Shown here in pieces: positions 1 to 64,000 of a DNA stretch of 64,000 nt. The notes under the pieces are model-generated. The model saw only the letters and a list, made by a program, of their open reading frames with translations. It did no database searches and had not been told where the DNA came from. This DNA is from Thuidium tamariscinum. Its lineage: Eukaryota; Streptophyta; Bryopsida; Hypnales; Thuidiaceae. The stretch is from NCBI GenBank assembly GCA_947034885.2, contig OX344749.2, positions 12,787,501 through 12,851,500 on the forward strand. Reading direction: 5' to 3'. Each line of letters begins with the position of its first letter. Within the stretch, counting starts at the first letter, position 1. A program made the position numbers and the translations under genes.

Positions 1-491
1 ATTTATCTTTAAGGATTAATTTTGAAAGAGGGAACATGAAGAAACTTACAAAAAAGAAAGTAGAAAGATTCAGCTTTGTACAAGTGCATGGATCTGAGAC
101 ATATCACATTCAAATGGGATAACATATAATTAATGTATCTCAAGTTCAAAATTTTGTAGTGATGAAAAGAGGAGCTCAAGCCATAAGAAAGACAACTACA
201 TAGGAATATCCTATAAATGCAAGAAGTATCAGAGTCTTTTTGCACGAAGAAAAAATCTATGATGGGATTTATGATGCTTAAGTTGAAGAAAAGTGTGTGA
301 GATTTGATGTTGAAGATGGTAAAGAGCGAAGATCAAAAAGAAGACCTCCAATATAGAGTAATCTTGCAAAGGAAATGAGGAAGAGGGTTCCTCCAAGGTC
401 AAAGACTGTAGGCCCTGGATTTGTGTATTTGGGTGATGTTCCACTACCTGATAAAGATTGAAAGCAATTTAGTAGTATCAAGAAGAATGAA

Positions 492-1313
492 GTGAAAGAA
501 GACTCAAGCAAAGGCGAAACAAAAGACCTTACTTACAAATTCTCATCAAACATTGAAAACTCCATTGACTTAAAGGGAGTTTTAGAGGAGAGAATCTTGG
601 ATGCCAGAATTGAATTTTACTTAAGGAAAACAATTGGCATTGCTAAAGAAGATTTCCATGAGTTGATCATAGACATTATCAAAAGAAAAAGGCAAATGAC
701 TATTGAGGCCGTAATGGTGAACACTTTGGACATCTACGTGAGTAAAGATGGAGACATAGAGATTAATGAAATTTTTTCCGTAATGGATGAGCCTATAGTT
801 CGAGAAAAAAATACAAATTTTCGCGTGGTGGAAGAAAGACTAGAGAGGGTAGTTAATTCAAAGATGGAGGTCAATACTTATAATGTAAAGATTGAAGCAT
901 TAGAGAAGGAAGATTTTGAGGTTGAAACTCAAACTTTTGAATGTGCTTATGATTACGATGTGAAAGGAAAATATGATGAAAAAGTTGAATTTGACCTTTT
1001 ATTTTTTGCTAAAGCCACTATTGAAACTAGAACAAAGCTTGAAGGATTGAATGAGTCTATACTTGCTTTTGTTGATTATAGCTTTGAGATCAACATCATT
1101 TTTAGAGATATTTATGAGAAGAACAAGTGGCCAATTGACATCGAGCATGATTGGATGATGAGAGAAGCTAATAGCGAGCACACTCAATTGCATAGAGCTT
1201 GTCCATCTCTTTTCACAAAAATTGAAGATATATATGTTAAACACAGAAAATTTATTCAAAATTTTAGTGTATACCCCGTACTTTTGAGCCAATCATTCAT
1301 TATTGCTTTATGA
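492..1313 (+). pseudogene. Aspartic protease segment of the gypsy remnant
   Basis: This is the best-preserved open frame of the 5' half, at 273 codons. The first ATG at 492 is probably not a real start: coding-like sequence in neighbouring frames lies upstream (for example around 160-470) and the native product would be a polyprotein. The protease-like region occupies the last 80 or so codons. The expected active-site Asp-Ser/Thr-Gly is replaced by Asp-Tyr-Ser, so an active enzyme is unlikely. The frame ends in a stop at 1311-1313, just after a segment (PVLLSQSFIIAL) resembling the end of the retropepsin fold. Confidence 0.7.
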
Positions 1314-2514
1314 ATGGAGACTAAAGTATTGGATGATGGATTACACTATACCCGAATTTGAAGCATTGATGGAAAAAAGTCAATAAAATTTTTGACTGAT
1401 AGAGTCAATAATAAAAGGCATCAATTTCAACTTAAGGAAAGTCCTCTTCCTTCTTTCATCAACTTTCCAAAATTTTAGAGGACACAAGTAGAGTGAAGGG
1501 ATCCATTAGTGCCAATAATTCGAAGGTATTAAAGCCTTCAATGTACATACTAATGTTGGGTGTGGATTTTTGAGTGTGATTAGAGATGAAGTTATCAGTT
1601 TTATAAGTGTTCAAGACTTGGAAATTGTATATAAAATATTCGTAAGAAAAATGGAGAAAAAACTAAAAAGAGTGAAGATTTTAGAAGAAGATGAAGCCAT
1701 CTCAATAATCTACAAAAAGAATGGTATACTTGAAATTTTTTACAAATTTTGCAAGAAATAAAGAAAAATAAAGAAGCTCATATGGCCAATCTTCATATAA
1801 TGAGTGTCTATTGAACTTCATTGTATCATGAGATTTCAATAGCAATGATAGAGCTGTATGATTCAAATATGAATAAATATAGATTAGAAGTTGTAATACA
1901 TACCAAGTACAAGACTGTGGTCAAGAAGTGAAGACCGTGACTACTAAGCTACCATCTGATATTGATGAGCATATCAAGCAAGTTGAAAAAGAGTTAAGTT
2001 TGAAGGAGACAAAAAAAATTAGATACAAGTTTTCTAAAGAGAGTTTGGGAAGCTTGAAGATTGGAGGGGATGATTTCCTGACTAAGCCGGAGAAGAAGAA
2101 ATTTGAAGATATGTTTGCTTTGTATGAAAATGCCTTTGTTTTTTCGCCATATGAGATTGGTTGTGTGCAATCAAGTGTTGTAATACCTATGATTTCATGG
2201 TACCTTATGTGCCGTGGAATCTGAAGCCCATACATGTACCTAGAGTTTTGCTACCAAAACCTGTGGAGTTGCTCAAAGAATAAGTCAAGATGGGCATACT
2301 TGAGCCATCAATGGCTTTTTATTAAAATTGATGATTCACCGTTTCAAAGAAATCAGAAGCATTGAAATTTATTCAAGATATGGGGTCTGCTAAAAGGGTG
2401 ACCATTAAGAATAAAGGATCCGATTCAATTGTTGATAAAGTGGCTAAAGCATTTACTAAACATGCAATTTATTCCATTAAAGACCTATATTCTAGTTATG
2501 ATCAATTTCAATTG

Positions 2515-2519
2515 TCTGC
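2515..2519. repeat. Left target-site duplication of X copy 1 (TCTGC)
   Basis: The five bases before the LTR start are TCTGC and the five after its end (15493-15497) are TTTGC, with one difference. Removing the insertion rejoins the reverse-transcriptase reading frame across the site, which independently supports both boundaries. Confidence 0.8.
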
Positions 2520-2639
2520 TGTGCGCGCTTCATTCCCACCCTTGGAATTAAGCGATCACAACCAAGTTCTTTTTGCAACTACTCCTATGGGTGTCTAAGC
2601 GTCAAATTCATTGTGCCTTCCAAGCCAGGGCTGTGCAGA

Positions 2640-3080
2640 CATCCGGACGTCTGTGTGGACATCCAGACGTCTGTGTCCGGCACCCCGTGGACGTCCTGTG
2701 ACATTTGAATTTTCTGTATTTATTGCGCCTAGTAAAAACTGAGGCGGATGGCTTTGCTATTCGCTGGCCGTCGGTCCCGACTGCTGGCGTCGGAGGTTCC
2801 GTCCGACTGCCCGTCCGCCCCAACCGTCAGCGTCCGACTTGTCGTCCGCCACTCCGCCACATCTAGCAGCCCACATTGTTCGGATTGCAGTGCGTCACTG
2901 CGTCCGCTGTTTTCGAAGGACGGACTGCGGTCATGGTGCGCGTTCGCAGCGACCGTGTCTTGCCGTCCGCCACGACCGCAATCCCGTTCGCCACGATTGA
3001 ATCTTGCCGTCCGCTCCGACCAATCGCGTCTATGATGGAGGCCGCCGCGACTAGAACTCACCGTCCGCATCGATCCTGAT
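2640..3080. repeat. Left subterminal CpG-rich repeat block
   Basis: A GC-rich block of short degenerate GTCCGCC/CGTCCG units in otherwise AT-rich DNA, starting just inside the left end of the hAT-like element. It begins with spaced ATCCGGACGTCTGTG-like units. A matching block lies just inside the right end (9060-9425). The position and repetition resemble subterminal transposase-binding repeats of plant hAT elements. That function is inference. Confidence 0.7.
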
Positions 3081-3711
3081 GAGAATGTGTGGAAAAAAAT
3101 TTAAAACTTTTTACAGTATAAGGTAACAAGTCAATAAATTGATCATTTAAGAGTTGAAACTGAATTTTGGGGAGGTGAAACGTCTTAAAATATTTTCCAG
3201 TAAATTGCCTTTGAAAGACAAGTGGAATTGGCATGTAATTTAAGTTGTTTCATATTTTTTGAAGCTTTGTGGAATTAGTGATGAATTTTAAAAGTTGAAA
3301 CAGCATAGGGCTTTGAAAACGCCCACCCCCTACAATGTACACCCATTGTACATTGTTGAAGGCTACAAAAAGCAATATGTACAAGTAGTGTACAATTGAG
3401 AAAGTGGGCAATTTTAGGCACATTGAACTTGCAATTGGTGGGGAAATTCACAATAAAAATTTTGAACAATGTACTTGATTACTTGAACAAGTTAACAAAA
3501 AGATCGACAAGTTGGTTTTCTTAAAAAAAAATTAATGATGAAGATTTTGATTTTTGACATTCCTTTGGGGACAAGTATTTCATATTTTGAAGTGCATTTG
3601 GGGGGTCCTTTTGGGGTTAATGACATTTTTGAATCACGATTTGTCCATGTCATGATTTTAATTAAAATTGACATGAATTTTTCAGGACCCCGCAAAAGGA
3701 ATTTTGTCATT
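3081..3711. other. Unassigned AT-rich spacer of the hAT-like element
   Basis: About 630 bases between the left CpG-rich block and the left palindrome arm. It has no convincing coding frame. It carries several short repeats of a GTACA/TACAATG type (3340-3400). Confidence 0.4.
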
Positions 3712-5318
3712 TGTGACTAATGCCCTTTGGGGCATTAGTCACATTAGTCACAATTTAGTATATTTGCCACAACTTTTGCATGGGAAACTAAAACTTTCTA
3801 AATTTATTTACACATGCTTGGCATGATGTAGGACACCTACTTGCAAATTTTCAAAAGCAAAGGACACTTTTAGAATTTTGTGCAATTTTTTGATGGTTTT
3901 GACTTACAACCCAAAAAGAAATAAAATTAGAAGTCACTTATCCAACTTCGAATGTCAATATGCTTCAATAGGATGCATTGGAAGTATCTGGAGATTTTCA
4001 AAAAAACTTGAAATAGAAAAGGCTAGAAATTTGGGAGATATGTTCTAATGTGACTAATGTGACTAATGCTCTTTGGGGCATTAGTCACATTAGTCACAAT
4101 TTAGTATATTTGCCACAACTTTTGCATGGGTAACTAAAACTTTCTAAATTTATTTACACATGCTTGGCATGATGTAGGACACCTACTTGCAAATTTTCAA
4201 AAGCAAAGGACACTTTAAGAATTTTGTGCAATTTTTTGATGATTTTGACTTACAATGCAAAAAGAAATAAAATTGGAGGTCACTTGTCGAACTTCGAATG
4301 TCAATATGCTTCATTAGGATGCATTGGAAGTATTTGGGGATTTTCAAAAAAAATTGAAATTGAGAGGGATAGGAATTTGGGAGATATGTTCAATTGTCGG
4401 ACCTCTGGCGTCTACCTCGGGTCGTCCGATGACAAGCCCGTTTGCCTTGGAAGTCGTCGGTTGGACTTGGCGTCCAATAGCCCCGCTATGCATCCGCCCT
4501 TCTGATGTCCTCGTCTGCCCTGCCACCACCCAATGTCCACCCTGTCGACTTTGCCGTCCGCCCTTTTGACCGCCCAGTGTTCGCCCTTTGGCCCTACCCG
4601 TCCATCCTAATGACCGAGTGGGCGTCCGACAAAGGCGTCCGTCCTACTGACTAACTAACCTCCGCCGAAGACCGCTCAGATTTCAAGTCCAAACTCAACA
4701 TTGGATTCCACAAGTGAAAACTTGACATTGGATTCCACAAGTCCAAACTCAACATTGGGTTCCCATAAGTCATATTTAAAGCTTTAACCCTTAAAGGACC
4801 GTCAATATACTTTCACCAAAAGCGCTCCAAAAGACCAAAACTGCCATTTCTAGTACAAGTACCAAAATTTTCGGAAAAAAACTTTTTTTGACATATTTGA
4901 TCGTAGGATATTGTATTATATAGTATCAAAAACATGTAGTAAAAATTTCAAACATTTTCACCGAGTGGATTGCAAGATATAAGCATTCAAATTAACTAAA
5001 ATCATTTTTTTGACTCTGTGAAAAGCAAGGTAGGTGCACTTCACAAGCTCACATTTCTATGAAAAAATAACCTAAATGGTGGTGCTTCTTTGGATTTGTT
5101 TTCCTAGACAATTTGGGTACATGCTTGAAAATTTTCAAATCATTTGGAATAGTACAACATATAAGAAAAAAATAGTAAGTACGTAGTAGTAGAGAATGAT
5201 TAAACATACTAAATTATTTATAGTTGAAATATGGAATTGAAAATTTCCAATCCAAATTCTCAATGGTCGAAAATTTGAAATGTTGTAATAATGTATCTAC
5301 AGCCTACAATTTTATTTT
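3712..5318 (+). repeat. Left arm of the giant inverted repeat
   Basis: This arm is closely matched, reversed, by 7245-8955. It contains two direct copies of a roughly 330-bp unit (about 3741-4075 and 4100-4390), each preceded by a hairpin whose strands are GTGACTAATGCCC and GGGCATTAGTCAC. A CpG-rich block (4396-4660) and three copies of a TTGGATTCCACAAGT-like unit (4690-4770) follow. The arm then crosses the TTAA-CCC end at 4784 and continues to about 5318. Because the similarity crosses that end without a break, the arm is one inverted duplication and not two independent insertions. Confidence 0.8.
4396..4660. repeat. Internal CpG-rich block, left arm
   Basis: GTCCGCC/GTCCGCCC-type degenerate repeats, mirrored in reverse complement by 7895-8262. 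Short ORFs on both strands here are side effects of the stop-poor repeat. Confidence 0.7.
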
Positions 5319-7244
5319 TGTCCAAGAATATTGGAAATTGGGTAAGATAAAGGATTTCGAAGTTTATTTTTAGAGTAGGGAATCCAAAACTGCCCAAAAA
5401 CAAAAAATCCACATAACTTTTGACTCATTCATCAAAATGGAATGATTGAAAACTTCATGCATATACAAAATTCTAGAAAATCAATTTGTGGAATTCTTGT
5501 TTATGAAAAAAGTGATTTTCTCTAATTTGCATGAAATGCCCAGTTACGAAAAACAACAACATATTAGGCTATAACTTTTGACTTGTATTTTCAAATGTCA
5601 TGAAAATTTGGTGCATATGAAAGATCTTCCTTGCCCCCACATTCTATTCAAATTTCAGCCTCAGATCTAAAAATCCCTGCTCGTAGGTACCTGCCCAAAA
5701 TTTCTATACATCCCAAAAAAACAATGCGGTCTTTTAAGGGTTAAAATGGGAAGCGTTGGAAAAAGCATCCAATGTTCAATGTATGTGTGAAATTGAGTTT
5801 CATTCCGCACATTTAAAGAAAATAAGTCCTAAACCCTACACCCTATCCGAATAGCATCGACGTCCACTTCTGTAGAGTGTAGACAAGCCCAAACCCTAAA
5901 CCCTAAATTCTAAACCCTAAACCCAAGCTTTTTTTTATCATTTTTGCATTATGGGTGTCATATAAAATAATAAATAGTGAAAGTAAATTGATGAATGATC
6001 CAAGGGTTCAACACATTATTAATTAAAAAAATGTATACACCCTAATTTAATAGAAAAAACATATATTCTTTACATATTTCTAAATGCAAACTAGTAAGGG
6101 ATAAAATTATTTGAAGTACATTCCTTCATATTCACATTCACAGATTCATTTATATTCAAATGAAAGATTCTATAATTTTTCACATTTTCAAATTTTTTTT
6201 CAAGTATAATTGCATCATTTTCAAATTTGACTCATCCTCTTATGCAATCTTGAATGTCATCATCTTCCAACTGTAGAATTGTAGAAAGTATGGTGATACA
6301 TTTTTCTAATTTGTTTAGAAATTGAAATTAGGCCCTTACAAGTTACAACTTGAGAGTTGAGAATGTCTTGCAATAAAATATGGTTATAAATCTCTCCCTA
6401 TATTGTTAACCCCTAAAGGACCAAGGCCATTTTTTTGTTACAAACCACTCAAAACTGCCATTTTTGCTGCGTTCACTATAAGAAAACCAAAAAAATACTT
6501 TTCTTGGGATCTAACCGTAGGATCTTGTACTTCATTTATCTAGGATAATGTGGTAAAAATATCAAATGACTTTGACCACCATTCGTGGAATTTTTTGGAA
6601 CTATGGAGTATGGACCTTGAATTAAAAATTTTGAAGGAATTTGAAGAACTTAGAACTGAGTTGAAAGTCTAAGACAAAAATTTCAAGAAAAATAGGCTTG
6701 ATTTTCATTATTCGAAAAATAGTTAAGTACAAGTAAGTCCAAGATTGAAAGAAAAACTAAATCATTAATAGCTCTAACATGGGATTGAAACACAATAATC
6801 TCAATGGTGAGATTGTTCTAGCTATTTTCAACCCCCCGTCCCTTATTTTCAGTATTTTGAGTTCATTGGATCCTAACTGTTGCTCTTGGGCATCAATTGT
6901 GAAAAAAATTACATTCCATGAAAGTTAATCAACTTTTTTATCTTCTGAAGAAGTTTGCAAAAACGAGGATCAAATTTGAATTTTAGCCCGCAGGTACTAG
7001 CACAAATCACATGTTTCCCCTGAAGGACCAAAAGTGAATGATCCTTTAGGATTTGAACTTTCAATTGGAATTCCATGAAATTTGAATATTCCTTTCTCAT
7101 GGGAGGTGTGTTACTGTGTTTGGATCAATTTGAATCAGCTGAATTTCAACAATTGATATTGACAATTTCCAATATTTAAGACTAGTATCATTATAATTTC
7201 CTAGAATTACAAATTCTTTCAAATGAGATTAATTTATGATTCCT
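5319..7244. other. Central loop between the palindrome arms
   Basis: About 1.9 kb of AT-rich sequence without a credible coding frame. It contains the telomere-type tract and the two inner TTAA-flanked ends. The segment after 6410 is distantly similar to the arm sequence after 4788 in the same orientation (both contain an ACTGCCATTT run and a CGTAGGAT motif), pointing to an older duplication of the same ends. Confidence 0.5.
5883..5927. repeat. Interstitial telomere-type repeat (CCCTAAA)
   Basis: Four CCCTAAA-type units, one mutated to TTCTAAA, close to the centre of the palindrome. The unit is the Arabidopsis-type plant telomere repeat. Another loose CCTAAACCCTACACCC lies just upstream at 5830-5846. 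The tract is short and imperfect, so it is an internal relic and not a chromosome end. Confidence 0.8.
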
Positions 7245-8955
7245 AGAAAAATAAAATTGTAGGATGTAGATACATTATTACAACATTTCAAATTTTCGGC
7301 CATTGAGAATTTGGGATTGGAAATTTTCAATTCCATATTTCAACTATAAATAATTTAGTATGTTTAATCATTCTCTACTACTACGTACTTACTATTTTTT
7401 TCCTATATGTTGTACTATTCCAAATGATTTGAAAATTTTCAAGCATGTGCCCAACTTGTCTAGGAAAACAAATCCAAAGAAGCACCACCATTTAGGTTAT
7501 TTTTTCATAGAAATGTGAGCTTGTGAAGTGCACCTGCCTTGCTTTTCACAGAGTCAAAAAAATGATTTTAGTTAATTTGAATGCTTATATCTTGCAATCC
7601 ACTCGGTGAAAATGTTTGAAATTTTTACTACATGTTTTTGATACTATATAATACAATATCCTACGATCAAATATGTCAAAAAAAGTTTTTTTCCGAAAAT
7701 TTTGGTACTTGTACTAGAAATGGCAGTTTTGGTCTTTTGGAGCGCTTTTGGTGAAAGTATATTGACGGTCCTTTAAGGGTTAAAGATTTAAATATGACTT
7801 CTAGGGAATCCAATGTTGAGTTTGGACTTGTGGAATCCAATGTCAAGTTTTCACTTGTGGAATCCAATGTTGAGTTTGGACTTGAAATCTGAGCGGTCTT
7901 CGGCGGAGGTTAGTCGTTCGACAGGGCGGACGCCTTTGTCGGACGCCCACTCGGTCGTTAAGACGGACGGGCAGGGCCAAAAGGCGGACGCTGGGCGGTC
8001 GGAAGGGCGGACGCCTTTGTCGAACGCCCACTCGATTATCAAGGCGGACGGGCAGGGCCAAAGGGCGGACGTTGGGCGGTCGGAAGGGCGGACGGCGAAG
8101 TCAATAGGGCGGACGGCAAAGTCGACAGGGCAGACGCTGGGTGGTGGCAGGGCGGACGAGGACATCAGAAGGGCGGATGCATAGCGGGGCTGTTGGATGC
8201 CAGGTCCGGCTGACAACTTCCGAGGCGGACGGGCCTGGAGGCGGACGCTAGAGGTCCGACAATTGAACATATCTCCCAAATTTCTAGCCTTTTCTATTTC
8301 AATTTTTTTTTAAAACCTCCAAATACTTTCAATGCATCCTAATGAAGCATATTGACATTCGAAGTTGGATAAGTGACTTCAAATTTTATTTCTTTTTGGG
8401 TTGTAAGTCAAAATCATCAAAAAATTGCACAAAATTCTAAAAGTGTCCTTTGCTTTTGAAAATTTGCAAGTAGGTGTCCTACATCATGCCAAGCATGTAT
8501 AAAAAAATTTAGAAAGTTTTAGTTGCCCATGCAAAAGTTGTGGCAAATATACTAAATTGTGACTAATGTGACTAGTGCCCCAAAGAGCATTAGTCACATT
8601 AGTCACAATTGAACATATCTCCCAAATTCCTATCCTTCTCAATTTCTATTTTTTTTGAAAATTTCCAAATACTTCCAATGCATCTGAATGAAGTATATTG
8701 ACATTTGAAGTTGGACGAGTGACCTTGAATTTTATTTCTTTTGGGTTGTAAGCCAAATGCATCAAAAAATTGAATAAAATTCTAAAAGTGTCCTTTACTT
8801 TTGAGAATTTGCAAGTAGGTGTCCCTCATCATGCCAAGCATGTATAAAAAAATTTAGAAAATTTTAGTTGCCCATGCAAAAGTTGTGGCTAATATACTAA
8901 ATTGTGACTAATGTGACTAATGTTTCAAAGGGCATTAGTCACAATTGAACATATC
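7245..8955 (-). repeat. Right arm of the giant inverted repeat
   Basis: Reverse-complement counterpart of 3712-5318: TTAA-GGG end (7779), GGAATCCAATGTTGAG-like units (7805-7885), CpG-rich block (7895-8262), then two copies of the 330-bp unit separated by GTGACTAATGTGACTA-type hairpins. It carries small indels relative to the left arm. Confidence 0.8.
7895..8262. repeat. Internal CpG-rich block, right arm
   Basis: Degenerate tandem array of GGGCGGACG-containing units, the reverse complement of the 4396-4660 block but longer. It contains at least two long near-identical units beginning at GGGCGGACGCCTTTGTCG. Confidence 0.7.
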
Positions 8956-9059
8956 TCTCAAATTTGCTTAGGACGTTGTAGGTACACGAACCTGAATCAC
9001 AAAAAATATGTGAATGTTCAAGGACACTATGAGCCCCCTAAGACCCGAGGTTGAGGCCT

Positions 9060-9425
9060 GAAAATAAAAAGGTGTCCGTCGTTTGCCGTCCGCCATCCGC
9101 CCATTCTGCCGTCCCGTCCACTAGTCAATCCTCCCATCCGCCATCCTGTCCGCTTGTCGGTCCTCCCGTCCGCTGTGCCGTCCGTCTACGTATGCCCCGT
9201 CCGCACTGCGTCTGCGAAAAAACCCACCGTCTGCCCGCCGTCCGCCTGCCGTCCGGGCAAATCCATCTGCCCCCTGTCCGTCCTGCTTCCCCGCCCGCCA
9301 GTAAATTCGCCGTCCGACAGCTTGTCCGCCGATAAAACCGCTGTCCGCCACGGTAATTTGGCCGTCCGCCGTTTTTACTCAACGTCTGTTGTGCCCGCTA
9401 CGTCCGGACGTCCGGACGTCCGGAT
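9060..9425. repeat. Right subterminal CpG-rich repeat block
   Basis: Array of CCGTCCGCC-type units ending in three consecutive CGTCCGGA units (9400-9424), about 45 bases inside the right terminus. It mirrors the ATCCGGACGTC units next to the left terminus. Confidence 0.7.
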
Positions 9426-9559
9426 TTTGGGCATAATTTTACAAAAGACATAGAGTCCGCACAACCCTGTTCCAAGCAATGGATCTTTTGCTATCCTAAT
9501 TATCCTAACGCATGGGTTGTTTCTTCCTAGAACGTTCCTCCTACTTACTCTAGGGGTGA

Positions 9560-10120
9560 GCCTGTTTCGTTCTCTCGTCCCACTTCTATGTTCTCCCTAC
9601 CTTAATCTAGGTGCTTTCTTGTTTCTTTCTCTTGTCCTACTTCTATGTATTGTATTTGTTTAACCTACTCTACATCTTTGTATTTGTTTTAATTTACTCT
9701 ACGTCTTTGCATTTGTTTTAACCTACTTTACGTATGGTGTTTTTTATCCTATCTCTACGTCTTCGTATTCTTTTCTTCTACTCTACGTATGGTATTTTCT
9801 ACCCTATCTCTACATCTTTATATTCTTTTATCCTACTCTATGTAGTTGTATTCTCTTATCCTACTCTGGGTATTTGTATTCTTTTAATCTACTCTACATC
9901 TTTGTATTTGTTTTGGCCTACTCTATGTATAATATTTTCATACCCTATTCTACGTATTGTATTGTATTACTCTACTCTACGTATTGTGTTTGTTTTAACC
10001 TACTCTACATATTTGATTCTTTTAATCTGTTCTACGTGCATGTATTTGTTCTTTCTATTCTACTTCTCCGTATTCCTTTCTTCTACTTCTATTATATGTT
10101 TGTGCATTCATTCTCCTATT
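9560..10120. repeat. Pyrimidine-rich degenerate tandem array in X copy 1
   Basis: Repeats of a CTACTCTACGTATTTGT-like unit of about 25-35 bases. The same array is present in X copy 3 (42840-43380) and, reversed, in X copy 2 (39110-39480), so it belongs to the X LTR. Open frames through it (for example 9734-10207) are low-complexity by-products. Confidence 0.8.
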
Positions 10121-12714
10121 TCTATTCTCGTTATGGTTATCTTTCTATTTGTGTTTGCTAATTGCCGACCCTTAATCTCAATGGAGATTTTAATCTTTTC
10201 CTACTAATTAATTCTTAATTGCATAAACTAATTAATTCAAAGAGAGAGTTTAGAGGCCCACCTCCCATGCGTGTGTGGCAACGCCTTCTGGTCCCACTTC
10301 GTCCTACGCCATATCCACCATAGCCATCTCTTGGTCCTGGTTGGCTTACGGCCCCGCTTTTTCACGTTGATTCCTCTTTAATTGTCTTCTAACTCTAGAC
10401 TATCCCCTTGATTAATTTCTATTTTTGACTATTCTCTACACTATTTTCTACCCCTAAACTATCCCCTATTCTATTTTTTTTTTTAACTATCCTTTACACT
10501 ATTTTCCATCCCTAAACTATCCCCTATTCTATTTCCCCTTTTTTACTATCCTAACTAATTTTTTGTAACTCAAGCCCCTGGAATCCAAACCCCTGGATCC
10601 AACCCTTGGACCCAAGCCTCTGAAGTACCCGGCTATGGTACTAGCGGGGTTCTTGGCTGGTGCTCGATTGGTGCCTGACTGCGGACTACGGGGTGCTTGG
10701 CTGATGTTGGTTAGGGACTCTCAGCTGGATCTGGCTGGGTGTTAGATTCCACAATGTCTAATTTTTTCACTAAACACGTCCTCTATTTGGGCTAATTATT
10801 ATGCAAGACTTTGCCCAAAGTGTAGCCACATTGTATTCTACCCAAAGAGCCTCTTAATCGTTACTTTGTTGGATGCTAAACGTTGAAGTAGTGCCACACA
10901 TGTTGAACACTAAATGTTGATTCTACCCCAAGGGGTTTACTTTTGACACCCCGCTAAGACTTGGGGGATTGAAAGCTTCGCCGTGAAGGTAATGCCTTTA
11001 ACACTTGACTAAGACTTTTAGCTTCTCTAGGAATCTAGGGAGGTCAAAGCTCCGCCATTCCTCATAAGACTAGTTTTATCTTGTGGATAAGAGAAGAGGG
11101 AGAATAGAGTTTACACCTAATTACCAATACTACACATCATAAGGGAGTCAAAGCTCTACCATCCCTCATGTGACTAGTTTAACTCCGTTGTCGGGTAGAG
11201 AGGAGCGCGCTTAGAGAACACACAGGGTGTCTGGCTGCACGTTGATGAGTGAAGTTGGGTAAGTCTTCAAAACTCGAATCTTCTCTTCATCTTCACTCGA
11301 ATCTTCTCTTGATCTTCATTCGAATCTTTGCTTGAATCTTCACTTGTTCTTTCGTTGGCCTATCATGTGGCTGGCTCTATAGGGCCAAAGGTGAAGGTGT
11401 GTAATAAGAAACAAGGCTTCGGACGTGTAAAACGGGACGACCAACATGAGTGACCGTCCAGATGATGGGCCTCTAAATTTCAAACCCACGATGACCAGGA
11501 AGCGCCTTTCATCAATGGAAACAACATAAAAGATCGACCATGTGGGCCATTAACCCCACTACGTCGCCACAAACACAAAATGGAGCGCTTACTGGATAAC
11601 CACGGCTCGCAACAGTTTTACAATGCAGAAATTGAATTTTCAACTAGCCTCCAAAACTGGCTGGAAATAACAGAAATGAAAACGAGCCACAAGCCACAAC
11701 ACAAGGCTAGGTCCTTGGCATGTACGGCCTTTGAATCTTCAAGTCTTCAAAAGAACCCAAAGAACCCCAAAGAACTTCAAAGAATCCCAAAGAACACTAG
11801 AAAACTTCTCCTCTCACTAGTTACGACCTTCTTTCTAGTGCTACAGATGGTTTAAGTCTTCAAATACTTAGTGTAATAGCATTTTGGAAAGATAACTTTA
11901 CAAGGAAAACACATTCCAAATCTCAAATCTATCTAAACTACTATCCAAAAGTTATTAGAGTGCAAAGTAGAGGTTCCTCAAATCCCTTGGCAACCGACTA
12001 CTACCTCTATATTTTTCTATAACTTTTGAACTACAAATCCAAATTGAAAGTGTGATAGAAATTTAAAATCCTCAAACTAATATCCACAATCTCATAAAGT
12101 TTCATGAGAAACTAAGACTCTGTCCAAAAGTTATTAAGGAACAAAGTCTCGGGTTTCTAAACTATAAAGGCAACACTCCTTCCTATCTTCTACACTCTAT
12201 AACTTCTTCAATAAGAATTCAAATGAAGTGAATGAATTCATTATGGATAGGAAATTCTACAAACTAACTCCAAAATAATTTTCAAAGATTTATGAAAAAC
12301 ACACCCAAAGTTGTGGTCGTTTCAAGTCACGACCTTTCTCCTTTCAAACTCCAATTTTCCTTCAGACCTTCAACTCCTCATAACTTCCTCTTTTAAACTC
12401 CAAACCAGATGAGTGATGACTTTTTAGAAAGCTACTACAATGATATACAGTCCTTCCAAATCTCAAGTTAAACAAACAAGTATTACAAAAGTTATAGCTT
12501 GTTGAAGTCTCTGACCTGTCAATGGAGATCCTTGGGTCTTCACAATTTCAAGCTCTCATAACTTTTGACTCCCAACTTCAAATCCAACTTGTAAACACTC
12601 TTTAGAAAGATATAAACACAAAGAATGCCATGCCAAAATTTCTTTACTCAATTCTTCATGCTCAATGAGCTACATCAACCCGAAATTCGACCGAAATTCG
12701 ACCAAAACTCTCCA

Positions 12715-12785
12715 AAACACACACACACACTTCTCTCTCTCCACACACTTCTCTCTCTCCACACACTCCTCTCTCTCCACACACC
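12715..12785. repeat. Minisatellite of CCACACACTTCTCTCTCT units
   Basis: About three and a half 18-base units, preceded by a short CA run. It is absent from the corresponding part of copy C as far as I can align, so it is probably a local expansion. Confidence 0.8.
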
Positions 12786-13065
12786 AACTAAGCATCTTTT
12801 CCCTAATTTCCTCCCTATCATAAGTGAAGGGGTGAGGCACATCAGCCTATACCCCTACCAAGACTCCACCTAAGATTCCAATCACTTCCCCATTCACACT
12901 CTCCCTTATCACCAAATCCCAAGCTAATTTTTCTATCATCAAATCTTCATCCTACATTTATAATCATACATTGCGATTAAAATAAAATATTCAAAATATA
13001 AAATTAAGAATTAACATTCAATAAATGTTTATTAAAGGTAAAAAACTAGAGTTCCAATTGAAGTT

Positions 13066-13524
13066 TCACTCCATCTGTAGAAACTTGAGAATGCGTTTGA
13101 TTGTTGCAGCGACATAATCAGCACGTTCCGCATTTGTCAAAGGATTTACCGGTCCTTCTAACCATCATTCGTGACTACGACTTTCTTCGATAGGCCTCAT
13201 CATACCAAAGTATTGTTCGTCGTTTAGACTTTCGAAACATCCTTCAAACGTCACTTCACGACTTCCGGGCTCAACACACCCAACTTGCAATAAGATTACC
13301 AAAGCTCGAGCATCTCGCTGAAGGTTCCCATGCCACCGTTGCTCCACACGAGGTTGTTTCGGCGGTCGAAAAGGCCCAGCTTCATCTTGTGGATGCTCAC
13401 GCGGCAATACAATATCTTGCAACAGAGGAGGTTGATCCGATAGTTGTGACAATGAAAGTTCAAATTCAGCCTCCGGTTGAGGCTCTTCATTTTGAGACTC
13501 AGAAAAAACCCTCCAGTTTGACAT
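13066..13524 (-). pseudogene. Family ORF, copy A, broken by one stop codon
   Basis: Reads from ATG (13522-13524; peptide start MSNWRVFSESQNEEPQPEAE) through an acidic, Ser/Leu/Pro/Gln-rich N-terminus to a conserved core (RWHGNLQRDARALVILLQVG, then VTFEGCFESLNDEQYFGMMR). A TGA at 13165-13167 interrupts it, and it continues in frame as WLEGPVNPLT... to the conserved C-terminal KRILKFLQME and its natural stop (13066-13068). The frame is open upstream to an ATG at 13609-13611, but similarity with copy C starts only at MSNW/MLNW. Copy B has TGA at the same codon. The core, length and end match the intact ORF of copy C. I recognise no known domain. Confidence 0.75.
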
Positions 13525-14090
13525 TCTAGTTCTAATGTGGAAACTAAACTCACTAACAAAATCCAATGAAACTCTAAGGCAAAATCGTGTTCTTAAATGG
13601 ATGTTGTACATCTCAATAGAACAGCGTCACCTTGAAGTTATTCAAAGAATTAACATCACCTTGAAGGTACCCAATAAAACATATTATAATATGTTTGTAC
13701 ACTATGTAGAAATTTACAACAGGACATCGTGAATAAGAGAAGAGGGAGAAGAAGGTAGATACAATGTGCAATATATACTTTCAAAGTCACCTCACTAGTT
13801 CGTAGTTACCCCTCGATTCTTCTCAAGTCTCTCTCACAACAACCTTCAAGAGTTTCACAATACAAAGGGTGGCCCAACATCAATTAGTATAAGTTCCAAT
13901 CAAACTTCGGGGGGTCTCAAGTCCCCAAGTGTAAACTACAAGTATTAAGGGTATAACAACTCCCAAAAAACTATCAAAGGCTCTTTTGGCATAACAAGCC
14001 AAAGGTAATCCGACATAACCCGGGCCCAATAGTACTCCTCCCTTAAATAGTGAAGAGTGAGAAAGAGAGAATGAGAGGAAAATGCCACCC

Positions 14091-14098
14091 CTTTTATA
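14091..14098 (-). promoter_or_regulatory. TATA box of X copy 1
   Basis: TATAAAAG on the minus strand, embedded in a segment conserved in all three X copies. It suggests the LTR promoter and sets the orientation used here for the family. Confidence 0.5.
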
Positions 14099-15497
14099 CT
14101 CTAAAGGAAGCAACACCTTTCTTTAATCTACTAAGAAAAAATAGATAAGGAAATTTAGACGGTCCGTACATGTTTATAAATTCCAAATGTAACTATCCAC
14201 TTAAGATCTATGTAATTTGAATTGAGGATTCAAATCTCACCTAAACCTTACAAGAACTTTCCTACTTTACCTTCCCAAAATCTATAAGTTTCCATATGGG
14301 AGTGGTTCCCATGTGTTCCCACCTACTTTTAATTCAAAATTTGAAATTACTTATACTAAGCACTTAGAGCCACCTCCACTAACTTTTTGAGGTGGTACTT
14401 GCTCCCACATGTGCCCGGAGTTCCCCACACGTTCTCTACGCATTCCTCACGATTATTGGGGCCCAAACTCTCCAAATTGGCATTGGGAAGCCTTAAACCT
14501 CATTTTCTCCTTCATGTGCTGTCCCCAAAAGGCTAACTTTTGGAGTTTAACTTCGATTGACAAACGGATTGCACCGTTGGGTCCAGGAGGCCATAATTAG
14601 TGTATGTGAAACCTTTTACCCCTTGAAATATGCTCTAAATCTTAATGAAACCTAGTGTAAGTTGAGGTCAAAGTTGGGATAAATTCCCAACTTTTGGAGT
14701 TTGATTTTTTTGGACCCCAAACCTTCATCATGATCTTAAGTAGATAGAGGGGGGTAGGAATAGATCTAAAGTAGGCCTTGATACGATGCCGTATGCCCCC
14801 GGTACGCTAGTCAACTTCCAATACCGTCATTTAAATTGTCATTTGTTGAGGGATGTCGCCAATTCGGGGTCTTCCACCTATCAATTTGTGTTGAAACTTA
14901 GGGGAGCGCTCCGTTGGTGTGAGACCGCCTCACCGGATTTTTAGTGGGATTTTACCGCACTTTTGGATATTCTTTCTAATTCCCATCCAAAGACTGCTGT
15001 GGTTGACCGTCTGGGAAAATATCCAAACTATCTTGGAAAATTCCCAAACTTTGGAGAGGATCACCCATGGGATCCTCCCGCATGGATGCAAACTTGTATC
15101 CGCACTGCGTCCTTCTGGAATTAGGAAAATGCCCGGCACCTGCAATTGAAGGTTAGTATTCCGCCCGTATTCTCTTCAATGCTATGGGGAGTGGGGGATC
15201 CCTCCTAGATTCCCCCACGAGGACTTCCTAACCTAGGTAGGGACTTTTTAGGCTTCTTACCCTAAACTTGCGCATCACTATCAGTTTGACGTCTATTTAA
15301 TCAAGACAAGACCCTTCTTGGATGCAAACTATCATAAACCCCTTCTAATGACCAAATGGCATATTGGTATGTGTAATGCTAATACCAGTTTAATACTCAT
15401 TTGTAGGTTTTACAAGCCTAATTATACCTTGGATTGTGTAGGAATCTGAAAAAAGAACCCGTGAGTCCTTGGTGACGAATCAAGGACTCACATTTGC

Positions 15498-18068
15498 TAA
15501 GAACAAAGATTTGACAACCATGAAGACTTTACTTGGTTTAATATGCATGTGCACATTGCCTCAAAGTGCCACCAATTCGATGACAGATATACAAAGCACC
15601 ATGAATCAAATCTTGAGAGATTTTGTGCTTGAGAAGACTATACTTTTTGTATACGATATTCTTATGAAGGATGTGAGAAGAAGAAAAAGATTTGACAATT
15701 CAAGATGATGGTTGTAGAATCTTTATAAATGATCATATCAAAGATGTAGGCTAAATCTTAAGTAGATTTGAAGAAGTGAATTCGACTCTTTTCATTGAAA
15801 AGTCAAAATTTGGGATTGATGAGATTTAGGTCGTTGAAAATTTATGTAGTTCCGATAGAAGGAAACTTAATCCCAAAAAAATTGATGCTAGTGGAAGAAT
15901 AAAGGTCTGTAGCAATGTCACTGAAGTAAGGAGATTTTTGGAAGCATGTGTCTTCTATCAATTTTGGATCCCTCATTTTTTTCATATATCAGAGCCATTG
16001 TACAAGCTTTTGGATTAAAAAAAAAATTCTTTGGCAACATGAACAAAATTTAGCTATAAAAGAGTTGAAGAAGATTTTGAGATCACCACCGATTTTCTTA
16101 AAAGTGAACTATGATTGTGAAAGATCGGTGATAGTGACTGTTGATATAAGTTTAATTCCTATTGGATGGGCTATTGAACAAGATGATGAAGGAAAAAAAA
16201 AATTTGCTATTCGATTTAAAGCAAAGGTCTTGATTGAGTGGCAAAGAGCATATCCACAAGTTAAGAGAGAACTATGGACAACACTCACAACTCTCAAAGC
16301 ATACATAAATTACCGAATTGGAGCAGGAGTGGTAGTAGAGACTGATTATTTACCTTTGTAGGGGATGATAATAAATTGTAATTCAATAGACATTGATATG
16401 CTACGATAAATAGCCTACATCAAGTCTTTGAATCTTGTTCTAGTTCACATTGAAGGAAAAAAAAATTGTATTGCTGATATGTTGTCTAAAGCAAGGTATT
16501 TTTATGAAGAAGAGATGATGACTGAAGAAGTTCTTGAAAAATTATCTCATGTGAGCTATGTGATCATAACAATTTGAGAGAATTCATTCACAAGAATTAT
16601 TCTTTTTAAAATAGAATTGTATGAAGAAAAGTTTAAAGACATTGAATTCTATTTGAGTACCATAACAAGGCAAGAAGGCTGAATGGACAAGATTTTTAAA
16701 AACATCAGACATCAGTCCTATAACTTCCTATTGAAAAATGGATTCCTATGGAAGAAGGTAGAAAGAACTAAAGAAGTGCCATTGAGAGTGATTGGGGATT
16801 TTGAGATCAAAGGTTAAGTCTTAAAGGAGTTTTATGACGCACATTGGACTAGTTATAGCAGAGTTTAGGTTACATATACAAATATTAAAAATAAATATTA
16901 GTGAAAAGAACTCTATAGAGATGTTAAAGAGTTCATAGTATCTTGTATAGTATGTCAATTGCAATTGAAGGTGCGACACAAAGATGAATTACATCTATTT
17001 ATCTTATTACTATCTATTTCAATGAATAATTGGTTTGGTCGCTATGCCAAACGCAATGTGAAGATGAAATACTTTATTTTAGTCCGAGAAGGGCTTTCAA
17101 ATTTTATTGAAGGAAGGGCTCTAAAGACTAAGACAACAACAAATTTATGTCGATTTATTCTTCAAGATATTTTTAACTAATATGGAAGCATTGGCCAGAA
17201 GCATCGACCAGAAGCATCTGACAGAAGAGAGTTGAATGCATTAAAGATAAAGAATTTTTCCAATGGTGTGGAGTGCAATTGAAGCGTACAACAGCTTACA
17301 ATCCGGAGGCTAATGCCAAGATTGAGAGGGGACATTCTCTTATCATTCATACTTTAGTATAAGCTTGCAAAAAGAAGCCAAATTTTTTGCCAAAATTGCT
17401 ACCATTTACTTTATAGAATGACAAAACTACACATAGTACTATTACTGATTATATGCCTGTGAAGCTTATATATAGACAAAAGCCAATTATATTAGTGGAG
17501 CAAGATATTTCAACATGAATGTTTCTTGCATAGGAGAATATTTTAAGCAGAGAAAGATTGTTGGAACTTTGTATTTAACAACTTCGGAAGTTATTTGAAA
17601 ACCTTGAGACTGCAATTAATAAGATGAAAGCTGCAAGATTCAGCAACAAGAAAAGATTTGACAAAACACATTGATTGCAAATTAAGAAGATCATAGAGGG
17701 TGGTTAGATACTTATATTTCATAGCACATTGAAGCATCAACATAGTACAGTGAAGAAATTTTTCAAGAGATGATTTGGCCCCGTATATTGTTGTAAAACT
17801 ATATTCAAATGGCACCTACTTACTACAAAAACTTGATGGAAATCTCTTGTGTGTGGCTATAGTTGAAAACAAATCAAAGTATTTCGAAAAAGTGGAAGGT
17901 ATCATCCTAAAAACCTTCAAACAATATTAAATTTTTAAGATATGGATGGTGATCAACAAGATGAAGAAAATGATGAAAATTTATATGATATAGTTGATGA
18001 AATCCAAGACATTAGAAATGATTCAATTTAACACATACCGAAGGATGTGCGGATTTAAAAATAATGAA
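15498..18068 (+). pseudogene. Ty3/gypsy polyprotein remnant, 3' part (reverse transcriptase, RNase H, integrase)
   Basis: Continues the pol reading broken at 2519. Reverse transcriptase resumes with KNKDLTTMKTLLGLICMCTL and reaches a degraded catalytic box (FVYDILMKD in place of a Y/F-x-DD box, about 15640-15668). RNase H-like sequence follows (16130-16365: SVIVTVDISLIPIGWAIEQD and QRAYPQVKRELW). From about 16620 to 17900 come an integrase zinc-binding-like piece (EFYDAHW... and SCIVCQLQ), core fragments, and a terminal segment near 17750-17900. Stops and frameshifts are frequent, so it is non-functional. The order RT-RNaseH-integrase defines Ty3/gypsy. Copy B of the ORF-bearing family is inserted at its 3' side. 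Confidence 0.88.
15948..16361 (+). pseudogene. RNase H segment of the gypsy remnant
   Basis: Longest open piece of the 3' half (137 codons). After an out-of-register N-terminus it reads as the RT-RNase H connection and RNase H domain: the first acidic residue lies in VTVDISLIPIGWA and a later block in QRAYPQVKRELWTTLTTLKA. The ATG at 15948 lies inside the former polyprotein and is not a start. A stop after TDYLPL ends the piece where an intact domain would continue. Its continuation is visible to about 16500 (HIEGKKNCIADMLSKARYF). Confidence 0.7.
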
Positions 18069-19587
18069 TGTCCTTTTGTAAATTCATATATAGTGTACAA
18101 ACATATTATAATATATCTTATTAAGTAACTTGAAGATGACGTTAGTTCTTTGAATAACTTTAAGATGACAATGTTCTATTGCGAAATATGACATTTACAT
18201 AAAAAAATGGTTTGCTTTAAAGCTTTATTGAATGCCATAAGAAAGTTTTATTTTCCACTATAGAATTAGAATGTCGAATTGGAGGGGTTTTTTTAGTCTC
18301 AACATGAAGAGCCTCAACCAAAGGCTAAATTTGAACTTTCATTGTCACAACTGCCGAATCAACCTATTTTGCTACAACATCTTATATTGCCGCGTGAGCA
18401 TTTACAAGACAAAATTGGGCCTTCTCAACCGCCGAAGCAACTTCGTGTGAAGCAACAGTAATACGAAAACCTTTAGCGTGATGCTCGAGCTTTAACAATA
18501 TTATTGCAAGTTGAATGTGTTGAGTTCGGAAGCCATAAAGTGACATTTGAAGGATGTTTTGAGGGTTTAAACGACGAACAATATTTTGATATGGTTAAGC
18601 CTATTAAAAGGAGTCGTGGTCACAAATGATGGTTAGAAGGACCGATGAATCCTTTAACAAAAGTAAATCAAGATGATTATGTCATTGTGACGATCAAACG
18701 CATCCTCAAGTTTCTACAGATCGAGTGAAGCTTCGATTGGAACTTTAGTTTTTTACCTCTAGCAAGCATTTATTGAATGTTAATTCCTAATTTTATATTT
18801 TGAGTATTTTATTATAATCACAGTGTAATTATAAATATAAAATGAGAAATTGGTGTTAATAAATTAGCTTGAAATTTGAAGTCAAGGGAAGGTGTGAATG
18901 GAGATGTAGTTGGAATTTTAGGTGAAATTTTGGTAGGGACATGGGCTAATGTGCTCTATCTCTCACTATAGATAAGGAGGAAAAGAGGGAAAAAATGCTT
19001 AATTTGTAAATGGAAGATGATTTCAATATTCAAGGTTGAAGATTTGAAATTTAATAGGGAAGAAGATTGAAAATTCGTATGTGTGGCTTGTAGTTTGTTT
19101 TTCCTAGCTAGTGTTGGAGGCTCATTGTGATTTTCTTGTTCTTTTCAGCCTATTTTAGGAGGCTAGTTGTTATTTCAATTTGCATTGTAAACTTTGTTGC
19201 GGGCTATGGAGTCATTCTTATGACAGTTATTAGCTTCAATTTTTGTTTGTGGTAACGAAGTGGGATTGATCACCTTCATAGTCAATCTTATATGTTATTC
19301 CTACTAATGAAAGGTGCTTTTTGGTTACCGTAAGTTTGAAGTTTAGGAGCCAATCTTTTGGACAATCAGCTTGTGGTTTGACTATCTTGTTTTACCCGAT
19401 CGAGGACTTATTTCTTATTACACACATGTACTTTATTCCTATAGAGCCATCACGGGATAGACTTGTGAAAGATTCTAATGAAGTGCAAGTGAAGATTTGA
19501 GTTTCGACACTTACCTATCATAATTCAATAATTTGTTACTAGACACTTCGTGTGTTTCTTAAGCGCGCTCCTCTTCACCTAACGAGA
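18069..19587 (+). mobile_element. TGTC... element, ORF-bearing family, copy B (shortened and degraded)
   Basis: Begins TGTCCTTTTGTAAATTC, matching the start of copy A, and ends near CCTAACGAGA, corresponding to the CAACACGACA end of copy C. It keeps the start region, the ORF and the terminal region but is about 1 kb shorter than copies A and C. A clear target duplication is not visible at either edge (TGAA versus AATT), consistent with age. It interrupts or abuts the 3' end of the gypsy remnant. Confidence 0.7.
18271..18728 (+). pseudogene. Family ORF, copy B, frameshifted with several stops
   Basis: Starts with ATG and MSNWRGFF, is frameshifted shortly after, then reads in another frame through QPKAKFELSLSQLPNQP, VTFEGCFEGLNDEQYF, a TGA, WLEGPMNPLTK and the conserved end KRILKFLQIE. 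The TGA before WLEGP is at the same codon as in copy A, where intact copy C has a sense codon. Protein family unknown. Confidence 0.7.
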
Positions 19588-19800
19588 AATTCATAGAAAT
19601 TACGTAGATTGAGGTAAAATTCCATTAAAAATTAGGGTAACTTTTTTAATATTATTAAAGAGCCCTAATAAGTTTCAAAATATTTTGATAGCGGAGAGTA
19701 TCTAAATTAATGAATTCATACATGAATTGACAATTTTTAAAGATTACAATGAAATTGATTGGCGTTACAAGTGCATATGACATTAAATTGAGGCTCAAAT
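19588..19800. other. Short unassigned interval
   Basis: AT-rich sequence after copy B with no frame or repeat that I can place. Confidence 0.3.
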
Positions 19801-20900
19801 TAAATGTTTTTTTACTCCCTTAGATCTACTAGAGACCCTAAGCTAGTTACTTTCTATAAAAAAATCAACGTCCAAAAATTGAATTTTTATCCTATCTAGT
19901 CATTAATCTAGCGTTGAGTTTCATTGAGTTTTTAGTGGATGAAATGAGGGATGAGGGTTTTCTTAAACTAAGAATGTTCTTTTGAAGCCAATGGCACAAT
20001 TGATTTGAAGTCAAATTCCAAAAGTTACAAACAGAATTAGCGTAGAAAGTCAAAAATAGTTGGATTAGGATAAAAATCTTAAGTGATAAGATTACTACAT
20101 GAAATTGAGAGGAAGTGGGTGCCCTTGGAAGAGTATGAATGGGCACCCATTCTTCTCTCAAGTCACCCCTTAAAAGCACTTTATCCATTATTTTGGTACA
20201 ATACCACATTTATCCAATAATTTGGACTTCTGGCCAAGTTTGAGCCGAAGTTGCTTAAATGTGTATTTTAGGAGCATTTCAAGCTCCATCTTTGTGTTTT
20301 TGTTGAACTTTAAAGGACATTAGGATCCCTTCAAAGTTTGCTAACATTTTGTATATTTTTGGAGAAATTGTCTTTACTTTTGTTGAATTTTTGAAGTACT
20401 TTGGTGTTTATACTAATTTTGTACTACTCTTAAAATTACTTCTTCTTCTGATTGGTGATGCCGCTTAACAGAGAACTCTGATACTATTTTGTAAAGTCTT
20501 TTTTGGTATTTGTACTAACCTTGTACTACTCCTAAAACCATCTCACCTTCTAATTGGAGATGCCATTTAGGAGAGATTCTAGTAGCATTTTTTGTTTGCA
20601 TTTCGAAGTTCTAATGTATTTAGTTGTCTTCTAACACTTGTACTAATCGTTGTAGTGGGTTGTGTTTAACATATTGTATTTACAACTTTCTTTGTCCCAT
20701 TCAATACGGGAAATCTTTGACTTTGTGGGTTCTAAATTGTTAAATTTTTTTTCTTGTTTTCAAAACCATAGCAAAGCTTTGAGTCTTTGACTTCATAGAT
20801 TTTGAATTTTTGTTTATTTTTATTTTGATAGCGAAGCTTTGAACTTCCCCCTTTCCTTTGATCAATTCTATGTAATTAAGTCTTTTAACATTATGTTAGT
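19800..20900 (+). mobile_element. Family Y LTR-like fragment (left copy)
   Basis: Reverse complement of it resembles 32150-34560: an AAGATTTTTATCC...TCTCTCAAGTCACCCC segment (19890-20170) pairs with 34210-34500, and GGTGATGCCGCTTA (20455) pairs with TAAGCGGCATCACC (33192). It contains repeated GCGAAGCTTTGAA-like boxes (20720-20850), also found in X LTRs. Similarity is patchy, so boundaries are approximate. Confidence 0.5.
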
Positions 20901-20939
20901 CAAGTTTGGTCAAGTTTGTTATTTTTGATATTAATCTTT

Positions 20940-22800
20940 CTTTGAGGCCGAGACCAAGGGTGTAGTCAGACCGCTAAAAAGAGGTTTCAATATAAATTTA
21001 AACTCATAGTAGAGGTCAAGAGCTTTTCAAAAACATAAAATACAAAGAAATTCAAACTAAAATGAATAAAATATGAGTGGATGAAGTTTTAAACACCAAT
21101 TAGCAAATAGAACTTCATCCATGCATAACTTCTACTAAAAAGTTCCAAATTGCATGTGCTACATCAATTTTAAAAAATAATCTTAATTTACACAAGAAAA
21201 AATCATTCAAAATTTAAAAATAGTAATATGTCAAAAGTCAATTTGAGAGTTAAAGTGAATATAGAGTTGAGGCTAAAAGCAAAGTCAGACCATTAGAAGG
21301 AAGTTATAGTATATATTTGAGTTAAAAATTTAATATTAAAGGTTGAGAGATTTTCAACAAAATAAAGTACAAATAAAACTAAGTTAAAGTGAAAAAGTTA
21401 TAAGCGGATGAAGTTTCAGTCACTAATTAATAATCAAAGCATTATTCATGCATAATTTCTACTAGGAAAGTCTAATTTACAAGTTTCACATCAATTTAGA
21501 AAGTTGGTTTTCACTTCTATAAGAAAAATATATTAGAAGTCTAAAAATAGTGAATTGTCAAAAGTCAAACCAAGAGTTAAAATAGTTAAGAAGGAAAGAA
21601 TAGAGAATTAAAAGATAAAAATAGAAATTAACAACCCAAAGTGTAGAAATTAGCAACTTCTATCTAACCACTTTTTCTCTCATTAGCCTACACTATAATG
21701 AAATAAACAATTGAGTTCAAGGACTCAAACTATAGAATGACAGAATTGTAGTTGAAGGTTTTAATTAAAATATAGAAATCGGTTGGAGAAGAAGGAGAAG
21801 GAAATATTAAAGATTTTCTTCTAACTAGACAACAAATACTTGAGGATAGGATAGATTAGGATAGGAAAATGAATCTAATCATTTTTAGTCTGTGTGTGAA
21901 GTTAAAAAAAAAAAGATTCAATACTATAGAAAAAAAAATAGAAGAGTTAAATAAAAGATAGAATCATTGCTAGAGAAAGGGGTGTTTTAAATGAGTATTT
22001 AAGTATAATCTTAGACATCAAATTATAAGTAATGACCTTTAAGGCAAGTTTTAGTAAAAACGTATTAAAAATACATTTATTTCTAGTAAATTTTTATTAA
22101 AAATTGCTTTAAAGGTCATCACTTATGATTTGATGTTTAGGACTATACTTAAATATTCACTTAAAACACCCCTTTCTCTTGTAATGAATTGGGACAAACA
22201 AGCTGTAACAAACTATTACTTTCAAGTGGTGAGCAAAAACTCAAAAAGCATTCAAACATTAAAAACAAAAAAATCTGAAAAAATGTCTACAACAATCTAC
22301 AAGATGATCCACCAATTGAGGTAGGTCTTTAATTAATTTATGAGTTATTCAATTTTGAAGTAGGTCAATTAAACTTACAGGTCTGAACTAGAAGTGTGAT
22401 TCAAAGTAGGAAGATAGAATTTTTCATTAGATACGGAATGATAATTGTTTGGAATTCTTTCTTAGCTTTTTAAAAACACCTTACACTTAGAATTTGGACT
22501 TAAGATGAACATGATAGGATTGGATGAAGTTTAGTCCCTAAAATGAATGAAAAGTGCGTAAAGAAAGTGAAAGTGGAATAAATTGAGTGAAATTAGAAGG
22601 GGTAAAAATAATTAAGCTTTAATTGAAAGGAAATCTCAATTTGAACTTATTAAGTGATAGAAAACCGTGGATGAAGTTTTAAGCATCAATTAGTAGTCAA
22701 ACTTCATTCATTCATAACTTTTGATAGGAAAGTCCAGTCAAGGTGAATTTTATCATGCTGAAATAGGAAAAAATAATATACAAGACTCTAAAGTTAGTTT
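20940..22800. repeat. Degenerate long tandem repeat (about 310-330 bp unit)
   Basis: Units starting near 20945 and 21262 (GAGGCCGAGACC / GAGGCTAAAAGC, then AGTCAGACC) share the order AAGTACAAA, GGATGAAGTTT, CATGCATAACTTCTACTA and GTCAAAAGTCAA. A third partial unit lies around 22655-22800. No coding capacity. It adjoins the Y fragment and may be LTR-derived. Confidence 0.6.
21973..22178. mobile_element. Palindromic MITE (206 bp)
   Basis: A 75-base arm beginning GAGAAAGGGGTGTTTTAA is repeated in reverse complement ending TTAAAACACCCCTTTCTC, with a loop of about 50 bases centred near 22076. Hairpin structure and size fit a MITE. No convincing target duplication is visible, so the superfamily is unassigned. 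Confidence 0.65.
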
Positions 22801-23714
22801 TGGTCTGAATACAACTTCACTAAAAAATCAAAATGTCCTAATCAAAGGCCAAAAAGCCAATTAAACCTAATTTGGGATATTTTTAGGGTTGTTTTAAGTT
22901 CGACACACTTAGAAATACACAAAGTTTCATTGCTTGAAAGGTGTAGTAGATGAACATGTAAACACCCATTTTCAAACATTTAGAATAGAACCCGGTTGTG
23001 CTAATCTAGTTACTAAAAGTGGGTTACTAGGTGCTTACAACGCCCTTTTATGAAATTGATTGTCTTTTTAGACTATTTTTGCACTTATTTTTTTTCTTCT
23101 TCCTATTGAACTTTCTGAATTTTAGCACAGACTATACATCCTACTATTGGTTTTCTAAGCATCTTCTATTTTCCAATCATCATCACTACTACATGTCAAA
23201 TGGAAGAACTAAAATTTGATGAAGAACAATTCATGATTAACTATTATATGACCAATAGACAACAATATTGTACATACTACTTCCTAAATTGAACAACACC
23301 TACGGCATTGAAGATCAAAAAAGAGATGCATATAATATATTGTTGTCTATATAGAGGCTTCTACGAACAAGAACAACACTTTCGAAACTTCACAATATAG
23401 CGACAATCACAATTTGAGCACTTACAAAATCCTTCTCTAATGCCTTGGTGCTTCAGTCTCCTCGGTTTTACATCATCTTTTTCTTCTGACAGTCAGTTCT
23501 ATGAATTAGAGGAGCATTGACAATTTCTGATATGCGTTTTTGACTTTCTAGCATATAATTGCATATAATGTGGAGTTTGAAGCTTACATATCTTTATAAT
23601 TTATTTATATTTTCATCGTTAGGTTAGTTGATGCTTTCCTATAAAAATGTATCCACTCCTATTTCAAAAAAGAGGTCGACCTATAAGATTGTATTAGTGC
23701 ATGATTTAAAAATC
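22800..23714. other. Unassigned AT-rich interval
   Basis: No convincing gene or repeat boundary. Short ORFs at 23031-23219 and 23628-23822 lack codon structure or similarity I can recognise. Confidence 0.3.
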
Positions 23715-25030
23715 TTAGATTGCGACACTAATCCAACGTACCTCATTTCCTTGTTGTACTTCTTGAGAAGCACTCAAGGTTGTCAATGTTGGTATGATGT
23801 TATTTTCTGCAACACCTATTGATGTATTATTCTCCTCCATTGTATTAGGGGTACTTGATGGCAATGGTATAGTATTCTTAGCCTTTGCATCACTTAGTAA
23901 GTTGTTAGTACCTCCCCGCTGCTCTAGTGCCTCCAACCGTTGTATGATTTGAATGAATGTCGAGTGTTGAGCGACTTCCTCTTCCAAAAAAACCAACACT
24001 TATAAAGGAAGAGGTTCATGAGTTTTCTCGTCATGAACATCATCACTACAATTTTGTATTACTTTTTTTTCTTCATGCGTCTCGGCATTTGGCAAATTCT
24101 CTCTTCCCTCGCTATAGCTACGAGCGCCGCAACTATTCTTTGCACTTTATGTTCCGTCACCATTTTTCACCATGGCATTATGCACTTATTGATAACGTTT
24201 TGACCTTTTAACATAGCCTTAGGCCTCTCCATTTCTACTCTGATTTCATTTGGTGATAGAGACCTCTTCAACCTTTTTTGCAACCTCTCATGCACACCTA
24301 CTTTACTTGATGGTTATGTCCTCCCAATGATCGTGTAAGATGCATTGGCCTTCTTGCAGTTCTCAACCTTCTTCATTATAGGTGGACTATTGAGCTCAAG
24401 CTACAATGACTTTCATATCCTATTGTTCATTCCATCTAACTTCCCCTAGTTCAAACATATTCTCTTCTACATCTCAACGCGCCTTAAACTGATTCCATGA
24501 GCTATGACCTTCTTTACAAATTTTCACTTAATGAACTTACTATATTACCACATATATTATATCCATTCAGCAACTTCTTTTACTTTCTCTTCTAATTGAC
24601 AACTAATGTTTCCTATGGATGGATCCAAACTCTTGGGCAATAGCACGAGTTCTTTCTACCAAACTCCTACACCTATGCCACATGGCTCCTTTTGATATTT
24701 ATCAACTAGGGGGTAATTTTATGGCAATCCGTCAGCAAATTGCCTATTGCTTTTTCTTATGCGTGCTCCTAGTGCATGCCTCCTCTACCGATGCTTATTA
24801 ATCACTATCAAATGCATGTCAACTTCTTCATTGACTACATAGTTTTCATCTTCTAAAGTCAGCTCCTCTGAATTCCTTGCAAGTCCTTCATCTTCTTCAA
24901 TGTCACCATTGACTTGAATATCATAGTCATCTTTGTAGAAAGAATACGGCCGTGGCAGAACTTCCTCTCTCTCTCCTAATACACCCTTTGCATTTTCTTC
25001 ATACTCCTGAAATTCAAACTCTATTCTTAC
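23715..25030 (-). pseudogene. Decayed coding region, possibly En/Spm (Ptta-type) transposon gene
   Basis: On the minus strand, discontinuous coding-like pieces run from about 25030 (acidic segment with EREEVLPRPYSFYKDDYD) through a Lys/Asn/Ala piece (VENCKKANASYTIIGRT near 24370-24310) to an open frame at 23999-23715 (94 codons) containing EEEVAQHSTFIQIIQRLEAL, which could form a coiled coil. The order of acidic N-terminus, basic KKANA...GRT-like block and C-terminal coil loosely recalls plant Ptta/En/Spm-type transposon proteins. Many stops interrupt it. The assignment is tentative and a captured or host pseudogene is possible. Confidence 0.35.
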
Positions 25031-27350
25031 AAAAAATGATCAAGTTTTTCTTGACATTCTCAATTTCTAATTAAGATAGTGTTATTCAAACATGAAGATT
25101 AGGCCTATCAAACATAGCATTTTAAATTATCAACTGTGACTTTAACTTGTCTTCATTTCTATGTACTTCTAAAAAGATTTTAGTTCTAAGTTTATCTTCA
25201 TAAATATATACATCAGACACTCATATGAAGAATGTCCTAACGGATTAAGATAGCACATGCATATATCTTTGTTGTTTCTATTGTCATCCAAATTTCTCAT
25301 AGGTCTCCAACTCTAACTTTATAACTTCATCAACATAAGCCCTTTGTAGCTATGACACAGAAAGGGTAAGTACTAGTTCTTTGAAATTGGGAAAAATAGT
25401 TCCATGTACCTATACAAAAGATTTACACATAATATAATTATTGAAAAAATGGCATAAATACATGATCTGAACACCATCACAAGGTTGTTATGGACCTCCA
25501 ACCTCATCTTGAACTTGTAGCAAAAGTATTTTCACAAAGCGTGGATAAAATGTGGCTATTCAAATAGTACAAAGATAGGTACAAGACATAATTTAATTTT
25601 ACTATACTATAAATCAAACAATAGTATCCCAAGCATAAAGGTCAGCCACCCATACTCTATTCAATGATGAATATAAATCTCCAAATGAAAAAGTACATTT
25701 CAAAATCATTAAAAAATTTGTTAATCTTTTTTTCTTCAATTTATGTGGTAGACCAACATCTGAATAAAAAATTGTGAGATTTACTATATTTTCAAAAAAA
25801 ATCATTTTGTGAAGTGGCAATGTATCTTTTTAATTCACTAAACACCAAGATGTTTCAATACTTGATTGGAATGAATGAAAATTCCATTTACAGTCAAATT
25901 AATTGAGGATTATCGGATTGATAACTCATGAATACTAGTTTATTAATGAATTTTTTATTTTGAAAATGGGCAAATAAGAAAATAATTGCATTTATTATGG
26001 CAAACTAATGTAATAAACTTCTATATTAATGATAAGAAAGACAAAACTTATGCTAAAGGGAGGATTGTGGTAATCAATCTTGTAAATTGTTGGCATTGTG
26101 TTTAAAAGAAAGTGATTTGAATATCAATGTTTCTACTTCCTTCAAAAAGATCCAAACCGTTGATAAATAATATCACTTACCATTTGTTAATTGGACCTCT
26201 ACTATCAAGAATAGTAAAACCCTAATGATGTACATACACAATTCCCACAATCTACAACAAAAAACATAGTGGTATTGTAGTAATCACAAATCCTAGTCAC
26301 TTCAAACTCACATTGAAATCAACCTACAATCAAAATCAAGTGTGGTTATCTATTTTTCATTATAGATGTTAGCATTCAACATGCATTAATGACATAAAAA
26401 ATTAGTATTTAATGATATAACTTGTTGTTTGAAAACTTGTTGCTTGAACCACCTCAATATGTGCTCAATATAATATAGACCTAAAATACAAGTGTTAATA
26501 GTGATGAAAAAAATAAGCTTTAGTTCCTACATCATGAACTCTCATCACTCCTTCCTACATACTATACAAGCAAGTGTTAAGAAAATCATCAAAATTTTGA
26601 GTTGTAAGAGAAGGCATGCAACCTACATTACATTATATAACAAATCAGGTAAAAATAATTCCTTTGAAAAGCTATAAGTATCTTACTTTGAAGTTCTATA
26701 TGCGTTAGATATTTAACAATATCATATTAGGTGCTTAAGTTTGAAGAGGCCTTCAAAGTGTCCAACATGTTATACACAAACTTCAAATTGATGGAAAAAT
26801 GTAGGCATTGTGTGTGAATGCATATTCTAGCAATTTTGCGAGTTAAAAATGACTACTACAAATAAGCCAAAATGACTTACTTAGGTTGCAACACACCTAA
26901 TGTTGACACTCAAAAAATGTTAGATAGCATTATCCAACCTATACATCTAAATCATTATCCTCTGTACTAGTTTTCCTCCTCATGAATACCAAACCTACCA
27001 ATAGGTCATTGAATACATTTTTTAAACATTCTTTATTGTCAATTTTACCAACTTGTTATAGAAAAAATGAAGTTCCACAATACAGGTGAAATATGAGAAA
27101 ATCTTGATTATTCCAAGTCTTACATTATATAAAGGGAGTGAGAATAAAAACAAAACTCAATGCTATGCAAAGTTTAGTAGGCAATAGTCAACTCTAACTA
27201 CATATGTTCACCAAATCCTTTCATCTTAAAGCCAATGCAAATAGTAGATGAATATTAACAATATTGCATAAACGGCATGACCAAAACATTTTGCTTAATA
27301 CATCAATTAAAATGCTTCATACATATGATATTAAAAACATGAGTTATACA
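25031..27350. other. Unassigned AT-rich interval
   Basis: About 2.3 kb with only short ORFs (25614-25820, 26492-26677) and no motif I can place. Parts look like old intron or transposon filler. Confidence 0.3.
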
Positions 27351-27858
27351 ATGAGCTCAAAAGTGGCAGTCACTGCCACAAATAGTAAAGAATGAGACAA
27401 AAAGTGGCTGTCACAATCTTTTATTAATTTTCCTACCCCCTCCCTCATCAGAAAAATCAGCAGCCATTGGATTTGAATTTTTTTAAATCCCACCCCCCTC
27501 CAAGAAAAATCAACAACCGTCGGATATCGATACGATACTGAATACATGTACAAATACAATATACGGGTACTGGTACTGAATGTCATTTATCCCATATTCT
27601 TTGTCTCCCAACCCACCTTCTCATAATTATAAGAGGGTGGGGGGAGGGGGGATTCACAAGTTTAAACAATTTAAAATTTTGAAATTTAATATTTATATTA
27701 GATTGGGTGGGGAGGGGGGTTAAAATTTTTTTAATTTAATGTTTAAATCAGATTTGGGGGGGGGGGGTGCATCAATTTTGAAATTTTTATAGTTTTTGAG
27801 CTCATTGTGACACAGTTTGTCACAATGACAATGAGCTCAAAAGAGGCAGTCATTGCCT
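27351..27858. repeat. Direct repeats bracketing a G-run cluster
   Basis: CAATGAGCTCAAAAGTGGCA at 27351 and CAATGAGCTCAAAAGAGGCA at 27829 are direct repeats about 480 bases apart, each followed by a GTCA-TGCC sequence. Between them lie three guanine-run clusters (27641-27660, 27704-27720, 27756-27768) separated by similar AT-rich TTTAAAATTTTGAAATTTAAT-like spacers, so the G-run plus spacer is itself a degenerate tandem repeat. Confidence 0.6.
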
Positions 27859-29500
27859 CATCCACAATGCTCTTATTCCATAAAAAAAACTCTAAGATCC
27901 AATTCAACAGCCACCATATCCACATGTGGCAAAACCACAATCAAATGTCCTCATCTCCATGCTACTCAAATATATCATCAACATCTTCTTTAGCTTTTCC
28001 CTCAAAAACCAAATCAATCTTCGTAATTTGGTTATGTTTTTTCATGATATCTTCTTGGGTTTGTTGAATTTTAATATCATGATTTTCATTGTCTTTGAGA
28101 TTGCAATCTCCTTGCATTGCCAAATCCAATTGAGCACATTCATTAGTAAATAACTAAATTAAAAACAACTTCACTAAAGCACTTAATGAAAAAAAAGAAA
28201 ACTACACTAGAAACTTATTACATGTGCAAACCATGCCAGTTGTTCTTGTAGTAATCATAGATGTGTTGAGTTGTTGTAGTTCCTTCCAAACTTGACATAT
28301 CCAATCACTCTACAAAATGCCCTTGCTCCATATGGATCATCTCCCTCAACCCTCCACAACAAATCTATACATCAATGAAAATTTTAGGAAATGATAAAGG
28401 AATGAATACCAACCATTCAAAAATTCTAAGGGAATATAGAAAATGACTTTTCAATTGCCAAATACCATCTCTGAAATCCCTCAAGCTACATATTTGCTCT
28501 TATATTTTATACTTACCAATGTTTAAATGAATTTAGGGACTTCCAAATGCCTCCACAATTTGTTGTATGCATTCATAGAAAAACAACCACAACAGTTGTT
28601 GAAGGTCATCAACACTTTTTTTAAATTTCTTTCACTCATGCTTTGTCAAAGGCTTTGCGTTGCTCCCTATCATTTGTCATAACCTTAAAAGTTTCTAAAA
28701 TTGCCTCCATGTATTTCCCCAATGGCTTCATCTTAGAGTGCTTTTGAATTCAATTGCAACATCAATTGCTTTGGGATTATGTGCATGTGAGGCTTTACAT
28801 ACTCCCATGAACACATATGGTATTGAGTATGCACAAACTTTTGTGTCTCGATTTAGGCTTACAATTGACAATACATTCTCAAGTCAATTGTTTGTTGCTA
28901 CAACATCCTAATTATTCTGTTGCTTGATACAACATCAATAAAATAGTAAGGACTACAACCCCAACATGAAGCATTGTTTGTATGAATGCCTTTATCTCCA
29001 ATACCTTGGTTTGCGAGATCATCCCTACTTTTTGAAGTAGTAGCTTCTCCTACATATTGATCAAAAATATTGTCAATATTACAAAATGTTATTGAAAGAT
29101 TTTTCACACATTAAGGAGCTACTTGCAACATGGTTGCCTCAAGATCAATGACAAAAATGTGCATCCATTGAGACACTACATTGAATGCTAATGTTCTCAC
29201 TAGGTGATTTCTTATCAATTCACAAAACTTTCTAGAAACCATTTAGTTTTATTGAAAATTGAAATGATGAGATTACCACATAAGCAAGTTCTTTTGTACA
29301 AAGTAAGAGTTGATGATACTTTGGTCATAATTGTATAGTATGGACCCTACTATGTTTGAAGGGCACTTTTTTTGCACATACACAACTTTTTCGTCCATCC
29401 AATCCAAAGGATCTTGAATCAGTGCAATGTTAATACAAAATTATCAAAACTTTCCTTTAAATCACTAACAATGGGCCTTTTGCTTTGAATTTCTAACAAT
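27859..29500 (-). pseudogene. Unassigned coding-like relic
   Basis: Minus-strand pieces have codon-like structure but no recognised family: 28142-27975 reads an acidic stretch (ECAQLDLAMQGDCNLKDNEN... ending VDDIFE), 28370-28230 reads LLWRVEGDDPYGARAFCRVI, and 29107-28898 is a 69-codon frame with TNNASCWGC. Stops separate them. They could be exons of one decayed transposon or host gene. I considered a hAT transposase but could not find its C-terminal signature. Confidence 0.25.
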
Positions 29501-30163
29501 GAATCAATTATTGTGATAGAGACAAATATGCCTTAGAACAAAATCTGTAACTGCTGAATTGATGATTAATGACAAAAGATATAAATCAAATTCTATAAAG
29601 AATAAAATGTACATCAATTAGAGAATAACACATAACTTTCCATTCATCCTAAGAGCAAAAATTGTGCCGTAGTTATCTAGTAAATTCTGAAAGTGAAGAA
29701 AGATCAATTTGGTACTTCTATAACAATTTGAAGTTAATGTTATTTTTTCATTGCTAATTCTATATCAAATTAATTCTAATCATATTAACATCAAACTTTG
29801 AAAAAATCAACATCATTTGTTTTATACTTGATATAAATTGAACATGAAATAAATATAAAATAAATATGAAAACTAGATGTTGTGGGTGATTCTAACTCTA
29901 CCCTTGAATTAAAACCTTATTTACGGTTTCTAATGGCAAATTTGAATGAGAAATGATAGGGTGATCAAAATAAATGCATTGCAAGCAATGAACACTCAAA
30001 TGATGTAATTTGTTCCTACAAAAATCTAAAAAATCATGAAAAATTGTCAAAATTAATACAGTTTAAAGTCAATTGGTCAACTAATAAAATGTTAAGGTTT
30101 CATGTCAAACGTTTTGTGCTAGAAAAAAGCCTTAGAATTTCAGGGGTAAAAGAAAACAATATA
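29501..30163. other. Unassigned AT-rich interval
   Basis: No supported feature. Confidence 0.3.
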
Positions 30164-30268
30164 CTTCCTTTGTCTTAAAATTAAACTAGTGTTTCTCTTA
30201 TAATTAAACTAGTGTGTCTTTTTAAATTAGACAAAGGAAACACTACTCTTAACTATAGATAGAAGGAG
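30164..30268. mobile_element. Stowaway-like MITE (105 bp)
   Basis: Starts TA then CTTCCTTTGTCTTAAAAT and ends AGATAGAAGGAG then TA. The outer CTYCYT...AGRAGGAG ends and TA flanks match the plant Stowaway/mariner consensus, although the inverted repeat is imperfect. An internal repeat of ATTAAACTAGTGT is present. Confidence 0.5.
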
Positions 30269-31419
30269 TAATTTTTAATCAAATTCAAATGAAATACTAA
30301 TAATCAAAGTGCACTTCTTACAATATGAGTTGCTAAATTGACACTGATGAACTAGTATAGCATTAAACTCACGTGTAAAAACAAAAGAAATAACAACAAT
30401 ACTACAACAAATCATAACTATTAAAATAATTGTTGCAATTTTAACACAATATTGTTTTGATTACAATTTGAAATTGTAAGTAAATACAAGTCAATAGCTA
30501 GTCAAAAGAAATGTGGTATTGACTAAATTATTTGATATTTCAATATTGAAATAGATTTGTTATCTTAAACTACTATATACTATTATTTATCTTCAATACT
30601 GTTGCAATTATTGTATGCAAACAATACTAAAAAAGAAGATCATTTTTCATTATTGAAATGCAATTGAAACAATGAAGTTGCAATAAGGCATTCAAACATA
30701 ATTGGTAACTCACTACGGTAGTATAATTGCAATCATTTTTATTTTCTTGATGTTGTTCTAAAGTTTTGAGTTTTATCTCTTTTTCATCCAAAATATACTT
30801 TAAACTTGATCCACTTCTATCTTTCTTAATTAAAGTCTGATTTTTAAGTTTAAGATGTTTTCAGAAAGCTGTGAGATAGTTCTACCTTATTTCAAATCTA
30901 AAACTTTAGAAAAATTTATTCAAATTACTTTGACTTTGACTTCTAATTTGGCCACTATGTTTTTAAAGACTAACTTTAAAAATCAATAACAACTAAAGTA
31001 ATTTGTGACTTACTTTATTTTGGGGTTCATCTTAAACATTGTTGTAGAGGTTTTTCAATTTTTCTTCATTTGCCATCTTATAGTATTTTCTTCCAACTTC
31101 AATTATTGTTTTATTCTTATTCTAATGGTTTCTCCAAGATTTCTCCTAATCCTATAAACTTCTAATCTTTCCTTCACTACTTGTATAACACCAAATTTTG
31201 CTTTTTACTTCATTCTATCATTCTACTTGGAGTTTTTGAACTTTGCTTCTTCCTATGATAGTTGAGTGAAAGAATTATGAATTCACAAGTGCTAATTTTT
31301 ACTACTAATAGGTGTTAATTGATATTTTCTCTCTTCTAATTATATTTACAAGGGCTAACTTTGTGTCCTATGGCTCCCACCTCTTCTTCTCATAATTTCA
31401 ATTTTTGTCCCTAAAATGC
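30269..31419. other. Unassigned AT-rich interval
   Basis: No gene supported. Contains a run of thymine-rich low-complexity sequence. Confidence 0.3.
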
Positions 31420-31658
31420 CACGGTTGCTAGTATGTGAGCATAGAAGTGTGAGCTTATGAGCCTCAAAGATGATGCACCTATAGTATAGGTGCTTATCCT
31501 ATAGAAACCTTCTATAATAAGAATACATTTATACTACACATACCTATATTATAGGTATTTTTACTATAAACACCTTCAAAGGTGGTAGTATATCTACTTA
31601 TATACATATAAGAAGCTCGCATGCTCGCATGTTCATGCTCACACACTAGCATTGTTGC
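31420..31658. mobile_element. Short MULE-derived MITE (239 bp)
   Basis: Flanked by an exact 9-bp duplication CTAAAATGC (31411-31419 and 31659-31667). The left end is CACGGTTGCTAGTATGTGAGC. The right end, reversed, is GCAACAATGCTAGTGTGTGA. Both match the termini of the 21-kb MULE at 36446-57516 (for example GCAACGATGCTAGCATGTGA). The interior is filled with CTATAGTATAGGT-type AT repeats and has no coding capacity. It is a non-autonomous family member whose ends would be recognised by the MULE transposase. Confidence 0.85.
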
Positions 31659-31679
31659 CTAAAATGCTAATTTTTCCAC

Positions 31680-32150
31680 CTTTTTTTCTTCTACTCCAAA
31701 CTCCTTTCCCCCCCCCCCTCGTTTTTTTTCTTTTTTTTCTAAAATTCTCAAAAAAAACTAAAAAAAAAAAAATTAGTTGAGACGTGGGAAAAAAGATCAA
31801 TTCCCCCTCCTTGGCGTTATGATCAAGGCACTTGGCAGGCCGAGTTAAGCTAGCCCGGTTGGACCAAGCCAAGGTTTGATCATCTAGTTTTGGACCTTGG
31901 TCCTTGCGAGGGTTCGACAATCTTAATGGACTACCTTCTTGCCTTCCTTGTTAGGGGTATGGCTTCTTTGGTAGGGCTGGAGAAGGGCTAATCCTGAAAC
32001 TATATATTCAAAATTTGAAATTTTTTAGCCAAATTCTACAACAAATATTTGTCCTTGGAAGGCAAAATTAGAATGAAATTTTCTACAAAGACACATGGTT
32101 CTAACAACTTGGTTCTAAAAATATGAAAGAAGAGTTTGTTGACAACGTGA
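31680..32150. other. Low-complexity and unassigned sequence
   Basis: Homopolymer-rich block (C-run at 31708-31718, T and A runs to 31775) followed by about 100 bases of higher GC (31795-31920) that I cannot assign. Confidence 0.3.
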
Positions 32151-35100
32151 GAATTGGGGGGCTCAAAGCTTTGCCCTTGTTTCTAATTCACACTAACCTT
32201 CTAATACTTTCAAATCTATCAAAGTTAAAGCTTTGCTTTTTTTTCAAAGACATGCTAAATTCTATCAATTCTCAAACCCTATCAAAGTCAAAACTTCACT
32301 AACTCAAAAAAAATGGATAGAATATGGATAATAAACTTGTTAGAACAAAACGCCAAACTACCACATGTGTTGATAGATGTATTAGTACAAAATAGGAGGG
32401 TGATTGCAAGAAACACTTGTCCTATTTGTTGCATTTGGCTGGTTTTTTTGGGAGTACTTTAAAATTAGAAAATTAATTTGAAAAAAATTTGAAAAATATG
32501 AATAATGTATACACCTCTAAGATGAAGGTTTTCACCAAAGGAAATGAATAGAAAAACTTTCTAAGTAGGAGAACTTGAAAAGTGACAAACCTCTAGAAAA
32601 TACATATTTTTATGTTTTAATTAGGTAAAAATAGTAAAAATAGATATTTCAAAAAATAAAAAGTTTCAATTTGAAATTTTTTTATGGAGATGGTAATTCA
32701 CCAAAAAAAAACCAAAATAATATTTCATATTTTCAAAATACAAGCAGAAGAGAGCTCTTTTTGTAGACCTCCACACCACATAAAATTAATTATTTTTTAA
32801 AATCCTTCCTTGGAGAGCTAGAAGTCTGCTAGAAGATCATCTCATCCAAATTTCATGTTAAAATCATTAAAAAAAGGTATTCCATATTACTAAAAATCCC
32901 TAAATTGTCAAGTGTGACATCCAATTGGGGTCTATTTTTGGATAGTAAACTATTTTTGAAAATTATGAAAAAATTAGGGAAGGTTTATGATAGTTACGAG
33001 TACCTTTCCTACAAATTTTGAGTCAATTGGAGCCAAAACACAAAAGTTATGGCTGAAAAGCATATCAGCATGCAACATGTGACAAAATAGAACAAGTGTT
33101 TCTTGCAATTACCCAGGAATAAAATCACAAGTTGGTACAAGGTGTTAATACACAAAAAATACTCAAAACAAATCACTAGAAGCTCCCCTAAGCGGCATCA
33201 CCAGGGTACCAAGGTGTTTTTTTTAGGATTAGTACAAGTGTGAGTAACTCAATAAAAGAACTAAAAAAAAAGCAAGTTAGTGTACAAGAACTCAAAAAAA
33301 CACTTACAAAGTGTTAGTAAACTTTAAAGAGACCCCAAAGTCCTTCAAAACTTCAACAAAAATACAAAGTTGAAGCTTGAAATGCTCCAAAAAAACACAT
33401 TTAGAAACTTGGTTCAAATCTGGCTAAAAATCCAACTAAATAAGGGTGATTACAAGAAACACTTCATATTTTTGGCTCAAAAACATAGTTTTGGGCTACT
33501 AGATTGGTAGTTCATCGCATCAACACTACGCCACCAAATCTTAACTGTCGATTTTGGACACATATAGATATGGTTTGTTAGTCAATACTATGTAGTACTA
33601 CAAACTACTACAAAGTGCTACAGAGGTGACTAGTAGCAGAAAAATAGTAGAAAAAAGGATTGTGGACCTTTTTATTTTTAGTAATTCAAAAAAAATTCAA
33701 AAAATTATTTTAAAAGATTCATTTTTTAGACAATATTGTACTCACATTGCAATAAAAAATTCTTCTAAATTTTTTTTCCCTTTTCATAGCCTTTGTGCAA
33801 AGGAAGGTCACTTTGACCCCATGTGTGCAACAAATATGTTGCTACTTTCATAAAAAAATTAATGTCAATCTTTATAATATTAGTAGACCCCCAACTTGTT
33901 CATTTGTGGCTTCAAATTTTGATTTTTGGGTCAAAAATAGGACTAACCCCTCCCCCCCCCTTCCAAATGGCCAAAATAAACATCCAATTAAAGGCAGGTT
34001 AAAAATAGTAAGTTAATTTTTAAAATTTTGAAAAAATCACTCAGCATATAAAACCTTTGTGAGTACCTTTACTCCAAATTTTAAGGCAAAAAGACAAAAT
34101 ATGATAAAGTTATGAGCAAAAAACTACCTATTGAAGGTTAAGGGGACAAAGAAAAGGATAAGTGTTTCTTACAATCACCCATAAACAACATGATGATGTG
34201 CTAGAATAATGGCCATAAGAGGTGTTTTGAGAGGAAAAAAAGTACTCATTTATACTTTTGTAAGGTCATGGTCCATCCCCTCTTATTTGCTCATGGTAAT
34301 CTTATCACTTAAGATTTTCATCTTTATCTTGCCAATTTTGACTTTTCTCATTGGTATATTTTCTAATTTTTGGAGATTAACTCCAAATCACCAAATAGAT
34401 TGCAATGTAGGCTTCAAAAAGGCCATTTTCAGTCTGTGGAAAGCTACAATCCTTGTTATTATGCTAAAAATTCAATGAATCCTAGTGCCAATTTAAGAAC
34501 CAAAAAGGGTAAAAATCCAACTTTTGGAGGTTCATTTTTTTACAAGAAGTAACTAGCCTATGATCTTCAATAGATATGAGGGAGTAAGAAAACACATAAA
34601 TTGGACCTCATTCCAATTCCGTTTTGTCCCAAAACGCCACTCAAACTCCATCGTAATCTTTAATTTTGTAATAACTTTTAGAATCTCAACAATTTGGGTA
34701 CTTTTGGCTATCAAAATGTCTTGAAACTTGTTGAAATCTTTAATAAAATTGAAGAAGATATTCTAATTTTTTGTAAGATTTTATCACAATCTCAATAATT
34801 TCTATGAATTTCCCATTGGAAGTTAAAGCGATTGATTATTTGGAAAGGTATCTTTTAAGTATAAAAAAATGTCAATTGTTTTGGCGAAACCTCCTGTGAA
34901 ATCCCACAAAAGATGCGTGAGACCATCTCTAAGCTCTATACAATTGTTAGAGGAGAATAAAATCCTGCACTATTCTTCAATTATTGGATTTCAAAGAATC
35001 TTTTATATGGAGAGGAATCTTTGGAAAAAAAATTTCATTGAGTTTCTAGCATGATTTCAATACCAAAATATTATTTTTTAGCCATAGATTTTCTTTAGCA

Positions 35101-35518
35101 GTTCATCATGATGTTTTCCAATTTGTAAACTAAGAATTAGGATTTCCACAAAAAATGAAAATTAATTGGGGAACTTGTAACCTGATAGTGAAACTAAGTT
35201 CTAAGGTTCTCACCAAATTCTCTCAAACCTATTTAATCCAAATTCATCACATGTACAATAAGTGGGACTATTTTGAATAATTCTACTAAAGGTAGGTATT
35301 ATTTGGATTTTGGTGGTATCTAACTTATTAACAAATGGGATTTCAACCTAATTGGATAAAAACACTTTAAATATGAAAAAATATAATATTTTCATGTAAC
35401 ATGTATATTTTGGTTTTACACTTTTGAGAGGGGGTTTTGTATTATTTTTAACACTATATTTTGCAAAAAATCCCAAAAAAAGTACAGTGAGTCCTAGGTG
35501 ACAAAATGGGGGCTTACA
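32150..35518 (-). mobile_element. Family Y LTR-like sequence (main copy)
   Basis: Diverged relative of the X LTRs in the orientation of X copy 3. It shares CTCAAAGCTTTGCCC-type boxes (32162), an AAATCCAACTTTTGGAGGTTC segment (34514) matching CCCAACTTTTGGAGTTTGG of X, a terminal GTGAGTCCTAGGTGACAAAA and a TTACA end (35518), compared with GTGAGTCCCTGGTGATGAAT...ACTCACA of X. The start is not resolved, and internal insertions are likely between 32350 and 33120. No coding region. Confidence 0.55.
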
Positions 35519-35779
35519 CCAACGCAAGAGTATTTAGCCAAAGTATTTGATATGAGCCACCCACTAGATAAGACTAGGATAGCATTCATTGTGTCTTATA
35601 TATTTGCGTTGGTAATGGATGGTGAATAATTGACATTGAGTGTGGATTTTATTATTTATTCCTCAAATCAATGAGCAAAACGCCTTAAATAAGTATCAGA
35701 AATACTAAATAAGTGACCTTAATTACTACATGACAAACTTATTTGCCTTTTTGTTGTAGAGTCATCTTCCTATATTATT

Positions 35780-35938
35780 TGCTTTGGGTTTTGTCGAATA
35801 GTTGATATTTCTATTTTACATACCTATTATGGTTTTATACTCTTTTGAAGGCTTTTCATACTATTTTTCACATTTCATTTTACAAAAAATTGAAAAAAAA
35901 GAACAAGTAGTCTCAACTGACAAAATAAGAGTTCATAG
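35780..35938 (-). mobile_element. Family Y 3'-end fragment
   Basis: TTATGGTTTTATACTCTTTTGAAGG... to AGTCTCAACTGACAAAATAAGAGTTCATAG repeats the last 150 bases of the main Y copy (compare 35410-35518) and of 58130-58250. Only this end is preserved. Confidence 0.5.
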
Positions 35939-36239
35939 GGGGTAACATTGAATTTTGTAGACTCTTGTGGTTATTACAGAGATCATGCTAATGGTTTAGA
36001 AGATCATATTAGATGCTTGTATGCAAATGAGGGTGCTTAGATACTAACTCACAAGTTCTATGTCACATTTAATAACCATTAAAGGCTAAGTGGGGCAAAT
36101 TGAGGTCCTATCTTGAAATTTTAATGGAATATTTGGAAACTAAGTTAGGATTTTAGTCACTTATTTGAAAATTAAGTGAAACTTTTCAATGAAAAAATAA
36201 TTAGTCTCGGCATTGAAGTTGATATGAGGGAGTAACAAA

Positions 36240-36436
36240 AGACTACACTATGTCTACATTTAGATTTTGTATCTTTCGAGAATGCTAATCAACTTTGTTG
36301 TAATATTTAAATTTGTTGACAATTAGAGAATCTTGCTTGATTGGGTTCTTCTAACTATTGGAATGTCTTGAAACTTATTGTCTCATCTCATAAATATAAA
36401 AAAGAGATATCCTAATTTTTTATGAAATTTTATTAC
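36240..36436 (-). mobile_element. Family Y copy, part 1, interrupted by the MULE
   Basis: Aligns with 34590-34790 (both contain AATGTCTTGAAACTT and then ATTCTAATTTTT/ATCCTAATTTTT). The alignment stops at the MULE boundary and resumes at 57526, so this copy is the pre-insertion host of the MULE. Confidence 0.7.
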
Positions 36437-36445
36437 AACTTGAAT
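36437..36445. repeat. Left 9-bp target duplication of the MULE (AACTTGAAT)
   Basis: Identical to 57517-57525. Nine bases is the Mutator-superfamily duplication length, and the flanking Y sequence is continuous when the insert is removed. Confidence 0.9.
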
Positions 36446-36487
36446 CGGAGATGCTAGTTTGTGAGCATGAGCTTGTGAGCCTGTGAG
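36446..36487 (+). repeat. MULE left terminal inverted repeat, outer part
   Basis: CGGAGATGCTAGTTTGTGAG followed by CATGAGCTTGTGAGCCTGTGAG, made of repeated TGTGAGC-like words. X copy 2 is inserted directly after it, and the repeat resumes at 39703. Confidence 0.85.
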
Positions 36488-37882
36488 TGTGAGTCCCCAA
36501 TTCGTCACCGGGGACTCACGGGTTCTTTTTTCGAATTCCTACATAAACTAAGGCGTAATTAGGCTTATAAAACCTACAAAAGGGCATTAAACCGGTATTG
36601 GCATTACACATACCAATGTGCCATTTGGTCATTAGGTGGGATTTAGGATAGTTTACATCCAAAACGCCCCTTGTCTTAACTAAATAGACGCCAAACTGAT
36701 AGAGATGTATAGGATTAGGGTAAGAAGCCTAAAAAGGCCCTGTCTAGGCTAGGAAGTCCTCATAGGGGGATCTAGGAGGAATCCCCCACTCCCCATAGCA
36801 TCAAAGAGAATACGGGCGGAATACTAACCTTGAAATGCAGGTACCGGGCGATTTCCTAATTCTAGAAGCACGCAGTGGGGATGCATATTTGCATCAAAGT
36901 GGGGGGATTCCATGGGTGGTCCCTTCTAAAGTTTGGGAGTTTTCCAACATTGTTTGGATATTTCCCCAGACGGTCAACCGCGGTGGACTTTGGGTGGGAA
37001 TTTGAAAGAATATCCCAAAGTGCAGTAAAATCCCACTAAAAATCCGGCGAGGGGGTCTCACACCAACGGAGCGCTTCCCCAAGTTTCGAGACAAATCAAT
37101 AGTTGGAAGATCCCGAACCGGCGACATTCCTCCCCAACTGACAATTTAAATGACAGAAGTTGCAATTGACCGGCGTACCGGGGCCATACGACATCGGAAC
37201 GAAGCCTATCTTGGGTCTATTCCTACCCCCTTCCATCTACTTAGAAGATTGGTGAAGGTTTGGGGTCCAAAATTGCCAAACTCCAAAAGTTGGGAATTTA
37301 TCCCAACTTTGACCCCAACTTATACTAAGATTCCTTGAGAATTGGGACATATTTTAAAGTGTAAGGGGTCTCTTCCAAACTAATTATGGCCTTCCGGATC
37401 CAATGGCGCAATCCGTTTGCCATTCGGAACTAAACTCCAAAAGTTAGCCTTTTGGGGACAGCACATGGAGGAGAAATGGGGATTTAAGGCCGGGCCCCAA
37501 TGCTTTTTTGGAGAGTTTGGGCCCCAATGGCCGTGGGGAACGTTTAGGGAACGCGTGGGGAACTCCGGGCACATGTGGGAGCAAGTACCACCTCAAAAAG
37601 TTAGTGGAGGTGGCTCCAAGTGCTTGGTGTAACTAATTTCAAATTAAGTAGGTGGGAACACATGGAAACTTCTCCCATGTGAGAACTTGTAGATTTTGGG
37701 GAAGGTAAATTAGGTGGTTTTGCAAGTTCTTGTAAGGTTAGGTAAGATTTGAATTTCTCAATTCAAATTGTGTAGATTTTAGGTGGATAATTAGATTTGG
37801 GATGGTTTATGTACGGACCTCCTAAATTCCCTCATCTAGTTATTCTTAGTAGATTGAAGGGGGGGTGTTGCTCCCTTTTGAG

Positions 37883-37890
37883 TATAAAAG
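37883..37890 (+). promoter_or_regulatory. TATA box of X copy 2
   Basis: TATAAAAG followed by a pyrimidine-rich CTCTCATTCTCTCTC tract about 20 bases downstream, conserved in the three X copies. Probable LTR promoter, by inference. Confidence 0.5.
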
Positions 37891-39109
37891 GGGCGGCATT
37901 CTCCTCTCATTCTCTCTCTTTTCTTACTTCTACCCATTTAAGGGAGGACTATTGGGCCCAGGTTATGCCGGATTTCCTTTGGCTTTTGATGCCAAGGGAG
38001 CCTTTGATGCCAAGGGAGCCTTTGATGGTTTTTTGGAGTTTTTACACCCTTAGTAAGTATGGTTTGTGCTTGGGGACTTGAGACCCCCCCAAGTTGGTGG
38101 AACTTTATGCAAATTAATCTTGGTTTACTCTTGTATTGTGCCACATTTGAGAGGTGTTGTGGGAGAGAACTTGGGAGGAACCGAGGGGTTACTAGGGAGG
38201 TGACTTCGAGAGTATGCCGCATTGTGTGTCCACCCTCTTCTCCCTCTTCACCCTCTTCTCCCTCTTCTCCCTCTTCTCTTAGTCATGGGGTTAATTTAGT
38301 CCCATAGGGGACGGCGAAGCTATGAACCCCCACCCTTCCTAGAAACTGAAGGTCTTAGCCACTTGTCAAAACGCCTCACACTCACGGCGAAGCTTTGAAC
38401 CCCCTAAGTCTTAGCGGGGTGTCAAATAACCTTCCCCTTGAGTTAGAATTAATGTTTAGTGTCCAACACGGTTGGCACTAAGTCAACGTTTAGCATCCAA
38501 CATCCATTGGGTTAAAACCCTTGGGCCACATTAATTGTTTTTGTTAGAAAGTTCCTAGTTTCCACTTGAAAAGCAAAAATCCAAAGTTGTTTCTAAGCTC
38601 CAGCGCTGGACCAGCCAGCCAGAGCCCGCAGCCAGCCAACCAGCCGGGAGCCCCAGCCAGGTACCGTAGCCAGCCATCCGGGTCCGTAGCCGGGTCCGCA
38701 ACCGGGGGCCAGGGGGTTCGGGGTCCAAGGGCCTTCGGGGGTCCAAGGGGTCCTTGGGCAAAAAATCAGTAGAAATTAGTTGGGTTAGGGGATAGTATAG
38801 AAATTAGTTGAGCTAGGAAATAGTAAACACTAGTAGGGTGGGGAAGTAGTTGCAAAAAAGACCTACTTGTAAAAAACACCCAGAAGGGGATAATTAAAAG
38901 AGCCGGGGCCAAGACATGGCAATGATGGACGTGGCGTGGAGTGAAGAGGACCGGATGCACGGAACAGAGGTGGGCCTCTAAACCTTCCTTTGATTTGAAT
39001 TAATTGATGCAGTAGGAAATTAGTTAGTAGGAAAAGATTAACATCCCAAGTAAGATTAAGGTCTGGTGATTAGCAATCACGAATAGGAAGACAACCATAA
39101 AGAGAAGGA

Positions 39110-39480
39110 AAATAATGAATACCCGAACGTAGAAGTAGAAAAATACATAGAGTAGAAGAGTACAAATATATAGAGTAGAAGAAGACGTAGATTAGACTAA
39201 GACAAATACAAATACGTATAGTAGAAGAATACATAGAGTAGAAGAGTACAAATACATAGAGTAGAAGAAGACATAGATTAGACTAAGACAAATACATATA
39301 CGTAGAGTAGAATCAAGCAAAGACAAAGATGTAGATTAAAACAAATACATAGAGTAGATTAAAGGAAATACATAAAGTAGGCCAAGATGAATACCAAGAC
39401 GTAGAGTAGATTAAAAGAAGACAAATACATAGAGTAGTCTAAAGCAAATACGTAGAATAGGACAAGAGAACGAAACATAT
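39110..39480. repeat. Purine-rich tandem array of X copy 2
   Basis: Degenerate units such as CATAGAGTAGAAGAGTACAA repeated roughly every 25-50 bases. It is the reverse complement of the arrays at 42840-43380 and 9560-10120. Confidence 0.8.
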
Positions 39481-39707
39481 AAAGTAAGGAAGCAATTAGA
39501 AGTAGGACAAGGGAACGAAACAAGTACCCACCTAGGATAGTTAGGAATAACTAACTCGTGCGTTAGGATAATTAGAGTAGCAAAAGATCCATTGCTTGGA
39601 AGGCACAGTGGGTTTGACGCTTAGACACCCGTAGGAGTAGTTTTGTAAACAAGAGCCTAGTTGTGATCGCTTAATTCCAAGGGTGGGAATGAAGCGCCCA
39701 CAGTGAG

Positions 39708-40619
39708 CTTCCATTTTTTTATCCATTTAAGATTCCTAAATCTATTAGGAACCTATGACCGTGGAATTAAATGCAAGGATCTATAGTCCAAATGAAAAAC
39801 AAATGAATATGTTACTTTGTGATTATGTCCCCCAAAATTGAACCAAAATATATTTTTAAATTGAAATATTATAAAAATAGGAAATACTTTGTAAGCAACA
39901 CATAATGATGAAAATAGGTGTATTCAATAGTCTAGGTCTCTAGGATATCTCACTACAAAGACATATATGAAAAAAATACAATACATCATAATACCATTAT
40001 TTAAGGGGGACATTTATCATGTTAAAAATAGAAGGGGCAATAAACATGGATTGTAGAGGTTGAATATAAATTTGGTGATAGGCAAAATATTACAAGCACT
40101 ATATCATGAACAATGGTTTTGAGCTTATGACTAAGGAATAAATGTAGTCTCAATTGTTGGTCTTTATGTAAATTTAAAGAATGAAAATGGTCCTATCTTA
40201 TTTTAATTTTATAACAATGCTTTAAAATTAAAAACTAAAAAAATCTTGGATAGTAAATATTTAAAATATACATGATAGTCATATATTATATACAAAATAT
40301 ATGTATTAACTTAGAATGAATTAAGCAACTATTTTTCTAGTGAATGCCTTTATTTTTGGACTATCTTAGTCAAAAACAAATTTTCTAAAAACAAATTCAA
40401 TGCTAGTAGTTTAATTGAATTCCAAGCTAAAGTGTACTGTATAGAATTTTATAAAGTTTAATGATGTAGTGTAATTCAAGACTCATAATTTTATTGTTCA
40501 ATTTGGGCATAGGGTGAAGTCTTAGGCCATTAGTTGGGATCGTTGCCACATCATGCACAGTTAGATTCAATCTTAAAATAAAGTAAATAGAAATGAAATA
40601 TGAAATCATAAAATCAAAT
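39708..40619. other. MULE left non-coding region
   Basis: AT-rich sequence between the left inverted repeat and the end of the minus-strand gene. Its first 60 bases (through CCTATGACCGTGG, 39747) still match the right terminal region in reverse. The rest shows nothing I can assign. Confidence 0.5.
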
Positions 40620-40960
40620 TCAAATATCGTCTGACTCAGATGTAATGAGTTCAAAATAAGAACATATCCTAGGATGATAAGATCTACGAGGTGATAAAGA
40701 GACTGAAGATGAATCATATGAAACATCAGTATAAGCTAAAGCTAAATCTTCAGCATATGTAGGCAAACCTCGAGGACTCAAAGTAGGACTTTTAAAAAAT
40801 CCAGAGTGCCGATAAAAAGGCAAGGTTTGTCTTGGTGATGGACTCATCCAATTGCAAACAACAAGCCATATATTTGAGTATGTAGTAACAAATTAGAATA
40901 TTAAGGATAGAATTTTGAATTGCAATTGTTAAAAGAGAAATAAACATAAATAAAATTTAC

Positions 40961-42000
40961 TCATATAAGTCAAGTAGTTCGGCATCTTCAATTGGAGAGT
41001 CATCATCAATGCCCATACCATCGCTTGTAGTAGAAGAATCAAGAGTCTTGGAGATGGTTGTAGGTGTTTGTAATGGCTTGAGTACCTCATTAAAGAGCTT
41101 GGCATCACTTTCTAATGCTAAAATATGGCGATTAGATGAATGAGCTGCTCTGATGGAAGAACCTGATTAAGACACAATATTCACATGATAAGAACATCAA
41201 AATTTAAGGGTAGATTAAAACAATCAAATCACAAAATAGAAAATAATGATTCAATAATGTAGATTACAATACGTGTAGAGGCAGTCATGTTTGTAACAAT
41301 ACCACTTGTAGGGCTCAATCTATGAATAAAAAGCTTCATTAGAACCTTAAACTTCTCCTTAGTACCCCTCTATGTCTTGCCATCTTCCTTTCTACATGAT
41401 TGAGTTGTTGTCGTGATAGAATTGAAGAGGACGTCATCAGTGGCTAAATCAACTTCAAAAGTTGAGGAATCAATAGAAATCTGAAGCTCTTGAGGTTGTC
41501 TAGCAATAGGAGAGGCAGATGATCGAACCAACAACAAAGCCTTGAACTTCAATTTCAACAAACCAAAATCAAATTCAAATTAGAAGGTACATTTGAAATC
41601 AAAATAAGTGTAATAACAATTGAGTCAAAGGTAGAAGTGAAAAATTAAAATTACTGGTTACAAATTTGGATGAGTTCATAAGATGTGCCAAATATAAGCA
41701 ATTTATGATAGTCCACTCATCCTTCATCTTTAATTTGTAATTCTTGAAGAATCCAGCCACTTCTCTCTTCACTGTAGAACTGTCAGGTAAAAATAAAAGA
41801 AATGTTCCATCATCATGAAGATAGGTAAGAGAGAACGCCATCATCATATGGAGAAAACTTAGGATCCAATGCAAAATTTGAGATGGCGGATTTGAAATCC
41901 ATGGAACTGGAAGACCATCTAGATATTCTACAATGATGAGGTCCATAACTGATCTCTTTTGTATTTTTCTATCAAAAAAGAACTCTCTGCCTTCACCAAC
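40961..42000 (-). pseudogene. C-terminal methyltransferase-like exons (three exons)
   Basis: Exon 42000-41662 (splice acceptor TTTTTAG, donor GTAACC) is open throughout and includes SVMDLIIVEYLDG and HDDGTFLLFLPDSSTVKREV. Exon 41546-41273 (donor GTATTG) carries a stop after RKEDGKT, then RGTKEKFKVLMKLFIHRLSP and TNMTAST. Exon 41162-40961 (acceptor CTTAATCAG, donor GTAAAT) starts with SSIRAAHSSNRHILALESDA. The splice of the last two builds a T-A-S-T-x-S-S turn after a beta strand and is followed by an acidic-ending strand, as expected for a SAM-binding site. The position usually glycine reads arginine. Confidence 0.6.
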
Positions 42001-42174
42001 CTAAAAAGATATTTTTCAGAAATGTTAATTCATGATAAAAGATGTCAAAATTATAAAAGATGTCAAAGTCATAAAATAAAATAAATGAGAAGATGTAAAT
42101 TATGTAGAACATGTAAGATTTCATAACAATAAAAATGAGATAAAAAAATAAAATAGAAAGAATAAACTCACCTT

Positions 42175-42670
42175 TGAGTGAAAAGCTACAATGTTGTCAT
42201 ATAGTACACCAAATGTACCATTCTTCTTCTTATCTTCAACAATTCTAACAAAATAATCATTCAAGATTAGATTAAGAGATGTATGATTGGTAGACAAAGG
42301 AGCCGAAGCACTCATCATACCTTTAAGTTTGGGAGATAGTTTAAAGGTAGGAGAGGAAGTTGGTACTAAAACCACAAGAGTAGAAGATATCTTCTGGCGC
42401 TTTGAAGCAAGGAGTTTTGCTTCAGCATTGGAAAAAGAAGGTCCAGTGACAACAAGGTTCTTGAGAGTGTCTTCAAATGGTACATCTTCACTAGAATTAT
42501 CAAAATCAACCACCAATTTTTTTGATTTGGTCTTCCTAATCTTTTTAGTTGCATCCTTATCAACCACTTTAGGAACAACTATAACTATATCTTTGAGGGC
42601 GGACTTGATAGAATCTCAAAGGATAATGTCAAAAATAGGTGGTCTTTTGAGAGGACAATCCAAATACCAT
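42175..42670 (-). pseudogene. Exon of the methyltransferase-like gene downstream of the X insertion
   Basis: Continues the exon that reads ...FWDPMHWKKCGW on the other side of the LTR (to 48663). It runs through a charged linker (KKIRKTKSKKLVVDFDNSSE) to a good 5' splice site GTGAGTTT just after FHSK. One stop lies near 42617. The charged, low-complexity linker is followed by LILNDYFVRIVEDKKKNGTF, the start of a structured domain. Confidence 0.6.
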
Positions 42671-42839
42671 TGTGGGCGCTTCATTCCCACCCTTGGAATT
42701 AAACGATCACAACTAGGCTCTTGCTTACAAAACTACTCCTATGGGTGTCTAAGCATCAAACCCACTGTGCCTTCCAAGCAATGGATCTTTTGCTATTCTA
42801 ATTATCCTAATGCATGAGTTGGTTATTCCTAACTATCCT

Positions 42840-43380
42840 TGTTTCGTTCTCTTGTCCTACTTCTAATTACTTCCTTACTTTATGTGTTTCGTTCCCTTGT
42901 CCTACTTTACTCTCATGTATTGCATTTGGTTGACTATATTCTATACATGGCATCTGCTACCCCATCTCTACGTCCTTGTATTGGTTTTAGCCTACTCTAT
43001 GTATGCGTGTCCTTTTATTCTACCCTACGTATTGGTCTTTGTTTTAATCTACTCTACGTATTTGTCTTTGCCTTAGCCTACTCTACGTATTTATCTTGGC
43101 TTTGATCTACTCTACGTCTTCGTCTTCATCTAATCTACGTATTTGTCTTGGCTTTGGTCTACTCTATATATTTGTCTTGGCTTTAATCTAATCTACGTAT
43201 TTGTCTTGGCTTTGATCTACTCTACGTATTTGTCTTCGTCTTAGTCTAATCTACGTATTTGTCTGGGCTTTAGTCTAATCTACATATTCGTCTTGGTTTT
43301 AATCTAATCTACGTATTTGCCTTGGTTTTAATCTAACCTACGTATTTGTCCTTGTCCCTTCTATTTCACTTTTCCGTATT
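42840..43380. repeat. Pyrimidine-rich tandem array of X copy 3
   Basis: Units such as TAATCTACGTATTTGTCTTGG repeat with a period near 32. This is the most regular version of the array shared by the X copies. Confidence 0.8.
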
Positions 43381-43689
43381 CTATTTTATGTTTGCGTATT
43401 CATTCTTCAATCTCTCTCCTTAGTTATGATTATCTTCCTAATTGTGTTGGCTAATCGCCTACCCTTAATCCTACTTGGAATGCCAATCTTTTCCTATTAG
43501 TGAACTCCTAATTGCCTCATCTAATTAATACAAAGAGAGAGTTTTAGAGACCCACCTCCGTTCCGTGCGTCCCCCGTGTCCGGTCCTCTTCACTCCACAC
43601 CACGTCCATCATTGCCATTTCTTGGCCCCGACTCTTTTAATTATCCCCTTTACGGGTGGTTTTTACAAATAGGTCTATCCTCAACCTAT

Positions 43690-43870
43690 CTCCCAACCCT
43701 ACTAGTGTTTAGACTATTTCCTAACCCAACTAATTTCTAAACTAATTTTTAACCCAACTAGTCCCTAAACTATTCCCTAACCCAACTAATTTCTAAACTA
43801 ATTTTTAACCCAACTAGTCCCTAAACTATTCCCTAACCCCACTAATGTCTAAACTAATTTTTAACCCAGA
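43690..43870. repeat. AACCCAACTA-type short tandem repeats
   Basis: Units like CCCTAACCCAACTAATTTCT and AACTAATTTTTAACCCAACT alternate four to five times. A related but less regular array is at 10400-10560 in X copy 1. Confidence 0.7.
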
Positions 43871-44327
43871 TACCCCCGAACCCCAAGGCCCCTGGACCCC
43901 CAAGGACCCCCGACCCCAAGGCCTCCGACCCCAGCCCCTGCGCCTAAGGACCCCCGACCCCTGGCTGGCCGTTGACTAGCTGTGGACCCGGCTGCTTGGC
44001 TGTGGACCCTGGCTGACTGGCTAGGGCTCCAGCATTGGCTGGAGCTTGCAACAAACTTTGTTTTTTTTTGTTTTCAAGTAGAACTAGTAGTTCCTTAACC
44101 AAAACAAGTTAATGTGGCCCAAGGGTTTTAACCCAATGGTTGTTGGATGCTAAACATTGACTTAGTGCCAACCATGTTGGACACTAAACGTTGCTTTTAA
44201 CTCAAAGAGAAGGTTATTTGACATCCCGCTAAGACTTAGGAGGTTCAAAACTTCGCCGTGAGTGTGAGGCATTTTGACACGTGGCTGAGACTTTTAGTTT
44301 CTAAGGATGGTGGGGATTCATAGCTTC

Positions 44328-44570
44328 GCCGTCCCTTATGGGACTAGATTAACCCCCATGACCAAGAGAAGAGGGAGAAAAGGGTGAATACACAATTTCT
44401 CAAATGCTAATAGCCAAAGCTTCGCCGTCCTCTATGGGACTAGATTAACCCCGTGACCAAGAGAAAAGGGAGAAGAGGGTGGGCACACACTTCCTAGATG
44501 CTAATAGTTAAAGTTTCACCGTCCCCTATGGGACTAGATTAACCCTGTGACCAAGAGAAGAGGGAGAAGA
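44328..44570. repeat. Triplicated 100-bp block in X copy 3
   Basis: Three successive units each contain CTTCGCCGTCC (or TTTCACCGTCC), TATGGGACTAGATTAACC and GAGAAGAGGGAGAA-like sequence. Confidence 0.8.
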
Positions 44571-44896
44571 GAATGAACACAAGATGCAACATACTCTCAA
44601 AGTCACCTCCCTAGTAACCCCTCGGTTCCTCCTAAGTTCTCTTCCACAACATCTCTCAATAGTGGCACAATACAAGAGTGATCGAAGATCAAATTGCATA
44701 AAATTCCACCAACTTGAGGGGTCCCAAGTCCCCAAGCACAAACCACACTTACTAAGGGTGTAAAAACTCCAAAAGACCATCAAAGGCTCCCTTGGCATCA
44801 AAAGCCAAAGGAAATCCGGCGTAACCCGGGCCCAATAGTCCTCCCTTAAATGGGTAGAAGTAAGAAAAGAGAGAGAATGAGAGGAGAATGCCGCCC

Positions 44897-44904
44897 CTTT
44901 TATA
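44897..44904 (-). promoter_or_regulatory. TATA box of X copy 3
   Basis: TATAAAAG on the minus strand, in the same sequence context as 37883-37890. Confidence 0.5.
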
Positions 44905-45916
44905 CTCAAAAGGGAGCAACACCCCCCCTTCAATCTACTAAGAATAACTAGATGAGGGAATTTAGGAGGTCCGTACATAAACCATCCCAAATCTAATTAT
45001 CCACCTAAAATCTACACAATTTGAATTGAGAAATTCAAATCTTACCTAACCTTACAAGAACTTGCAAAACCACCTAATTTACCTTCCCCAAAATCTACAA
45101 GTTCTCACATGGGAGAAGTTTCCATGTGTTCCCACCTACTTAATTTGAAATTAGTTACACCAAGCACTTGGAGCCACCTCCACTAACTTTTTGAGGTGGT
45201 ACTTGCTCCCACATGTGCCTGGAGTTCCCCACGCGTTCCCTAAACGTTCCCCACGGCCATTGGGGCCCAAACTCTCCAAAAAAGCATTGGGGCCCGGCCT
45301 TAAACCCCCATTTCTCCTCCATGTGCTGTCCCCAAAAGGCTAACTTTTGGAGTTTAGTTCCGAATGGCAAACGGATTGCGCCATTGGATCCGGAAGGCTA
45401 TAATTAGTTTGAAAGAGACCCCTTACACTTTAAAATATGTCCCAATTCTCAAGGAATCTTAGTATAAGTTGGGGTCAAAGTTGGGATAAATTCCCAACTT
45501 TTGGAGTTTGGCAATTTTGGACCCCAAACCTTCACCAATCTTCTAAGTAGATGGAAGGGGTAGGAATAGACCCAAGATAGGCTTCGTTCCGATGTCGTAT
45601 GGCCCCGGTACGCCGGTCAACTGCAGCTTCTGTCATTTAGATTGTCAGTTGGAGAGGAATGTCGCCGATTCGGGATCTTCCAACTATCGATTTGTCTCGA
45701 AACTTCGGGAAGCGCCCCGTTGGTGTGAGACCACCTCACCGGATTTTTAGTGGGATTTTACCGCACTTTGGGATATTCTTTCAAATTCCCACCCAAAGTC
45801 CATCGCGGTTGACCATCTGGAAAAATATCCAAACAATGTCAGAAAATTCCCAAAATTTAGAAGGGACCACCCATGAGATCCCCCCACCTAGATGCAAATC
45901 TGCATCCCCACTGCGT

Positions 45917-48275
45917 TGTCGTGGTGTAAATACATACATTGTATACAATGTATGTTTATTATACGTTTTAGAAGATTCTTGATTTGGAGAAGAAACTTTC
46001 TGATGACGCTTCCGTTAGCTTCAAGTTGACGCTTGTTAACGATGGAATTGTATTTAAGGTGAAAAAACCTTGGACAAACTTCATCAATACGAAGTATTCT
46101 TTGAGTTTTAAAATTTGGATTTGGATTTGGAGCTCGATTGTAAAATGTTGAACTGGAGGGTTTTTATAGAGTCACAAGATGTTGAGTCTGAGCCAGAGGC
46201 AGAATTAGAGCTTTCTTTATCACAGTTGCCTAGTCAGCCATCTCAGTCGGCGTTTTCACGACCACTACCTACATATTTCACAGATGAGGCCGGACCTTCT
46301 CGTCCGTTGAAGAAACCTCGTGTGGACCGTCGTTGGCATGGAAATCTTGATCGAAACACCCGAGCTTTGGTGATTCTACTTGAAGTAGGATGTGTTGAAC
46401 GTAGGACACATGATGTGATGTTCGAAGCAAGCTATGAGGGCCTGAATGAAGACCAATATTTTTGCTTGATGAGGCCTGACAGTGAAGGCACTAGCCATCA
46501 ACATTGGTTAAAAGGGCCAGTGAATCCATTAACGAAGGCTGAGCGTGCAGATTACATGGTCAATACTATCAGGCGCATCCTCAAGTTCTTGCAGATGGAG
46601 TAGTCCTCTTCTTCAACTTTAGTTTTTACCTCCAATGGATGATGAATGGAGTTTAATATGTTATTCAAGTGTTTGATGGTTCATCTAAATTTTAGAAATA
46701 AAAGAATGGGAGTTTAGAAGTAATTTACTACCTAGTTTTGACTTTAGAGGTTTATTGGCCTTAAAGGGTAAATAGGAGCTTACCTTTGGATGTTTTCCTT
46801 GGGCCAATGGTGGTTTGGAGGCCCATGTGTGATGCATATGGGCTGGTCCTACCTACCTTAGGAGTCTAGAGACTAAGTAGGCATCTTCTTGCTCCTCCAA
46901 GTCAACTTTCTGTGGGGAAAAAGTTATTTAGTTGTTTTGGGGTTTGGTTGGAGATGTGTGTAGTGAGTCGAAACTTTGATCGGCCATAACCTTTAATGTA
47001 CAAACAATCTTGCAATGAGAATTTAAAGGTTTTTTTCCTTATATTTTTGCGCTTCTATTCATACCTTTCTTGCTTGATTTGGAGTTGTGAGTGAGGAGTT
47101 ACAAGCGTGTGAGTGGAGGAGGGTCTGCTGCCTCACACCGAAGAGGAGCAAAGATTCGGGCGACCACCACAGTCTTTATTTTCATCTTCTCTCTTTGAAA
47201 ATTTTAGGCATTGTAATAGTTTTTCTTAGCTTTCTATAGACGTATGACTCGAAACATTTGAAGTTGTGAGTCAAAAGTTATGTGTTGTCAAGTTATAAGG
47301 AGTCTGTTGCCTTTCAAATGAGAAAGCCGAGACTTTGCTTGATCATAACTTTTGTTTGGTTATTTAGAATGTTTTGAGATTTAAGGTGGAGTTATTTTAA
47401 GTTCTTAGATCTTTGAAAAGCTATAGTACTTGTGATTTGAATAAAAATTGAAGGAGTTATAAGAGTTTAAGATAGGAGAAGTTTGTTGCCTTTCAATAGA
47501 GAAGGCCGAGACTTTGATTGTCCATAATTTTTGTACAGTATCTTAGATTCATTTGAGAATTTCAGGGTAGTTGTATTATGTTGTTTGCTTTTCAAAATGC
47601 TATAGCACTTAGCATTTGAGCTTATAGAACATCTGTAGTGCTAGTTTGAAGACTACAACCATTTACAAAAGTTTTTTTGAAACTATTTGGGTTTTTTTTT
47701 CAAGTTTGGGTGAAAGAAGATTCCAAGTTTCAAGACTTTGGAGATTTGAAGACCCTTGGAGGTGTTGTTTGTGTTGTGGCTTGTGGTTCAACAGGGTTGT
47801 TTTCATTTGTTATTCCCAGCCGGTTTTGGAGGCTAGTTGCAATTTCAATTTCAGCTTTGTAAACTGTTGCGAGCCGTGGTTATCCAGTAATCGCTCATTT
47901 TTGTGTTTGTAGCAACGAAGTGGGGTTAATGGTCCACATGGTCGATCTTATATGTTGTTCCCACCGATGAAAGGCGCTTTCTGGTCACTGTGGGGTTTGA
48001 AGTTTAGGAGCCCATCATCCGGACGGTCACTCGTGTTGGCCGTCCCGTTTTACCTATTCCGGAACTTGTTTTTTATCACACATTCTTACCTTGGCCCTTT
48101 AGAACCACCACAGGGTAGGCCAACGGGGACCTGATCAAGAATTGAAGACTGAAGATAAGAAGATTGAAGACAGAAGACATAAGACAGAAGATTCGACTGA
48201 ACTCCCTAGCGGACTATTCATAGTTGCAGCCAAATACTTCGTGTATTTCCAAAGCGCTCCCCTCTCAACACGACA
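45917..48275 (+). mobile_element. TGTC...GACA element, ORF-bearing family, copy C (intact ORF)
   Basis: Begins TGTCGTGGTGTAAATAC and ends CTCAACACGACA. The terminal 7 bases TGTCGTG/CACGACA are inverted repeats. Flanks are an exact 4-bp duplication GCGT (45913-45916, 48276-48279), and the empty site CTGCGTGCTTC is preserved in X copies 2 and 1. Length is 2,359 bp. After the ORF come about 1.6 kb of non-coding DNA with repeated GCCGAGACTTTG boxes (47329, 47503) and a terminal region very similar to the minus-strand 11190-11560 of copy A. It is the youngest layer of the second nest. Confidence 0.85.
46115..46603 (+). CDS. Uncharacterised 162-residue protein of the TGTC...GACA element family
   Basis: Intact frame of 162 codons. 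The ATG at 46145 (MLNWRVFIESQ) is the better start because similarity with copies A and B begins there, giving about 152 residues. The N-terminal third is acidic and rich in Ser, Pro, Leu and Gln (EPEAELELSLSQLPSQPSQS), probably disordered. A basic patch follows (RPLKKPRVDRRWHGNLDRNT), which could be a nuclear localisation signal. The C-terminal half is ordered (ALVILLEVGCVERR, FEASYEGLNEDQYFCLMRPD, HWLKGPVNPLTKAERADYMV) and ends in a helix (NTIRRILKFLQME). I recognise no family. Conservation of frame and protein sequence among three copies at separate sites argues that it was a real gene. A role in element control or silencing escape is speculation. Confidence 0.75.
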   Translation: MDLDLELDCKMLNWRVFIESQDVESEPEAELELSLSQLPSQPSQSAFSRPLPTYFTDEAGPSRPLKKPRVDRRWHGNLDRNTRALVILLEVGCVERRTHDVMFEASYEGLNEDQYFCLMRPDSEGTSHQHWLKGPVNPLTKAERADYMVNTIRRILKFLQME

Positions 48276-48667
48276 GCGTGCTCCTAGAATTAGGAAATCA
48301 CCCGGTATTTGCATTTCAAGGTTAGTATTCCGCCCGTATTCTCTTCGATGCTATGGGGAGTGGGGGATTCCTCCTAGATTCTCCCATGAGGACTTCTTAG
48401 CCTAGACGTGGCCTTTTTAGGCTTCTTACCCTAATCCTGCACATCACTATCAGTTTGACGTCTATTTAGCTAAGACAAGGCCCGTTTTGGATGCAAACTA
48501 TCCTAAACCCCCTCTAATGACCAAATGGCACATTGGTATGTGTAATGCCGATACCGGTTTAATGCCCTTTTGTGGGTTTTACGAGCCTAATTATACCTTA
48601 GATTATGTAGGAATTCGAAAAAAAGAACCCGTGAGTCCCTGGTGATGAATCGGGGACTCACAACCAC

Positions 48668-49060
48668 CCACATTTTTTCCAATGCATGGGATCCCAAAAT
48701 TTCATGATCCCTTTTGTAAACATGTACTCTTCATTTTTTTTGTCCAAATAATTGGCAAAGAAAGTAGGAGTTCTAAAAATGGCTTTGGTAAAAAAAAGGA
48801 TATACTTGAAGTACCTATAAAGTACCCTTTGCATGGCTGATTTGAAGTTGAGTTGCTTGTCTATCTTATTGTTCTTGTGAATCCCCTTATCCACAACAAA
48901 TTCACAGAAGAATGCAGTATCCCACAACATTATGCGCATTGTCTCCACATAATCAAAAATGATAGGCAAGGGATCCATACCATCATGAAGATAGTTAATA
49001 AACACGTCCAAATCAGCCATTGTAGCATTGAAAAGTTTTTTTTGTTTCAATAGCCAATTG
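48668..49060 (-). pseudogene. Exon of the methyltransferase-like gene upstream of the X insertion
   Basis: Open from about 49050 to the insertion site. It reads MADLDVFINYLHDGMDPLPI, YVETMRIMLWDTAFFCEFVV and ends FWDPMHWKKCGW at the LTR. The frame continues in sense on the far side of the LTR at 42670, confirming a single exon. Acceptor site not resolved. Confidence 0.6.
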
Positions 49061-49159
49061 ACATGCAGACAAATTGTAAATTAGAAAAATGTTTTGATTG
49101 ACCCAAAAGGTTCAAAGAAGTAGTACTAAAACAATAGGAAAGAAAGACAAGTATTCATT

Positions 49160-50695
49160 TGAGTCCACCATGTAGCTTTCTGAAGCTACTCAAGGAAGTC
49201 AATGTCACTAAATTTCGGTTTACGAAATTTGAAAGCCTCATGAAGAGGAGACTTGTTCCACCTCTCAAGCTACTTGATCTCCATGGAAGTATCCATCGTT
49301 GAAGTTGCCAACATCCAAAGTTTCTCCTAGGTCATCTTCGGATTGTCATCATGAGTTTCATAATGAACCTTTATCTACTCCAAAAATGCGGTCGTATGCT
49401 TCGAATCTACAAAGGGAAGTTAGTTGCTTCTTCAATTCTGAATGGGAAGCTACGTTGACTTTGTCAACAGCTTTGGAGACCGACTCAGAAACTACACTTG
49501 AAGTCCACTCTGTTGGATTGAGATACTTCTCATAGAATTTTCTTTGAGCCGCAGTAGGAGCATCCCCCAACTTTTGTTGCACAAAGTAAAGAATGTATAA
49601 GAATAAATAAAATTGCACATGATAACAAATGTTTTGCATATTTGATCAAGAGATATAAAATCAAATGAAAGAAAGAAAAAATGTGAAGAAGTCTAAACAT
49701 TCAAGAAAATATGAAGTCAAAAAAAGAAATTAAAAAGTAAACCTGATATAAGACTCCATTTAGAGCCTTGAGAGTTAGAGTGAACTAAGTTCTTTGTTTA
49801 GACTTTTGTTTGGCTTTAGCTACAACAAGATCCTCCTTAGAAACAAGTTTCTCAAAATATGAGAGTGGTTGTTCAGCAATACTTTGAATGCGATAGAGCT
49901 TGTGAACAAGATTTATAGAGATATAGGGCTTCTGGTTTTGCTTGCCAAAATAAAATTTATTGTATTAGAATATATAAAATAAACATTCAACTAAAGAAGG
50001 TAGAATAGTGGTACATTCAATATTCTAAACCACATAAACTTTGAAAATTGAGGAATTGAATAAAATGAAAATTGATAGAGAAACATAAGGGAATACTAGT
50101 TGACTTCATGTAATGCCATCAACATAGTCACAACATCCCCTTTGACCTCCAAAATGATATTTTCAACAGCATAATGCCATTAAAAGTTGTCCGCATGATC
50201 TCGGTTGATAAGAGACAACCATGCTTGCAAACGATGATTGCCATTCCATCCCATAAACATCTTGTCAGAAAAAGCTTTGAGATCTTCCTCATTTTGCAAT
50301 TCTCTCTCAAATGCAACATTTGCTCTCACCTAGTTTAAACTCCACATTTTGATTATGTCATCCGTGACATCTAGTGTCTTCTCCTCATTGTTCTCCAAGG
50401 CAATATAGAAAACTCCATTTCCTTCAATGTAACCACAAGTAACAAAGTATGCAACTAAATTCATGACATCATTCTTCAAGAAAGGCCTCACCACTGGTAG
50501 AAAGATCATACTACACAAAGGAATATTGATTTTTGATTTAACTCATGGTTGATACCTCAATCGCTCAAGAAGAGAAAAAGTATTCATAGTCTCCTTCTTC
50601 AAGAATCCATACAACTCTAACTCCAATTGATCTTGAGATAGAGGCTGAAATGCGACATCTACTCTCTGTACTTGTAGATCTTCTTCTGTCAACAT
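49160..50695 (-). pseudogene. Middle exons of the MULE minus-strand gene
   Basis: Four exons. 50695-50556 (acceptor TTTCTTCAG, donor GTATCA) reads MLTEEDLQVQRVDVAFQPLS. 50510-50097 (acceptor TTTGTGTAG, donor GTATTC) reads VRPFLKNDVMNLVAYFVTCG with two stops. 49940-49743 reads KPYISINLVHKLYRIQ with one stop. 49570-about 49160 reads QRKFYEKYLNPTEWTSSVV and KSPLHEAFKFRKPKFSDIDF with further stops. No catalytic motif is recognisable in this part. Confidence 0.55.
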
Positions 50696-50769
50696 CTGAA
50701 GAAAAATGTATACAAGAAGATTAGAAGAAGTTGTAATTTATACATATGTACAATAAAATATGCAATTTA

Positions 50770-51600
50770 GTATAGGAAGCGTTAATAGATGTGGTCTAAG
50801 AAGGCCCAAAAATTTCAGTATAAAATCAAATGCATAGCATGTATTAGAAGCGAATGCAAGTCTCTAAAAGTGTGGCCGTTCACGACTGGGATCTAAGAAG
50901 TCCTCTAAAATTTCAACATTTGGTAAGTTAATAGCGATGTAGCACATATTGATAGCAAATGCAAGTCATTAAAAGTGTGGCCGTCAACAGCTGGGGTCTG
51001 AGAGGTCCTAAAAGAATTCAGCATTTGACAATTTTATAGCAATTTAGCATACACCAATAGCAAATGCAAATCTCTAAAAAATGTAGCCGTGAACGGCTAG
51101 GGTCAAAGAAGTCCTAAAAAATTTCAGTATTTGACAAGTATTCATACATGTAGCATATTTAGACAACAAATTTATGTCTCTGAAAGTATAGTAGTCAACA
51201 GTTGGGGTCTAAGAAGGTCACGAAAATTTCAACATTTGATAGAATCCCTAATGTTCTAAAGAAACAAATGAATGTCTTGAAAGCATGGCCGTCAATGGCT
51301 GGGGACCTGGGGTCTAGAATGGCCCAAACATTTTAGTATTTGACTACTTCATAGTATCTATTCGAAGCAAATCTAAATCTCCAAAACCATAGCCATTAAT
51401 GGCTAGGATTTAGCAAGGCTCCAAAATTTATAATGCTCCACAAAATTGTAGCACTAAAAACCCTAAACTAACATTCAAAAAACAATGGTTGTTAACAGCC
51501 GTCCATTACAAGGGCAGACATCAGCAAAATTCTAACCAATGTTGAAAGCAAAGTAGAATCGAAAAAAGCGCAGCCGTCAACGGGTGGGGTCTAGGAAGGC
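50770..51600. repeat. Intronic tandem repeat (about 100-bp unit)
   Basis: At least seven degenerate units with the order AAATGCAAGTCTCTAAAAG, GTGGCCGT(C)AACGGCTGGG(G/A)TCT, AGAAG(G)TCC and AAAATTTCAGCATTTGA. It lies within the intron between 51619 and 50696 of the minus-strand gene. Confidence 0.75.
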
Positions 51601-51619
51601 AAAAAAAAGAACCACGCAC

Positions 51620-51780
51620 CTGGATTTGCCTTAGTTGCTGCACTTGTTGTTTGCTCATTTCCTTGGATCACCGTTTTTCCATGCTCAACTCGCCACTCTA
51701 ATTCCGCTACAACCTCCCCTTCCTCCATGGTGGGAGCTTCTCCGTCTTCCTCTTCTTCCGTATGTTGATGCTCCAATGCC
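51620..51780 (-). pseudogene. Second exon of the MULE minus-strand gene
   Basis: Acceptor GTCTTTGAAG, then an acidic reading (HTEEEEDGEAPTMEEGEVVA and IQGNEQTTSAATKANP) up to donor GTGCGT. A long intron (51619-50696) follows with several diverged units of about 100 bases containing GTGGCCGTCAACGGCTGGGG-like sequence. Confidence 0.5.
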
Positions 51781-51840
51781 TTCAAAGACAACATGCGAAG
51801 AAACAACAAGGCTTAAATAAGTTGAAGCAAGTTTCAAAAA

Positions 51841-51859
51841 ATATATATATATATATATA
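51841..51859. repeat. (AT)n microsatellite
   Basis: Nineteen bases of perfect alternating A and T. Confidence 0.9.
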
Positions 51860-52274
51860 GAATTGGTAGATGTACCTCGAGGGAATCTTTTGAATAACTT
51901 CTTCAATTTTCAAGATTTCAAGCCAAATTTTTTTGTACCCACAGATTCTACAGGTCAAATTTCCTCTAGTTTCTTTCAGAATTTTTGGACACTCGAGTGA
52001 TTTTACAAAAATTGCCAAAAAAACTGCTAAAACTTGAAGGCTTGGATTTGGCCTAAAAATCAACGAATTCTGAAGACTTCAAGAAAGATTCCAAGATGCT
52101 GTTTTAGTTTTTAGGCCGTAAAACACTCAATATGCATCCATTTTTTACATGCTATATATTGTTGGAATTGTGCTTCCAACGCGCACAAAATGATATAAAG
52201 TTGCTAGAAATGTGTCACAAAAGAATTTCACATACTTTCTAATTTACCATTGCTTGGAGAAATTATTTACATAC

Positions 52275-52559
52275 CATTTTATTTGTACCTCCAAGCTCTA
52301 CTTCCAACTCTAGTGTTTGTACTACGAATTGTTGTTGTTATTCTTCTTGTTCTTCTTCTTTGTCTTCGTCTACTTCATCTTCTTCTTCATCAATGTTTTG
52401 ATCACAATTACTATAGCTAGAGGCAATCTCTGGTTGAACTTCACAAGAAATATGCCCAACCTCTAAAATATCCTCTCTTATTGCTTCACAAGGAACTATA
52501 CCTTCATATGTTAAATTCCTCTTTGTGCTCAACAAATCTGCTACACTCATTCGAAACAA
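52275..52559 (-). pseudogene. First exon of the MULE minus-strand gene
   Basis: ATG at 52557-52559 begins MFRMSVADLLSTKRNLTYEG, followed by a very acidic tract (EEEDEVDEDKEEEQEE) and a TAA stop at 52338-52340. The frame then continues to a donor site GTATGT (just below 52275). The stop would truncate the protein after 73 residues. Confidence 0.5.
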
Positions 52560-53361
52560 CTATCTAATCATTCTAGCCCTTAACAATTGCTTTCTACTTG
52601 AAAAACAAAAGCTACTTTTCCTCCTCTTCTTTTTCCTACCTGCAACTAGAGTATCTAATATTAACAATGGAGAAAGCAAGTCCTCTTGCATCTGAAATAA
52701 TCAACTATCAAAGCATTACAATATCAACATCTGCCATACTATACCACACCTTCTTCCTAACTCAAATTTCTATCTGCTACTTCATTATGTCCATCAAGCT
52801 TTCATAATCTATGAGACTTCAAGGACTCCTCTTTGTAAAGATATAGTTTCATTTCATCATTACGTAACGGCTAGTTTTATTTTCTATTTGAATCATCATC
52901 AACCACTAGATTCTTAACCTGTCACTAGATATATAATTATAATTCTAAGCATGTCGTATGTCATCATCAACTCTAATGCATGACAGCTTACCATCTTTTT
53001 TTAGTGATAGTTTTAACACTGACAACTTTGTTTGATACATATCAATATTCTTCATACTATAATCCATTTATTATTGGTGATGCGCTAATTGATGCCATGC
53101 AGTACGCTGCCTTACCCAACTCCATTTCACCTACTATTAATGTACCTTCTTCTATATCAAATCTTCATATGATATTCATTGATGAATGACCATTCAAATC
53201 ATCAATTCAATTTCAAATTTTACTACATCCATGAAAAAAATTCCATTCATTTGGAACAATCCTATAATTTTATCCTTCATATTCACACCCCTTGCACTCA
53301 CAAACATCATTTCTTGCTTCTTTGTACTTGTTTTGCCTCTAGTTTTCTTTAATGCTTCATT
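52560..53361. promoter_or_regulatory. Divergent intergenic region of the MULE
   Basis: About 800 bases separate the first exon of the minus-strand gene from the first transposase-like frame. Divergent genes sharing a central promoter region are the layout of MuDR-type elements. No specific TATA box could be chosen with confidence. Confidence 0.35.
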
Positions 53362-53614
53362 GTGGCTAGTATTGTTGCTAAAGGTCATGATGTCCCATTT
53401 CTTTTACCACTAGATAGTCAAGGTTTTGTTCATGTGCACATTGATCTCTTTCATATCTGGTTTGAATTCACTCCTTCTTCTATTATTGTAGAGGAAGAAG
53501 TTCAAGGAGACTATGATGTTGTTAAAGAGTCTATTTTGAAGTCAAGATGTCTATAGTGATCATGAAGGATTCTATTGGCTTCTTCCTACACAATGTTATA
53601 GAGTTTACAGTCTC

Positions 53615-54355
53615 TTGTCGGAGCTCTTGCCACCTTCAACTGAAATATTAACACCTACTTCTGATATGTCCGAGGGTAAACACCCATTACCCTATCTTGT
53701 AAAAGTAGAGTCCCTAAGTAGTGGATGCTCCAATAATACAATTGGATTCAATGTTAAACGCAAGCCTTTGGAACCTATTATAGAGTTGTCTAGTGATTCT
53801 GAAGGGGAGACGCTAATTAAAGCTCAGCAACCATCTTCTTCAAATGTTGTTTTGCCATGTGTGGTAGATTCATCTATTCCTACTATTTTCCATAGTACAC
53901 TTAGTAGTCCAGTATCGTTCGGGTTTTCTCATCCTCTTCTCCCTCCCAATCATCATGATTTCTTAACTGTATTAGAATGCCTTTGCAAATTGTCTTCAGT
54001 GTGTGTATCACGGATTGAACTTGCCCAAATTGATTTTGATGCCATTGACTATCAAAAGGTTCAATTCCTCCCAGCTAGATTTGATGGTAATGTTCTTTTT
54101 GAGTTGCCACCTTGTAGTGGATCTACATATGGAGCTAGAGGCATGGAAGGTATAGACAAGCGGTATGATGGTCATGCATGGTGTCGCACTATGACATCAA
54201 ACATCCATAATGAATTAGGTTTGAAGTTCAGAAAGTCGCATTGTATCGAACACTTGATTTGTGAAAATACAAAATTTGACTACCGTACACGAGCTTTGAA
54301 AAGCAATGAAATTGAGTGGATTGGGACTACTAAACATCCTTTTAGCGTAGGTTAA
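53615..54355 (+). pseudogene. Transposase N-terminal open segment
   Basis: Longest open piece of the transposase (246 codons). The Ser/Thr-rich first half (ELSSDSEGETLIKAQQPSSS) looks disordered. The second half (VSRIELAQIDFDAIDYQKVQ, then AWCRTMTSNIHNELGLKFRK) looks folded. The ATG is internal: the frame is open upstream without a methionine and joins earlier coding-like sequence from 53362 by a frameshift. Confidence 0.65.
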
Positions 54356-55106
54356 ATCCCTCCCCTTGACTCTACCATATTTTGTAAAGTCTGTAGACAA
54401 CGTCCTACTTGTCTCAGTCTATGTAACTCACGGATTTATTACGTACTCAGGACCAGAGATTTGTCACGTGCATGCATCTATTTGGATGTTCATTCATATC
54501 CAGTTGTTGATGGTCAGTGTAGAGAGTCTCTTCAAGCGATAACTGGGTAATGAAATAGCTAGGACTCCAACAGCCAAAACTTCTGCTATTACCTTGACGG
54601 CAAGTAAAGAATTCCTTAATACGTTTCTTATTCACAGTGGGCCTGAACCAAAAGAAATGCTTCACGGTGATGCGTTTAAGAATGTTATAGATAAGTTCAA
54701 GCTCTTTAGCTCGCCCAATGTACACAACATCATATTCTCTTTCCAAAGCAACAACAAAGGTGGAGGCAAGATTGATCGAATTTTAGACATGAAGGGACGT
54801 GCCAAAATAGAGTATATCCACGATAGTGTATTTTCAAGATAAGGGCAAGACAAGGTGTATTTATTCAAGATGCTCGTGGATGGACCTGGAAGTGGAGTGG
54901 ATCTTGTACGACGAATGCAACCAGGCGGCAACCTTGAGAATTGTTTTGTCATGTTTGATCATGCCAAGAGGGTGAAATTATGAACAACTATTGCTTGTCA
55001 CGTCTATGATTCTACTTATTGTAAAGTTATGACCATTACAGTATGTGATATGCAGACTAAGGGCTCTGAAGGTCCGATCATTTTTTGATGTTGTCTAAAT
55101 AAGTTC

Positions 55107-55469
55107 ATGGTAAAAAATGGAGTGTCAAATCCTACCTTCAAGGGATTCATGTGCGATATTGCTCAAGCCAACTTTAATGAAGTTTGCACTATGTATGGAT
55201 CGGGGGATCCATCTATTCCAATGGTAGACCGTGAAAGGACTTGCTCATTCCATTGGGCAACAAGTATGCACAAGCACACAAAGAAGTTAATCACCAAAAA
55301 GTTCCAAAAACAGCATATCCAACTTTGTAAGCAATATAAGGATGCAACATCAATGTCTGAGGCCGATAAGATGTGCCTAGAAATAAAATCTTGGTGGTAT
55401 TCTTCTGGAGCTACATCAGAACCAGCTATCCGTGAATTTGAGGATTGGCTAGCATTTTGGCACTTTTGA
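55107..55469 (+). pseudogene. Transposase catalytic core segment
   Basis: Open for 120 codons: NPTFKGFMCDIAQANFNEV, DRERTCSFHWATSMHKHTKK and AIREFEDWLAFWHF. The Asp of MCDIA and the C-x-x-H of CSFHW correspond to the second catalytic region of MULE DDE domains. A downstream acidic residue in the EFEDWL helix could be the final Glu. Confidence 0.75.
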
Positions 55470-55499
55470 TATTATCAATGGGGTGCATTCATAGATACG

Positions 55500-55589
55500 G
55501 TATGATCTCTATTTTTATTGTTTGTTTTTCTATTTTTTATCCTACATGCTAAATGTTTTAAATAATGACTTCATTTATTATGTTTGCAG
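55500..55589 (+). other. Intron of the transposase gene
   Basis: Begins GTATGATCTCT and ends TATTATGTTTGCAG. It is rich in T and separates two coding segments that are in register after splicing. It shows the element is a DNA-level copy and not a retrocopy. Confidence 0.7.
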
Positions 55590-56400
55590 AAATTAACAAC
55601 AGAAGAATTAGCAGACATTCCAACATGCAATCTAGTAGAAACAATGCACAACAAATGGATGCAAGCTTCAGGGAAGCATGGATCTGATTTGTTCATTGCT
55701 ACTTGTGATGACTAGGTTCAAGCCTTTATGCTGATGACCAACTATAGGGCTTATCTTTGTAGAGGCCCTTCTGGAAAAGGCCCTTCTAAAGAAGATTTGA
55801 AATTGAAGAGGGCTATGGCATCTGGAGATGGAAAAAAAATTGCAGATGCACTTAGTGAGATGCTTGGAGCAGAAGACATATGCACTCGAATTCCGCATTT
55901 AGAGGGTGAAGAAGTATTTGGATCTAGCAAAAGGAAATTAGATCTTCCTATTGGTTTCTAAGGTGATTCTCATCGCCCCAACAAAGTGAACTTTTCTCAT
56001 CCTCAGGTTCAAATTAGGTCAACTACTAGTAGAGTGCAACTTGCATTTGCAGTTGAAGAAACTAATATAGTTTTACCCCATACCCAATCTGTCATGGAAA
56101 TTGACTATGATACTGCAAAATGGCATATAGCGAGAATTTCACACAAACCAAGGAAACAGTGTCATGCCATTCAGAAGTACACACAAGCCAAATGCAAGCT
56201 ATTGATTGTGAGGCATGGAATATCCACTACTGCCCCTATTTATAGAAGGCAAAAGCGTGAGTATAAGGGCACAACAATTCAAACTGAGGATTATTGGTTT
56301 TGTGCAGACCAAATTGCACAATGCATCATGGGACCTAAACATTTCCATGTTCTTACTCGACCTGAAATCCCTGAGATCTAGACGGTTCTTATTGGTACCA
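55590..56400 (+). pseudogene. Transposase segment after the intron
   Basis: Reads NLVETMHNKWMQASGKHGSD, a stop, then QAFMLMTNYRAYLCRGPSGK, LGAEDICTRIPHLEGEEVFG and, after another stop, DTAKWHIARISHKPRKQCHA with paired cysteines. It connects the DDE core to the SWIM region. Confidence 0.65.
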
Positions 56401-57289
56401 ATCTTACTCATACTGAAATTATAGAGTTTGAAGAAGTTGAATTTCGCTTGCAGTTCAACATTCCGATGTCACCGCGCCAGCTATTCACCTCATCTAGGGT
56501 ATTTGAGCCAATGTTGTGGACTCACCCTCAACCAACACATGCTGACAAAATTCCTTCCATTCAGAATGGCAAACAAATTCGTTAGAGCAGTAAGACCTCC
56601 ACTGAAAATCACCGCAATCAATGGAAGAGTGCCAGGAATGTTACAACAAGTATCACTATGATGAACTTCCTTCCTTACCTTGGACTTGGTGCTATTATTA
56701 CACTTTTGTCTGGTAGTGAGCCTAATCAAAAGGTTTATAATATCACGCTTTCCAATTTTTCATCTTGTACTTGTCCCCATTATGGAGGTACGAATGGAAC
56801 TTCCATTGGAAAGCATGGCATGTACATAAACTGCAAACATCTTTATTACATCTTTTGTTACTTCTGCAAATTGGATTACAAGACACACATTCATTCACGT
56901 TCCTACATTTAGTTTGGATGAAGTTAAGCAAGTACTTGTTGCTGCCGGAATCATCAAGACGTGCGAGTGAAGTCAATGAACAAGTTAGGTGACTAGTATT
57001 AGCATGATATGAAGTAAATATGTAGTAGCAATATATTATCTTCAAAATTTTCATATATGCAAAGTAGTATTATATTTATATTTGAATATGTATTCTTTGT
57101 TGCAATGAAATAATATTTTATTATCTACAGGATGAGGAATTATTTTTTATATTTTCATTGCATTTGTCTTTTTATCAATTTTAGAATTCCCTTTGGATGA
57201 ATTATTTGCACTTTCACTTTATGAGCTTACTCTAGAACGACCTTTGAAAACATGATATAAATCTGAATATAAAATTTGAACTTGTAATA

Positions 57290-57516
57290 GCCCCAACTTT
57301 CTAGGTTTTTAAATCCACGGTCATGGGTCCTATAGCAATAGGTCATATTTTCTAAAAATAATAAATTTTGTTGAAAAAACATCAATTTATTTTACTTTTT
57401 TACTAAAGAAAATCAAAAGTTGTATCATAATTCAAATTTGTAGACTTTAGGCTCACACAATTCCTACTCACCACTCATAGGCTCACGCTCACATGCTCAC
57501 ATGCTAGCATCGTTGC
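57290..57516 (-). repeat. MULE right terminal region and inverted repeat
   Basis: The outermost 45 bases contain TGAGCATGTGAGCGTGAGC-type words (read reversed), as at the left end. A second matched block around 57310-57330 contains CCACGGTCATGGG, the reverse complement of the CCTATGACCGTGG seen at 39747. Confidence 0.8.
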
Positions 57517-57525
57517 AACTTGAAT
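57517..57525. repeat. Right 9-bp target duplication of the MULE (AACTTGAAT)
   Basis: Exact match to 36437-36445. Confidence 0.9.
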
Positions 57526-58255
57526 ATGATCTAAAAAAATTTCATCATACATTAAAGCAATTGATTGTTTAAAAGAGCATAAAAAAATTTCAATTATTTT
57601 TATAAAATTTCTCATAAAATTCTTCAAAATATGAGGAAGCTTTTATTCTTACTTTGCACAACTGTTGAGCAAAAATAAAATCTTACTACCTCTTGAAATT
57701 CTCGGGTTCCATGAAATCTTTCACACAAAGAAGAATCTTCACAATAAACTTTTGACATTGAGTTTCTAATACGATTTCAACTCTATAACGTCATTCTTTG
57801 ACAATAGATACTTTCTATTGGACTATTGTAATTTTCTTCCACTTGCAAATTAACAATTGGAATTTGTATTAAAATTGAAAATCAATTCAAGAATTGAAAC
57901 CTATTCTTTGAATTTGTTTGAGGATCTCTACTAGAGTTTATTCGAACCAATTTGCTTGGCTTTATCACATGTGTAATAGGTTTAGGCTATTTTGAATAAT
58001 TCTACTAAATATTTATAATCTATACAAATTTGCAATTTCTAACCTATTTACACACAAGTTGTAGGTCTATTTTGGTAAAAAAATTCTATTTATGGGCAAA
58101 GACTATATTAGAATGTAGCATACCTATTTTGGTTTTATATTCTTTGGAAGGCTTTTCATATATATAAATCTATATTTAAATTTTAAAAAATACATATTAA
58201 AAAAAACAATGAGTTTGAAGGAATGGATTGGGAGCTCATAGCCCTCTTTAATACA
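57526..58255 (-). mobile_element. Family Y copy, part 2, continuing from 36436
   Basis: Aligns with 34790-35530 of the main Y copy: AAGCAATTGATTGTTT versus AAGCGATTGATTATTT, TTTTGAATAATTCTACTAAA in both, and the terminal AATGAGTTTGAAGG... versus AGTGAGTCCTAGG. It completes the copy that was entered by the MULE. Confidence 0.7.
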
Positions 58256-60036
58256 AATTAAGAATAGATAATAAATATGTGAGGTAGATATTCTTGATTT
58301 TTGTTGTAAGTTGTATTTTAATTGTTCTTAAAGAATAAAACAAATATACTCATATACTTGTCTTATTGAATTGAAGTTAGTTTGTTAGTCTACTTGAAAA
58401 ACAAGGCTATAGGTATGTATTCTTGTGTTGTGCTTCACATTTCTCTTTTAATTAGTTGGTTGCTTCTTGATTTTTAATATATCTTAGTCATCTTCTATTT
58501 CTCCTACTTTTCATCTAGGTTAGGCTCTATTTGTTCTTTTTTTCTAGCACTTGGACAACAAAGGAGAATTTTTGTTCCCTAAACTTTATTCTACAGGAAA
58601 TTCCATTTTAATTAGCATTTTATACAAAAAAAACTTGGTCTTATGCATTTTACAAATTTTAAGGATACATCTTGTATGCATTGTAGCAATTTATAATTAG
58701 ACTATAATCCATAAAGTTACTACAACCTTCAAGAATTTGCTAGCAATTCAATAATCATCTTTTCTCAATTTATGTACTTAGAATTTCTCTTTGATGAATT
58801 AATGTTCCTTTGGCACTAAATTGCTAAAAAAGAATATTGGATTAGGTCCTTATATTCTTTTAGTAAGTGCCAAAACAAATTGATTAAAAATTTTGTGAAT
58901 GAAATTGATCATGTTTTCAATAGAATATATTATTAAAGATATCATTGAATAAATTAAAGATTAAATTAAATTAAATTGATGACATTATTGGATAAAATAT
59001 TCTTATAACATTTCCATCAAGGACCTTTGGATTTTGCCATTGACTTCACTAATTTATGTTTACAAAAAATTAATTACCTCTATGTATTATCATCTTTATG
59101 ACTTTAAATCCTTGAATGTGGAGTTGAAGTCTTGAATAGTTTACATTGATTTGAATGTTCATTGTTCATTGTCATACAATGTATCAAAAAGTAGCATCAC
59201 GTTCTTGTGACGCCACCCCTTGCCCTTTGAATAACAATAGCCATTGGATGTCTTTAGCATTAAACTTCACTCCCCTTCCTGCATCGTTGATTGGAGTTGA
59301 AACTTTTGTGATTGTCAATAATTCTTTGTCATTGACAAATTTTAAAATGGAGAGTGGTACTTACATCCGTTGATGGACAATTGCCCGGAGGGAAATGGAG
59401 GACCATTGATCAAGGAGGACATAGGGTTTGGACGTTAAACTTTAGACTTCAAACTTACACCTACATTGGTGTTTCCTAAAGTCAATCCAATTTCTAAACT
59501 CATCCTACATTGGCACACATCTTGTAAGGGAGGATTCACCTGCAAGGGAGGTGCTTCTTGTGAGGGAAGTACAAAGGCGACGTTTGGCTTCATTGTGGGT
59601 ACTTTGGTCATTGGAGAGGGAGATTGGACATCGTTGCACTAATTGGTAAACCATCGAATTGTTTTGTTTCACTGAGTTCCCATTTTCTTCTTGCACATGA
59701 CAACTTCTATTTGCTATCACCTTGTAATCTCAGGTAAGCTTACTTGGTGAAGAAATTTGAATGATGCTACAAAGACAACATGAGTTCCCACCTAAGTCTT
59801 GTAATGGAATCTTTGCAAGCTAAATGAAGACAAGGATTACCTTAGAATGTTTATAGGTTAGAATGTAAGTCATTTGTCTTTGATCTACTTTGTGTGATGA
59901 AATTAAACAATTTTGTATCTAGGATTATCTTAAAAATGTTTACATGTTAAAATGTTAATCATTTGTTACTTAATATTAATGCCCCTGCTCAGAAAAGTTA
60001 GTCCTTGGCATTATTCTTTCTTCAAACTCTGTGTCT
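58256..60036. other. Unassigned interval with one GC-richer stretch
   Basis: Mostly AT-rich with no supported gene. 59155-59750 is richer in GC and has longer partly open frames (59155-59373; a second frame with GPLIKEDIGFGR; a third with LPGGKWRTIDQGGHRVWTL), as if a decayed coding exon with frameshifts. I could not assign it to a family. Confidence 0.3.
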
Positions 60037-60411
60037 ATACACTACAAGAGAAAACTATGTTCTAAACTCCTAATTGACAAAAAAAGTGACAAAATTCTAT
60101 CAATTCTTCTATGGACATCCAATTGATAAAATTCTGTCAATTTTTCTGTAGATTCGGACATGAATACTCGTCAGCAAGTCTTTTTTTCACTCCTTTGCCA
60201 CTGTGGATTTTTTGACATGTCACTTAATTCAAAAAAACATTATTTTATTATCCAAAGAGTTAATAAAATAATTGAAATAATTTCCAAAAAAAATTTGGAT
60301 GAAATTTTATTGGATGAATGATAAATGTTTAGATGAATATTTTTGATTTAATCAATTTTCTTTTTTTATTATTTAAAAAAATATATGAACCATTTGTAAT
60401 TGTAAAGTGAA

Positions 60412-61320
60412 CAGGGAAGGGAGCTCCATATATATACATATGAAGGTAGGAACATGGCCAATCTATGTGGGATATGTGCATTTTTGAAGTTAGGAGAGCT
60501 CATAGTCAAGTTAGAAACCCATGATTTGGTATTAAAATTAAGATTCTAGACCTCAATTAGGCATAGAAGAATGTCTTTTTACATAACACTTTGAACTAAG
60601 ACTAATTAGAATATAAAATAGAGTTTCAATTCCAAAAATACATTTGACATTTAAATTTGTCAATCAAAAGTTATGGACACATTTCAAAGAGAAAATTTGA
60701 AAAAAATGTAAAAAGAACAATTTCAAAGAGGTGTTTGAAATTGTTCTTTTTATATTTTTTTCAAATTTTCTCTTTGAAATGTGTTCATAACTTTTGATTG
60801 ACAAATTTAAATGTCAAATGTATTTTTGGAATTGAAACTCTATTTTATATTCTAATTAGTCTTAGTTCAAAGTGTTATGTAAAAAGACATTCTTCTATGC
60901 CTAATTGAGGTCTAGAATCTTACATTAGAGGAGATTCGAGGGCAACGGGAGACTGTGAGTTCCCGAAGCTGTGAACACAAGAATCTGCCGCAGGAATGCG
61001 GAACTGGCCTCTGCTGACGTGGTCGAGAGTGTGCCACGTCACCGATTTGTTTTTGAAAAAAAAAATTGGACTTCTTTTTGCATTTCAGGACGAACTTTTT
61101 TTCTTTTTTTTTGAAAAAAATTAATTAATTAATTACTGATCGGGAACAATTCGGGGAACAGGGCTTTCATAGTCTTCTGTTGCCCTTGAATCTCCTCTAA
61201 TGGTTTTAATACCAAATCACGGATTTCTAACTTGACTATGAGCTCTCCTAACTTCAAAAATGCACATATCCCACATGGATTGGCCGTGCTCCTACCACTC
61301 CACATATATAGAGGGAGCTT
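60412..61320. repeat. Large palindrome in the CACTA element
   Basis: About 315 bases from 60412 (GGGAGCTCC...GGAACATGGCCAATC) are repeated in reverse complement up to 61320, with the axis near 60731 and almost no loop. The right arm is split by a 280-bp insertion at 60923-61202. The arms are nearly identical, implying recent formation or gene conversion. Confidence 0.85.
60923..61202. mobile_element. MITE inserted in the right arm of the palindrome (280 bp)
   Basis: Ends CATTAGAGGAGATTCGAGG and, reversed, CATTAGAGGAGATTCAAGG form an inverted repeat of about 24 bases with one mismatch. The undisturbed left arm shows the empty site ATCTTAATTTTAAT. A target duplication is not clear, so the superfamily is unassigned. 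It is GC-richer than its surroundings and includes GACGTGG/CCACGTC pairs. Confidence 0.75.
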
Positions 61321-61652
61321 CTCTCCTCTAAAGACAAATAATGCCTAGATGTGGTTGGTGAGTGGTTGAAAATTGCTATGTGCCACATTTCCTCATAGTA
61401 TTTTTAAAAATTTTATATTTGAAATAGAAGATATATGTAAAAAATTGTTGAATTTCTTAAAAGACTTTAAACTTGTTTGTTAAAATTGACAAAGAAATTA
61501 ACAAAAATTTGATAGACATTGCAATATTGACCACATTGACAAAGTGCTAAATTTCAAAAGTTATAGTTGTCATTTCGGACATGTGGTTGTCATTTCGGAC
61601 ACTATTTTGTCAAAATTTCTGTAAATTAGGGCCCATTTCCCTTGTAGTGATA

Positions 61653-62395
61653 GTTGGTAGGAATAGAAGCATTGGATTTTGAAGCATCGCATTAAGACGT
61701 GGAATTGGAGCTTAATAGGAGAGTCTACCTACGAAAACCAGATACAATTGTTTTGCTTTTCTTTGTTTTTTCTTTAGACTATTTTTGAACTTTATTTTCT
61801 GCAGACTCTAAATCACATGTATTGATTTATCACATCACCTATAAGCCACTAGCATTAGTTTTTTTTATCAAATGTGTCTTTCTTTCTATCAAGCATATCT
61901 TTCTTCTCATACTTAGTTGGTGTTTAGCAGCATTTCATTTTGGCGCTCCAAAACACTGGAGTACACTTTTACTGGATTTTCTACATTATTTTTGATGTGT
62001 TACATTATGTAAATTCAAATTTTGGACATATTTGGCACTTTGTAGAATGTTTTATGTTTTCTTTTGGCCAAATATAAAATCTGAAATTTTTGCCTTGGGA
62101 CCTCTTTTATAGACTTATGGTAAGTTGCCAAGTGCGACCCCTTCTAGAAATATACAGTGCTTTTGTATTCTGAAATTTTGAAGACTTAGTGTGAAATCTA
62201 AATTTTGGATTATGAATGAATGCTTTTGGATTATTAATCTTAATACTCCTTTTTTTAATTTATGTTTTTTTTGTACGAGAAAAAATTGTATTTCAAGACA
62301 TTGTCATACAATGTCCTAAAAAATGGTGGAAACTGACCAATCTAAATCCCCTAATTGAAAATACAAATTGTCTGGTATGACTAAATGGCAACTAC
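61653..62395. other. Unassigned AT-rich interval
   Basis: No supported feature. Confidence 0.3.
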
Positions 62396-62397
62396 TA

Positions 62398-62962
62398 CCT
62401 CCCTCCCACTAAAAAACTCTAAATCAAGTAGAATTTTTGTCCCACTAAAAAGCTCCGTTTTTTTTATTTCAACCATTTAGTAGGTGTTTGTTGTGTTGAA
62501 CAACCTTATACAGGCAAGTATAACAATCTTAGAGCATTCCTTTGGCCTTGCAAGCTTGGTCTTGCCTATATAAGGAACTTTGTACTAATTGCTTCAATAC
62601 ACAATGGTGTTGACAACACATTTAGTGATCACTTTGGTGCTATGAAAACTTGATTACAAAATGAGCTAGTAATTTTTTTTTAATATTTAGGTTGGAGAAC
62701 ATGTTTCTAAGATCCCATTGTTGCCACCACATTTTAAACTATCTAAAATGATAGAGTTGGTGATACTCACAAAATGAGCTCAAATACCACACTATCCATA
62801 TGAATTTTGGGTGCCTATACAGCAACACCTAAACTAAAGATTTTGTATAGATCTAAGGAATGGTTTACTTGTTCTTGAATGAATGTATTTGTAGTACTAT
62901 GATTGAAATTATAGTTAATTTTTCAAAAGGAATGTTTTTGGAGCTTTTTAGTGAGACAGAGG
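62398..62962. mobile_element. Mariner/Stowaway-like element (565 bp)
   Basis: Starts TA then CCTCCCTCCCACTAAAAAAC and ends GCTTTTTAGTGAGACAGAGG then TA (62963-62964). The reversed right end CCTCTGTCTCACTAAAAAGC matches the left with few differences. The CCTCCCTC...TAAAA pattern and TA flanks match the Stowaway/mariner consensus. A second internal copy of GTCCCACTAAAAAGCTCCG lies near 62439. No transposase. Confidence 0.75.
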
Positions 62963-62964
62963 TA

Positions 62965-64000
62965 GTTCTAAACAACTCATGGTTTTTAATAGAATTGCTC
63001 CTTAAAAATTTCCTTAGATGAGAATTTCTACAATTGATATTTTTTTTTTTATCATTGTTGCCTAGTTATACATTAGTGGGTTTAGTCATTTTCTATCTCT
63101 ACATTAGGAATCCAAAAGACATTTGTTATGTAGTAAAATGTAAGGTATAGTCAACCAATTCTTGACAAAGATTCCCTTACACTTTGTGCACATTGTGCAT
63201 TATATTAAAATTGCTAGTTTAAAAACCAATTTTAAAATTAAATAGAAATGATAAAATGCATAATTTCAATAAATAAAATGTAATAATACCAACTACATAT
63301 CAACTATAAAGTCAAATTTTATATCATGAAAATTGTTTTATTATAAAGATTATAAATTTCAAAGCTCCTATTTTAAAAATATATTGACTAATTTATATGT
63401 AAACTTTGATTGTATACATTGATTTAGGTATTAATATTTATGAAAATTTTGACCTTCAAAGTTCAAAATCTTATTTTCAAAAACATTTTTAAGAAATACA
63501 TTGATTTTTTTTAAAAGTGGATAAACAATTGAAATAAACTAGAAATACACACTAGTTTAATCTTAAAACAAAACCAGTTGATAAATATCTTTAGAGAAAA
63601 GTTCTTCAAGTTTCAAATTTTTGGATATATAAAAAAAAATAGACCTTAAAACTTTATCAACAACACTCCTATTTGTAAATTTTGGTTGGATGCACTTTTG
63701 CACCAAAATACATATAGTTTTGAAAGAATCTAATGAATTTGCAAGAATATAGTCACTATATATTTTATGAAGTTTTTGAGGATAAAAAATTAATATCGAC
63801 ATTCTAAAAAGATGTAAAATTGATTTTTGATTTATATCTATGATTTTTTCAAAATCTTAAAAGTATCCATCTTCTACATTGGAATAGAAAACTAATTAAT
63901 CCTTCATTGCATTTAGTCATTCCCCTATAGAATGTTTGTATAAGCCTGAATACACAAGTTTCTTAATGAGAATAAACTAAAAAATGGTCTTTTGATCAAC
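62965..64000. other. Unassigned AT-rich interval to the window end
   Basis: Very AT-rich. The frame at 63563-63802 (minus) has no recognisable motif. Nothing else is supported. Confidence 0.3.

Follow-up and report, generated by a model that had tools for sequence, protein, structure and literature searches.

The VANDAL group of Mutator-like elements (MULEs) in Arabidopsis pairs a transposase with a resident gene of another kind, and VANDAL/VANC recognition is self-specific and directed at short motifs in non-coding parts (PMC13317346). The word methyltransferase does not occur in that review. Phytophthora MuDR and HarbingerS elements likewise bear an epigenetic-modifier gene, a SET histone methyltransferase (PMC12730594; SET also has an entry in a table of PMC6446971), and fungal DNA transposons of the KDZ, EnSpm-type, Helitron and other groups house a resident DNA-modification gene, a TET/JBP dioxygenase, with a chemistry unlike that considered here (PMC12730594). 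In the latter paper the words Mutator and MULE are absent and MuDR is confined to the introduction. A eukaryotic member of the N6_N4_Mtase superfamily with a transposon link is the bdelloid rotifer N4CMT, which, unlike the gene described here, is a host gene with an intact SPPY motif and a chromodomain, and whose 4mC at transposons helps to silence them (PMC8885841). Our search of the open-access literature found no MULE in which a beta-class methyltransferase gene had been described; the methyltransferase-like clade in question may be touched on by a survey from 2016 that dealt with adenine methyltransferases of eukaryotes. SET enzymes are protein methyltransferases with a different fold, whereas the gene that we describe is a relative of the beta-class DNA methyltransferases.

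This gene lies in a MULE within a 64,000-nucleotide stretch of the Thuidium tamariscinum genome (the window), and is arranged divergently from a plus-strand transposase gene, as the preliminary description had recognized. Our main reading, which we hold at a probability of roughly 45%, is that of a MULE family, 12 kb in length, in which two divergent genes are resident and the second of which would encode a DNA-binding helper lacking the DPPY motif. A second gene that is akin to bacterial DNA methyltransferases, yet altered at the active site, suggests an element equipped with a helper of its own, for DNA binding or against silencing. If so, the contest of transposons with DNA methylation has led a transposon to adopt a relative of the bacterial DNA methyltransferases and to keep it over a long divergence. 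This would offer a concrete candidate, open to testing, for an epigenetic factor carried by transposons besides VANC, SET and TET/JBP, and a natural experiment on the role of the methyltransferase fold once its catalytic motif has been rewritten.

The unit had been delimited by matching inverted repeats and an exact 9-bp duplication; both are present, with a duplication of 10 bp (CAACTTGAAT) that is exact and directly outside the tips at 36436-36445 and 57516-57525. The inverted tips read CGGAGATGCTAG... on the left and, in reverse complement, CAACGATGCTAG... on the right, and the terminal inverted repeats are short and imperfect, consisting of the tips CGGGGATGCTAG / CAACGACGCTAG (reverse complement) and inverted RTGAGC arrays. 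Since all eight genome copies in which both ends are included have matching tips and exact duplications of 9–10 bp, the borders are not due to chance, and duplications of this size fall within the 9–11 bp that are a MULE hallmark. That the unit interrupts a repeat is borne out by its flanks: once joined, they can be aligned without a break at the junction to another copy of that repeat nearby, at 34573-35418 (859 columns, 65% identity), which we read as an empty-site paralogue. The size of 21 kb had to be revised, as the span comprises a MULE of about 12 kb and two later LTR-type inserts of 3.2 and 6.0 kb:

36436..36445, no strand: target-site duplication CAACTTGAAT, left, read in the sequence and matched to the right copy
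36446..36487, plus: MULE left tip, containing three RTGAGC units and separated from the rest by LTR-type insert 1
36488..39702, plus: LTR-type insert 1 (TGTGAGTCCCC...GCGCCCACA), with a GTGAG duplication at 36483-36487 and 39703-39707
42671..48662, minus: LTR-type insert 2, interrupting exon 6 of the minus-strand gene
57396..57515, minus: MULE right end, with tip ...CTAGCATCGTTG and an inward array of four GTGAGC units
57516..57525, no strand: target-site duplication CAACTTGAAT, right, matched to the left copy

The inserts belong to the same family, insert 2 being longer by a 2.4-kb block. Both have TG..CA ends, as LTR retrotransposons and solo LTRs do, and their 5-bp flanks are exact for insert 1 (GTGAG) and differ by one mismatch for insert 2 (GTGGT/ATGGT). 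The left MULE tip is matched in 10 of 11 other genome copies. The site of insert 2 is empty in all 11, and that of insert 1 in 10, the eleventh being without that part. A candidate reading of the 36.5-48.7 kb half as one fold-back element bearing the methyltransferase exons was overturned once TG..CA ends and 5-bp duplications had been recognized and copies free of the inserts compared. Two nested elements might also have been misread as one, with the methyltransferase-like gene belonging to an inserted element in that same half, as could be imagined from exons surrounded by two LTR-type repeats in an inverted pair; we regard this as next to negligible, because each LTR-type repeat has TG..CA ends and a target duplication of its own, and because in each of the 11 other copies, all free of insert 2, the gene is joined directly to the rest of the element.

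The two genes of the window copy, both broken by stops and frameshifts, are laid out as follows, transposase first:

53362..55499, plus: transposase exon 1 (tblastn of P0001), broken by stops and frame changes, first codon not ATG
55590..56970, plus: second transposase exon, encoding the SWIM-like zinc finger (tblastn of P0001), broken here
52275..52691, minus: exon 1 of the minus-strand gene, with basic patch and acidic tail; two stops
51620..51775, minus: exon 2 (aligned part)
50849..51239, no strand: tandem units of ~105 bp in the second intron of the minus-strand gene
50100..50685, minus: exon 3; three stops
49743..49941, minus: exon 4; one stop
49160..49576, minus: exon 5; frameshifted, with stops
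48663..49057, minus: exon 6, up to LTR-type insert 2
42172..42669, minus: exon 6, continued beyond LTR-type insert 2
41662..42000, minus: exon 7, covering the part of the methyltransferase-like domain around motif IV, DLIIVEYLDGLP in the window; open
41276..41553, minus: exon 8 (aligned part), covering the motif X region together with the initial half of motif I; one stop
40961..41162, minus: exon 9, remainder of motif I (SSIRAAHSSNRHILALESD)
40620..40851, minus: exon 10 and stop

The minus-strand gene is multi-exonic, as had been described, with ten predicted exons and not about eleven in a model with GT-AG borders in copy c6. The proposed look for intact copies gave a negative answer, none of the 11 copies having all ten exons of this gene open. 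Ka/Ks was 0.53–0.64 between the window and eight copies over six exons of the gene (exons 2, 6, 9 and 10 and copies c6, c7 and c9 were omitted), and 0.57–0.71 for exons 7-8 alone.

Whether the two genes always co-occur, a question raised at the outset, could be followed across copies and families. The 53 genome matches grouped into 16 further copy places, of which 11 were compared on the methyltransferase side; among the other five, L025 includes the beginning of this segment. Both the transposase and the minus-strand gene are found in 11 of the 11 other genome copies compared, two of them interrupted; in copy c10b the first 682 bases of the methyltransferase-side segment are missing from the compared sequence, and c2 and c3 have their transposase end at a distance of ~3.4 and 23 kb, respectively, unjoined to the rest. 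At least four related families of the minus-strand gene exist, and a divergent transposase stands at the predicted place in two of three paralogous families tested, the locus of the third having none there. This co-occurrence, together with the related families, argues that the methyltransferase-like gene is a long-standing MULE resident and not a chance capture. MULEs do tend to acquire host gene fragments (PMC6446971), and the gene might be such a fragment, carried without a role; we hold this to be very improbable, given that the gene is complete with its ten exons and has the transposase beside it in all 11 copies, that paralogues of 33–37% identity are paired with a homologous transposase in two of three tests, and that Ka/Ks is below 1.

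The last exons of the minus-strand gene, which had been said to resemble a beta-class methyltransferase, are indeed homologous to the beta-class DNA amino-methyltransferases of the CcrM/DpnA type. The window-family domain aligns with those of three paralogous families at 33–37% identity, and the spliced domains of these paralogues score 31.6, 29.3 and 28.7 bits against PF01555 (N6_N4_Mtase; cut-off 26.7), with the window-family domain itself below the cut-off at 14.8 bits. Neither part of the minus-strand gene matched a Pfam family over cut-off, N6_N4_Mtase being the best of the weak matches, a profile that may set the second gene apart from VANC. The window-family domain alone found no methyltransferase in the PDB, and a four-family profile matched CcrM (6pbd, E 8.4e-5, profile positions 15-229) and, over the motif X-I part, DpnA (5hek, E 2.3e-4). 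The NCBIfam CcrM model was matched by three of four family members (best 4.1e-5), the window family being the unmatched one. The alignment with CcrM spans the domain, and the motif order IV, X, I, common to CcrM and DpnA, is kept throughout; in contrast to both enzymes, DPPY and FxGxG are not kept, a long N-terminal part precedes the domain, and the gene is transposon-borne.

Beta-class methyltransferases have a catalytic [DNS]PP[YFW] and a SAM-binding FxGxG motif. The former was absent from all copies and from the five families read, in which motif IV is D/E-[IVY]-P-[DE] (EYPD, DIPD, DIPE, DVPE and DVPE), with D-I/V-P-E/D aligned to the DPPY of CcrM and DpnA. Four of the five families retain its first Asp, the window family having Glu, and all five retain its Pro; none of the five has its aromatic residue or the first Gly of motif I, other residues standing in their place. 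In the four aligned families FxGxG is not kept and motif I reads D-[MCF]-[TYK]-A-[ST]-T-G, of which the second Gly, like the Glu of LALESD/LALEDD, is invariant. Ordinary methylation by the product is doubtful because motif IV is not DPPY in five families and motif I is altered. An active 4mC or 6mA amino-methyltransferase with unusual motifs, marking the element's own ends and so evading or redirecting host 5mC methylation, would fit the homology to CcrM over the whole domain and the retained Asp, Pro, Gly and Glu, and we rate it as unlikely; against it stand the two replacements common to the five families, the change from Asp to Glu in the window family, and the loss of activity in rotifer N4CMT, whose catalytic motif is given as of the [DNS]PP[YFW] type, once the Ser and Tyr of SPPY are changed to Ala (PMC8885841).

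We favour, on these motif and family comparisons, a DNA-binding accessory or anti-silencing protein. The transposase would carry out the transposition reaction, and the second protein, with a putative methyltransferase fold that has probably lost the usual DPPY methylation chemistry, would bind DNA, the likeliest site being the RTGAGC arrays at the ends of the element itself. It may then serve as a self-specific helper that counters host 5mC silencing, as VANC does for VANDAL MULEs, or assists transposition.

The arrays are terminal and of one orientation, with 2–7 units (left) and 5–8 units (right) per 120 bp in eight copies, against 0.02–0.03 expected. They are a candidate target of the methyltransferase-like protein, and could instead serve the transposase. 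The second protein might be needed for transposition, in end recognition or complex assembly, and not against silencing, its fold being only a DNA-binding scaffold; its pairing with the transposase and the arrays at both ends of the element agree with such a role, which we judge unlikely, as zinc-finger-like modules, a weak SWIM and a GCM/WRKY-like region, are already present in the transposase. This transposase is of the RNase-H-type DDE class, with ISCth4, of the IS256 family, as its best structural match. Its description as a SWIM-containing MULE transposase stands for the MULE type and a SWIM-like zinc finger, with a tentative place in the Mutator/IS256 lineage in particular: SWIM in the window frame scores 13.3 bits, below the cut-off of 19.6, and the 718- and 467-aa frames of copy c6 matched no Pfam family.

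Deamination at CG and CHG, the pattern of host 5mC silencing, is heavy in the MULE copies (counted in eight two-ended copies, at columns where at least six of the eight agree). These copies were therefore silenced by the host anyway, and any anti-silencing failed for them. Together with the absence of DPPY from all copies and families read, this deamination weighs against the suggestion that the product marks its own DNA. An ancient MULE lineage's own amino-methyltransferase, its catalytic motif rewritten, that writes a non-5mC mark on the terminal RTGAGC and thereby evades or resets host cytosine methylation, is in our view rather improbable. We read the copy in the window as an older member of this MULE family, now dead, that the two LTR-type repeats afterwards hit. 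The first ~313 bases of insert 1 recur in at least 39 other genome places at 95–97% (40 of 671 candidates scored).

The Mutator-like element at 36446..57516, which carries a transposase gene on the plus strand and a methyltransferase-like second gene on the minus strand, has the matching inverted ends and flanking duplication claimed for it in the preliminary description, the duplication being 10 bp long (CAACTTGAAT). The claim that it interrupts a repeat was also borne out: its flanks, joined in a script, align across the junction, at 65% over 859 columns, with the repeat copy next to it at 34573-35418, which fits the expectation for insertion into a repeat. The 21-kb unit is not, however, a single element. 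Self-comparison revealed an inverted repeat pair within it, and without its two inserts, both of which are LTR-type repeats, the element measures ~12 kb.

Features of the element unit (window positions)
36446 to 57515/57516: element unit, with the 10-bp duplication CAACTTGAAT on either side and inverted tips
36488-39702: insert 1, ends TGTGAGTCCCC and GCGCCCACA, GTGAG on both flanks
42671-48662, minus strand: insert 2, ends TGTGAGTCCCC and GCGCCCACA, flanks GTGGT and ATGGT

The first ~313 bases of the LTR-type repeat match 39 genome places besides the window at 95–97% (40 of 671 candidate places scored, window included). Another ~6-kb copy, similar in size to insert 2, lies at window 9470-15492; insert 1 lacks a 2.4-kb block.

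Searching the genome (363 Mb, 19 contigs) with 48663-57516 yielded at least 53 matches, a lower bound since 22 of 744 candidates were scored, which we grouped into 17 places including the window. The methyltransferase side was fetched for 11 of the 16 others, named c1 to c10b. In every one of them the insert-2 site is empty, the methyltransferase-like segment running straight on into the remainder of the element, and insert 2 therefore postdates the element. Transposase sequence is likewise present in all 11 (cut in c2 and c3 by about 3.4 and 23 kb of other sequence, respectively), so that the co-occurrence of both genes, proposed earlier as a check, was found in each copy fetched. The eight copies with both ends have tips CGGGGATGCTAG... 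and ...CTAGCGTCGTTG, one differing by one base, and all eight have exact 9- or 10-bp duplications. Identity is 93.6–97.3% from copy to copy and ~84–92%, segment by segment, between copies and window; as the copies are closer to each other, we regard the window copy as an older branch.

Copy comparison predicts a second gene of ten minus-strand exons, with GT-AG borders and, by our reading, matching phases in c6; a multi-exon minus-strand gene was thus correctly described, with ten exons in this model rather than about eleven. Open exons vary among copies: nine of the 11 have an open exon 7, and none has all ten exons open. The product of exon 1 includes a basic patch and ends in an acidic tail; exons 7–9 encode a domain of ~277 residues.

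Taken alone, the domain of the window family (the window copy and the other copies of its element) scored 14.8 bits against PF01555 (N6_N4_Mtase), under the cut-off of 26.7, matching profile positions 146-217 of 221, which we take to be the region of motifs X and I. A PF01555 genome scan gave 43 single-exon places, all sub-threshold. By tblastn, 8 of 10 fetched loci match the window-family domain, with both the motif-IV and motif-I exons matched in L051, L052, L053, L057 and L059; L050 and L055 gave no match to it. Three paralogue sets (L051/L052/L054, L056/L058/L059 and L053/L057) show 90–96% identity within each and are thus multi-copy; L002, a locus fetched only for its LTR, holds a further methyltransferase-like kind. 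Once spliced by us, the domains of the three sets exceed the Pfam cut-off (31.6, 29.3 and 28.7 bits) and align with the window-family domain at 33–37%. A four-sequence profile matches DpnA and the bacterial beta-class enzyme CcrM, the latter with E 8.4e-5 over profile positions 15-229. The NCBIfam CcrM model matches three of these four domain families, the window family being the exception. The exon 6 region around WYLDC/WYLEC is common to L051–L053 (E 1.6e-4 or better), with a weak match in L002 (E 0.37). From these profile and family alignments we conclude that the second-gene domain is homologous to beta-class amino-methyltransferases, in line with the resemblance noted earlier for the last exons.

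Tandem units lie within the second gene at window 50849-51239 (~105 bp) and within the same gene of a paralogous family, in the first 1300 bases of L056 and L058 (~180 bp). The LTR-type repeat adjoins exon 6 of the further family in L002 (C1:6173002-6176318, around 1473-1900) and is likewise inserted in exon 6 in the window; with two cases only, exon 6 is a possible target preference of this repeat.

Motifs IV and I are altered. DPPYN of DpnA aligns with D-I-P-E-N, and DPPYNL of CcrM with D-I/V-P-E/D-G-L. Among the 12 window-family sequences, motif IV reads EYPDG in four, EYPNG in three, EYLDG in three (including the window) and KYPDG in one, c10a having a stop and no motif IV reading. Motif I reads DMTASTG, DCYASTG, DCKATTG and DFTASTG in the four aligned families, in which L-x-V-P, IP-x-WN and PWRG are invariant, and DCTASTS in L002. 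Being common to several families, the motif change is, on alignment, an old one.

For three loci, one stretch each was fetched where window-family geometry predicted a divergent transposase, which was present in two. Upstream of L059 (L060), an open frame of 402 aa, which runs off the end of the stretch, matches metagenome relatives of the element's transposase at up to 43% over ~400 columns, and at 52–60% in its better half. Upstream of L052 (L061), identity is 42–57% in the eight best rows, with most of the transposase covered and the frame broken once. Upstream of L057 (L062), no transposase was found at the predicted place, just a pair of matches with E about 0.01. For an approximate background rate, none of 18 loci (L001–L008, L050–L059) had a transposase match listed. 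Ka/Ks between the window and eight copies is 0.53–0.64 for six exons of the second gene and 0.57–0.71 for exons 7–8, values to which the decay of the window copy, a dead one, also contributes. This constraint, together with pairing across diverged families, leads us to argue that the second gene matters to the element.

L060 (C5:4705800-4708900) also contains a minus-strand open frame that resembles window-family exon 1 in having a basic patch, KKKRKRRK, and a tail of acidic residues. At the expected transposase place of the L057 family, L062 (C4:31529200-31531800) has a 567-aa open frame (238-1938) with a protein-kinase-like motif, HNDITPENIML. Among 62 transposase-family relatives from metagenome and genome assemblies (P0001–P0062), none has a precomputed Pfam domain.

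Beyond the demonstrated element structure, gene pairing, methyltransferase homology and altered motifs, we infer that the second protein retains its fold as a means of binding rather than of ordinary methylation. A likely candidate target is the terminal RTGAGC arrays: in eight copies, the outer 120 bp hold 2–7 units on the left and 5–8 on the right, all in one orientation, against 0.02–0.03 expected from the interior. These arrays could instead be there only for the transposase. The second gene product may counter silencing, by analogy with the VANC anti-silencing proteins of VANDAL elements, or alternatively may aid transposition. Within the same eight copies, 1,036 of the 1,420 bases that deviate from the majority are C>T or G>A changes, at rates of 5.5% in CG, 6.2% in CHG and 1.9% in CHH contexts; this deamination pattern, our sole ground for inferring a land-plant host, is the trace of plant-type 5mC, and the eight copies were thus methylated.
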